DNA from: Apostichopus japonicus
Lineage: Eukaryota > Echinodermata > Holothuroidea > Aspidochirotida > Stichopodidae
Direction of reading: 5' to 3'
Assembly (NCBI RefSeq): GCF_037975245.1
Contig: NC_092565.1
Location: 16,149,499 to 16,213,498, forward strand
DNA: 64,000 nucleotides
Shown here: piece after piece, positions 1 to 64,000 of the stretch
How the letters are laid out: each line of letters starts with the position of its first letter
Numbering within the stretch: the stretch's first letter is position 1
Notes under the pieces: model-generated
Told to the model about the DNA's origin: nothing
The model's database searches: none
What the model saw: the letters and a program-made list of their open reading frames with translations, nothing else
Position numbers and translations under genes: made by a program

Positions 1-295
1 GAAAGCAAGGGAATAGTCGTGGCAACAAAAACACATAAATGCAATATGATATAGAAATATGAAAGTGAACGTATGTCAGTTATCAGACTAATAGCACCAT
101 CAATAAACATTGGTGTCAAAGAAACAAACTTACAGATTCATTTATAAGCACTGCCTTCTGAGTGCTTGTTGCAGAATAACATTACACTTGAAGCACTGAT
201 ATAAGCTGATGGGTAGCTAGGGTTAGAATTACATTACACTCACTAGAACATTTAATAAAATTCCCAAAACACCAGAAACACAATCGGATGAACTC

Positions 296-530
296 ACCCG
301 AATAGTATATATTTTCTCATGTTCTTTAAGACAAGATTGCCGTCAGGATCAGATACGTCTAGACATTTCATCTCATTTCATCTTCACATACCAAAGAGCA
401 GAAACAACTGCATGGTTACACTCACCTGGATATTTTAGGGTTAGTCCCCTCCCCCCCCAAACTTACTAGATTAACCAGGGCATTTTTAATGATTGTTCAA
501 GTCCCAAACCACAACAACAACAAGTTCACC
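296..530 (-). other. degenerate copies of the WDR11 exon 13 tail
   Basis: Two stretches in the following intron resemble the exon 13 tail in the same orientation. Between 415 and 530 the minus strand has GTTTGGGACTTGAA, AAAAATG and TATCCAGGTGAG, broken by short insertions. Between 296 and 345 it has GATCCTGACGG (Asp-Pro-Asp-Gly), CTTAAAGAACATG and a GTGAG donor-like site. Neither forms a complete exon. They may be decayed tandem exon duplicates; chance similarity is possible. Confidence 0.35.
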
Positions 531-593
531 TTCAATCTCAAAAGAACATCATAATCTTTAGTCCCCAAAGTAAGACAATTACGTAAACCTCAC

Positions 594-837
594 CTGGACA
601 TTTTATTCTTCAAGTCCCAAACACCAATCACACCATCGGGATCGGCCATCACGATCATCTCTCCCTTCCATGCCATACAGGCGATGTAGTTCAGGCCATT
701 ATTGGCCGGTAGACGAGACCCTTCCTTGATGGTGGTGTTCTCGATAACAAAATGGTGCAACGGACCACTAGCTTCAGCAAACACAAAATGCTCTTTGGTC
801 AGTACAGGCAAACCGATGCGGGTGTCGCTATTGCTCT
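594..837 (-). CDS. WDR11: WDR11 coding exon 13, last one visible
   Basis: Encodes LTKEHFVFAEASGPLHHFVI and onward through IACMAWKGEMIVMADPDG to VWDLKNKMSR. It matches the family EHFVFTD and CIAWKG...WDLKGRVSR blocks. The acceptor is AACCCCCAG and the donor GTGAGG. It ends in phase 2, so another exon must follow outside the window. Confidence 0.93.
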
Positions 838-3800
838 CTGGGGGTTGAAATGTTTGTGATTATTATTTCGAAGAATCGGAAATACTATGAATCTGTAGTG
901 CTCCCTGATACCGACCTAATCAGTTTTTACTGTCCTTTGATGATGAAACTAAAGCAAACATTTAATTCACTGTTCTTTGTTTTGTACAAAAGAATTAAAA
1001 GGGAGAGGAAGGATTCTTTATCAAACTCCTAAGAGGTAACAAGTTGTAGAATCTAGCTAGACCAGTGAAAATGGTTGGAGTCCTGATTTGGGATTCAGAC
1101 CTAAGGCCTCTTGCTTCAAAACGAAAGTACAAAGCGACGGGTATTTGGACTGCAATGTATTCTTGTCCAGTATTCCAAAACCAGTAAAAATGGGGTTGTA
1201 CTTTTCATCAGCATGGAACACAAACCATCAATCATGCAATATGTAAGAAACTTGGAATTTATTTATTAAGATATCCTGTCTAAGTACCTGAAGCTGGTAG
1301 CATACTCTGTAATCCAGCTGTCTCCAGATGAGGGGTGCTACCAAAGAGGTCAGTGTTGATAGATTTCTTCTTCACCGTCGGAGACCATTCCTATCAAACA
1401 AAAGAACAGCTTAATGATCAGAACTGCTCAACTCCTTCAGTTTTGTTCCAACTTTAATAGGTACTTCTTTATTGTTGCCTGTCAAACACCAGGTTTGTAA
1501 TAATATGGTTCGTCACAGAAATTCCATTTTGCTGCTAATTGTCTCGCTCATTTTTTTCGATAGTAACATTTTAAATATAAAGCCCGATATATATTTAAAT
1601 GGGAGGAACTCACCAAAGCCGAAATTGGAGGAAAACTTTTCTTCATTTCTCTCAGCAGGGTATAAGTCCTAAGGTCCCAAATTTCAAATGGTTTTTCCTT
1701 AAATGTAATGATTATGTACTGTCTGTTAATGAGAACAAGAACATAAGATAATGGTTACTATGACATATTGATACTTCCTAGCTATTGATTTGATGTGGGT
1801 TCCTTGAATATTAACAAATTTGTGCTGCTTTGTGGAAAGCAAAGTAAGTAGATATTGGAATTTTATTACCATTCAGAAGAACAAATGAGAGTTGCTTTTA
1901 TTTCCCTGAGTGATCGTAAATGTTTATATGTGAAGAGGACAAACAATAAATGAGTAGATCATCATACTTGCTATTTATTAATAATATTACACAAGTAATT
2001 AATTTGCCCAAATGATGTCGACATAAAGACACAACTTTAAGATCACACATGTTTAAGTACAAATACAAAGAGATCACAGTAATACAGGATCACACAGAGA
2101 AAAATATCATGCTCTGTTATCTTTGTGAGCAAAAATTGGCTCTCAGAATGAAAAAATATACAACTTTTTGAAAATTTTAGCCATAATTTGCTTTTTTTTT
2201 ACTTTTTGTACATTTTAGGGACATTATTTTTCTGCTATTAGTAAGACAATGAGATTCTCAATGCCTCTCTTTGTTTTCTTGTCGTTAGTAGACTTACTTG
2301 AGATGTGACACTTTAGCTGCTTCTATTGGGGGTTCTTCTCCTTTGTTTTCTCTCAGGTGAGTGGCCTGGCCCGTCTGTAAGTCCAATACCAAGACTTCAT
2401 TTCGAACTAAACCTGAGGAACCAGGATTGGGATGGCTGAATGACAGAAAGCAACTTAAGCTCAACCACTCTATACCTCTAGATGGAAGAAAGAAAAAAAA
2501 CAAGACCAAATGAGAGAAACGAGTAGAAAAAAGGACTAAGTCTTAAATTAAACAGTATCACAGTCTCACTTAACATCAGTATGTAATGGGAGTATCCTCC
2601 CTAAAGACTTGCATCAGGTAATGTGTCCTTCTGCAATATCTAAGGTTCATGAAGGAAAAAAAGAGAAGGGAAATCCACCAGATATACTCACTCCCACTGA
2701 TTTAATGAATTAATCAAGTCATGCTGGATACTTGAAGCAAGTAAACGAAAGCTAAAAATTCCTTAATATTAATAATAATCATAATAAATGAGACTTATAT
2801 AGGGCCAAATCAGAAGACAAAAGTCACTACTCAAGGCTCTTTACAAAGAAAGCAGATTAATTTACAAAAGAACAAGTGAAAAGATGGGTAAGCTTTATGT
2901 ATAGAGTGCCGAGTGGTCATTATGTCTTCCACAGTGGCAAATGTGTCACCTGTAAAACCTTTTCATTAATGGAATTGTTTGCTACTGTAGATTTCAAGAT
3001 TGTTTTGCTATGAAAAAATCAGTTACACTCAGTCCCACTGGCAAGATCAACTACTCATGGCTTGCTATATATATATCAAGCTCAATGATAAAATCAGTCA
3101 ACACCAAAAAGAATTCTGATTAAAGCTCAAATGCCAAATAATTATTTGACTTAGGCTGTGTCGTGTGCTCAGTTTGCAAATTCTTGCTGATGCAAATTTG
3201 TCCTCCTTGGTAGAGGGGGAAGGGGAAGAGGGAGGGAGGGAATATAGGATCTGGCTCCATTCTTTCTGGCTGCTTTTTTTAACAAAGCTCTAAGAAAGAT
3301 CAAACCATAGTTAATCATCGATGAAGAAGTTGAAAATGAAGTCTTCAAGTCAGCATGATCGTTCATCTCTGTAACTCTATGTGCAATTTGTTATTAGAAT
3401 TGATTCCATGTGTGAGCTCGATTATGTGCAATTTGTTATTAGAATTGATTCCATAGGTGAGCTTGATGATGTCTTCTCTACATTTGACGTTAACTGTGGT
3501 TAATGACATTGCAGAATAACATCTTCATTCTTGTACTATTTACTGCTATTGTATTACCTTACACACGAAGTATGGATATTGTACTCTCTGTAAGGGGTGC
3601 CAGACAGCAGAGTAAAAACCTGCACCATACCAGAGGTAGTCCCTGCGGAATAAAACAAAACAACGATAAATAGACAGAAACAAAGTTGTACAGCAATACA
3701 ACAACATGCAATGTATCAGTCTGAATTAGTGTAGCAATGATGTAGTCACAAACACTTCCTAGTACTGTCTAACTAAATAACGACATTAGGACATCAGCAG

Positions 3801-6498
3801 TATAAAGGTACTGTATTGAAGTAACAGTGAATGGCGCAAGAGATTACATAAGCAGCATTTGCTGCAAAATCGCTATACTTTTTGCAAGTGATGCCTTGGT
3901 TTCACTGTTCTATCTGGCAGCAGTGAATAATACTGACATAAATATAAGAATAATACTGACATAAATATAAAAAAAATGTACATGAAACTATTCCTGATGA
4001 GAAGCGTCTAAGCAGGGACAATGCTGTAGATCTCCCAGCGGTCCGGATGATTTAAAGGGAGTGAAGACTCGCGCACAAAGAAAAGTCTCATGCCGGTTAT
4101 CTGACCTAGTTTCGAATGATGTGTAACAGAAGTGTTAAACACCACCATCGATCCCAGAAAATACACACACAGATTGCTACCATCGGTAATTAAACGCTAG
4201 TGTACAGTCAGTACATACAGCTACGGTCAATACTCACAACACAGTGTACATAGCAGCTATGGACATCTCAGGTCTAGATAAAAGATAACAAGGTCTGCAT
4301 TTTGTAGCAAGAAGAAGAAAATTTCACTTGCAAGCAACGGAAAGTTAACTTTTTCAGAGCGCGGCACACGGTTTGGGGCAAGTCTTCAATGCCTTTAATT
4401 ACACACGTACTTAAGGCCCATTAAGGCCAAGAAACATAAACCATGATCTAAGTCTTCAACAGATGTTCTAATATATGGAAAGTCACTTTATGGCATTTTG
4501 TCACAACAGATAATCTTTTTTCTATTTGTACGTTATCTCCACTGCCCGAGAGTGAGCTGAAACCAGTTTTTGTACAGCGAAAAGAAAAAAAAAGTCCATT
4601 CACTGTACTATACAATGACATATTTTTGCATGCTCACGGCCAATGATGCGTTCGTTATTGCAATTTTGTTAAGCAATCAACTTCAGCCACTAGAATTATC
4701 CCTTTTACTAAAAATATCAAGGAATTACTCATTCTTAACAAAGAGAAAGGTAACCAGAAGGAATATGGCCAATAAAACTCACCAACTGCAAGCAGTGGCT
4801 TGTAAATATGAAAGTTCTTGGTAGTCAATGGTGGACACATCTTCACCACGGTCGGCATCAACGAAACCCCGCTGACAAACCCTGTGAGAACAAACTTTAG
4901 AGAGACGCTTCTTCCAGATACTGTTTGATTCGGAGTCCCTGATCGATCGGAAGACTGTATGAGATCGCATATCGACATTTTAGGAGTTGGCAAGTTCTTC
5001 AAATTTTGGTCCAAATTGGCCCCTAGAGGTGGCAAGAATTCAAAGTCACCGTTTGACGGGAGACTTCCTCCGGGAGGTGAATAGAGAGGGGAAGAGGATA
5101 GTTGAGATAAAGATTTGGATGAGCCAGGTCTCTGAGCATGTTCCACCGTGATCAGAGACCAACACAGGATCCTACCGTCGCTCATCAGAAGGGCTGCCTC
5201 CGACTCGGTGACCGGCGAAACCGAGAATCCAAACGTCTTCATGTGTTTCGTGACTCGTAGTGGGTCCGATTGACATTTGAGGTCGTAAGAAATTTCCATA
5301 TCTGAGGGGATTGCATCGCCAGCTGTGGATTAATTACAAAAATGAAATAAAGGAAATAGGTTGTTAATAATAACTTTCAAAATCCTGTTAAGCATTGTGT
5401 CTCTTTAATTATTGAACATCTTGTAATATAACGCGAGTCAACATGGACCAATTGTAAATCACGGTAACAGAAAACTTCTACACTGATATAGAAAGAGTTC
5501 ACTTGAGGGTCAAGTGGCAAGTCCTCATCAGTTAAGATTCCAAAGTAAGATCTCTGATAACTGGACGAAACCTCCGTAAAACTTAAAAGGAATTATGATA
5601 TCCATTGTAACAATGACTTGACTACTCATTTTCCAGTCATCAGCCATTTGATTCAAGACAGAACGTTTTGCTACTCACAGTGGAGATTAAGGATCTGTGA
5701 CATCTCTTGTTACAACGACTTGACTACTTCTAGTTTTGAAGTCGTCAACTGTTTCATTTGACGCAGATCACATTTTGACCCATTAGTTGAAAATATTTAT
5801 TTCATAGTGTCATGTGCAAACTCTGCCTAATGTCATTTACTCCTAGAGCAATTTGATACCATCTAAACACTGTGCCTTATCAGGTCTGTAATCTTTCCTT
5901 TAATAAATGGATAAAGTATGTGACCTGTCAAGAGTCCATATTCTAACCTTGAATTGTCCCGGTTTTCTTGTACATTCTGACACTGATTGTTCCATTTTCA
6001 TGCAAGCACATCAGCATGTCCCTATGTCTGACAAAGGTCAAAAGACCAAAGTAAAAATACATTTAGTGTGAACATTAATTATTCAAATCAAACATCTTAT
6101 TTCACGTGAAAATTAACAGGGTATCCATACTTAATCTTTCTATATATACAATATGACAAGGAAGGAAACATCAGTTTACAGTGTCTCAGTCCTAGGATGT
6201 CCATTGGTCTCCAATGAAAATGATAAACTACACAAAATGGAATCCAAAATCATAATACATTAACACATCTTAGACAACTGTAAAATTTTAACGAAATAAC
6301 AAATCATTCACAAATGATCATGATTGTCAATGTGCATCATCAATTTCTGTAAAATTTCACACAAAAGGAACTAAAATTTCACAACTTGGAAATCTTTTTA
6401 CATTATGAGCAGCCAAGAAAAAGTGTATAAGTAAAGCATCTTACTTCTACGATCATAATTGTACCTCCACCAGATAGATCCCCCCACACCCCCCCAAG

Positions 6499-6574
<76 letters not shown>

Positions 6575-9500
6575 CCTTCTGTATAACAAATCACATTGCA
6601 AATACAGAGGTAGATAATAGGACGAAACTCAAAAGAGACGGAGGGACTACCTTAGTGGATGAATATTGATGAAGGGACTGCCGCTTCTATCCATCGGAAT
6701 GGTCGTCACCGTCTGCCGGATCTCCAGATCCAGAACGAGAATTTCCCGAGCGTAGACGAGAACCAAGTGATGTCGCTGTGCTTTCAAGTAACAGAACTGA
6801 ATACATTCTTGCAGGCTTGTGTCTTGTTCTTCTGTTTGGCTATTGGAATTACTGAAATAACAGTGTCAAGAGAAACAGTTATGATATGTTGTTGTTAATA
6901 TAGATTTATGCGAGTTAGAGGAATGTCACAAGAGAAAGACAATTGTGATATTATTGTAAGAGAAAACCAGAATGGTGAGAACAATTTCCCTCCAAATTGT
7001 CTTTCGACAGAAAATGATCGTAGAGTTAGGTCGTAGATTCTGCCTAGGCTGGAATATTTCGCGAGAATGGTTTCTTTTTGCATTGTCGAAAATTTCTAAA
7101 CAGTGCAGCAAAGAATTTTGACAAGTCCAAAGGGTTTTCATGGAAAAAGCCTGATACTTGCAAAAGTACTACAACCACATCACATGTAGGGTTTCTGCAA
7201 CATTAGATGAGAGAGGAATTTGGTTTAGCAAAATCAGATTTTCTTTTTCCCCCCTCCACCTCCATGAAAGTGCAAGAAGGCGTCTATATTTATAGGCCAC
7301 ATTTAATTTCAAACCACTGAAATGTTTGTTAAATAAGGATGTAGTATTCAAACATTATGATCAAGTTGTCAAAACTGTAGTGTTTTATGGCAGTAAAATG
7401 AGCTCCGTCTAATACATACCCCATAAAATATCCAGCCTTTTATCAACTTTCATGTACAAAACCTGCACTGTTCATGGTTCAGCTGCAGTGGTTGGTTCCA
7501 GTATCACATTTAACGCTGCTGCTATGGTGTACTCATGTTTAAACGTTAAAACAATACCATCCCTTATTTATGAAAGATGGTAAGTTGAAAAGGGCAAGAG
7601 ATCAAACAAACCCTGGTTTGCTGTCTCCCACGATCATTCTGACTCTCTTAAAGGCTGTCCTTGCACCCCCGATGTTCTGTTTCTTTTCAGCAGTAGTTGT
7701 AGAAGCTGTCCCCTGTGGAGTTGACGTTGTAATGTAGAATTTCCTGCCATTACTGGATGGCGGCTTTGACAGGCTGAAATCGCTGATGAAAATGAGGGAG
7801 TCTTGGCCGAGCACTGTTAAAGGAAGTGTATAAATTGCATTTCACATTATTCTTACCGCATAAACATTCCATAATCAATATTTGCTTTGATCAGTTGTCT
7901 GAGTTATCATAAATGCATGTAACCTTTCCAATTGGTTGAAGGTTTTGGTATTTACTTTCCATCACAATACAGAGGGTTTAACCAGCCAACCATCACACAG
8001 GACCTAAACTTTGAAATCTATCTATCTATTCTTTTTTTTTAAACTCATCACAAAATGTGCAGAAGGCTTTTCAGTCCTGTAAATGGAGAATGATATCTTT
8101 ATTCTCTGTATCTAAAAGCTACAGATGTGTATGCCACCAAATGTTTTTACTTGATCTTTAAGAATTTGAATTTCTTCAGGGATTTAATCCAGTATCCTAA
8201 AGCAACGAACATACAATGCACGATGGTCAAATGGATCTGTTACTATACAAGTGCAAAGATGTGTATAGCACATAGAAATCGTAGTGCCTGATAAGAGACA
8301 ACTTACAAAGCCTTTAAAGCAACTATTACTTCACCAAAATCAAACACTCAATTCTTCGCAGCCATTCAGGAATGAACTATCTCCTAAATCTACCGTTTAC
8401 ATCGTCTCGGAGCCGAGAGTTCCTTTCGACGTCTCTACCTCGAAAGACTTACATGTCAAGTTGGAAGGCTCGAATGGATCGAAAGCAAGCGCTTGTAGAG
8501 AGTCTGTGAATGATTTCTTCCAGAGTTTTGTGCCTGTGTCCGCATTCCATAGGACCACCGAGTAAGGAGGATGGAGTGCCAGGAGGAGATCGTGAGATGC
8601 ATCTTGTGTTGATAGCCATTCCAAATCTAAGAAAGATGGGAAGATGATAGGAAAGCAGAAAAAAATAGGTCATTATTTTTATTAAAGTCTTTTTGACTTT
8701 GTATACCGAACAGATTCGCCATTCCGCACCAAGTTTGATTTCAGTGGATGAGTACTAAGGAAGGGCTGTGTCTACGTGGATACGATGAAATGTTCACACA
8801 AGATTGATGCAAATTACCAAGCATGAAAAAAATCTAGTGAATGTTACTGTATACCAATTATGTGGTTTGAAATGAAAATTTATGAACAGCAGCAAAGTTG
8901 ACTTAATGCCACAAAGGGCATCCATCTATGGCAATGCTCCACAACTTTTGGCTGGCCACTGCTTTTGAAATTTGCTTAGTGGAATTGTACATATAGGAAC
9001 TGTTCTCTCTGTAATTTCTGTCAATATGCAGGCAGAAGGGAAGAGTGCTTGTTTCTGGATGTTGTCATTTGTCAAGACAAGCACTAAATGGATATATTTA
9101 AAATTGATACTGTTTATTCCAGTTTAGAACTCTAGCAATGTATCAATGAAATGTAAAGTGACATACAAACCTCCAACTCCTTTAGTCCCTTCAGAGAACG
9201 AGGTTCTGGGACATCCGTTGGCCACGTCCCATATGATAATAAGACCATTGCTTTCAGCACTAGCTAGTCTTAACGTATAAGGAGACTGAATGGTATGGTG
9301 GTAGTGTTCCTTGGCCCATTTAACTTTAACTACATTGGTCCTGTGGTTGTCTAATGTTTGAAGTACCTGAAGAGATTATTAATACACAGATGTCAGAGTT
9401 TGAAATCAGTCAGTATACTTGCCAAATGCACAATTACATTTCAAGGACTGCAAAGAATATAATACATGCATCTTTTTTTCTGCCTGCTTGTGTGAAGCGT

Positions 9501-12500
9501 ATTCTAGTTATTGTCATTGTGAAGCGTATTCTAGTTATTGTCATTATGACGTCACCCATGGCTCGCGCATTGGTGGTTTGCGCTGTGGTGTGGCGGGATA
9601 TAAATCACGCACTATTAGAAGCGTATCTTTTGTTTTAAATGATTCGGGGTTGGAAGACAGCCAAACTGGTTCAAATTGGTTGAGTGCCCATTTGCATATG
9701 CTCATCTGCATATCAGGTCATTGTGAAGCGTATTCTAGTTATTGTCATTATGACGTCACCCATGGCTCGCGCATTGGTGGTTTGCGCTGTGGTGTGGCGG
9801 GATATAAATCACGCACTATTAGAAGCGTATCTTTTGTTTTAAATGATTCGGGGTTGGAAGACAGCCAAACTGGTTCAAATTGGTTGAGTGCCCATTTGCA
9901 TATGCTCATCTGCATATCAGGTTGGCACTCAACCAATCAAGAGTTTGGTAAGGGGTGAGTTAAAAGTTTACACCAATCGGGTTCAAGGGCAGAGCGTGTG
10001 CCCTGTGCAACGCGTCTTAATTTGTTATTTTGGAATCAGGGGTTTAAGGGTTTCTTAAAGATTTATCGAGGAGTTGAAGTTTATCTCCCGAAGTCTACAG
10101 ACGTAGAACAGTAGGCTCCGTAATTTATATTTACGTCTGTAGACTTCGGGCTCTTTACATTTTAATTATCTCAAGTTCCAAAGTTATAGTTTTATCCTGA
10201 ATCAATAAAAGAAGACATATATTATCCAGTACCCGCTTTTCCTGATTATTTCACGTTTCACGCTCGGATCTACGGTATCAGTGTAAGGCCGGGTTTACCG
10301 TTCCCGAACTACCCAAAAATAAGCCTTACATATTTGGTGGCAGCGGTTTAAGAACTGGAACACACCATCGAAAAATTATGGAACATTTTTGCAGCGGGAG
10401 AAAGATCATCGCAGGCAGACAGTAAACGAAGACGTTTTACTTATAATTCGCCTATTCTATGGTAAAACTTTTAACTTTTATAGCCCTACTAGTATTAAGG
10501 AACTTTTTGTATACCACCACCCATGTATATCGTCACTGCTACGCATACGGAGGGAATTAGGAAAATCAACGGTTGCTCCAACGGCAGATTGTCTATCGGA
10601 TGTCTGGTCACCTTTCCGCCGATGCCTATCCAGGTCCGTAGACGTTGATGTCGGAGTGCAGTACTTCTACCAAGTTTTTGTTTGTAGTTTAGATTATACT
10701 TTAGAATTTTTTTTATGTGCTTAGGAACGAAGATCAACCCATAAAAGTGTATTAGAAAATTAAATTAGGATTGAAACCAGATTTGGGAGTTAGCGACAAA
10801 TTTAGGTGTAGGCCCGACGTTAACGAAGCCTAACCAACGAGCCCAACACAACGGCGCCTGTCCTAACCATAACCAGTACCACTACTACCAGTACCAGAAC
10901 CAGTACCAGTTTTTTTACAAACTACTGTATTATACGATATATTACTGGAGTAAGTTGAATTATTTAGATGTTAAATAATATTCGTAATATTTTTAACCCT
11001 CGTTCCCACTTCGTTTTCACTCCCCTATGTTTGGTTATCTACCTGAAATTTTGAATTGTTAGAAACAATTTTCTTTAAAAGGCCAAATAGCCTAGTGTGG
11101 TCACAGATTATCCATTCTGGTACACATATGTTGAGTATAGACTGTTTACAGGCACCCCCAACTGGTATATATATTTTTAGGATATTGTATTTATTTTAAA
11201 CTGGTGAAACTGAATTTCATTGTTCTTCGCCAAAAACTTTATGCCTAGACGTAGAGGCTCCAGTTCTCGTAACACTATAAGGTCCCCACTGTTGGGTGAT
11301 ACTACCGAAATGATGGCACCACCCCATTATGATAACATTAGGGTTGAACTTCCCCCACCTTTTCTGGGTACAGGCCGTGAAGATTTTCACCTTTTCGTGC
11401 TCCTTTAGAGCCAATGATAGTCAACAAACCATTTGAGAGAGTTGCTGCTGATATAACTGAGTTACCCCTAACTACGAATGGCAATAGATATGTGTTGGTT
11501 GTAACTGATTACTTCACTAAATACATTAATATGTATGCCTTGCCAGATCAAACAGCAGAGACTGTTGCACAGTGTTTATTTGATAAGTATTTCTGCGAAC
11601 ATGGGATATCAGAAGTATTACACACTGACCAAGGTAAACAATTTGAATCCAAGTTGGTGCATAGATTGTGTAAACTAATGGGAATAGTGAAAACTCGTAC
11701 TAGTCCTTATCACCCACAATCAGATGGTCAGGTAGAAAGATTCAATCGAACACTTAAGAGTGAATTGAGTAAGAGATTATTCTCAACTGGTAACCAATGG
11801 GATAAGATGCTCAATCATATCGCTTTTTCCTATAATACTAGTGTCCATTCTAGCATTGGTTACTCACCATTCTTTCTGGTGAATGGCAGAGAAGCTCGTA
11901 TGCCCCTCGAGGTTATGTTTGGTGACACTCCAGTTGGTTACAGTTGTCATAGTAGCTATGGTGATTTTGTTGATGACATCACTAAACGTATGAAAGAAGC
12001 TAGTAAGATTGTTGGCCAAGAATTGGTGAAAGCTCAAGAAAAACAGGCTGATTATGTAGAGTTGAAGACTCGATTTCTACCTTATGTTGTTGGAGATTTA
12101 GTGTGGGTAAACGATCCAGCTAAGCAACGTGATAAGTTAGCCGCTCGATGGAAAGGTCCTCATAGAGTAATTAGAGTTATGAACAATGGTGTAACTTATC
12201 AATTACAAGATTTGAGTAAATCTTCCATTCCATCTAAAGTCATACATTATAACCGACTTAAGCCTTATGTTTCTCCCTATAGTTTAGAGGATGTAAATGA
12301 AAAGCTTATTCAGCCAAATCCGCCTAGTGTGGTTCAAGGGAATTATTTGCCAAATTTGTCCTTGGATGAATTTTATAGAAATTTACCATTTCACTTTGAG
12401 AGTAATCTAGATACGTCTGGAATTTCTCCTGAGTTGCAAGGTGGAAAACGTTTAGATAATAAAAGACTTACACGTTTAGGTAGGGAGGTAAAGCTGCCTA

Positions 12501-15500
12501 ACTATCTTAGTGATTATGAGTTGGATCGTTAGGTCTGATGAGATGGTTTAAGCCATAATTATTATCATTCTTTTCATAAGGATAAGTAGTTATGAATTTT
12601 TTTTTTTGTCTTTCCTTCTTTTTAAGACTTACGCCTTTTATATTAGAAAGGGTAATTGTCTTTTCTCTGACAGGAATTTATGAGGTAACTTTTGAATTTA
12701 AAGTTATGAATTTGAATTTAAGATAATAAGTCATTGAGTATTACCTTTCTCCATTCTTCCATCCCTTGTATTGGAATGTTTAGATAGTATCTGGTGTGAC
12801 AGTTAGTTTTGCCCTGGTTCATTATGAATTAATGTGTATCTTGTTTTTGAGAAGCTGTCTTATAAATTGCATGCATGTTTGTAAATTGTATTTTGTTCAT
12901 AATTCATTTTAAGTTGGGATTACTATGCTCCTGCCAATTGTCGCATCTCAAAACGACGACAGGAGAGTAATTAGGGTTGTTCCACAAATTGATATTATTT
13001 TTTTAAATTTATGTATGAGGTAGATGTAACATTTGTTGACCGCGATTAGCCATGAACCTCGATTAAGGAGCATGATGGTTATTTCCGGCAGAAACGAAGA
13101 TATTGTACATGGCTTGATCACCCATCAGCAATTAGTTTAGACTTTTGTTCTCTTCTCAGTCCTTTGATGTTTAAGGGAGGCTAGAACGCGCCTTGTCCCC
13201 AGTCATTGGATTTTGTTTGTGGTTTTACATGTTTATTGGGTCGCCATTGAACCGGCGCATCATATTATTTTTTTGTTTATATCTTATCTTATTTGACAGT
13301 TGATCTGAAGTGTGGTATACTTACTTCATAATAGTTGTGGTAGAGTTGTCTGGTGACATCAGGTTCATCTGTGTTGGTTGAGCATGGTGGTGGAAGAATT
13401 GGGATATGGTTTTATGTCGGTGTTCTATTTACTTACCAATATTTTAAACATAAACAGAAGTGCACGTTATTATTGCATTTTAAGCATTGTATATTTATAT
13501 ATATGTAATGTTTGTTAGCTGTGTGGTTGTGGGTTATAGAATATCCCCCTTATACTCTTAGAACTTCTAAAGGAAGGACCCAAATATTGGTCTTCGTATA
13601 TTTATATATATTTTTTTTTCACTCTTTTAATTTCAAAAGAAAAGACCTAGGTGTTGGTTTTTCTATTTCTTATTAAATATATTTGTTTTGAATTCTAGTT
13701 GGTGTTAACATATTGCTTACTTGTTTGAGTTTTAATTTGGAAATGAGGACATTTCCTATTATGGGTAAATCCTGTGTGAAGCGTATTCTAGTTATTGTCA
13801 TTGTGAAGCGTATTCTAGTTATTGTCATTATGACGTCACCCATGGCTCGCGCATTGGTGGTTTGCGCTGTGGTGTGGCGGGATATAAATCACGCACTATT
13901 AGAAGCGTATCTTTTGTTTTAAATGATTCGGGGTTGGAAGACAGCCAAACTGGTTCAAATTGGTTGAGTGCCCATTTGCATATGCTCATCTGCATATCAG
14001 GTTGGCACTCAACCAATCAAGAGTTTGGTAAGGGGTGAGTTAAAAGTTTACACCAATCGGGTTCAAGGGCAGAGCGTGTGCCCTGTGCAACGCGTCTTAA
14101 TTTGTTATTTTGGAATCAGGGGTTTAAGGGTTTCTTAAAGATTTATCGAGGAGTTGAAGTTTATCTCCCGAAGTCTACAGACGTAGAACAGTAGGCTCCG
14201 TAATTTATATTTACGTCTGTAGACTTCGGGCTCTTTACATTTTAATTATCTCAAGTTCCAAAGTTATAGTTTTATCCTGAATCAATAAAAGAAGACATAT
14301 ATTATCCAGTACCCGCTTTTCCTGATTATTTCACGTTTCACGCTCGGATCTACGGTATCAGTGTAAGGCCGGGTTTACCGTTCCCGAACTACCCAAAAAT
14401 AAGCCTTACACTTGTATTCAAAACTTTAATACAATACCACTTTTAAGCAAAAGTTCTTTTTACATTTCTTATGTGTAAGGTATAATCCTACAATATGCAA
14501 AAATATATTGTGCCCTAAATGACAAGAAACCCTTTAAATTGGTAGTTTGTACACTTGTTGGATCTTCTTACAAATCTGTTATATATAAATTTTATACAAA
14601 TCTTGTAATTTCATCTGAAGGCTTTCTTTCCTGCATTCAAATTTTCCTTTGATCAAAAACATAACAATTGACTAACTTGAAGCTAACAGATATTTCAGGC
14701 ACTTATACTTCTTAGCAAGTATCTAAATTTGTTGCAATGAGTGGATCAGCTGACAAACATGATTGTCACACAGAACCAATGATAGAATTTGAGTTTAGAA
14801 ATGTACCAGGCATATACTTTTCTGATACTTACAATGTGGAATCTACATTTAAAAAAAATGTATGAGGTTCAAACAAGCTTCAATTTTAGAGTCGTTATGC
14901 ATACAATGTTTTCAGACTTTTTTTGTTTTTGTACCACTGGTGAAATGTCACCTGTGAGGATTACCTGGATTGTTTTGGTATCAACGACTACCACAGCTGT
15001 GTGACATCCATATGCAAAGAGTGACTGACAGCCCCTGGAATATGATGAGAAACACAATAATCAAGAAAAGTTTAATTTCGGTGAGAGCTCAGCACATGTC
15101 CTCTATTAAAATAACAGCTCTGGTTTGGCTATATGGGACTGGAAGCCAAATTTGAGAAAAAAAACTGAGTAGTCTGCTTTGAGGAAATCATTATTATTAT
15201 ATTTTTTGGGTGGTGCTGGAGAAGCGGTGTGAAAATTATTATTAGATAAATAACTTCAAGTCTTCATAAATGCTTCTAAGAACAACACATCTTCCTCGGC
15301 AGTAACACTAACAAGTAACTAACAGGTTTTTTGCTGGAGTTGGAATCGATGGCAGGGGCAAAAATTATTAGATTTAAGGCATTTATTACTTCAGAAAGCT
15401 TTACAGGATGACACATCTTCCTAACTGGCTTTTATTTTCATGGGGTTGGAGTTCCGTGGGGAAATTTTCATTTTTGAGAAAGGCTTTTTTCAATGAAGTC

Positions 15501-15912
15501 CGACTCGTCAATGAGTCATTAACCTAATAAATAGAAGCCCAAACTAGCTGTCTTACTTGTGCCATAGTGGAGAAGTCAAACAACTTGACTGCAACTCCAT
15601 GTAATAAGGAGACCTATTGAATGCCGTGCTTTTCTATAATTGTAACCAGCCAGGTCAGAAAAAATATTATAGTCAACAGATTAATGCTTAGGGTGATAGC
15701 GAAGTTGTCGAACCTCCTAGCGGAGACCTATGCAATAGACATATAACATTATAAGCTAGGTACTATTTCTAGTATTAGGCACGCGTATCCTAACTTTGCC
15801 TAACGTAAAAACTTACGCCTAATGTTAATTGAAAAAGAATTTTTTACCAGTCACACGCTCCTTTGTTTTGAGAATGCAGCGGACCGGTAAAAGTCCTAGG
15901 AGAAATATTCAT
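594..15912 (-). CDS. WDR11: WDR11 (WD repeat-containing protein 11), 5' 13 exons, partial
   Basis: Two-propeller WD40 scaffold protein; the family acts in Golgi/endosome trafficking with FAM91A1 and in ciliary Hedgehog signalling. Thirteen exons were joined by eye: 15848-15912, 14965-15034, 9171-9366, 8453-8626, 7612-7813, 6651-6851, 5948-6027, 4783-5322, 3558-3642, 2298-2477, 1614-1722, 1288-1390 and 594-837. All junctions are GT-AG and every phase matches, giving 2249 coding nt (about 750 codons). This corresponds to roughly residues 1-757 of the 1224-residue human protein. Recognisable blocks include LWNADTGTKLWKKS, MCPPLTTKN, GLVRNEV and WDLRTYTLLREM. The start ATG (15910-15912) has an in-frame TGA upstream. 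The last donor (592-593) is intact, so the C-terminal exons lie beyond the left edge. Intron 2 carries an opposite-strand LTR element. The gene is head to head with an ADPRH-like gene. Confidence 0.95.
1288..1390 (-). CDS. WDR11: WDR11 coding exon 12
   Basis: Encodes EWSPTVKKKSINTDLFGSTP and onward to MLPAS. The EWSP start is the conserved continuation of the exon 11 block; the rest is a low-conservation linker. The acceptor is TTTGATAG and the donor GTACTT. Confidence 0.85.
1614..1722 (-). CDS. WDR11: WDR11 coding exon 11
   Basis: Encodes QYIIITFKEKPFEIWDLRTY then TLLREMKKSFPPISAL. It matches the family block with KPLELWDVRTCTLLREM. The acceptor is ATTAACAG and the donor GTGAGT. Confidence 0.95.
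2298..2477 (-). CDS. WDR11: WDR11 coding exon 10
   Basis: Encodes GIEWLSLSCFLSFSHPNPGS and onward, including GLVRNEVLVLDLQTG and ending KVSHL, all conserved WDR11 blocks. The acceptor is CCATCTAG and the donor GTAAGT. Confidence 0.95.
2766..2870. repeat. probable SINE/LINE tail fragment
   Basis: Sequence of the form AATAATAATC...GACTTATATAGGGCC...CTCAAGGCTCTTTACAAAG resembles the 3' tails of dispersed retroposons in marine invertebrates (TATATAGCGCC and GCGCTTTACA motifs). No promoter box or target duplication was identified. Confidence 0.35.
3378..3467. repeat. 45-bp tandem duplication
   Basis: Two adjacent 45-bp copies begin TATGTGCAATTTGTTATTAG and differ at only a few positions. They lie in the intron between WDR11 exons 9 and 10. 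Confidence 0.8.
3558..3642 (-). CDS. WDR11: WDR11 coding exon 9
   Basis: The 85-nt exon encodes TTSGMVQVFTLLSGTPYREY and onward to SCV. It corresponds to the family blade that follows LLAVGTSNG. The acceptor is TTCCGCAG and the donor GTAATA. Confidence 0.9.
4783..5322 (-). CDS. WDR11: WDR11 coding exon 8
   Basis: The largest exon (540 nt) encodes a propeller segment starting GDAIPSDMEISYDL, continuing with SPLYSP and KFVLTGFVSG, and ending MCPPLTTKNFHIYKPLLAVG. It is uninterrupted. The open frame runs on past the donor GTGAGT, but similarity stops there. Confidence 0.95.
5948..6027 (-). CDS. WDR11: WDR11 coding exon 7
   Basis: The 80-nt exon encodes HRDMLMCLHENGTISVRMYK and a short tail to TIQ. 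It matches the family LHENGCITLRV block. The donor is GTTAGA and the acceptor TTTGTCAG. Confidence 0.9.
6500..6570. repeat. (TA)n microsatellite
   Basis: About 70 bp of pure AT dinucleotide in the WDR11 intron between exons 6 and 7. Apparent Tyr-Ile reading frames here are artefacts of the repeat. Confidence 0.97.
6651..6851 (-). CDS. WDR11: WDR11 coding exon 6
   Basis: Encodes NSNSQTEEQDTSLQECIQFC and onward, with LVYAREILVLDLE matching the family LLYPREILILDLE block. The acceptor is TTATTTCAG and the donor GTAGTC. Confidence 0.92.
7612..7813 (-). CDS. WDR11: WDR11 coding exon 5
   Basis: Encodes LGQDSLIFISDFSLSKPPSS and onward to VGDSKPG. The FISDFS-SKPPS block is conserved in WDR11. The acceptor is TTAACAG. 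The donor is a non-consensus but acceptable GTTTGT. Confidence 0.93.
8453..8626 (-). CDS. WDR11: WDR11 coding exon 4
   Basis: Encodes LEWLSTQDASHDLLLALHPP and onward, including VVLWNADTGTKLWKK, one of the best conserved WDR11 stretches. The acceptor is TTTCTTAG and the donor GTAAGT. Confidence 0.95.
9171..9366 (-). CDS. WDR11: WDR11 coding exon 3
   Basis: Encodes VLQTLDNHRTNVVKVKWAKE and onward through RLASAESNGLIIIWDVANG, a complete WD blade. The acceptor is CTTCAG and the donor GTTTGT. Phase 0 in and phase 1 out, as neighbouring exons require. Confidence 0.92.
9547..9605 (+). promoter_or_regulatory. LTR promoter: CRE-like palindrome and TATA box
   Basis: TGACGTCA at 9547-9554 followed by ATATAAAT at 9598-9605. 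The pair recurs at 9751-9809 and in the 3' LTR at 13831-13889. Spacing and LTR position suit a Pol II core promoter; this is inferred from motif only. Confidence 0.5.
10087..10150 (+). other. 19-bp perfect inverted repeat in LTR
   Basis: Arm CCCGAAGTCTACAGACGTA at 10087-10105 pairs perfectly with 10132-10150 across a 26-nt loop. It lies upstream of the AATAAA and is repeated in the 3' LTR at 14167-14230. It would form a strong RNA hairpin. Confidence 0.85.
10335..10347 (+). other. primer-binding site, tRNA-Leu type
   Basis: TGGTGGCAGCGGT starts 4 nt after the 5' LTR. It is complementary to the 3' end of metazoan tRNA-Leu(AAG/UAG), which ends ACCGCTGCCA plus CCA. The tRNA match is from memory. 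Confidence 0.7.
11241..11408 (+). pseudogene. truncated gag start of element 1
   Basis: The frame starts MPRRRGSSSRN and continues with a Pro-rich ELPPPFLGTGREDF segment typical of Gypsy gag starts. It breaks after about 52 residues, where the sequence jumps to integrase in another frame; the stop is TAG. The deletion junction lies near 11395-11405. No capsid or zinc knuckle remains. Confidence 0.6.
11414..12532 (+). pseudogene. integrase remnant (rve core plus GPY module), Ty3/Gypsy pol fragment
   Basis: 372-codon open frame, also open a few codons upstream (RAPLEP). The integrase catalytic triad is D13, D72 (HTDQG) and E108 (GQVERFN), with 35 residues between the last two. SPYHPQSDGQVERFN is typical of Gypsy integrases. 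The GPY/F module (WKGPHRV...NRLKPY) lies at about residues 240-295, and about 80 residues follow to the TAG. The N-terminal zinc-binding domain and all upstream pol domains are missing. This is a deletion remnant with no obvious start context. Confidence 0.88.
12533..13774 (+). other. non-coding 3' internal region of element 1
   Basis: 1.2 kb between the integrase stop and the 3' LTR without a convincing reading frame. No env-like frame is seen. No clear polypurine tract abuts the 3' LTR; the nearest purine-rich stretch is around 13170. Confidence 0.6.
13775..14410 (+). repeat. 3' LTR of Gypsy-type element 1
   Basis: 636 bp with a single U3 unit. It has CRE-like TGACGTCA at 13831, TATA-like sequence at 13882, the inverted repeat at 14167-14230 and AATAAA at 14284. 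It ends CTTACA, followed by target duplication CTTG. Confidence 0.93.
14965..15034 (-). CDS. WDR11: WDR11 coding exon 2
   Basis: The 70-nt exon encodes GCQSLFAYGCHTAVVVVDTK then TIQ, the first beta-propeller strand of WDR11. The acceptor is TTCCAG and the donor GTAATC. It is separated from exon 3 by the intron that carries the LTR element. Confidence 0.9.
15848..15912 (-). CDS. WDR11: WDR11 coding exon 1
   Basis: Begins with the ATG at 15912 and encodes MNISPRTFTGPLHSQ and onward to KGACD plus TG of a split Trp codon. The donor GTAAAA follows. It matches the conserved RTLTG...HN/QNK start of WDR11, with a slightly shorter N-terminus than in vertebrates. An in-frame TGA lies a few codons upstream. 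Confidence 0.88.
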
Positions 15913-16224
15913 TTTCTGCACTCGTTTACGTGTTCAGTCCATCCTGTGGTAAAACATAAGAACTCAGAATTATGGGAAGATAAGTATTTGATATCACAAG
16001 TGCTCGCGTATCTCACAGTATTGCTATGCTTTCACCGGAAATAGTCAGAACGGCTGAACATGAAAGGTAAACGTGTCCGAGTTAAAGTCAAAGGTCGTCT
16101 GCAGAGTATCTCAGCAACGAGAATGCTGCGACGTAGTACCCGAACATTATTTTCGTGTAGGGTAACTTCCTGGTTGAACCAGCAGGTCTTGTATTTTCAA
16201 CCAGCATAAGAAAAGTCGAAAGAA
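15913..16224. promoter_or_regulatory. putative bidirectional promoter, WDR11 / ADPRH-like gene
   Basis: Only 312 bp separate the two divergent start codons, so both 5' UTRs and promoters must lie here unless non-coding first exons are further away. No convincing TATA box was seen for either gene. Confidence 0.55.
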
Positions 16225-17021
16225 ATGTCACTAGAGTCCTTCCAAGCATCCATGGTGTTAAGTGCCGCTGGAAATTGCCTTGGGAAGTATTTTTGGAAGA
16301 TGAGTATTGACATACAGGAGCAACATGTTGGTTTGTCATCACCAGTTGAAGAAAACATAGTTCTTCATTTAGCCAGCGCTGAAGCATTGGCAAAAGGAAA
16401 ATGTGGCCACAACTATTTACATGAGTTTGCAATGAACTGCTCGGAATGCATGGCAAGTGACATGAAAGGCCGTGATATAAGCAATATTGTTTTACAAAGA
16501 ATTTCTCAACTACAACCATCTAATCACATGACATTATTTGCACCATTTAACGAACGTGCAACTGATAGCTGTTCAGCGGTCAGAGCATTGGTGATAGGGC
16601 TGAGGTTTCACAAGCCAAACCATGTCGATGAATTAATTGCTACTGTCATTGAGAGTACTCGTATGTTTCATCACCAACCTGTGTCTTATCTCGGTGCCCT
16701 TACTACTGCATTATTTGCATCATTTGCAATCCAGGGTCGAGAGCCTCGTGAGTGGGGAGCAGGTCTTCTAGCAGCCTTGCGTTTAGCTTTTCAGCACATT
16801 ATAAATGATGGAAGAAATACATCTGAAAATGGTCAAGAATGGCAGCACTTTGAAGACAGGTGGAAGGAGTATCTTAGCCTGAGAGGTATTATAAATGGAG
16901 AGAATCGACCAAAGTTTCCCAAGAAATTTAAGTTCAGAGAAGAGAGAGAACGATTTTATAGACGATTTGCATTACCCCGTACAGTACATGGAAGTTGCAG
17001 TCACGATGCACCTCTCATTGC
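16225..17021 (+). CDS. ADPRH-like exon 1
   Basis: 797 nt from the ATG to the donor GTAAGT at 17022. It encodes residues 1-265 plus two bases of Ala266 and includes the altered E42-E43 metal site. Confidence 0.93.
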
Positions 17022-17958
17022 GTAAGTGTTTAACATATATATTCACCTGAAGTTGAACAGAGTACTGTAGGCTTTTTCAGTGGCGGAGCTAGGGGTATTG
17101 CATGGTGAGAGGGGGCAAGAATGGTCTGTACTGTAAGGGCGCTTTCAAACCTATCAAACAGAGCGCCACCACAGGTTGGCGCGGAGCGTACAGATTTTTT
17201 TTTGAGTAAAGATACTCACTAGATCCCCGGAAATGACTCTTTCCGGGCCTTGCTAATTTGCAGATAAACAAAGAATAAATAGCCCTTAGAGCATTTTGTC
17301 AGAAAATTACACCAAAAAAATGTGACAAATGTCAATAGGTAGATGAGAGCACAGTAAAAATGTCAATAATCCGAATAAGTAAAAAGTGGTAAAAAGCTGA
17401 AAAGGGCGCCAGCAGTCCATTTGAGTCCGTCAGGGGGGCATCCGCCCCCCCTGACTGTATGGACGCTCCGCCACTGGGCTTTTTATTCTCTACATCACTT
17501 ATTGAAACAACATTTCATGTGAGTCTAGTAAGTGGCTTTTTAGAAAGTAACAGAAATACCATGGAAATCATGTAGAGATATGATCCATTTTAAAGAATAG
17601 TTTTATGTCTTAAACCAAGAAATCCTACTAAGCACAAGACACAGGATTATAATAATTAGTTTGCTTTGTAACCTTGAAATTAGAAAGTTCTGTAAACAAA
17701 ACATGTTGTAAATTATGTAGATGTGTTTTATTTTCCCACAGATATGATGCGTTGCTCTATAGTTCCTCATGGAAAGATCTTTGTACCTATGCCATGCAGC
17801 ATGGAGGAGATTGCAGAGCTAGCGCATCTATTGCCGGAGGATGGTGGGGAATTCTCCATGGATTTGATGGTGTTCCTATAAACCACTACGATCAAGTCGA
17901 ATTCAAAGACAGACTCCTAACAGCAGCAACTTCTATTTATAGCATCAGCTGGATGTGA
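16225..17958 (+). CDS. ADP-ribosylglycohydrolase (ADPRH/ARH1)-like protein, probable pseudo-enzyme
   Basis: Two exons (16225-17021 and 17742-17958) join in phase GC|A to give 337 residues; human ADPRH has 357. The family removes ADP-ribose from arginine using two Mg2+ ions. Similarity is clear throughout: MVLSAAG, HLASAEAL, PFN, MRA-type helix, YLGALTTALFASFA, KEYLSLRGIINGE, SHDAPLIAYDALL and IAGGWWG. Key residues differ. The N-terminal metal-binding Asp-Asp is Glu42-Glu43, the Asp of the AAGDALG motif is Asn17, and in the C-terminal HGGDSDS motif the second Asp is Arg291 (HGGDCRAS). Loss of activity is inferred, as in the known pseudo-enzyme ADPRHL1. The start ATG has an in-frame TAA upstream. 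A 399-bp MITE occupies the intron. Confidence 0.93.
17078..17476. mobile_element. hAT-type MITE, copy 1 (intronic)
   Basis: 399 bp with terminal inverted repeats CAGTGGCGGAGC / GCTCCGCCACTG and a perfect 8-bp target duplication GGCTTTTT on both sides (17070-17077, 17477-17484). The 8-bp duplication and CAG...CTG ends are hAT hallmarks. No coding capacity. A close relative lies at 51591-51988. Confidence 0.93.
17742..17958 (+). CDS. ADPRH-like exon 2
   Basis: The acceptor TTTTCCCACAG precedes 217 nt ending in TGA. It starts YDALLYSSSWKDLCTYA and carries the HGGDCRAS site and the family SI-AGGWWGILHGF block. Confidence 0.93.
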
Positions 17959-18661
17959 AATGATTTCAGTGAAATCAGGTGGACAATTGGCATAAGAACA
18001 AGAAAACAAACAAAAGACAATATGATTTTAGAGAAGTTTTCTATTGTGATATGTCAGAAGTTTCTCAGAAAAACCTTTATATACCCACTTACATGGGTTT
18101 AATGGAAATTGAATACAGGACTAGTGATGGACAGTGCCTTTCAAGGAAAAGATCAATGTAGATTTGCACAGGCACAATCAATGTAAAATGACCACCCGGG
18201 CCTAGCATTTATCAATTTTAGCCTCTCTCTACAAATTGCTTAATATGCTTGAATGATCTACTGGCTGAAATCAAGTTCTCATTTTTTCCTGGTATTTTCT
18301 TGAATTACTAAAGATGTTAGTTATTGCACAGGCTTCAGAAAGCAGTCCAAACATATTTGCTGGTAGTAAGCAGTAATACAGAGCTCACAGTATAATAGGT
18401 ATGGATATCATGAGGAATTCTCTTACTGACAATTATTAACTGATTCATTATGTGTTTATATGTTATGAAGGTCTACCGACAGAAATATGCCAGTTTTTTT
18501 TTTCCTCCTGCCAAATTGCAAAATTAACTGGTATTTGGCCAGTAAATAGCTCAAATTTCAAGGCCTGAGTGCATTATAATAATATTACAAATTGTATTTA
18601 TGAATGGCTGTAGCGACATATCAGTATGCAATAATTTAATGACTAATTCAGAGTGCTGTTT

Positions 18662-19422
18662 TGTTATGAAATAGTGATACCATCTCTTTGATGTTACCGA
18701 AAAACTCCATCGAGACACCTTACGGGCCTCTTATGTATTTATCTAGGTCATGGATTCAGTTTTCCCACGAGAAGTTTTTAACTATCTTATTGAATCTTGG
18801 TACAGGGCCTTTTTCCCAAAATAGATTCCATTATGTCTGTGGAACATTCGAGAAGGTTCTCTCACGTGGTATGGAAGTTTCCATAGAAAGGGGATGGACT
18901 TCCAAACTCCCAACCAATCAGGGCAGATCAGTGCCAGCACAATTATTTTTATATCGTTAGGTTAATACAGGATGGTCAGGTTATTGGCTGCCTACTGATT
19001 ATGCGCAGTGAGATTTTATGGAAGTACGGTTTAAAAGGAAAAGGAGGCCGAAAGTTTTATCACTTGATCAGAAAATTTATCACTCCGTCAGCAAATTTAT
19101 CACTTGGTCAGCAAATTTATCACTCCGCCGAAAGTTCATCACTCCTTTTAATTGTTTAATTGACGGAGTCAAGTCAAGTCAAGTCAAATCATTGTAATTT
19201 AGTTTTATTTGTAAAGAGAATCGACAGAGAAGAAATTATACCGAATCATCAAATCAAATCCTATCTCGTCAAATTGTTTTTTGTGTGAAGTCATTGTTTT
19301 CTTCCGTTCGAGACATCTCCTGAAGAAGCGTAAATACGGCATCAAGATATCCCAGTACCTTTCTATCGCGAGTCCCGATATAGTTTTACTATCGGAGGAA
19401 GCGGGCTCGTCACAATATTACA
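18662..19422 (+). repeat. 5' LTR of Gypsy-type element 2
   Basis: Starts TGTTATGAAATAG and ends CAATATTACA. It contains about four near-21-bp repeats built on CAGCAAATTTATCAC at 19050-19145 and a short GTCAA repeat near 19175. Small open frames in it are fortuitous. Confidence 0.95.
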
Positions 19423-20093
19423 TGGTGGAGATCGGTCATTTTCTTCAGGAACAAAACGGTAACGGAACGTTTCACAAATTTCGTTCGTTACGTTCAATAA
19501 CGAACAGGTGATTTTTTTTTGGCCCGAAGACCTAACGAGGAACACAACGTATGTTCACGACCTAGCCTAACGGAAACACTCTACGAGGGAAGACGGCCTA
19601 TACTAGCCTAAGCCTGTACACCGGATGCCGGAACCACTGATCTGTACACTAACGTTAATCAACCCAGCATGCAGTTCGCGTTTGAACATTCGCGCAACTA
19701 GTACGTAGAATACTACAGCTCTAAACATCAGAACTGAACATTTTCGCGATCTAAGCCTAGACTCGACCCGATGTTAACGGCGAACGAATCTGCAGTTACT
19801 ACGAGATGTAGGCCTACCTGCTACTACCTGCCGCTACTACTACTGCTAACCGAGGGACTTCAATCATCGTTTGCAGTTCCACTACCAGTTCTTAGTTAAA
19901 CTTAAGGGTGAGTGAAATCATGCCAATTTGTATCCCAACCCCGATTTGAGATCAGAGTGTACCGATAAGTTATTTTAAATCGTGTCCATGTATTGCATGT
20001 TTGTTATTTGTATTTAATTGCGGTCGATAGTGTGTTCAATTAAGTAAAGGCTCATGTTGTATACTCGTAACTAGCCTAATTGTATGCGGCATA
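19423..20093 (+). other. leader and primer-binding site of element 2
   Basis: TGGTGGAGATCGG at 19423-19435 abuts the LTR and fits a primer-binding site; I cannot name the tRNA. The remaining about 660 bp has no long frame, although gag normally starts here. Confidence 0.6.
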
Positions 20094-20375
20094 ATGTCCG
20101 TCAGTGAACAGGAATTAGAGACCAAGTTTGATCAGTCACGTAGGTCAGAATCACAAGACAATCCTAAAGATATGAGGCAAAGATATAGTTCTCGTGATTC
20201 TCGTGGTCCTAGGACAGGTCAGAATAATAACAGGAGAAGGTTACCATATTTTAATCCTTCAATTACATGTTACTACTGTCAAAATCGAGGTCATTTTGCA
20301 CGATATTGTCAAATTCGCCTAAGCCATCAAATGGAGGCTAAGGTAAACAGAGTACCAACACAGAATTTTCATTAG
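20094..20375 (+). CDS. minimal gag: nucleocapsid zinc-knuckle protein (93 aa)
   Basis: An Arg/Asn-rich basic protein with one CCHC knuckle, CYYCQNRGHFARYC (C-X2-C-X4-H-X4-C, about residues 61-74). Zinc knuckles bind retroelement RNA. Gypsy gags are usually several hundred residues with matrix and capsid domains, which are missing here. The stop is at 20373-20375. The pol frame (-1) is open from 20342, giving a 34-nt overlap that would suit -1 frameshifting. No classical heptameric slip site was seen. Confidence 0.8.
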   Translation: MSVSEQELETKFDQSRRSESQDNPKDMRQRYSSRDSRGPRTGQNNNRRRLPYFNPSITCYYCQNRGHFARYCQIRLSHQMEAKVNRVPTQNFH

Positions 20376-20404
20376 GGAGCACTTATGATAGCACTCATCA
20401 TACA

Positions 20405-23400
20405 GTGACTCCAGACAAAGTACCAAGTAAGGGAAGATCGAAACGTAAAGCAAATAATATTTGGAAGAATAGTAATATTCCTAGTTCTAGATATACAGGG
20501 AACGACCGTAATGTGGATATTCAACTGGACACACGTAATTTTGTAAGAGGTACTTTACATGATGGTAAAGGAATTTCATTGTTGTTTGATAGTGGAGCGA
20601 CACGCTCTATCATTTCTTCTTCTACAGTGCAAAATTCAAAGTATTTATCCTCTATACAACCAGTCCCAGTTGATGTAGTAAACCTAAAGTTGGGTAATGG
20701 TCAGTTTATTCATGCGTATAGCACGATAACATTTCAGGTCAAAATTCAAGGTCATGAATTTCAGCTTTCTGCTTTAATTGCTGCAAACCTGACAGGTATT
20801 GACTTAATATTAGGTAGTCAAACTCTGAAGGATTTGAATGGATCTTTGGACTTTACCACAAACTGTTTTAGAATTAAACAAGCCAAAGTCTTCCTTAGGC
20901 CAGTGCAGAGATTTGTTATTTACCCAGGTCAGCAAAGATACATTACTGTACAGGGACGTCTTCCATTATATGCACGAAATGCAGATGTGGTTATTAAACC
21001 GTTTCCTCTGATATCTCGTATGTGTCCTTCACGAATGTTAGTGAAAATGCATAAAGGTAGAACAAAGATTCTACTAAGGAACATGGGTAATCAGAAATTT
21101 TGTCTGCATCCTTCTCGCACAGTGGCTCATTTAGATTTAGCAGATATCATTACGGTCACAGAAGACATACCTACTGATTCTCTAGATTTTCTAAATGTCA
21201 TGAGAGACATCGAAAAACCGTCTCTTTTTCGAACCAATTCAAACTCTAAAGAGAATCGTGATGAAATTACACGATATAATTTACATCGTTATCCACATTT
21301 GACAGACGATGATCCCCTGGTTTCCAAATCCGAACAGGAAATCATGAGAGATAACATTAATTTGGAACAAAGTATTCTAAATGCTTCAGAAACAGAAAGC
21401 ATTTATGAATTTCTAGACTCACATAGAGATGCATTTTCTCTTTATGGTGAATTATCTCACTGTCCAATTTATGAGGCTGATATTACGCTTACTAATGATG
21501 AGCCATTTTACATACGTCCCTATAGACTTTCAGATGAGGACAAAGTCATTGTCGCCAGTGAGCTTGACAAATTAGTGCGATTAGGCATCTTAGCAGTAGG
21601 ACATCAGTCTTATACCTCACCGGTTTTCCTCATTCCAAAGAAGGGAACAAAAGACAAAAGGGTTGTCACAGATTTTCGCTACTTGAACAGTAGGATAAAA
21701 CGTCTCAATCACCCATTTCCATTACTGAATGAGACTATCCGTACCATAGGGTACTCTGGAGCCAAAATTTTGGGTGTTCTTGATTTAAAGTCTGCATTCT
21801 TCTGTCTGCCACTTAGTGTTCATGCACAACAATATACAGGTATTGCTTCATTTCATGGAGGAAAGCATTATTATTATAAACGCTTACCACAGGGATTGAA
21901 TTTATCTCCAGCGATCTTTCAGTCGCAAATTAATGATATTTTGGCAACGATCCCAAATTCAAATAAGTTCTGTATTGCTCATCATGACGATATTATTGTG
22001 TACAGTGCAGACAAACGATCTCACAAACAACACCTACAGGCAATTTTTAAGGTTTTAATGGACAACGGATTGAAAATCTCTCCGAAAAAGTGTAGCATTT
22101 TTCAAAATTCAGTCCGATATATGGGACATTTGCTCTCAATAACCCCAGAAGGTGAGGCTTGTATCCAACCTTTGCATGACAGATGTGCAGCAATTAGGAA
22201 CACACCGAAACCACACAATGTTAAGTCAGTAAGACGATTTGTAGGTGCAGTTAATTATGTGGCTTCATTTTTTCCAAATATTCAAGCACTATTGAGACCA
22301 TTACATCATTTGAGTCGTAAGAGAAAGGTATTTAAATGGACAGAGGAACATCAGTGTGCATTTCTAAGTATTAAAGAGTTGTTGTGTAATCCACCTATAT
22401 TGCATATGCCACAGAAATATGGTCGTTTTGTATTATATAGCGACACATCACGAGTAGCAACAGGATCGTACCTGACACAAAGAGTTAATGGCAAAGAGAA
22501 TATTATTGCATATTACTCTAAGATATTACCACCAGCATGTCAGAGGTATAGTGTAACTGAATTAGAAATGATGGGTCTATTTATTAATGTGACAGCATTC
22601 AAACATTTATTGCAAAATGTAGAATTTGAGGCATATGTTGATCACTCAGCCATTGTTGAATTGTTTAAATCAAAACAAGAACCAGCAACTTCACGCTTAC
22701 GTAAGCTTCTGTTCAAATTGTCAGAATATACATTTCAGGTTGGTTATAAGAAAGGCTCAGAATTGGTTTTGGCAGATTATTTGTCAAGAGCACCACAGGA
22801 ATTCCACTCTGAAATAGATCAGGTTGCTCACGAGGTCAGTTCTTATGAGGATTTTTCAACTCCACCTAAGGAGACATTTAATCCAATCATGACAAGGTCA
22901 AAGGCAAGGTCAATGGGAGTCAAAGTTCCAGATTTATTTCCGAATAAAGTCACCAAGGAGTCTAAGCAGGATTCCCCAGCCAAAGAATCAACAAATAGAG
23001 TAAATAGGACATCCGTTCCTAAGGCAACACATTCTAATGAGCATGTTACACAGAGACCACAACCTGAGTCACAAAAGACGACTACACCAGTAATTTCTAC
23101 TGATAAGAGAGAAACATATATTCAAAGGCCTATTTCTATGCCGAGTGAAAATAGACATACATGTAGTCCTGACATATTAGTTGTGCCAAATTTTACAAGT
23201 GTTTCTCAACCTTCAGAGCCAAGATTAGTGGATCAGAATAGACATAGAGTGCAAGAGGTAGTCAGAGAACCACCACCAGAATTATTTGTTCAGCCAAAGC
23301 CAGTCATAACAAACATTGATCATTTGGTTACAGGGCACATTCCAAAACAAAAGGAATTGAATAAAGTCATGAAGGCAATTCAAGGAAAGCTGATCAAAAA

Positions 23401-25276
23401 CTATGATCTGCCATTTGATGTAAAAGAGTTGCAAATTCAACAACAAACTTGTCCTTACTACAAACCAATTTATGATTTTCTTGCACATGACATTATTCCA
23501 AGTAATGTTAAGCATGCTAGAACTGTTCGTTCTCAAGCAGAGGATTATTTGTTATGTAATAGTTTGTTATTCAGGATATTTTTGCATGAGACTAATGATG
23601 CTAAGATGACTCTTCAGTTAGTCGTACCTGAGACTATGGTAGAACAAATAATATCTCGATATCACGATGATTTGTTAAGTAATCATCAGGGTGTAATGCG
23701 TACATATTTGACCATTAGACAGCATTTCTATCTGCGCAATATGTTTCAACGCATCAGTAATTATATTCAGGCATGTCTCCGTTGTCAAGAATTCCGTAAG
23801 AAACCGGATAAATTGAGACAATATCATGCTCGCATTCCTGATTCTTATCGTCCTTTTGACAGACTTAGTCTGGATTTCAAGACTATGCCCACAACGGCTA
23901 CAGGATTTAAACATTTGATGGTTGTTTGTGATGAGATCACTAGATTTGTTGTATGTGTTTCTCTTAAGACTCTTGATGCTGAAACAATATGTGAAGCATT
24001 ATTGCAGAGGGTAGTCACAACCTTTGGTCCACCGTCTTGTATCATAAGTGATGCGGCAGCTTCTCTTACAGGAAAATTAGTGGAGCTCTTAAGTAAAGCT
24101 TTAGGCATTGAACAAAAGTTCATCAGTGTAAACAATCATGGAAGCTTACAGGTTGAAAGACACATTCAGACTCTTTCAAATTTCCTCAAAGTGAACTTAA
24201 ATCAGTTTGGTACGGATTGGGTACGATTTGTCCCAACATCAGCATATGCATATAACACATTTTCCTCTCCTCAGTTGGGTAGCTATAGCCCATTTGAACT
24301 TGCATTTGGACGTAAGCCACCAAATCTTACAAATTTATCGTTCAATCCAATGGCAGGATTATCACAATCTCATGGAGAATATGCTGCATTGTTAAAGAAA
24401 CGATTTGATCATTTGTCTAGGGTAATGTTGGTCTTACAAAAGAAGCAACAAGATGCTCAAAATGTTAAGATAGGTGCAAAACTGGACAAAGGTGCAATTT
24501 ATTCAACGGGTCAATTGGTGTATCTATATAAGCCAACGTCTTCTTCCTTGACTGCGAACTCTCGCAAAATTGCTGCAGAATGGTGTGGACCATTAGTGAT
24601 CCATCAAGTTTTAGATAGGACTCATTATTTGTTGGCCACTCTCAAAGGAGAAATTCTTAGTGATGTATTCAATTATAACAGGCTTAAACCATGTTTTGTA
24701 AGAGCATCCTCTGAAACTAAGAATATCACCAACATTCAGAAATTGCGAAATGTCTTGAAAACAAAGGGTTCATCAAGTGAAAAGGTTGCTCGAATGAGAA
24801 ATGTTTTGAGTAGTAACACTTCTAATGCAGAAAATGTTAATGTCATGCAAGATGCACATATTGAGTTTCATGATGAGTTTGGTAACATTTTGCCAGGGGT
24901 AACTTCAGATCACATCATGTGTCTTATGACCACTAAGCCAATGAATGTTGCATCCTTTCTAGAGAATAGAGCACATAATGAAGGATTAGCAATTCCATAT
25001 CCTTCCGTTAAAGATAGCATATTAAGGCAAAAGAAAGTTTTTGCAAATGCTCCACAAGGAGACATGGAAGTCCAACGTGCTCGATACAAATTGGGTGAAT
25101 TACAGGTTCTGGTCACCTATCAGACACCATGTTTTCCAACAGGCTTTAAGAGTCATGATTTTTGGTGGAATGTAGGGAAATATTCCAACACAGAGGAAAT
25201 AATGAATTTTCTCCATGAAAAGGGATTGAACATTACAGGCAGTCCAGGCAGGATGTTGCAAACATTATATGGTTAA
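20405..25276 (+). CDS. Gypsy-type pol polyprotein (PR-RT-RNaseH-IN), element 2
   Basis: 1623 codons without interruption; the frame is open from 20342 and has no early ATG, so expression by frameshift is likely. Residue numbers count from 20405. Aspartic protease: DSGA at 62. Reverse transcriptase: about 355-545, with LPQGLNLSP and the active site as HHDD (526-529), where most elements have Y-X-DD. RNase H: LYSD (D680), TELE (about 719), ADYLSR. A Ser/Lys/Pro-rich linker covers about 795-985. Integrase: zinc domain H1087, H1094, C1124, C1127; catalytic D1157, D1216, E1251, with 34 residues between the last two. GPY-like module: about 1390-1440. The last roughly 180 residues are unrecognised. 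The intact frame suggests recent activity. Confidence 0.95.
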   Translation: MTPDKVPSKGRSKRKANNIWKNSNIPSSRYTGNDRNVDIQLDTRNFVRGTLHDGKGISLLFDSGATRSIISSSTVQNSKYLSSIQPVPVDVVNLKLGNGQFIHAYSTITFQVKIQGHEFQLSALIAANLTGIDLILGSQTLKDLNGSLDFTTNCFRIKQAKVFLRPVQRFVIYPGQQRYITVQGRLPLYARNADVVIKPFPLISRMCPSRMLVKMHKGRTKILLRNMGNQKFCLHPSRTVAHLDLADIITVTEDIPTDSLDFLNVMRDIEKPSLFRTNSNSKENRDEITRYNLHRYPHLTDDDPLVSKSEQEIMRDNINLEQSILNASETESIYEFLDSHRDAFSLYGELSHCPIYEADITLTNDEPFYIRPYRLSDEDKVIVASELDKLVRLGILAVGHQSYTSPVFLIPKKGTKDKRVVTDFRYLNSRIKRLNHPFPLLNETIRTIGYSGAKILGVLDLKSAFFCLPLSVHAQQYTGIASFHGGKHYYYKRLPQGLNLSPAIFQSQINDILATIPNSNKFCIAHHDDIIVYSADKRSHKQHLQAIFKVLMDNGLKISPKKCSIFQNSVRYMGHLLSITPEGEACIQPLHDRCAAIRNTPKPHNVKSVRRFVGAVNYVASFFPNIQALLRPLHHLSRKRKVFKWTEEHQCAFLSIKELLCNPPILHMPQKYGRFVLYSDTSRVATGSYLTQRVNGKENIIAYYSKILPPACQRYSVTELEMMGLFINVTAFKHLLQNVEFEAYVDHSAIVELFKSKQEPATSRLRKLLFKLSEYTFQVGYKKGSELVLADYLSRAPQEFHSEIDQVAHEVSSYEDFSTPPKETFNPIMTRSKARSMGVKVPDLFPNKVTKESKQDSPAKESTNRVNRTSVPKATHSNEHVTQRPQPESQKTTTPVISTDKRETYIQRPISMPSENRHTCSPDILVVPNFTSVSQPSEPRLVDQNRHRVQEVVREPPPELFVQPKPVITNIDHLVTGHIPKQKELNKVMKAIQGKLIKNYDLPFDVKELQIQQQTCPYYKPIYDFLAHDIIPSNVKHARTVRSQAEDYLLCNSLLFRIFLHETNDAKMTLQLVVPETMVEQIISRYHDDLLSNHQGVMRTYLTIRQHFYLRNMFQRISNYIQACLRCQEFRKKPDKLRQYHARIPDSYRPFDRLSLDFKTMPTTATGFKHLMVVCDEITRFVVCVSLKTLDAETICEALLQRVVTTFGPPSCIISDAAASLTGKLVELLSKALGIEQKFISVNNHGSLQVERHIQTLSNFLKVNLNQFGTDWVRFVPTSAYAYNTFSSPQLGSYSPFELAFGRKPPNLTNLSFNPMAGLSQSHGEYAALLKKRFDHLSRVMLVLQKKQQDAQNVKIGAKLDKGAIYSTGQLVYLYKPTSSSLTANSRKIAAEWCGPLVIHQVLDRTHYLLATLKGEILSDVFNYNRLKPCFVRASSETKNITNIQKLRNVLKTKGSSSEKVARMRNVLSSNTSNAENVNVMQDAHIEFHDEFGNILPGVTSDHIMCLMTTKPMNVASFLENRAHNEGLAIPYPSVKDSILRQKKVFANAPQGDMEVQRARYKLGELQVLVTYQTPCFPTGFKSHDFWWNVGKYSNTEEIMNFLHEKGLNITGSPGRMLQTLYG

Positions 25277-26523
25277 TATGTATAACTGCATATTGCTTTA
25301 AGTTCAGATGAACAGGTGTTTTACCCACGATTGTATGAATGGAATGCGTCATGGCATTTACCTGCATACCTATTAAGTGGAAGTCATTGTACTGTATGGT
25401 GTAACAATATAAGCTTTATTGTTTAAAAACGCCACCAAGTGACCTAGTTTCATCTTTTATAACAAATGTATAATGAGTATACCTTATTTTCTCCTTATGA
25501 ATTCGTTCAAACGTTTACCCGGCAATTAGAACATATCCGGAATATTAGCAACATGGGTTTTCATATATTGAGAAATATTTTAGGGATATTTACATTGCAT
25601 TATTTATGTTATATTGAAGGCTATTTAGAGACAGCATTGGTGATGTGTAACTTTTGCTTGCAGCAACAGTTATCGAAGCAAATGAAAGTATAGATAATTT
25701 GAGGAAATTATGTATATATTTTCTTTTCCTCAAATATTCATGCAAAAGTAAATTTCATCAAGAAGTTGAAAAGACAAGATGTTAAGTATTATGTAAATTT
25801 GAAGAAAGATTTGTTGATGTCATAGTCTATGGGGTCTCTTTTATGGTATCGAATATCTAGTACTTTGGTACTTTACTAGATCATTTCGGAGTGCATACCT
25901 AGGGTCACCATGCTATCGAGTCACATTTTCTTGATTTTCTTGAAGTGGATGTATATGATTCACAAGGTTTCAAAACAGTTTTGAAACTACTGTATGCCTT
26001 CATTAAAGAGGAGCTTTTGTAAATGAGTTTGTAATATTTTAAGGTTCTTTTTCTAGTGTACGAATTTTTTTATGGAACGCCGAGGTGTTCAGTTCAGTTA
26101 AAAGATAACTAAGTCTAGTATTCTCTGATCTCTCCCCAATTCACGGCATGATTTCACTTTTGATATAAATGTATTATTGATGTATGAAATGCATAAATGT
26201 ATTTTGTAAGAGATACTGCATATTTTGCTGTGTCATGTAACTTTAAGATACCTTAATGATATTTTTTTTTAGATTACATTATATGATGTCATCAATATTG
26301 AAGAGGTACACACAAAATTCATGGAGATAGTGTCAATGTATATACCATATGATCATTTTAATATTCGTAACCAAGATGTTAACCTTTGAGATATATGAAG
26401 ACCATTTATTGAAGTCAATGAATATTAGTGAATGTGCTTACAGTACTCTACCTTCTTGAGGTAATGATAAGTTAAAGCAGTATGATGTTAAAATTTTGGA
26501 GTATCCAAAAATTTTAAAAGATT
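25277..26523 (+). other. 3' non-coding region of element 2
   Basis: About 1.25 kb, AT-rich, with no convincing reading frame and no env-like sequence. Confidence 0.6.
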
Positions 26524-26531
26524 GAGGGGGA
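26524..26531 (+). other. polypurine tract
   Basis: GAGGGGGA lies immediately upstream of the 3' LTR, the position of the plus-strand primer. Confidence 0.85.
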
Positions 26532-27292
26532 TGTTATGAAATAGTGATACCATCTCTTTGATGTTACCGAAAAACTCCATCGAGACACCTTACGGGCCTC
26601 TTATGTATTTATCTAGGTCATGGATTCAGTTTTCCCACGAGAAGTTTTTAACTATCTTATTGAATCTTGGTACAGGGCCTTTTTCCCAAAATAGATTCCA
26701 TTATGTCTGTGGAACATTCGAGAAGGTTCTCTCACGTGGTATGGAAGTTTCCATAGAAAGGGGATGGACTTCCAAACTCCCAACCAATCAGGGCAGATCA
26801 GTGCCAGCACAATTATTTTTATATCGTTAGGTTAATACAGGATGGTCAGGTTATTGGCTGCCTACTGATTATGCGCAGTGAGATTTTATGGAAGTACGGT
26901 TTAAAAGGAAAAGGAGGCCGAAAGTTTTATCACTTGATCAGAAAATTTATCACTCCGTCAGCAAATTTATCACTTGGTCAGCAAATTTATCACTCCGCCG
27001 AAAGTTCATCACTCCTTTTAATTGTTTAATTGACGGAGTCAAGTCAAGTCAAGTCAAATCATTGTAATTTAGTTTTATTTGTAAAGAGAATCGACAGAGA
27101 AGAAATTATACCGAATCATCAAATCAAATCCTATCTCGTCAAATTGTTTTTTGTGTGAAGTCATTGTTTTCTTCCGTTCGAGACATCTCCTGAAGAAGCG
27201 TAAATACGGCATCAAGATATCCCAGTACCTTTCTATCGCGAGTCCCGATATAGTTTTACTATCGGAGGAAGCGGGCTCGTCACAATATTACA
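26532..27292 (+). repeat. 3' LTR of Gypsy-type element 2
   Basis: 761 bp, apparently identical to the 5' LTR, followed by target duplication GTTT. Confidence 0.95.
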
Positions 27293-30200
27293 GTTTCTTA
27301 CTACCGTGTGTATTAAAGTGTGCTAATATTATATTTATCAATATATTTTTCAAAACTTATTTTTGTACAGTACTAAACACATGTGTTAGCAAAACTTGTG
27401 TGTGATTCTCCAGATGGCTATCAAGAATATACCAAATGTGAAACAAGTTTACAACACTCAATAGTACTTTCTATTTGTGTTATTCATCTCCTGTGACTTC
27501 AAAGACAATCATCAAACTTATTTGTTTGATGTCTTATTAAGATACCGAAGGATTTAATCGTTGTTACTCATCTATTTTTCTATCTCAGAAATGTGTATCA
27601 CATCAGCTTCTCATTTCATCATCTGTCTGTCTTCATCATCCTCCATAATCGGGGATTATAACCTCAAAAGTTTCAACAAATTCAGGAAGTTCTTGTCAAA
27701 AATAGCAATGTGCTAAAATGTGGGTTTACAAGTTACAATACTGAAACACTCTCTAATGCTTTGCTAACAAGATCCCATTCCCGCCCCCCCCCCCCGGCCC
27801 CAAAAGTTCCTCATGTGAAAGAGAAAACCAGTTTGGTGTCAGTACAATAGGAGTTTCTCTACCAACAATTGATAATATGCAAGTTTGCCCCTTGTTTGTC
27901 CCATCAGTACTTCCCTCAAATATGCTAGACAGTCAAATTAGGGTAAAAGATGGGGTTAAAAATATATCTTTTTCCTCAATGAGGCATCAAGTTATCCACA
28001 TTAATGTACTCTTAATGATCTCGCAATGAATTGGAAGGTCAGAACCATCCGGAATTCTGTTCTATTTAAGAACTGTTTATAGCAATTTGTAGCAATTCTG
28101 ATGAATAGAAATTTCAGTTGTTACAGCTGGAATGGATAAGTAAACGTCTCAAATGTAAGAAAAGCTTTTCATGAGCAGAAGAAGTAGTTTTTCTGGACCA
28201 AGTAAATTTAAAGAGTATGTTCAAGTTAATGTTACTGACAAAACTTTTTCTCAAAATCTTGCAGAACAAAATAATTGCCAGAATCTCTCTTATGTCTAAT
28301 GTTAAAAGAGAATTACATCCAGTCGGTGTTCCAGTTGTGGCAGTGGAGGTGGGATAAGTACTGGGGGAGGGGGGGGGGGTTAGTACTCAATAAACAATGG
28401 CTTGATGGTATCCAAAAGTTTCTCCAATGCAACATATTATTCAGCCAGCTACTGTAACCATTATGCAATATATCATCTCTTACCGAATGACTGACTGTCT
28501 GATCTCTTTCATAGCTAACAGTATTTAAATTTAACTAGAAATTATATCTTTGACTCAAATCATCAGATTTCAAAGATATTGGATCGAAGATACCCTTGTT
28601 GGAGACACACAGTTACATCGAGGGATGGATGTCTAGAAGGATGCTCAAGTTAATAATAACAAGTCATAATAATATTGAATTGTAAAAATTACTCTAGTGA
28701 CAGTTGATTCATTTGTATGTTGGCAAGTTGCAGTAAAAGAAAAGGAAAGTATAAGACTACCCAATATACATAGTTGGACCCTAATAAGTGTAGATAACCT
28801 CAAGAGGTGGTAAAAATGACTGTTCTGAAGGAATACTTTTAAATCAACAATAGATTGTATTATAATAGGTATTCCACTTTATTTGTGATGAGGGAGAGGA
28901 GAGGAAAGAGAGGACGAAGGAAAGATGATCTGTTAACTGATCAAGAAAGCTTGAGCAGAATAAATTAAAATATTGTTATATCAACAGAAATTATAATCTT
29001 CAGACATACAATATAAAATATATTGATCAAAAGAAGAAACATCAAAGACAAAACAGTAAAATTATACCAAAATGTATTAACTTATCATAAAATTTGTACA
29101 AAAAAATACATAAAGATACTCTATTAAAATTCTTCACCTAGTGGCACTCTTCTTTCCAATAGTAATATTTTTAAGACTGTCATTTTGGTTTCATCATAGT
29201 TGCTTTAATGATTTGTACTGTTAAACATTATCAGCATTGTTGGCCATCTTTTAAGTTGACTGAATTTCCAAAAAAGTCCTGTTCAGATGCTCTAATGGAG
29301 GCTGAATGACCCTTGACCTATTTTTTGTGTAGTCAGTGGTAACTACTGGAACAATTAAATTTGTTAGGATCGAGCAAATGGTACGTGAGGAACAGCATCT
29401 GGACTGATGTTGACATACACATAGGTAGATGTACATTGCTATTTGCATAAGTTTCACTGGCTGTTCCAATTGAGCCAAACAAACTAAGAGAATAAATTTG
29501 TGTGATTCCTTGCTATATAATTTGCTCAATGATGTAACTGTTTAATTGAAATGAGTTAGTGAAGCAAGTGAGTTAAATTTGTCTAAGAATGAAGTGAGAA
29601 CCAGAAGATCAGAGAATTCCAGCTCTCATTTGTAAGCACACACTTGTGGGCATCTACCAATTCATTGCCTAGTAAAAATTGTAAAATATACAAATTTGAT
29701 GCCAAATTGTTTCAATATTCAGAAAGAACAGTCTTCCTATGTGAATTATAGACACATATTTACTCAGTTAGGGGCACCTGCCACCCAACAATGCCATTAA
29801 CCATTGCTACAGATGTGCAATATGCTTGTTTACAAAGTTTTGATATTTTGGCCACTGGTGACCTCAAATGACCTTTCACTTCCCTCAAGGACAAAAACAT
29901 CCAGGAAGTGTCAAAGGGGAATTACATACTAAGTTTCAACTTAGCGAAGCTATGCTTGATGAGTTTCAATTGACAAGCCAAGGGGTCACACGCAATAACC
30001 ATGGCATAGATGTCTAAAATTGCTTTTGACATCAAAACCCTAACCCTTAGCCACTGTATAGTACTTCAAATTTCTATAATTAAAATTCCAGCATCTTAAA
30101 ACGGCACCACCTTGATGTTTACAAATAATACAAACTTAATCCTATTAAATGGCAGAACACAGCAGCAACTTTGAAATATAATCTTATCGTCATTTTTAGG

Positions 30201-30805
30201 CAGAATATGACTGATGACTCAAAAAGTTGCTGCGAATATTCTAGACCACTAAGTGAAACCACACCCAAAATGCATCGCCTGGCCAAGATTTAACTGTAAA
30301 ACTTAACTTCAAACAACTGCTCTTAAAGTTGGGTTAGAAACAAGATATTGAAATAAGCTAATGGTACAATGTCAAGACAAAATGTTAAGCCCTTTCACCA
30401 ATGAATGAAGTCCTTACAACCCACTTAAAGAGTACACAATTAAACTCCAGTGTTCAAACCAGTTGCTTAATGATGTCTTGAAGGTAATTTCATGTTCACA
30501 TTATACATTGTTAGTTTGAAATCTTTGAACTTTGTTATCACAGAATATATCAAATTTCATGTCAGATAACAGTTATTCTACTTAGCATTTGTGAAGCCAC
30601 TTTTGAAGCATATAGACCACATTACTAATACTTTCAAGTCAATGCATAAATGTCTTGAGTCAAATACAGAATTTGGTTACTTACAAGTTGTTACTTACAA
30701 GTTGCCTATTAATATACCTAGCATTGAAATGTTTCAACCTGACCTGCACCAAGATTGACATGGCAACAGGACTGGTGGTTCATCACAGTCACACATACAC
30801 AGCCG
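27293..30805. other. intergenic, no gene seen
   Basis: AT-rich sequence with C runs near 27785 and G runs near 28365 and a purine-rich patch at 28888-28925. The short open frames show no family resemblance or splice logic. Confidence 0.6.
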
Positions 30806-31567
30806 CAGGAGAGTGGGAGGCAGACTTCTAGCAAGACCAAACTGGTGATAGTATTCTAGCATAGATGCATGTAGTCGCACAGGCAGGAGAGTGGGAGGCA
30901 GACTTCTAGCAAGACCAAACTGGTGATAGTATTCTAGCATAGATGCATGTAGTCGCACAGGCAGGAGAGTGGGAGGCAGACTTCTAGCAAGACCAAACTG
31001 GTGATAGTATTCTAGCATAGATGCATGTAGTCGCACAGGCAGGAGAGAGGGAGGCAGACTTCTAGCAAGACCAAACTGGTGATAGTATTCTAGCATAGAT
31101 GCATGTAGTCGCACAGGCAGGAGAGTGGGAGGCAGACTTCTAGCAAGACCAAACTGGTGATAGTATTCTAGCATAGATGCATGTAGTCGCACAGGCAGGA
31201 GAGAGGGAGGCAGACTTCTAGCAAGACCAAACTGGTGATAGTATTCTAGCATAGATGCATGTAGTCGCACAGGCAGGAGAGAGGGAGGCAGACTTCTAGC
31301 AAGACCAAACTGGTGATAGTATTCTAGCATAGATGCATGTAGTCGCACAGGCAGGAGAGAGGGAGGCAGACTTCTAGCAAGACCAAACTGGTGATTGTAT
31401 TCTAGCACAGATGCATGTAGTCGCACAGGCAGGAGAGAGGGAGGCAGATTTCTAGCAAGACCAAACTGGTGTCGTATTCTAGCATAGATGCATGTAGTCG
31501 CACAGGCAGGAGAGAGGGAGGCAGACTTCTAGCAAGACCAAACTGGTGATTGTATTCTAGCATAGTT
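30806..31567. repeat. 78-bp minisatellite, about ten copies
   Basis: Units start CAGGAGAG at 30806, 30884, 30962, 31040, 31118, 31196, 31274, 31352, 31430 and 31507. Nine are 78 bp; the ninth is 77 by a small deletion and the tenth is truncated. Copies differ mainly at one site (GAGAGTGGG or GAGAGAGGG): T in copies 1, 2, 3 and 5, A in the rest. Because 78 is divisible by three, a minus-strand frame stays open with a 26-residue peptide period. There is no independent coding evidence. Confidence 0.95.
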
Positions 31568-32048
31568 ACCGGTACTTGTACTCACTCTCATAGATTTGTA
31601 CTCATTGTAGTCATGTTTGGGATATTCTGGAATCTGGTATAGATGCTAACTGCAAGAATTAGTAAGTACTTAGAGTATTGTACTCATACTAGGACTCATA
31701 CCAAGGAGAAGTCCGCTTTTACATAATTGTACTCATCCTGTTATACCCGTACTCAAATTCTGGTGGCGAGAGTTGATCAACTAAAGAAACAGCAGCCATA
31801 TTCAATACCATAAAAGCAGTGTCGAAATTCCAGAAATGTTTGAGGATGCTTTTGTCTGTTTTGTTTTGTAACATCTACAGGTTTCAGGCTCCAATCTACT
31901 GGTTTCCTTCGAAAATCTGCTGCTTTATGCCTTTTACATCTCTAAGGGGCTGGCAGGTCTGTACTTGTCATCCATAGTTCATGTAGATAATCTCTTTACT
32001 CTTTACGTAAATGTACAATATACACAATAGTTTGAACACTTCCACCTT

Positions 32049-35000
32049 TCAACAGACATGAAGATCTACAAAATGTTCTCTGTTCTGAAAGATCGGTCCC
32101 CATGCATTCTTCTGGGTGTTGTCCATCTGATTTGTACATGTAGCTTCCTCTGTGTTTCTTCGGCCCTCAGGACCATGAGCTAGTTTGACTGGTGGAGCTG
32201 TCTTGACACTGGGGGGTTCCAGTTTCCTAAAGACAATGAGAAGATATTGAGCATCATAGTAATTTAACCATAAATGATTTTCTATTCTAGTCCAGTTGTA
32301 GTGTACACAAAGGGGGGGGGGGATTTTGGCAGGGGGTCATGGCTCCTGCTCCACCACCTCCCATAGTCCCATATTGTCACTTGGGGCAAAACGATTCAGT
32401 CTGGGGATCTTTTTGAAATAGCCAGGGAAGAATTAGACAGTAAGACCACTGCTATGGGTGTGCAACCTTTATCAACCCCACATGAAAAAGAAATCAAGAG
32501 AAGTTATGAGCACAAACGGTAAATCGTTCGCACCAGAAGGGCAACAAATTTTTTTTCTTTTTTTCGATTGCGACAGCTTTTCTCCATTACCTGTAAACCC
32601 TTCTGGTCAGAGTGCAGTTAGAATAAGAAATACTGAATCTGCTCCAGAAGATTGTTTTGCAAAATTCATCAACAAGCACACATTGAGACTTGATCGTACT
32701 TCAATTATCATGCTTACAACCCACCACATACACACACACATCACCAGCATTTGTTATTATATCTAGGTAGCATAATCTGCAAGGTTATTGTTGCACCATG
32801 CAAGTACTTCCCCATCAGGGTACCTCCATATGGTTGCATCGTATTAGTAAACATTGTTAGCTATGTAACTGTTGCATCACAAGACCGACATTGTTGATAA
32901 GGGGAAATTTCAGATTGCAAAATTCTGTGCTATATTGCACCATCATTGTGTAAATCAAAGCCTTTCAAAAATGTCAAAAAGACTAGACGCTACAGACTCT
33001 CAAAAATATTGTACTTACAATACAGCTGGAATACTATAGGGTACCTCCATGGGGCATTGTACTAGTAAACATTTTTTGCTACGTAACTGATTGCATCACA
33101 AAACCGACATTGTTGATAAGGGGAAATTTCAGATTGCAAAATACTATGCTATTTGCACCATCATTGTAGATAAGGGGAAATTTCAGATTGCAAAATTTTG
33201 TGCTATATTGCACCAACATTGTACTTACAATACAGCTGGAATATATACTATAGGGCACCTCCATGGTTGCATTTTACTAGTAAACATTTTTTGCTACGTA
33301 ACTGATTGCATCACAAAACCGACATTGTTGATAAGGGGAAATTTCAGATTGCAAAATACTATGCTATTGCACCATCATTGTGTAAATCAAAGCCTTTCAA
33401 AAATGTCAAAAAGACTAGACGCTACAGACTCTCAAAAATATTGCACCACATATAATTGGCTTACACAATGTTCACAAATACCAAGGGTTAGGGTTTTCAA
33501 TGTCACTTACTCATTTTTTGAAAATTTCCCTTTATGAACATTTTGAATCTTTTATGGCCTAATTTTCCCCTCCTCATTTCTAAGGGGATGGGTGGGAGAG
33601 GGGAAGGGGTACTAGTGCAAGTTATATAGAGTAAGAACCTCCTGGAAAAAGATTAGTATTTCAAAACTTTGAAAAATTTTTGCATGTCAAAATTTGGAGG
33701 CAGAATTGATGACCTTAAGGGAAGCCATATTTGCAAATATTTAGTTCACAAATCTGTTGTGTAAGTATCTACTTTCAGGCTGTAAAACTTCACATTTTTA
33801 AAGAACCAAATTGAAAACCCAGTTAAGTATCACATTTGTAACTACCACATATACAGTACTTACTTGGCCTGTTTATGATGGAAACAATTGAACTGTTCAG
33901 TAGGTTGCTATCACCACTGTAAAACCCTGATGGCTATATTTCATTGTTTAGTGCTAGGGATAATGGCTCAGGTAATCCATTTAGACCCTGTACAATTATG
34001 CATAGGTTAGTGAAAGCTGTTCAAAAAGGCCAACCTGGACAATGAACTACTTCTGATCTGCTGTGAATAGAAATGGAACCATCCATATCCATATATGATA
34101 TAACAAGGGAGTTCCATAACAACTCCCTGATAGGCTGATATAACCATACATGTTCATACACTGGGTATATATATATAATTTGTACTCAGCCCAGCTGCTG
34201 CTTTTCAAACTGCAGTCATTCACATGAGTAGATATTTTAATAGTGACCTTTGGTCTCCTTATTTATGATCTCCATAAGCAACCAATCAAAATGCAGTGGT
34301 GCCATCTTAAACACCAATGACAAGAGGGAGATGGTCAGTGTGTTTCCCTCAAGTAAACATATTCCCTTGTGGTAAAACACATGCAGTAATGATAGAACCT
34401 TTGTGTTGTGGGTTGGTGCAGGGAGCTGCTACTCTAACAGGGTAGCAGCTTCCTGGTTGGTGAGAGCAGGAAGTTGGTATGGAACAACTCCCTGGTGAGA
34501 GTACCTGGACAGATCTATGTTACTTAATTTGCTTGCAGTGGTGGATGGGAAAAGAGGGGTACTATTTATTAACTTATAGGGTTTTCCTCAAAACCTCCTG
34601 TAAAAGGATAAAATATTCTTAGAAGAACATTGTACAGGGGTAAATATGAATCCACAAAGAACAAAAAGTATGACTTATTCTTTGAGCAAATACCGTACTC
34701 TGTCATTACACACTCTACACCCTCAAAGACAGGATATTCTGCATTCCTTTGTCACAAATATTATCATTTTTGGATGGTTTCTGATATTTCTTCATCAACT
34801 TAAAATGTACTTCAGAAGTTTCTATCAACTTGAACTAACTAACTCTTCCCCTATTTTTGAGGGGGGTGGGGGGAGTAGGATGGAATGGGAAAGGGTTGGA
34901 TATTTTACTCTTTAATGTCATACTTATTTTGACCTTCTTTTTCTTGATCTACTTGTCAAGCCCACAAGGGTTTTTTGGTTCACTTCCTTCCACTTTTACA

Positions 35001-35647
35001 TGTTTTCTATACTGTGATTGTTATTTACTATGTGGGGGAAACCGCCCTCCCAGAAAAAAAAGAACAGTTCACAATTTTTATGTTGTATTTTTGATTAGTG
35101 ATTTATATTGAACAGTGTCGTAGTGTCTGGAGATAAGGTTAATGTCATAGTTAATCTGCAAAAATAGGGAATTGTCATTCAAAGAAAAATGTAGATCTGT
35201 CTTATATTGCTTCTCTGACAGCAATAGTAGTATTGTGGTGCATGAGAGTGGTGGAGAAATAAGCCTTTCCCCTTTTGAGTGTAAACTAACAAACAGTTCT
35301 CTTCAATGTCAATTTAGGGAAGTGTCTGGCACCAATGGATGTGACTTTCTGTTTGTTACTGGTGTCGCTCTTAAAAGGATTGATATATGCTTAACTACAG
35401 TTTGCTGGAAACAATATTAGTACTGTTACTTAGAGGTGATTCACAGATTACACTATTGAATCAACCGCCCTGTGCAGATACAATGTAAAGACCGATCAAT
35501 ATCGTGTAATAATCGACATTTAATGGAACAGTAAATGTTCAATAATGCTAAGAATAAAGTGTACACGAATCTATAACAATGAACCAAATGTACTCACCTC
35601 TTACGGTCGTCCGTAAATTCATATTCTACTGGTGTTGTGGTATGCAT
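32049..35647 (-). CDS. two-exon gene for a 75-residue protein, family not recognised
   Basis: Exon 1 (35598-35647) encodes MHTTTPVEYEFTDDRK plus AG, with donor GTGAGT. Exon 2 (32049-32226) has acceptor TTGTCTTTAG, completes Arg17 and adds 58 residues to TGA, including KTAPPVKLAHGPEGRR and NAWGPIFQNREHFVDLHV. The two phases fit. The protein is small, hydrophilic and charged, with no signal peptide or membrane segment. The 3.4-kb intron holds a tandem repeat and three of the micro-palindromes. I do not recognise a family, and a middle exon could exist. Confidence rests on coding-like composition and matching splice sites. Confidence 0.55.
32819..33450. repeat. three tandem units of about 215 bp
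   Basis: Units start GG(T/C)ACCTCCAT at 32819, 33039 and 33254. All contain TTGATAAGGGGAAATTTCAG, and the block repeats once more inside unit 2. Units 1 and 3 share a TCAAAAATGTCAAAAAGAC segment missing in unit 2. It lies in the intron of the 75-residue gene. Confidence 0.85.
34104..34129. mobile_element. micro-palindrome 1
   Basis: Arms AGGGAGTT (34106-34113) and AACTCCCT (34121-34128) around CCATAAC; the outer left end reads CAAG rather than CAG. No adjacent duplication, but TGATATAAC occurs at 34096-34104 and 34136-34144, enclosing the palindrome plus 6-7 bp. Confidence 0.55.
34419..34455. mobile_element. micro-palindrome 2 (37 bp)
   Basis: Ends CAGGGAGCTGCTACTCT and, on the other strand, CAGGAAGCTGCTACCCT. 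Perfect 7-bp direct repeats GTTGGTG flank it at 34412-34418 and 34456-34462. Confidence 0.7.
34467..34494. mobile_element. micro-palindrome 3 (28 bp)
   Basis: CAGGAAGTTG...CAACTCCCTG flanked by perfect 7-bp repeats GTGAGAG at 34460-34466 and 34495-34501. The left repeat overlaps the right repeat of micro-palindrome 2 by 3 bp. Confidence 0.7.
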
Positions 35648-36066
35648 TTTGATGCAGTCCGAAACAGCCAAAGTACGTGTAGACAATAATAGTACGGAAC
35701 TATCAGCTTGTAGTGAAAAAACTTCAATACTAGGATTTGAATTTAATATGAAAATTGTTGAACTTTCTTGCGGACTGAATTAAAAACAAGGTATAATTAA
35801 TCAGAGCGTCTGTATGCAACCGACATACGAACAGGAACTGCTGAATTTAGACCAAAGTCCGTCTACGACATCCCAATGCAACGTAAGTGATAATGTCGTA
35901 TAGCGAGCTAGCGCCTATGCATTGTTGTTTACTAGGTGGACCAGCTGTTGAACGATGTTGCAATATATGAAGCATGACCTTAAATTTGACCCTCGTTTGT
36001 ATACAATGAAACATGCTTCTTTCGAATGGCAGCGATCAAAATATTTACTCACGTGATGGTTTGGTA

Positions 36067-37350
36067 TGTACGGAAGCTTAAAAATGCTATCAGCATAAGA
36101 AAAACTTTGCCCATAAGTTGCCAATTTTCAGTAAATTGTTTAGATAACAAGATAATATATTTGCTCAGTTGCTTTAACCGAGCAATTGAACAATTTCCTG
36201 AAAAAAATGTTTAATTGACAACTTATCATATCTCGTAAATTCAACATTTTTCTGCAAAATGTGCAATTGTTCATTTCATTCCAACTGAGCAATTGAACAA
36301 TTATCTGCAAAATGTTTAATTGACAACCACAAGTTCTTTCCTATAATACTACAAACCACGCGCACTACATTACTGCGTATTGTATTTGTATTTGCATACT
36401 GCGTATTGTACACTGCGTATTGTATTTGTAGGCAAATACAGTTCTAGTAACTGTTACGGTTAGATTTGTTCAACACGGCAGCATACAAAAGCGTTCGTTG
36501 TATTCTAAGTCACATATACGGAGTCTCATGCATACTAAGTTCTAGTACTGGCCAAGTCGTTTGTATAATACTCATTTGTCGCGTGCAAACTGTATATGCC
36601 TCAGAGTCCCTTTTTGCCTACAAGAATGTGCTTTTAACATGGAGGTAGAAACAGATTTACCTCACTGCTTATACCCACTGTATTTGACCATGGAGGTAAA
36701 ACATGGAGGTAAAACAGATTTGACATGCCCGAGAATCTGTCCGATACAAACCTAGTAACAACCAAAAGCGGTGCCGCGGGCGTTCTCTGTACAGTACAGC
36801 AAATAGATACGGGTAACTAGCTTTGTGTAAAAAATAAGGTAGACTAGGCTGTACATACTATAGGGTCTTTTGGCTATAAGATCATGTGTATAGCATTATG
36901 TTCTCCTTCTATAGGGGAATCGTGAAACACACCTGACAATGATCACACAGTCACAGTCTCGATGCAAGGGGACTGGGGTTGAGAACGGATCAGTCGTTTT
37001 GTACTTTGGTTTTTCGTGCCCAGGTTCTTTCCTGGGTGACTTTTCTTAACAAAAAGTACCGTTTCATACTGTAGTTTTGACTTTCTCGTACCCCTGTGAC
37101 TGAAATGGTTGAATGCATGAAGTAAACATCTTTCACAATACTATTCGATAACTGCCCTTGGGGGTTTTTTTTTTGGCGATGGTGGGCGGTGAAATATTGT
37201 GAGACCATTCATTTATCCATAGCAACCACTTTCATACCACTAAATCACATGTCTACGGAAGCTTAAAATTGCCATCAACATAAGAAACACTTTGCCCAAT
37301 AAGTCAACATTTTCAGGAAATTGTTTAGATAACATGATAATATCTTATCC
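36067..37350. repeat. dispersed degenerate repeat, two copies
   Basis: TACGGAAGCTTAAAA...ATAAG(A)AA...CTTTGCCCA...AATTGTTTAGATAACA at 36069-36165 recurs at 37255-37340. Between them, GAGCAATTGAACAATT and ATGTTTAATTGACAAC each occur twice (about 36180-36325), and TACTGCGTATTGTA repeats near 36370-36430. Confidence 0.6.
36861..37070 (+). repeat. U2-snRNA-headed retroposon-like repeat, copy 1
   Basis: A degenerate head (TCTTTTGGCTATAAGATCATGTGTAT, seen in two parts) is followed by a tail shared with the copy at 49551. Tail blocks include GATGCAAGGGGACTGGG, GATCAGTCGTT and TTTTCGTGCCCAGGTTCT. Confidence 0.6.
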
Positions 37351-37431
37351 AAAATCAGGAAAATGTTGGATTGCTGTCAGTTACTTTAACTGTCGGTTGC
37401 TTTAAATGTCAGTTGCTTTAACTGAGCAAAC

Positions 37432-37772
37432 TGGCTGGGCGCCAGCCCCCCAGTGAAAAATATGGGGGCGGAAGTATCATTCCGCCCCCCCCCCCCCCCG
37501 CTTCGCAAGTCATAAAACCCCTTTTTCATTTCCAAATGAGAAAAAAAATCTCATTTGGAGCACCAAATTGCATCTAAGGCCAGGTGAAAATGCAAAATTA
37601 TTTACAAAATGGAGTGGGTGTTGAAGTGTGCTATATTGCACCAAATTGCATTTGAGGCCACCTGGAAATGCAAAAAAAAAAATCCAGGGGGACACCCCCT
37701 CCCCTCAGACCCCTCCCCCAGTCCGGCCATCAGTCTTCAGCCCCCACTCAAAAGTACCTTCCTACGCCACTG
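37432..37772. mobile_element. probable hAT-type element end
   Basis: GC-rich block with long C runs ending in TACGCCACTG, a typical hAT terminus seen also in the MITEs here. The opposite end and a target duplication were not found, so the left boundary is approximate. Confidence 0.35.
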
Positions 37773-40700
37773 ATAATTGGGGTTGACTCTAACCACCCCA
37801 AACCCCCCTTATAAACCCTTCTATAGTTCTACACAATAGTATGGTGAATTTTCAAGCCACGGAATCTTATAGAATCCTAATAATTTGTTCGATAGCTACT
37901 TCTTGGATTGCTTACTCGATGTTTGGTGAGTCCGAAAAAAAAATATTTTCGAACGACCGTTTCTAAAAGAAACCATGGATTTGTTTCATCAAAAACTCCA
38001 TCATGTAACTTTCACCGAATTTCGTTCATGTCATGCATGCTGAAAATGAACGAATGAGAGATTTTTAACGCTGTTGGAAAAAGTTTCAAGGTAATAGCTA
38101 TATCATCACATTAACTTATTGATCGTTCTGGCAGGATGCCAGTTGAATATTACATCATCTTCGCATGTTATTTTCTATTATAGTTTTGGCCAAGACTTAG
38201 GCCCCACCTACTGCTCGATTTACACTACTGGCCCTAACCTGCTTACGGTAAATAAAGCAACTTGAAGACGAGGGCGTGCTTTCACTAAGCTATTACACTC
38301 GAGAATTTGACCGGACGCCTGCGTGTTTACTTGATAAGGCTTTGAACAAAATCATTCTTCTCTGTATTTTCCCGCTGTATGTATATATTTTTCTTTTCAC
38401 GATGCTATAATACTGAAGCGCATTGCCGCCACAATTTCGATTTTGGTGTTGTGTGTGAGTGTGTTTTTGGCAGCAACTCGCTTCCGTATGAAATAAAACC
38501 TTATATGTGATCATAATCAAATAAAAATATGATGATGACGACATATGCTATTTATATCACTACACAAAGAGCGTCTGCGTTTTGGGAGCAACTCTTTTGT
38601 GTTCATCGTAGCATGTGACATGAAAGGTGTTATGATTTTATAGTTCCTCGTGATACGAATTCATACGATCAAGTAGTCTTACGGTATATAACTCCCTGTT
38701 ATAAGTAACTGAACGTTTTCATTACGCGCAATCAACTAGTACCTCCTTTAGGTAAACATGTTTGTATGTAATTATATGCCTATCGTACTACAGTTACTTT
38801 CCTGTTATTTCCGATATATGATAGTGAAAGAAGAGAGTATACAGAAGGAAGTCAAACTTGTTTTTTCTTCGCTCAGTATTTATACTTTAACCATGGACGT
38901 TACAGAGTAAAATTTCGATGTGAGATTACTATATGCTATATAACAAGGGTAATCAAACACACATGGTACCCGACGTCAATCGGGGGGGGGGGGGGGAGGG
39001 GGAGGGTGGCTGCCCCATGACAAACAATTTTTAAATCAATGATTTTTAACGCGGGCGTGGGTTCACCATAGGTGGTAGTTTCAAAACCACTTGAACATTG
39101 AGTCCACCCCTGCCCCCCCCCCAATTCTCAGACCAGTGTGAGGGTCCATATAACAAGCAACATAATTAAATCTCCCAGCATTTGAGTGAACATGCCGTTA
39201 GGGTTACATTACCGGTTGACCATATGCAGGACTATAGGCTAAAATAATTATTAAGTTCTCAAATTTTGCCTATTTTGGTGTTGTTGATGTTGGTGTTTTA
39301 CATTGTTTGTGTAACTTAATGAGATAAATGGCACCGAAATGGTAACCCATCCGTTTGTATTCAATTTTTTTTTTATTAACGTGTAATTTGAAATCCTTGG
39401 TTTTAATCTGCAATATTGATTTTGTGTTAGAATGATGGGGCAACGAGTAAACGGGTACACATTTATGACACCCCCTTTTTTTCTCACCGCAAATGAACAT
39501 ATTCATGTATGTCTATAGGTCATTATAATATCGATCTTTTCCCACCCGGCAACATGCCCTCCCATCACATTCCACCCACACAGGGACTGAGACAGGAATT
39601 GGCCATTTGGATGTGCAATATTAGAAAACTGGGTGAGCTCTTTTTGTATCATAAAATTATCGAAGTTCCCGACCCACCCCAAAATATATAAAATTACTTT
39701 GTAAGAGACATATTGTTTTCAAGGATGTCAGGTTATTTGCGGTCACAAGAGGTCAAAATCTGAAAACATTGTTTGCACGATAACTTCCTATATAAGGTAA
39801 CTTCTGATTAACTTCGTAATATGTTTACAGTTTCGGCTTGGTGAAAACTCCAAAAGAAAAGGGCTAAGATGAACTTCACACCTTGTAGATTTTACACATG
39901 CATACACATAGGGCCAATTTTTCGTGGCGGTGAAAGGTCACTTGGAGGGCACAAGAGATCAAAGTCTGAAAACTTTGTACTCCAAAAGTATAACTGAAAT
40001 GAATATCACAGTGCATAGATTCACCTTCGTACCTAAATGCTATTGCTTGCTTTGGAGGTCAAGGGTCACTTTCAAGTTGTGTAAACTTGAAGGTTTACAT
40101 TAAATGTTCTCATATAAAGCATGGCAAGGCCTGTTGGCTTCCTGGTTTATCCACACATTATGGCATCTTCAAGTGATGACCTCAGCTGGCTTTGCGTAAA
40201 CACAGACCTTTTGATAGAGTTCCAATACAAACAATATGAGTTTGAGTGTTGTTGCAGCAATAACCTATACACGATATTGCATATCAAGGAAATTATATAT
40301 GAGCAAAACCATATAACCGTATGTAAACTACACAGACCCACTGTAATATTAACTACTTTCGGTGAAGGGGAGGGGGGGGGGCGGGCTGAGGAAACATTTT
40401 ATGAGAAATTATAGCAGATTCGTGCTTGGGATGAATGGTAAGACCTTGGATCGAATATCAGCTATATGCTCATATTTCTTACTGTTTTACCATGCAGGTA
40501 CCTGCTATAACTATATAACCTTTATGTTAGTGAACAGTTATCTACGCTAATATCCTGTTTGTTCACAATATAGGTTCAAGCTTAACATGTCACCCATGTT
40601 CAAATTGTAATAAAACATTTTCCTGGCAAGTACTGATGACCTTTTAGGACAGAGGGGGAAATATTGACAATTATCTTTCCTTGCCCGCCATATTGCCTTC

Positions 40701-42162
40701 GTGAATAACTAAATTGTTATGACTCAGCTCAGTGAAGTATCATGACACAATGGAACTGAGTGCGTGTAATTTGTTTTCTTCATGACGAATTATATTTGAT
40801 TACTATAGTAACGTTATGGTGGATATCATTACCGTAGTATATATATATACGAATATGCAACCGACAGACGGTACTTTCTGTGACCCGGTGTCAAGTAGAC
40901 TTGACCAAGTCGGTTATCATAATACGCAAATAAATTAGCTGTAATGAATCATATGACGTGAGTAGTCTTATCTATAGGCCTACGTCTGCATCATATCACT
41001 CCCAGCAGCTCGAAGGAGTAACGGAAATACGAAACGGAAACATTCCCATAGTTAGATCAATATATGCGACGCTAAATCAATCGAAATATAGACTTGTTAT
41101 GGTGAAAGTATATTTGCACTGGTTTATGTATCAGTACATATAGTGCAGGGGAAACATACACGCGGCAGCACTGATGTGAGATCGGTGTTTGTTATGAGTT
41201 CTGCTGGTGATTTTGCATCACACGCAATATTTGACAGATAATGGGAAGTTCGTGGTGCTTCAAAAAGGTCAGTAATTTCTGTGTTATTCCATTACGGTTT
41301 TTATTACTTTATTTCTGATAATTATGGTCATATCCACTAGAAGACATTTCAAAGGATAGTATTTTGAAAAAAATCTAGATATATAATCTTTTCGGAAATA
41401 TTTCGTCCTTTGTCGTGCAACAAGTTCTTTGTTTATGTGTTCACGTTACTATACATTGCTTGTATAGTAAGATAGTGTGCAATTTTGAATACTTCGAGTG
41501 TTGATAAATGGAGAGAGTCGAAGAAAGAGAAACATAACCGGATTGGGGGGGGGGGGAGATGGGGGGGGGGGGGGGCGGAGAGGAGGGTAATGGAATCTCG
41601 AAGGGTGAGTGATAGGTTGACTAGAAACATTTCCACGTGAACTGATTTAGGTGCTCTTTCCTTATTATTATTTTGTTTACACTCGTGCTTGGACATCGTT
41701 CATTCTTTTCGAATGTATATGAGCAAATATTCTTTGATGAAGTCGAACGGGGATAAATTAGCACACAAGTAAGAACCCAGTTCATAACACTAGAATAGGC
41801 CAAAAGCAAGCTGTTATATACAAGATAACATATGGGAAAGAGTGTACGTGCCGAGTTATACTCTGATAGGCATATAGCAAAAGAAAATGAAACCTTTTTT
41901 ATATAATGAGTTGACACTTTTGATGTAGTGTTCTTGGCTTATTCAGTTTTATCTGCTTAAACAATCTATTAAATTTCACTTGCTGCATTTACTGATTACA
42001 AGGTTTATCGCATATACAGGTATCGACTAATCCAGAAAATAAGAATCGAAACATTCACCCCCCTCCTTCCCCTCTCCCGTTATCCCTCTCGTGACCAATC
42101 ACGGATAAATAATTCCCTCATTCAGAGGGGTATCATGCTGAGTATATAGTGTTTTAGGGGAG

Positions 42163-42593
42163 CAGTGGCGCATACATAATTTCAAAGGTGGGGCCAAATT
42201 CCACCACCGCCTGATCTAATATATATGTAGGGAGTGAACCATGATGGAAGGGTCAAAGGCGAATCAAGGATTTTATAAAGAAGGGTGTGCGGCCCTGGGG
42301 TCGTTGGGGTTGGCCCCGCAGAAAAATAGAATATAAAGTGAAGACGTCAAATAGTGTATCCTGTGGCATATTTAGACTTTACCTTCGGCCTGATAAGTAG
42401 CGACGAAAGGTTGTGGAATACTAGCCGAAATACTTTTGATTTTTGTGCGGTTGAAAAGGAGGGTGCACATCCAAACAAATGGTCTAATTCGTTCCCGGCC
42501 GAATGTAAAACTCACCCGACTGAAGCATTTCTCCCGCTACTGACGATGTGGAGGTGGGGACGGCTCCTTCTCCCTTTTCCGAGCACGTCACTA
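42163..42593. mobile_element. probable decayed hAT-type element
   Basis: Starts CAGTGGCGCATAC and ends near GCACGTCACTA, which could be a mutated GCACGCCACTG. The flanks TAGGGGAG and AAGGGGTAG are only a partial target duplication. Confidence 0.4.
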
Positions 42594-43393
42594 AGGGGTA
42601 GAGGGAAGGGGTACGCAAAACTTCATGTAACTTGACTACCTATTTAGATTAAAATGTCAAATCCTATACCGGCAAAATGGAAAATGATAACCCAACCTCT
42701 CGACTTAATCTGGACATGATAACCCAACCAATCACCTTCATCTGCACATGTTTTGTACCCAAAGTGAACTTGAAGCAAAATTATAAGTAACAGGCAAAAT
42801 AGGGAAACTGATAACTTTCTTTCATGTTTTTCCCTAAAGTTTTTATCCAATTTCTTGATTCAAAATTGGGATTACATCTGTAACATGTACACATTGTATA
42901 TATCCAGTGCTATAAAGATAACTTTACTTCCCTGAGGGAAACATTGGAACCCTACCCAGTGAGTGCAAGGGTCAAAACAATAACGTGAAAAATAAAGACA
43001 AACAAAAACAACTAAAGGGAATGCAAAACGTCTTGAGACAAACAACTGTTTGCTTCAAGTTCACTTATGGTACAATCTGTGACACTTCCAATTATCATGA
43101 TATCTCAAATATACAATGTAGGAAATGCTTGCAAAATTCATCAGGATGCTTAGACTGGTGTTCCTCTTTCATTCGTCGAATATATCTTTTCCCTCTGGAC
43201 TTTCCTATACGGTTTTCACGAAAGCTCTTGATCAGTGACCATCGTTCAATCAAGTGACATAAACTGTGAATATGCTAGATGATGGTCACTTCTTCATGAT
43301 TATAGCTGAAACTGTCAGAGCCTGTTTGAGTGGGATTTTGTAATTGTCTAATTTCATTCTCAATACCTGTCTATAAATTAGTTGGATATAGTC

Positions 43394-43789
43394 CAGGGTT
43401 GTCCAACCTTTTGCAGAGGAGGGCCACATGGAATGATTACGATGAAGGAGGGGGCCGCATGAACCCTACGCTCGAGTTTTTGCCCGAAGCCAAGGCAACA
43501 AAATGTGAGCACTGCGCGCGGAGCGCACTGATTTATTTTCCTTCCTGATAAACAGATGAATAAGTTCAGCCGCCCCCCCCCCCCTCCGCTGACAGAGTGT
43601 CACACAAACTGACCTGTATGTAGTTTTTTTTTGGACCCAGAAGGTTCGAATGATTGATTATTTAGCTTCAAATTGTTATCAATAAATCTGCTCACTAAAA
43701 TTTCGAACCGTAGAGCATCTCTGGCGGGCCGGACGCAACCCTGCGGCGGGCCGGACTGTGGCCCGCGGGCCGTAGGTTGGACAACCCAG
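43394..43789. mobile_element. hAT-type MITE, 396 bp
   Basis: Terminal inverted repeats GGGTTGTCCAACCT and AGGTTGGACAACCC, with outer ends CAGGG and CCCAG. A perfect 8-bp target duplication ATATAGTC lies at 43386-43393 and 43790-43797. The GC-rich ends (GAGGGCCAC / GTGGCCCGC) also pair. No coding capacity. Confidence 0.92.
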
Positions 43790-44382
43790 ATATAGTCAAA
43801 CCATCCAGTGGAGTATAGTTCAGACACTTTCAGCAGGCTTTAAAAAAAGGAGAGGGGGGGGGGGGGGCTGAGTGCAATAGGCTACTTGTAACCGTGAAGT
43901 GTTGAGTTGTTTTCTGTTTTGCAAACCTGTAATTTAACAAGCCAATTCGACCTACAATTATGTCATGCTAAAGTGATAATATGGTTAATTTGTAGGCTTT
44001 TATATCTGGGGGTTTTGAATCCAATTATTGCTAACATTGAGGAAGCATCACTATCACACATTGTTAACTTGCTTCAGTGAGAGGAAGTACGTGGAGCGTG
44101 GCAGTAAAATTTCACTTTCTAGCTTGAATATAATTGCGGCTAATATTCTTATGAGTTAAAAGGGTCTGCCACTTTCAATGTGCGACCACGTAATACTGGC
44201 CACATACAGAGATATCTATATATCTATAGATCTTTACATATGACTTATAATTGACAAATAAAGAGGTAAGTTTTAGAATATATATTGGAATTTTCGGTCC
44301 CCTTGGGACCTTCGTCAGCAATACTTGGCAGTCGAATGAAAATTACAAAATGTAACACAATGACGCCAGTTGCATTGATGGA

Positions 44383-44420
<38 letters not shown>

Positions 44421-44426
44421 TATAAA

Positions 44427-44514
<88 letters not shown>
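44383..44514. repeat. (TA)n microsatellite
   Basis: About 130 bp of near-pure TA with a few interruptions near 44416-44432. Confidence 0.95.
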
Positions 44515-44519
<5 letters not shown>

Positions 44520-45348
44520 TTATTGGTTGAATTTTGAAATTGATATTCTGTCTGGTGGGGCTGTATTGAAGACAACAACATACCAGTTTAGCGAATCCTT
44601 ATGAAAGTTTTTCAAATTGCTACCTTTCTTATATATGAATATCAATCAAGTCACTCTCCAATAGGAGACACACATGAACATCATTCAAAAGGAGTTTTGT
44701 GTTTTAATTTACAGTTCGACCTTAAGGAAAATTGTAGTCTAGATATTTTATAGTATAAAAAGTAAATAATCATTTGAGTGCCGGTAATTTTTCTATAGCT
44801 CTTCCGGTTTCGAGATAGACACCTTTAAAAGTTTTGATTAATATCTGGAATGCTCCTTTAAGGCTAAATTGATGATGACGTCGGCTCCTCAGTGCAAGCC
44901 TACAATTAATGTTAATCGATTGCTTTTTAAATTGTAATAACTCAACCAAAACATGTTCTTTAAAATTCACATAAACAAAAGAGCCCACTTATTTTGATAT
45001 CATTCAACAACATTTGTTCTTGACAAATTTGTAATACATTGTAAACATGGTATTTGAAGCCATTTAAGTTTTGTTTTCCCATTGAGTTTTGTGTTGCATA
45101 TGAGGAACTGACCCAATGGGCTGTGTATTAGACTCCTAGTCCAGCCACTTTAACTGATTAACCTAAGCTGCATGTAAAAGTGCTATGTAAATACAACCTG
45201 AACAGATAAGAAGTATTGTTGTTAATGGTCTATGCAACATATCGGAATATATTGTCTGCCTTTAAAGTCATCCTTTAGTTTTTTCTTCGTCTACTTATCG
45301 TGAGGCTGCTAAAGAATCGATACAGACTTTTAACCTCTTTATTTTCAG

Positions 45349-46839
45349 ATTTGTAAAACGGGCCGACTTAACAACAATGAAGAGCGACCGATATTTATCT
45401 ATTCGTCCGGGCAACTTACACATGACCCTGGGTCACATCTTCCGTCATGTTGTGTGGAACCGGGAGAATGTAGACCATACTGTAGGGACGAAAAGTCTGG
45501 GCCGAGAATCACTGGGATGTACTGCAAAAACTGTCACACAGAATGGCTAGACAGAACAGCATATCGTCTCTCAAACTTTAACAGCGATGACCAGATAACT
45601 GTGACCGTTGCTAAGGGGAGAGAATCGACCTTTGACCCGTGCAACAGCGCGGCCTTCAACATCAGCACAGAAGAACCGATTATACTGACCAGACGGGTTC
45701 CAACCGTGGAAAGGATTTCTGATTTCTTTCGCTTCCTGATGATGTCAATCCCTCAAAGGACAATCATTGCTCGTCACTCGGATATGGACACACTCAAACC
45801 TGGCGACCATGTCATGTGGCATCGGCCCTGGGCAGTTTGGCACCATCAGTTAATAAGGAGAAGAACGGGACATCTGACTTACGATATCATTCATTTTTAC
45901 ACAAGAGATGATGAAGAAATGAACACGTTTGGATTCGAGGTGGAAATATTAGAAAAGAAAGATTGCAATTTCGCTGAAGAACATGGGACGCTATATAAAA
46001 TTAATTATAGTCGTACCATCCAAAGGGAAAACCCCGAACGACTCACATTTGACAGGGCCAACGCCAAACTCCACGAGAGGGGCTACAGACTGTTCACACA
46101 CAACTGTGAACACGTGATCTCTTTTTGTAAAACGGGTCGACTGGTGAGTTATCAAGTAGGATGGCTGAAAAAGGAGATCGCTTTCTTTGTGATGAGGGCA
46201 GTAATCATCATTGTCGTCATATGTGGTGCGAGCTTTGCAGACGATCAAATGACTTCGAACGAAACCATCACAGAACCACAGCGGGTTATCAACTTAATGC
46301 AAATACCCTACATTTCGTCACCAAGTCCATCTGCCGCTAGCTCAACAATGACATCACACACTGCAGGAATGGTAACCACTCCAGCAGGTCACCCTAGCAG
46401 AGGCGATAAATCGGAACTGGTAGAGGGTCTCTCAATCACATGCTTCGAATTTTTCATGTTTGTTTTTGTGATTTGGCGCCATTACAAAGCTTATAAGTGC
46501 AATGGGATCGATGGCGTAGATTTTACCCGCCGATGTGGTGAGGCCTTTTTGGAAATGGTGTCTACACTGATTTTCTTCTATGTTCACATGATTATTGTTT
46601 ATAGTGTCCATTCGCACGTCAGTTTGTTTGGGGACATCGGTCTTGCACTACTGCTGACTCTCCCAGGTAAACTGATTGGATTCTTTCTAGGACAATACCT
46701 TTGTCAAAAAACTATCAAAGAGTATTTTGCAAGTAGTTTTCGAAAATCTGGCAAGTCGGATTGGCTCTTAGATAGCGGAAGGATGTCCACTACCTCATAC
46801 CGATCGATTGAAGCCTCTGTAAGCGCTGAGATTGTTTAA
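45349..46839 (+). CDS. LRAT-domain multi-pass membrane protein (last exon)
   Basis: The reading frame is open from an acceptor-like TTTATTTTCAG (ends 45348) to TAA at 46839. The first in-frame ATG is 45517 (441 codons with stop); use of an upstream exon is equally possible. LRAT-type domains are NlpC/P60-fold thiol acyltransferases acting on lipids. The domain runs from LKPGDHVMWH through HHQLI (catalytic-type His at 45841-45846) to THNCEHVISFCKTG (Cys at 46105-46107). A Cys-rich start has C-X3-C and C-X2-C pairs. After the domain come a hydrophobic segment (MRAVIIIVVICGASF), a Ser/Thr-rich loop and about three more membrane segments (EFFMFVFVIW, LIFFYVHMIIVYSV, LALLLTLPGKLIGFFLG). The 3' neighbours are repeats. 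Confidence 0.85.
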   Translation: MCKTGRLNNNEERPIFIYSSGQLTHDPGSHLPSCCVEPGECRPYCRDEKSGPRITGMYCKNCHTEWLDRTAYRLSNFNSDDQITVTVAKGRESTFDPCNSAAFNISTEEPIILTRRVPTVERISDFFRFLMMSIPQRTIIARHSDMDTLKPGDHVMWHRPWAVWHHQLIRRRTGHLTYDIIHFYTRDDEEMNTFGFEVEILEKKDCNFAEEHGTLYKINYSRTIQRENPERLTFDRANAKLHERGYRLFTHNCEHVISFCKTGRLVSYQVGWLKKEIAFFVMRAVIIIVVICGASFADDQMTSNETITEPQRVINLMQIPYISSPSPSAASSTMTSHTAGMVTTPAGHPSRGDKSELVEGLSITCFEFFMFVFVIWRHYKAYKCNGIDGVDFTRRCGEAFLEMVSTLIFFYVHMIIVYSVHSHVSLFGDIGLALLLTLPGKLIGFFLGQYLCQKTIKEYFASSFRKSGKSDWLLDSGRMSTTSYRSIEASVSAEIV

Positions 46840-49550
<2,711 letters not shown>

Positions 49551-49853
49551 CTCTTCTCGGCCTTTTGGCTAAGATCATGTGTAGTATATGTTCCCTTTCG
49601 AGAGGAATCGTGATACACACCTGACGATGATCACACAATCACAGTCTCGATGCAAGGGGACTGGGTTTGAGAGCAGATCAGTCGTTCGGTTGTTTGGTTT
49701 TTCGTGCCCAGGTTCTCCGTTTCATGTGTGACTTTTCTTAAGAAAGTATCCTTTTGGATGGAACCGGGCTGGGACAGAGAGTGGATCAGTCGTTTTGGTT
49801 ATCGTGCCCATATTTTATCTTGGGTGACTTTTCTTAGAAAGTATCTTCTTTTT
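49551..49853 (+). repeat. U2-snRNA-headed retroposon-like repeat, copy 2
   Basis: Starts CTTCTCGGCCTTTTGGC then TAAGATCATGTGTAGTATATG, nearly the first 44 nt of spliceosomal U2 snRNA. After TGTTC it departs from U2 and joins a tail shared with 36861-37070. The tail module (GATCAGTCGTT...CGTGCCCA...GTGACTTTTCTTA...AAGTATC) is present twice here. Confidence 0.75.
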
Positions 49854-50826
49854 CGATATTAAAATAATTGAACAAATGCTTTGTGCTTAATCGCAACCAT
49901 CCAACAGCAGCAGAAAAAAGGGAAGGGGGGGGGGGTAGGATATGGTTATACAAACCCGTCATACAAAAGCGACACAGGCAAGTATTCAGTCACACAAAAT
50001 AATAAACAAATTCAGTTCAGTTTTACTATACATGCATATTCAGTTCATGTATACTCATGAGAAATCATCTAATAGTTTAACAGATCGCAAACGTTAAGGA
50101 ATATTCAGGATAAGCTTCAGCCTAAAAAAAGAAAAGTGAACTCCAACCAACCGCATAGAACAATCTTCGTCACAACGAACACCCACAGAGAGCTATAAAG
50201 AGTGGAGGGGGGGGGGGGGGGTTGTGTTTCGTTTGAGAGATATTATAGTTTAGAAGTTTCCGACGAGGAAGCAATTTTTGTCAATGTGTGATGTCATATT
50301 GCCATTACCAGGCGAAGTAAAACGTTTCATTTATTTGTTTATCTTTTCTTGATATTTTCAAGTTGAATTTAAACATTGTCCTCAGTTGAGCATTTAAGGA
50401 GCATTCTTTGAGGAATATCATGAAATCCAGAATATCTACAAAGAAGAATCACTAGCACTCCAGTTCTGACTTAAGTCATCTTATCATGAATTGTTAAGAT
50501 TTGTTCCCCATTCTTACAGCTATTTATCTGTATAATCGCTCGCAAATATTCACAGGAAATGTTCTTGTTTTCTTTGAAGAATAATGTGCTAAGAAAATGC
50601 GTTAGTTTGTTCATGGAAATGCATTTTCCATCGAATATGCCTTTAATTTAATGTCCATTGAGTGTGACGAATATCGTTATGAAAGAGCAAATCTAACAAC
50701 AGATCCAGAGACCAGCATACCTTAATGAATACTTAGGCTGGCTATTCCCAACCTGTCGGTTACGTCACTATGTAGAAAACAAATTCATCCCCGTGAAACT
50801 CAATGGTATCATCCATAACTCACGGT

Positions 50827-52621
50827 CAGGGGCGGGATTTGAGTTATGAAAGTGGGGGGGGGGGGGCAAACCTGCCAGCAAGACTATCTAAGCGGAGCGC
50901 CACCATCGGTTGGCGCGTAGCGTACAAGAAATTTTTTGGCTTTACAAACCCTCCAGATGGCCGGAAACGGCACTTCCCGAGTGCTCTAAGCTGCATGTAC
51001 CCATCCTTGAAATATGGATCTCATGTCTGCAATTGTATCTAGATAGATAATTATCGTTTAAAAATTTGAAGAGGATTGATAGTAGAACATATGGTCAGAT
51101 GTTGATGTACAACTTTTGTTATACGTCACTATCTAAGCAGAGCACCATCATCGGTTGGCAAGGAGCGTCGAAATATTCGATGAAAGGTACCCTTAGATCG
51201 GTAAAATTAACACCCATATAGGCTTTAAATTGCATCTAAACAATTAATGAACGTGTGTAAATTTAGGGAGGACGGATAGAAGAACTTATATGGTGAAGTA
51301 CAACTGAAGCTTATACGTCACTATTTAGGCGGTGTACCACCATCAGTTGGCACTGCGCGTCGAAATTTAAGCAAAAAGGAAATCCTAGATCAGCAAAAAT
51401 GACACCTCTGGTAACAATAAATCGCATCTAGACAGTTCTTTCCCCTAAAATTATTAGTATATTGTGCATTGGACCGATCAAGAATATGTTCAGCACCCAA
51501 CTCGAAATTCTCCCCGCGGTCCCCACTTCTTGGAGCACTTGGCAAATATTGGGGACTGAACATACCTTTACCCCCCCCCCCCCACCGAAACGGTGGTGTA
51601 GCCACGGGTGTTGGTCAGAGGGGGTGAGAATGGTCTGTAGGGGCGCTTTCGACACTATCTAAGCGGAGCGCCACCACAGGTTGGCGCGGAGCGTAGAGAC
51701 ATTTTTTGAGTAAAGATACTCCCTAGATCGCCGGAAATGACCCTTTCTGGGCCTTGCTAATTTGCAGATAAACGAAGAATAAATAGCCGTTAGAGCATTT
51801 TGTCAGAAAATTACACCAAAAAATATGTGACAAATGTCAATAGGTAGATGAGAGTGCAGTAAAAATGTCAATAATCGCGAATAAGTAAAAAGTGGTAAAA
51901 AGCTGAAAAGGGCGCCAGCAGTCCATTTAAGTCCGTCAGGGGGGGGGGGGGCATCCGCCCCCCTGACTGTATGGACGCTCCGCCACTGCAACGAAACTGC
52001 CGAGTGCTGTATACTGTAACAATGGATTTAATTTGTTACTGTGTTAGTGCCAATTTGTTATTTACATTATTCGATTTGCATGCATCATTCCAGGATTTCG
52101 AGCAGTAAAAAATTACATCGGCATTGCCATTGCATATTGTTGAATGACACGGGGGGGGGGGGGGTCATGTGTCAGTGTATTGAATTTAATTATTGATATA
52201 CCCAATATGCAAATCTGGCTTTCGTAAATCGTTTCTCTGGATTTAGTTATTCAACGCATTCAGTAGAGCAGCACTTGAAAATCAATTCCTGAAGCTAGCA
52301 CTGTAGCACATGCCGTGGATTCATCACATGCAGAATTGAATCACTATAGTGTGTTAGCTCCAGGATTCGTAACCTGTGCTGCGAACCATGTGCTAGCTCC
52401 AGCTCCAGTTATTCTGCATGCTACATGTTACGATTTTAAACACAAATTCTACTTGGATTCGAAACAAACAGGCCTATATGATAGAGCTGTTGTGGGGGAA
52501 TAATTACGATTAGGGTTGTGCACATTTGTCTGCAAAGACGACAAAAAAGTGAACTAAGGTCTGGGAAAAAGTGGGGGGGGGGGCAAATGCCCCCTCTTGC
52601 CCCCCCGCAATCCCGCCCATG
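50827..52621. mobile_element. hAT-type non-autonomous element, 1.8 kb
   Basis: Ends CAGGGGCGGGATT and, on the other strand, CATGGGCGGGATT. A perfect 8-bp target duplication CTCACGGT lies at 50819-50826 and 52622-52629. Inside are diverged copies of a hairpin-like motif (50883, 51128, 51320), a nested MITE (51591-51988) and G runs near both ends. No transposase frame was found. Confidence 0.88.
51591..51988. mobile_element. hAT-type MITE, copy 2 (nested)
   Basis: 398 bp, highly similar along its length to 17078-17476. The right end is GCTCCGCCACTG and the left end a diverged CGGTGGTGTAGCC. Flanks CACCGAAA and CAACGAAA match at 7 of 8 bp. It lies inside the larger 50827-52621 element. Confidence 0.88.
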
Positions 52622-53453
52622 CTCACGGTTGTGTTTTATCATTTTGCATTGTGATTTATAAAGTTACATCATGTACAACTGATGTGGACAATGGAAGACT
52701 GTATATATTCGTGCAGAAATATTGAGCTTCCAAATGACATGATAACGCAACTCATAGAAACCATGGCCATGATTTTGATACTAATACTAATTGTATATTG
52801 CATGTGACTATTGTGTCGTAATACATGCTTGGCTTCAGAGTGCCTGGTATATATCATTATGCGTAAATTTGTGTTGCTATAGGCAACTTACTATAAAGAC
52901 AGTAACGTGTGAAGTGTACCGCCCACCTGGCACCGTCAATATTTGGATTTAAACTATGAAGCATTCAGAATGGCGTCAGACAATTGTTTTCAATACTCTA
53001 CTTCAGATAATATATAAATAGGCTCTCTCATCATAATCTAGTAAAAATCATAGCAAAGCCATACTCTTCCTTCGCAGTATGTCTTGAAATAATGCTCCCA
53101 TGTATTTTTTTCTGTCGCGGATGAATATTAAGTGTAATCAAGCTCTTGAACCAGCTCCTATGCTAATAGAATCTTGTCATGGATCGAGGTAGAAATAACT
53201 TTGCCGACTGTATCTTACACTAGACTGGTAGTTTCTTTATTTGTCTGACAAGCTTATGTTACAACATCGATTTACTTGATAATTCTCCGAAACAAACCAG
53301 AAAGGGCAAAAGGTGGCGAGGGACGAGCTAGAGACGAAGGAATCAAGAACTTGATGGACCCTGGATATTCCTAGTTCTTTTAGATATGTGCTAGAGGCCA
53401 GAAAGTGTGTTCCTTCCTTTTCAAATGTCTTAGCATACACAAGATATTCGATG

Positions 53454-53625
53454 AAGAATGGGGAAGAAGCTAATGGAGGTGGGGAGGCAGAGAAGTCAAA
53501 AGAAAAGCGGAAAGGGAGGAGAGGGGTGGAAGGGAGGGAGGGAGAGAAGGAAGAGAAAAGACGAGATGGGAGGGAGAGGACGGGGGGGGGGGGGAGGAGA
53601 GAAGGAGAGACCGGGTAGGTTGGGA
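53454..53625 (+). repeat. purine-rich (GGA/GAGA) tract
   Basis: About 170 bp almost free of pyrimidines, including a 12-bp G run near 53582. The open frames across it on both strands are low-complexity artefacts. Confidence 0.8.
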
Positions 53626-55301
53626 AGTAGAAAGCTGTGGTGGCTATATCTGTTCCTATATTTTTATGGCGTGCTAGCATACAAAGAGACCAGGGAACGA
53701 TATGCTTTGTCAGCATAGGTTGATCATCATTTGATATTTGGATAGTGCCGAACTGAGAGCAGGAAATCATACTGTACAGTCTGAATCAAACACTTCTCAC
53801 GGAAATACAAGCAATCCTTTCATTATAGGTTTGCCAATAGTAGAATCGACTCTTTCTTTGATATTACCGTTATCAATATGTGTTAATACATCCACTAGCT
53901 ACTGTGGATTCAAAAGACTTTTTTTTCCTGTTGGTTGCCTGGTAACAGTGCTAGGTGTGATGTGGCACGTATATGATTCATATGTTGATATAGTTGAGAA
54001 TAAATGATTAACGCATTCAGGTTTCACACGTTGAATATCCAAGCATGCTAATTGGTACTATGGCGTATGGGATTGGTCAAGGCCACTAGTCAACACGGTT
54101 ATGTTGCTATAGCCTATCTTCTCCAAATAAAAATTACATGCCTAGTATCCCACACTAGGAAGTACCTATTTGTATTCATGCGTGATTCAAAGTACACTGA
54201 TGTCAGTTGTGGAAGGGCATGTGTTTTGCTTTACCATCTATGAGCTCATGTAATAACAAAACAGAAGGTTAAAGAATGGCTTTATACACGGATATAGATA
54301 CCATATGTTCAGTTGATTTGTCAAGGGCGACAAACGGAATCAAAAAATGGATAATTTCATGTGGATACTTTACGGTAAGATGGTGAAGAGACTTTTAAAG
54401 TTACAAGTTATTTCTCTTCGACTTCAACCTGAGCTTCAGACTACGTCGTACAATATGTCTGTATAGATTATCCAAAAGTCATATGAGACAACTGCCTATG
54501 TAGGCCTATAGGGCCAAAGAGGTCACGGATCTGCAAGGTCAATAGGCGTGGGTGCAAGGGATGTAATTTGCATCGTTATATCCCAAGAAATGTGATATTG
54601 TTAACACCCTACAGGCGTTAGCAACCAATATACGAATAATGGACTCAATTTGTAAAAAAAAAAAAAAAAAACATGATTATTACGGCGGCATGTTGTGAAA
54701 TCCTTAGTGGTAAATCAATTCGAATGTTTATGCAAAACTTCACTATGTACAAACTTTGTTTGAGGAAAGAAATGTTTGTGCTGTCAGCATAAGTAGAATG
54801 TATAATTGATAAAAAATGATGTCAGTCATTAAAACTAATCGGAGGGCCAATAATAGAACAATGCGGTAAACACATTTCAAAGTAGGGCAATAGTCCTATA
54901 CTCATAGGAGGAAGTAAGCCATTGCACATATTGGTAAAATAATTTCTTAACTAGGTCTTATACGTTACTTACCTGTATATATCAATCTACCCCTGCACTT
55001 GGATCACTACCTTAAAGCAGTATTTTGCGTCCTTTTCTATGATTTTTCTCAACCTCACTGACTCCACTGTGCCATAACGACATACACAACTAGCTTATAT
55101 ATATTTAAATCTTACTTCAAATGGTGGCATAAAAGTCGAAAAATTTGCAACTTTCAACTTTGTTTTTCTCCAAGATATTTTCCGTTGGGATCCCAATAAA
55201 CCTCGCCCATAATATAAATATTTTAACACTACGAACGTCATTGACCAATTCGTAATACAACACCATGCTTGATTTGTGTACAGTCTATATGGCAGTTGTA
55301 C

Positions 55302-55326
55302 CAGGGAGTTCCATAACAACTCCCTG
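55302..55326. mobile_element. micro-palindrome 4 (25 bp)
   Basis: CAGGGAGTT and AACTCCCTG around CCATAAC, flanked by perfect 7-bp repeats GTTGTAC at 55295-55301 and 55327-55333. Confidence 0.7.
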
Positions 55327-55868
55327 GTTGTACCAACGCAAAGTCTTGAATCTATTTTTTAGCAATGGCTAATAACTAAACCTGCATCTCTGATTGGATG
55401 AATTCAAACTAGTGGGTTTGGGGGAGCTGTATGCGATTAATTTTAAATGTGGAATTTGTCGTGGACACTTTTCTCATTATCTGCAAATATCCTTAATTAC
55501 TCGCCAATTAACGATGTTGGCAGGGAAAAACTTGGCTAATAACTTAGTTTGCTGTTTTGTGATTGATATATGTAAAAAACTTGATGGACATGTCAAAAAA
55601 GTAGAAAACGGCGACCAAACGCAAAGTGCTGCTTTAAAAATGTCTCATAAAAACTGGTGTCGAGGGCTAAGAATTTGATTGACAAAAACTGTTGGCGCTA
55701 TTAACAAACCGGATCATCCATTTGTGAAGGTACACCGCAAGCTTGATTTCATCATCGTAAACAATAAATATACATTTTGAAGAGTAAATGACTAGCGTTT
55801 GCACAATCAAAATACCAATATTCTCAGTCCCTTTCTGCGTGTGTGTTGGTGTGGTGACATACAATTGA

Positions 55869-55924
<56 letters not shown>

Positions 55925-55931
55925 TATAAAT
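55869..55931. repeat. (TA)n microsatellite
   Basis: About 60 bp of TA with two interruptions. Confidence 0.95.
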
Positions 55932-57131
55932 ATATGCAGTAACCGTAGTCGGTATACTACGTTACCATTACTATAATTTATAAATCAATGTTTTCACCTC
56001 TATGTTTTTCACCTCAAATATTTCCAGTGTTTCCCTTCAATTCTATATGCGTCCCTTATCTTCCAGTGAAAGTTGAAGTTAGGTATAGCGTGCATAGGCC
56101 TATTCACTTTACCAAGAAATATATAATTATTTTTTGAACTGGTAACGGATTTCGTTTCGTTCGCGGCCGGCTACTTTCGTCTGTATGAATTTCTTCTGGT
56201 TCGAAACGATACTATTTCTGTAACCTATTAGGCGATGCTTAGCCACTTGCCATTTTACTGCCCCGTCCATATTTTTGATATGCTAACTAAGCTGCTGCGC
56301 AAGAAAGTGTATTATCTCTAGACTAAGGTTTGGATTTGTCAGATTTTCTTGATGAAGAATGGACTTTCTCAATCTGTTTTGTGTGATGTGTCAGAAAAAC
56401 AAACAGAAATATTTTGCGAGTAACATTATTTCATTATACGACAAGAGACATTGTGAAAACATTATGGTATCTTTAGTAAACGATGTGTTTGTATACATTT
56501 TGTGTGGAAACAGAAATATTTCATGACCCACACAACTTGTCAAAGGCGTGACCTTTGATCGCACTCTGTTGTCGCCACGGTGACCGACGCTACGGGAGCC
56601 ATAACCATTCATACATTCTGTTCGTGTTGTTTACAGTACGTGGGTGTGTAGTACAAATCGATGTGACTATGTACTACCTTTACAAAGCAAATAGCAATTT
56701 TAAAAGGAAAAAGGCAAAATGCAAAAGAAAACACAAGATATGAAATTATTAGTTGAATATTAACTCGATCAAGTTGATGTGAAAGTTAAGTGTCGTCATA
56801 GGGATGTCCAGGTGATATTTTAACAGAAGCTTCAGTCAACATTGTTTAAATCTATAGTGAATTGATTCTTTTGTTGGTTTTACACTTTACAAAAGACCGC
56901 TCAATAATTGACTGGGATGCCTAAGCCAATAACCTAAACCAGTTATCGCATCCTGGGAACATGTATATGGGTTTTTACTTCGGACTGTGTGTACCTGGAA
57001 CTATATTAGCATTTATCAACTGCTCTTAGCATTTATCAACTGTTAACGATGATTTTGTAAACTTGGGATGCTTCTTTCTCATAAAACATTTGGAAGAAGA
57101 AAAACATGAGCGGTGAGATTTGCGAGGATCG

Positions 57132-57172
57132 ATGGCTTCTTCCGAAGTAGTACAGCATATGCTAAAAGTAGC
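57132..57172 (+). CDS. possible short first coding exon
   Basis: ATGGCTTCTTCC in good context encodes MASSEVVQHMLKV and ends in the strong donor GC|GTAAGTAA. No matching downstream exon was recognised, so this is only a candidate. Confidence 0.2.
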
Positions 57173-58833
57173 GTAAGTAAATATCATTCAACTGTTTTCT
57201 CTTTAGACATTTAAAAGTTGAAAGATACTGATTTTTTTTTTCAATATTTTGTTATAACATTTAACATGTATGATAACACGGTAGTATAGTAATATACTGC
57301 AGTATATGTTATGGTATAAATATTACTGGGAACAATAATGATAACATTAAACCTGTACTGTGCTGATTATAACATTCAAGCCTTTCACCTAGCAACCCAA
57401 GGTTTCTGGTAGGAGAAGGGCTCGGCAAACAGGCGAGTATAATAGTCTAGTCTTCTTGATATGAGGAGGGCCAGCCCTCGATTTTAGGATTAAGGGAAGA
57501 TATTCTATTGATATGGCTTTCCATGCCACCATATAGGTTGTAGCCAGTGTACTCTCTGTTACGTATTCGAATTTGAGCTTCGGGCGTGGGGGGGGGGGGG
57601 GGGTTTGGTTGAAACCTCTTTTGGGGAGTGGTCTAATTAAATTGAGAGTTGTCTTTTCCCCTTTGAGAAAGTTTTGTTTCTATAGGGGAGTTTAAATGCA
57701 AAATGGTGCTATAATTTTAACTTCATTAGTATATGTATACGTACGTTATAAGATGTAAACCGTTTTGGAAGAAAGGTTGGGTAAATGGAGAGGAGAAGGC
57801 GCATGGCTCCATGCTCCCCGAGTGCAGGGCTTCGAATTCTGCCCTCTATTTATTAATAACATCAAAGTACCTATCAAACAGTACATGTTGGGTAGTCCCT
57901 ATACACAGGTGTCTAATATCTCTATATTGACACAAATGGAGATGATGTGCTTTATATTAAAGTATGAAAGTGACGATCATTGCATCAAAGTTAACAGAAA
58001 AGAATATCGTTATATGCTTATTATGGTTAATCAGGAAAACTTGCTGAGCAGTAGATCACAACTTGCCATAAAAAGAAGTAGCCTATCCATTATCATATAC
58101 ATCTTGAATATTTTATTTTTTTCCAATTTTCCCTGCCGTAACCGCTTCGTCGCCGATGTTTTTGTTGTTGATATTATGGTGGGTGGGTTGGGGAAGGGGG
58201 GGGGGTCAGGTAGGGAACCTCAGTCCCGGGCCCCCAGGCTGACTACGCTATTGCGGATAAGTCACCTTAAATAAACTTGACTACCGAAACAGCGGTATAA
58301 GAAAATATCGGCAAGAAGGAAGGAATACCCGATCGCTGCAATGCAAGCTGTAAATGTTTTCCATGCATGCATTGATCACTGATAACAAAACACCTGGTTT
58401 TGATCATGTTTGTAGCTCGGTACCGTAGCAACCGGTTTGAATCTCCTCAAGTTGTTCTATTTGTAAGGGTAGGATGAGCTCATTTTGAAATCATTTTCGG
58501 AGTATTTGATTCTCATGCATATTGATGTAATATTTGAGATCAATTATCAATTACAACGGCAACCACGTGACTCGGGAAGACTTGTGTTTGAGGGACTGAT
58601 GGGAGGGTGATGGAACCGGCGGGCGGAGGGGCCCGAAGGGGCTGAGACTCAGCCTCGATCTCTCGAAAAGCATTACGCGTTTTCAGAAATAACGTATTAA
58701 GTCTCTGGATTAAAAAACATATATTTGATTAAGAGTGGTATTTTAAACCTTTTGCATAATGATGGAGTCACGGGCGAGGATGGGGCAGTATAGCTCCATG
58801 CACCTCCATCAGTATTTCAAAGAGTGGTCAAAT

Positions 58834-58863
58834 CAGGGAGCTGGTTAGAGTAGCAGCTCCCTG
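58834..58863. mobile_element. micro-palindrome 5 (30 bp)
   Basis: CAGGGAGCTG...CAGCTCCCTG with GTTAGAGTAG inside. Its flanks GTCAAAT and GTCAATA are an imperfect 7-bp repeat. Its reverse complement matches micro-palindrome 2 with a 7-nt internal gap. Confidence 0.65.
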
Positions 58864-59827
58864 GTCAATATTGAGGCATACCATACTCTCGCCAGTCAGG
58901 TGGGGAGGTTAAATGGTTACCGTGGTCATTTGAGCCGGGAATATACGGTGTGACAATCCTTACATGGCTGATGCTGTTAATCCACGAAAGCTCTCGTTCA
59001 AGATTCCATAATCTGGACGAACCGAATTGACGTTTCTTAGTAATCCGGTTATCATTCACAACACATGTACTTTTACCTTTGTTACAGTGATCGATAACTG
59101 GAGTACAATACGTCACTACATATCGATTATAGGTTAAGCCATACAGGACAAACTGTACGCTTCAAATCACGAACACAGTCAAATCCTTCCTTTTTCTTCC
59201 GCAAACAGTCATAGAATGTTAGCTGATTACCATCCGCTGAAACATTAAAAGTGCATGGCATGCCGGGAAGAGAACGGTGGAAAATATTGCAAGAGAGACA
59301 CCAATCATGTATATTTTATGAAGATCGGTGCCCGAAATTCTAATTATGTAACTTTACTAGAATTGTGTAATGAATGACGAGAAATTTCTTTGACCTTTGA
59401 CCCAATTTGCCCTTGATCGTGATTAATATAACTATAAAATGTGTCTGAGCGACGGAAATGGTGATGACGGATTCAAATTCATTTATGAATCACAACTCTT
59501 GTCAAAGTGTCGATATTTCTACCCAATGTGCAACGAAGTAAGATAATTCAAGCGGGGTGGGGAGGGGTGGGGGTACCCATATTTCAACCACCACAAAAAA
59601 TATATGCAGTTATTTAGCACAAACTTGGGTGTAGACCAAATTAAAGCCTACTGTTATTTATAGCCGACATGTCGCTACCTGCATCAGAATGCCCCGTTTC
59701 ATGCAAAAACATTTTACTATATATTTGGGGGGGGGGGGTAGGACACTTAGATCCCCTACAGCCTGGTCAGCTTCAGCGAGCTCAGGACCTGGATTCGCAT
59801 CTCTTATGGTCAGTACTGCGCCCATTT

Positions 59828-60128
59828 ACCGGTTCTGTGGCCGAGTGGATCAAGGCGGTGGCATTTGAAGCAATGAGACTTAGCAATCGGGAGGTTCGGG
59901 GTTCGATTCCCGGCCGGGTCATAGTAAGGTGGGTTTTTCATCCAAGAGCAATCTACGGTTTTCCCATCTGAAATGACTTTCTAAATTGAAAAGATTCCAA
60001 ATTTGAGTTAAATTGTTGAACTGGAAGCCACCCGACGTGTAAGTTGTAATCCATAAGCCCTTGCGGGTTTCTCCCACATTTGTGGTCGCTTAAGCGTCGT
60101 AAAAATAACTGCTGATTATTATTATTAT
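59828..60128 (+). repeat. tRNA-derived SINE
   Basis: Pol III A box TGGCCGAGTGG (59838-59848) and B box GGTTCGATTCC (59900-59910), as in Ser/Leu-type tRNAs, followed by about 200 bp of unrelated body and an ATT-repeat tail. The acceptor-stem halves do not pair well, so it is a SINE rather than a tRNA gene. Confidence 0.8.
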
Positions 60129-62755
60129 ATATGCTAGAAAGTCAAATAAGTGGTCACCCTTGCTCAATAATTTGACTGCCCCGCCAGAGTAATTTCACAC
60201 ACTCCAGTTTGTTGAAGAAAAAAAAAACTAAAAATTCTGGAATTGTATTGAACGGAACCCACAGAGGATCCATTCCATCGGAATGTTTAAAGGTGACTTT
60301 GTGGTTGACCCTTTGAATAAAAGTCACATTTCACACTGTCCCTCGACGTCTGTCCCCCACCCCCTTCCCCAGGCTTTGAACCCTCTTACACCGTCCCTGG
60401 TAACCTTGAATGTTTGGTATTATTTGTCGGCCATCTGCTGCAAGTAAGGCATTGATTTTTATTGTCTTGTCTCTTCTCTTAATCCCTGGCTTGAATTATT
60501 TCAGTTCTATTCCCTGTCGATATTCCTTTGTGTTCGTTAGTTGATGTTGAGTGGCTCATTCAGTTTCAGAGGGTCAGAAAATGTGTGAACAAGTAAAATT
60601 AAATTACTTTACCAAACCTTGTTTTAGTTCCTTGTTTATATAACGATCATTACACAAATGTTGGTTGTTTGATTACTAATTCCTACGACAGTGGCAAATA
60701 ACTTACACTCTTGAAATGCTTTAGCTTGCAATAAAGACAGATGTTCTTGTAGACTCAGAGCTTTTAATGCACACAAATATTTGATCAAGAGTCGTAGGGT
60801 AAATCGACAACTTGGAAGTATACCCGTTATAGATCAGAGAGTTGTTCTCCTTCCGTCGGGCGGACACAACTCCAAGTGGGTCTTCGCAATTGGAAGCGGA
60901 CAACAGTGAATTCTTCTGCGAGCAATCCCACGAAAAAACGCAGAATTTATCAATGCTAGACATATTTCACCTAAGTTATGTCAAAAAAAAGGAAAAAAGA
61001 AAAAGACAGAGAGTATTTCCCCACCTCATCTGTAAGATCGACTGACTAACGACTAGTTCAGTAAACCCTTATACATATGGATGGTGTGAGATCATTTTGC
61101 CACGTCTTAAATTGACAGATATATGCAAAAATATACTTAAGTTATGGATAAGCATGCCGTAATTTTCCTTGTCCTGCGTATCATGTTTCTACTGTTGATA
61201 AAACGGCGACGTGTTATAAGAAGCCGTACATTTTAACAGCTCTGATCCAGACGCGTGGAAAGTTTATAATCGGCTCTGATCTTCTTATGTGTATAGCGCC
61301 ATCTATCGCCCAAGTCTATACAGAGTGTTATGCTTCTACCCAATGGCGGAAAAGACAACTCTGTATGGTTAAAATAAAATAAAAGGTACAGGGGTAACCT
61401 AGGTATATATATATATAGGTAATTAACGGGTACAGGAATGTCCATACACAAACAGCTACTTTAAGTGATGACTATCAGCTCCAAAATATTGGTCATCTCG
61501 GAAGTACACTAACCGTTGATAGAATGAAATGATAACAATAGCGTTTCGTACCCAGATTGATCAATCCCAAGGAGTATCAACACTCCATCGAAAGCAAATT
61601 GGTATGCTTTGATTCACCACATATACGTACAGTATATATATGATAATTAACTTGTTAACATCTTTCATATAGCAGATATAGAAAACAAGGTGTAAACTGC
61701 AGCTAATTGAAACTGTTCAAAATGATATAATATTCATTATTGATCATACAACATATCTAGTCCAACCAATCAATTCCATGGTGATTGAATTTTTGTATCG
61801 ATCAAACAACGAAGATTTACCCAGACATCAACACCCACTCCCCACCCTTTACTTTCAGTGTTCCCATCAGGCACTATAAGAGTGCTAAACTAGACAAATA
61901 TCATCTCAACCAGTAGTTAAATACTTGTGGAGTATAGCTGTATATATTTGCTAGCAAAACTTGGAGCAGCAATCAATAAACCATTGTTTTCATGTTTTCA
62001 GATTTGCCATATATGTTGGCAGTAATGTTTGGTGTACAGGTGCACCGACATTCACATATTAAAAGGAAGTCCTTGCGCCACATTAAAGATGTAAATGTGT
62101 GATATGAATCAAGAATAGGATATGAGTGTGCCTGATATCAAGATTGATGGGCAGGTAGACAAAATAAACAAAGTTTAAATATAACCTGTAAGTTCTAATA
62201 GTTTTGTTTTACCGGTAAATCTGTTCAAACTTATAGTTTGAATATACACGCATTGACGCATTGTCCAATCATGCGTGCACTGCGGAGGTTCCGTATATAT
62301 GCTTTCAAAGGACAACTATACTTTCACCATGGTGTGAATGATATACACACTAACATACCATAGCCGAATATGGGTATGATTTATACAGAATCTATTCTCA
62401 ACAAAATTCATAGTCCACACTTATATATTCACTCATATTTGTATTAACCATCAAAAGTAGTCCCTTGGGAAAAAAGATATATATTACGTATTTTTTTGTT
62501 GACCAGATTACCTGTCAATAGTTGAAATATATGGCTCTATTTATGCTTTCGCTGGGATTATACTTCTCTCAAAGATTATAGATTGCAAAGTTCAGTCTTA
62601 AATTGAATTATAAAGTAACATTTCAAATTCTGTTGGGTAATAATGGTATACTAATTTATAAGGAAAGTATGTTCTGTAAATACGTCATACTCTTGTATAT
62701 CTAACAGTTTTAATTGAATTTTTCAATCTACTTAACTGATTAAATTCCTTTGATT
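60129..62755. other. intergenic, no gene seen
   Basis: AT-rich with a short TA run near 61403. No frame with family resemblance or splice support was found. Confidence 0.55.
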
Positions 62756-63110
62756 TCAATCGATTAGATTGAGATAAATTTGATCAGTTTCAAAAGTGAA
62801 TCACATCATCGAATAAACTGACAAACAATCAATAAGATTGGTTTACAACCGATTAGATTGAAATACAACCGATTAGATTGAAATACAACCGATAAGATAT
62901 CACTGCAATTCATTGAATTATAATGCAATCCAGTACATTTGCTGTTAGAATGTAATGCAGTCGATTTAGATTGAACATATCGGGAATAAACTAAAATACG
63001 ATGATTCAGATGGAAACTCAATCGATTAGAAATAAATACAACCGACAAGAATGAAATATAATATATTAGATTGAATTGCAAAATGCCAAATGTAACCAGT
63101 TAGATTGAAA
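62755..63110. repeat. degenerate minisatellite, about 19-bp period
   Basis: Variants of CCGATTAGATTGAAATACA recur, most regular at 62849-62900 and decaying outward. Confidence 0.8.
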
Positions 63111-63720
63111 TGCGTTTATCAATACAAGTAAGATCGCATGCTTTATTTTCATAACCTAAGGTCAATTACCAACGTATATGAATATGATTATATTCCGTTT
63201 CGACAAATCTCCTTCGACAATAAGATGCGTTGTATTGGTCACGATCCACTTCGAGAAGAGTGATACTTATAATATTCTTAAAACTATTCTCGACTTCATA
63301 ATTTTGTTCTATATTTCAAGAGAGGGTATATACAATCTCAAACAGCAACCCTTTTTCCATGGGAATATTAATATGATAAATTAAGTATAAGTTTATTATT
63401 TTAAAAAGAAGTCCTTTTCGAAAAGTGACTGTCGTTTGCCGGTAATTAGGGAAGCTCGCTCGGATGATATGCTAACAACTTGGTCTAGACATCAATAACT
63501 GCTTCACCTAGATCAGATAATTGGCAGGAAGTCAGCTTGCCTTGCAAGTATCTTTGTTTTAAAGATAATGACATATAGCCTATATACTGAAAGGTGTGTC
63601 TAATGTTAATGCCGTATATTCGCGCATTGTGGGTGCTATTTCTCAAGCAGGCAGCTCAGCTCTTGTTTGTGTCGACATCACATAAATGAAAGGAACATAA
63701 CGTTCGCACATCGCGACACT

Positions 63721-63941
63721 TTCGAATTAATACGTGTATATATTCGAATTAATACGTGTAGGAATTAATGCGTGTATATATATTCCAATTAATCCTCATA
63801 TGTATTCGACTTAATCCTCATGTGTATTCGAATTAATACGTGTTTATATTCGAATCAATACTAGGCTATATTTACGCCTTAATAGGCAAATTATATCGAA
63901 TTAATACGCGGATGTATTCAAATTAACACGCGGATATATTG
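63721..63941. repeat. degenerate minisatellite, about 22-25-bp period
   Basis: About nine variants of TTCGAATTAATACGTGTATA; the last ones read ACGCGGATGTATTC. Confidence 0.8.
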
Positions 63942-64000
63942 TGCGGTGTTTGTCCCACATGGCTTGCCATAGACGAGTGGTTAGCTGATCGTCATGTGAA

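Follow-up and report, generated by a model that had tools for sequence, protein, structure and literature searches.

Five related palindromes of 25 to 37 bp lie in the window (the whole stretch of DNA analyzed, 64,000 nt), and each is probably the scar left when a P-superfamily DNA transposon excised and end joining closed the break (in our estimate, a probability of roughly two in three). If this is true, old scars record both the cutting by the transposase (tail length, length of the flanking duplication [TSD], and target motif) and the end joining by the host, and this record can be read from an assembly even after the transposon is gone. Long-tail cleavage, described for P in Drosophila, would then be known from a further animal genome, where the tails would measure about 19 to 20 nt. 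Short palindromes flanked by TSDs should in that case not be labeled tiny MITEs by default.

Palindrome copies and flanking duplications

We searched the window for ends of the form CAGGRAGYT-N(0-30)-ARCTYCCTG. There were four exact matches, at 34419-34455 (E2, 37 bp), 34467-34494 (E3, 28 bp), 55302-55326 (E4, 25 bp), and 58834-58863 (E5, 30 bp); all features are given without strand. A further copy at 34105-34129 (E1, 25 bp) departs from the pattern at its first base only, having A for C (AAGGGAG). The first-pass annotation had described five micro-palindromes of 25 to 37 bp between 34104 and 58863. All five are present and the end coordinate holds, while the first copy begins one base later than given there. 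E1, E3, and E4 (25, 28, and 25 bp) make up subtype 1, and E2 and E5 (37 and 30 bp) make up subtype 2. The sequences of E1 and E4 are identical at 24 of 25 bases. Nine of the ten outer arm tips read CAGGRAG and the remaining one reads AAGGGAG; the tip words of the ends are CAGGGAGTTGTTATGGAAC or CAGGGAGCTGCTACTCTAAC. At arm position 8, both arms have T in E1, E3, and E4 and C in E2 and E5. This arm-to-arm agreement is expected if one parent with matched TIRs supplied both arms. Two readings of the neighboring copies E2 and E3 were discarded. As a single 76-bp element (34419-34494), the pair has outer flanks that match at 4/7 positions (judged by eye), and as oppositely oriented copies, they give conflicting signals (the long arm says same, and the G/A variant says different).

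Comparing the 7 bp on each side of every copy yielded three exact pairs of three different sequences, in agreement with the perfect repeats reported in the first pass. These are GTTGGTG at E2 (34412-34418 and 34456-34462), GTGAGAG at E3 (34460-34466 and 34495-34501), and GTTGTAC at E4 (55295-55301 and 55327-55333); the last 3 bases of the right E2 copy overlap the left E3 copy. The fourth, imperfect pair was also correctly noted before. It belongs to E5, where GTCAAAT (58827-58833) faces GTCAATA (5/7 bases equal) or, if one inserted T is allowed (GTCAA-AT/GTCAATAT), a right copy GTCAATAT at 58864-58871 with one T more than the left. The flanks of E1 (ATATAAC and ATAGGCT) are equal at 3/7 bases and form no duplication. 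All four usable TSDs start with GT, and that of E4 alone ends with AC. The probability of four GT starts out of four by chance is 1.2e-5, or 1.5e-4 when AC at the other end is counted too, in a test that is post hoc and includes two targets (E2 and E3) overlapping by 3 bp.

Controls for chance and local duplication

An origin of the palindromes by chance or local duplication is extremely improbable: nothing turned up in its favor, and the controls contradict it. The exact end pattern was matched 0 times in 100 dinucleotide shuffles of the window. In a viral-contig control, none of 119 scoreable matches to the same pattern had at least five of seven flank bases equal, compared with four of five in the family. 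The 200-bp flanks of the scars also do not resemble one another (no mutual match outside the scars, short weak ones aside).

We also scanned for hairpins in general (8-bp arms with at most one mismatch, loops of 0 to 24, low-complexity arms excluded). Among 848 hairpins in the window, three had an exact 7-bp flank repeat, every one of them from the palindrome family; the remaining flank repeats at hairpins were 5 bp long or fell inside an (AT)n stretch. In six random windows matched in dinucleotide frequencies, there were 639 to 713 hairpins each, with a total of five 5-bp repeats, one 6-bp repeat, and zero 7-bp repeats. A separate scan of the window for TSD-flanked ends found nine with a 7-bp TSD against a mean of 1.6 and a maximum of 4 in controls, an excess that partly consists of tandem-repeat artifacts. 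We therefore place the weight on the viral-contig and hairpin controls. The TSD scan missed E2 because two-letter TSDs were dropped from it. Loose matching provided no evidence of palindrome copies beyond the five in the window: four of the 13 loose matches were scars, and the nine others compare with 2 to 12 in five random windows. One of these nine (16140-16172, flanks gtagtac/gttgaac) is suggestive but within the chance range.

Arm anatomy and probable P-type excision

Each palindrome with its flanks can be read as TSD, one TIR tip, the other TIR tip, and TSD. The TIR tips and capped arms of a P-type scar are present, as are both TSDs at four of the five copies (three exact). To decompose the arms, we used two tip words inferred from the copies themselves and allowed at most 2 mismatches. 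E1 and E4 each combine a 9-nt left arm and a 19-nt right arm with 3 nt shared, E3 has arms of 19 and 12 nt sharing AAC, and E5 has arms of 10 and 20 nt in a blunt join. E2 has arms of 20 and 17 nt or, in an alternative split, 17 nt, AAC, and 17 nt, with 2 differences between right and left arms. The long arm of every copy terminates in AAC, at 19 nt in subtype 1 and at 20 nt in subtype 2, and the other arm is 9 to 17 nt long. The long-arm end of subtype 1 is partly circular, as AAC was read from the scars and is assignable to either arm, and that arm may be 16 to 17 nt. The sites themselves show this anatomy, along with the duplicated flanks, the lengths of the arms, and the microhomologies available for joining.

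From these features, we infer that a larger P-superfamily element formerly occupied each site. It would have inserted at a GT-initial target, producing the 7-bp duplication. Later, the transposase of the element would have made one cut at the exact border between its 3' end and the flank, and another, in the 5' strand, approximately 19 to 20 nt inside each TIR. Given such staggered cuts, each side of the donor break would keep the TSD and a 3' TIR tail ending in ...AAC-3'. Sealing in subtype 1 may have proceeded by pairing of a tail's terminal AAC with one of the two GTT words in the opposite tail, with the first GTT giving 25 bp (E1 and E4) and the second giving 28 bp (E3). In E2 and E5, the tails would have been trimmed and then blunt joined; subtype 2 is without GTT. 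Of 19 partner-arm lengths tried, 9 and 12 nt alone gave a 19-nt tail a 3-nt terminal match. The resulting joins measure 25 or 28 bp, as do all three subtype-1 copies. This match in length counts for less than it may seem: the same lengths result from 2 of 20 blunt joins, or from 7 of 19 partner lengths if any available overlap is used, and the probability of a three-of-three match by chance is about 0.001 to 0.05. A 1-nt overlap would have been possible in E5 but is not used, and the 30 bp of E5 lies outside the overlap-joined products.

In Drosophila, P transposase leaves 17-nt 3' extensions, termed atypically long (PMC7776569). P{wa} junctions consist of the TSD, up to 17 nt of TIR, microhomology or filler, up to 17 nt of TIR, and the TSD, and in 44 of the 66 isolates listed, both TSDs survive along with TIR bases from each end (PMC2895639). 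In our recount of the table in that source, 33 of the 44 two-sided junctions are 25 to 37 bp long, with a median of 30. The palindromes resemble these 44 junctions in the kept TSDs, head-to-head TIR tips, and tail-capped arms, as well as in the 1- to 3-nt microhomologies, blunt joins or filler, and residual lengths (PMC2895639, PMC5466332). Since two fly junctions each recur in 14 of 66 isolates (PMC2895639), the equal junctions of E1 and E4 have precedent. The systems differ in tail length (17 nt in P versus a proposed length of about 19 to 20 nt here, or 16 to 17 nt in subtype 1 if AAC is assigned elsewhere) and TSD length (8 versus 7 bp). Moreover, the fly junctions are laboratory events from Rad51-deficient animals, 22 of 66 without the two-sided form (PMC2895639), whereas the palindromes are natural genomic sites.

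Galileo, a Drosophila member of the P superfamily, has mostly 7-bp TSDs with the consensus GTANTAC (PMC4168063). The palindromes share its 7-bp, GT-initial TSDs. However, Galileo is represented by full elements with TIRs, while no full element was seen in the window and the AC end occurs in one of four TSDs. The P elements and P-MITEs of Anopheles (PMC1562414) and zebrafish Pdre2 (PMC10983969) are likewise animal P-superfamily elements with TIRs and TSDs, but their TSDs are 8 bp and the elements are far longer. The TIR sequence of Pdre2 is also unlike the palindrome arms (PMC10983969). The four TSDs agree with the 7- to 8-bp, GT-initial form of the superfamily, with the AC half in one. All but one of the ten palindrome tips start with CA, like the ends of P and Pdre2 (PMC2895639, PMC10983969), a weak sign since hAT-like elements in the window also start with CA. 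The transposon origin and the 7-bp duplications proposed in the first-pass annotation are supported, as is its P-like lead (GT-initial 7-bp TSDs and CA...TG ends).

Alternative origins and the search for a longer element

The palindromes might instead be non-autonomous transposons made of two abutting TIR tips and moved as 25- to 37-bp units by a P-like transposase, which we consider unlikely. TSDs that differ between sites and the near identity of E1 and E4 would fit such units. By eye, a single-family alignment of all five copies is also possible, with small deletions and a few substitutions (E5 is E2 minus 7 bp; E1 and E4 are E3 minus one GTT). Many near-identical copies across the genome, each with a TSD of its own, would be expected of such units; the 64-kb window has five copies, among them one nearly identical pair. 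Units of this size would be far below any transposon known to us. Furthermore, a cut 17 nt inside would pass the middle of a 25-bp element and presumably release nothing intact, and the joins and lengths differ between copies and match tail joining. The arm lengths, the shared long-arm end, and the join types are a better fit to scars than to miniature transposons. Of the earlier description, the transposon origin is upheld, while a reading of the palindromes as cut-down transposons in their own right is disfavored. Some weight stays with mobile units, chiefly on account of the junction common to E1 and E4, which such a unit would explain directly. E1 is without a TSD despite its identity to E4 at 24 of 25 bases, the family numbers five copies, and neither a parent element nor a transposase nor an empty site came to light; these points speak against scars.

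An internal deletion independent of transposase, in which a hairpin or slippage between the TIRs removed the interior, would likewise leave the TSDs and outer tips behind, and inverted repeats are able to form cruciforms. Such a deletion does not predict a shared long-arm end at 19 to 20 nt across both subtypes and all five copies, and we regard it as quite unlikely. A different superfamily with 7-bp TSDs, either Dada or one of the hAT variants annotated this way, is very unlikely as the source of the palindromes, be they scars or mini-elements. Dada makes 6- or 7-bp TSDs, the query example of the Repbase paper is hAT families with "7-bp TSD," and two window elements, which we take to be hAT-like, also start with CAGGG or CAGTG. 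However, both hAT-like elements carry 8-bp TSDs, as the first pass had stressed in setting them apart from the palindromes. Many Dada families, though not all, insert inside multicopy RNA genes. None of the five palindrome sites lies within the one tRNA or one U2-like match of the window, so the Dada-like transposase suggested earlier is disfavored. In the literature compared, taken from excerpts, TIR residues this long at excision junctions are documented for P alone.

A longer element with the same ends and a transposase, as envisaged earlier, was not seen in the window: no pair of such ends up to 12 kb apart had an exact 7-bp repeat, and none of 24 window proteins (of 129 stop-to-stop frames of at least 70 aa) had a Pfam match to a P/THAP transposase. 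One end pair (31702-36667) has a 6/7 flank match and poorer ends and looks like chance. The subtype-1 palindrome pattern had 0 matches in the viral and 0 in the prokaryotic collections, and the subtype-2 arm had 0 in the viral collection. The subtype-1 arm had 5 viral and 44 prokaryotic matches, which we attribute to chance on an estimate for an 18-base pattern in large collections. A 93% identical protein match came from a source labeled lgn. An LRAT-like and an ADP-ribosylglycohydrolase frame in the window, along with the look of the repeats, suggest an animal genome.

Five palindromes and their flanking repeats

The window (64,000 bases; G+C, 37.8%) contains four exact matches to CAGGRAGYT-N(0-30)-ARCTYCCTG, a pattern found 0 times in 100 shuffles. 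A fifth palindrome, E1 (34105-34129), misses it by the first base alone. E1, E3 (34467-34494), and E4 (55302-55326) form subtype 1, and E2 (34419-34455) and E5 (58834-58863) form subtype 2. E2, E3, and E4 have exact 7-bp flank repeats of a different sequence at each site. The flanks of E5 (GTCAAAT/GTCAATA) are equal at 5/7 positions and would match completely if the right copy gained one T, and E1 has no 7-bp flank repeat (3/7 equal). Pattern matches and flank comparison thus bear out the first-pass annotation of five related palindromes, three with exact 7-bp repeats of different sequence and a fourth with an imperfect pair. A loose scar-like site at 16140-16172 (GTAGTAC...AACTTCCTG GTTGAAC) has a degenerate left arm and is within chance level.

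As a flank control, we used matches to the same palindrome pattern in viral contigs. At least five of seven flank bases were equal in none of the 119 scoreable control matches, versus four of the five palindromes in the window. A scan of 848 short hairpins across the window picked out an exact 7-bp flank repeat at E2, E3, and E4 alone, all other repeats being 5 bp or within (AT)n; no 7-bp repeat turned up in six random windows matched for dinucleotide frequency. Local duplication, already doubted in the first pass, does not account for the copies, because their 200-bp flanks have no good mutual match outside the palindromes.

Arm structure and proposed excision joins

We decomposed the palindromes with up to two mismatches, using tip words that we supplied and took as terminal inverted repeat (TIR) tips: CAGGGAGTTGTTATGG(AAC) for subtype 1 (based on E1, E3, and E4) and CAGGGAGCTGCTACTCTAAC for subtype 2 (based on E2 and E5). 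Each palindrome consists of a long arm of 19 to 20 nt and a shorter arm of 9 to 17 nt (left plus right, 9+19 in E1 and E4, 20+17 in E2, 19+12 in E3, and 10+20 in E5), with a 3-nt arm overlap in subtype 1 and none in subtype 2. Even with as many as three mismatches allowed, matches to the tip words in the window are confined to the five palindrome loci. The AAC of subtype 1 is assignable to either arm. In subtype 2 this end is unambiguous, E2 and E5 sharing 20/20 bases at different sites, and the subtype independently supports the AAC tail end.

An assumed 19-nt subtype-1 tail (the 3' TIR extension left on the donor break) ending in AAC has a 3-nt terminal match with 9- and 12-nt partner arms only. 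This match, of AAC to either GTT, gives 25- and 28-bp products. The subtype-1 copies, at 25, 25, and 28 bp, correspond to these two joins. These lengths arise in 2 of 20 joins under a blunt-join null and for 7 of 19 partner lengths under an any-overlap null; by our arithmetic, three of three would occur by chance with a probability of ~0.001 to 0.05, depending on the null, and the check is partly circular because the tail end was derived from the same copies. The subtype-2 tip lacks GTT and has a terminal overlap of at most 1 nt. E2 is an overlap-free join, as is E5 despite a possible 1-nt overlap (30 bp is missing from the list of overlap-joined products).

Cleavage by P transposase falls 17 bp into the inverted repeat on the 5' strand, giving 17-nt 3' extensions that a review terms unusual and atypically long (PMC7776569); the target-site duplication (TSD) and a 17-nt TIR tail therefore stay on each donor side. 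Fly P{wa} excision junctions read TSD, TIR tip, microhomology or filler, TIR tip, TSD (PMC2895639, PMC5466332). We counted the 66 isolates tabulated in section 7 of PMC2895639, against 68 according to the figure legend. In 44/66, both TSDs are retained together with TIR bases at each side, although natural proportions may differ because the assayed flies lacked Rad51, and 33/44 of these junctions measure 25 to 37 bp (median, 30). The window palindromes match the 44 two-sided isolates in plan and size, and we read them as probable excision scars of a P-superfamily transposon. The other 22 isolates have a different form, mostly joins at 5- to 8-nt microhomologies with one arm little or gone (PMC2895639). 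A search of open-licence literature yielded no description, by title, of natural palindromic P-excision scars.

Alternative origins and recurrent copies

E1 is identical to E4 at 24/25 bases yet lacks a TSD. That the palindromes are themselves mobile micro-elements, as the first pass proposed, would account directly for this identity but is unlikely, as an enzyme cutting at least 17 nt inside each end should be unable to free a 25-bp unit intact. Excision scarring has a precedent for such shared joins in the recurrent P{wa} junctions: two of these account for 14 isolates each among the 66 listed, and the probability that a random pair of isolates has the same junction is 0.096 (PMC2895639 table). 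Internal deletion without transposase, slightly less likely than mobile micro-elements, would produce comparable remnants, but a common arm end is not among its predictions.

The 9-mer TGATATAAC adjoins E1 on the left and recurs 6 bp to its right; a common 9-mer occurred in comparable flanks in 290 of 40,000 random placements. A local hot spot for insertion is suggested by the 4-bp distance between the targets of E2 and E3.

Superfamily and other repeats of the window

All four usable TSDs start with GT (chance, 1.2e-5 at the window GT frequency or 1.5e-4 if AC at the opposite end counts), in a post hoc test in which the E2 and E3 targets overlap. In Galileo, of the P superfamily, TSDs are mostly 7 bp with the consensus GTATTAC, GTAGTAC, or GTANTAC (PMC4168063); those of the window are likewise 7 bp and GT initial, but only that of E4 (GTTGTAC) ends in AC. 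The CA...TG ends are consistent with P and also with hAT. A simple P assignment is weakened because TSDs of mosquito P elements and zebrafish Pdre2 are 8 bp (PMC1562414, PMC10983969). Dada TSDs are 6 or 7 bp, and many Dada families target multicopy RNA genes; no palindrome site falls within either RNA-gene match of the window (one tRNA, one U2-like). From the initial P- or Dada-like lead, P is thus favored by the TSDs and ends, and Dada is disfavored by the sites. A longer element with the same ends, which the first pass proposed to look for, was not found in the window, nor was a transposase among 24 proteins examined from 129 frames of at least 70 aa.

The U2 snRNA match (49549-49639; score, 47.1 versus the Rfam gathering score of 46) covers the U2 5' end well, with most of the remainder absent, and probably represents a pseudogene or a repeat derived from U2; 49559-49745 and 36864-37053 share 85% identity. 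Two ~400-bp elements, which we take to be hAT-like from their ends, lie at 17070-17484 and 43386-43797 with the 8-bp TSDs GGCTTTTT and ATATAGTC, respectively. The former, of which a 90% relative lies at 51612-51988, sits between ADP-ribosylglycohydrolase coding pieces (16225-17022 and 17656-17955). Direct repeats at 18662-19422 and 26532-27292 (761 bp each, 100% identical) enclose a 1623-aa frame, by eye a putative retroelement pol, and the whole interval, 18662-27292, is probably an LTR retrotransposon of very recent origin. Another recent LTR element may span 9489-14410, where 614 identical bases (9717-10330 and 13797-14410) flank a frame (11414-12532) read by eye as a putative integrase; a 204-bp unit is present twice at 9513-9922. 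A 78-bp minisatellite (30798-31565; ~10 copies, 98% alike) has a minus-strand frame open throughout. The LRAT-domain frame at 45454-46839, with hydrophobic stretches seen by eye, has two relatives in a protein search (93% and 45% identity).
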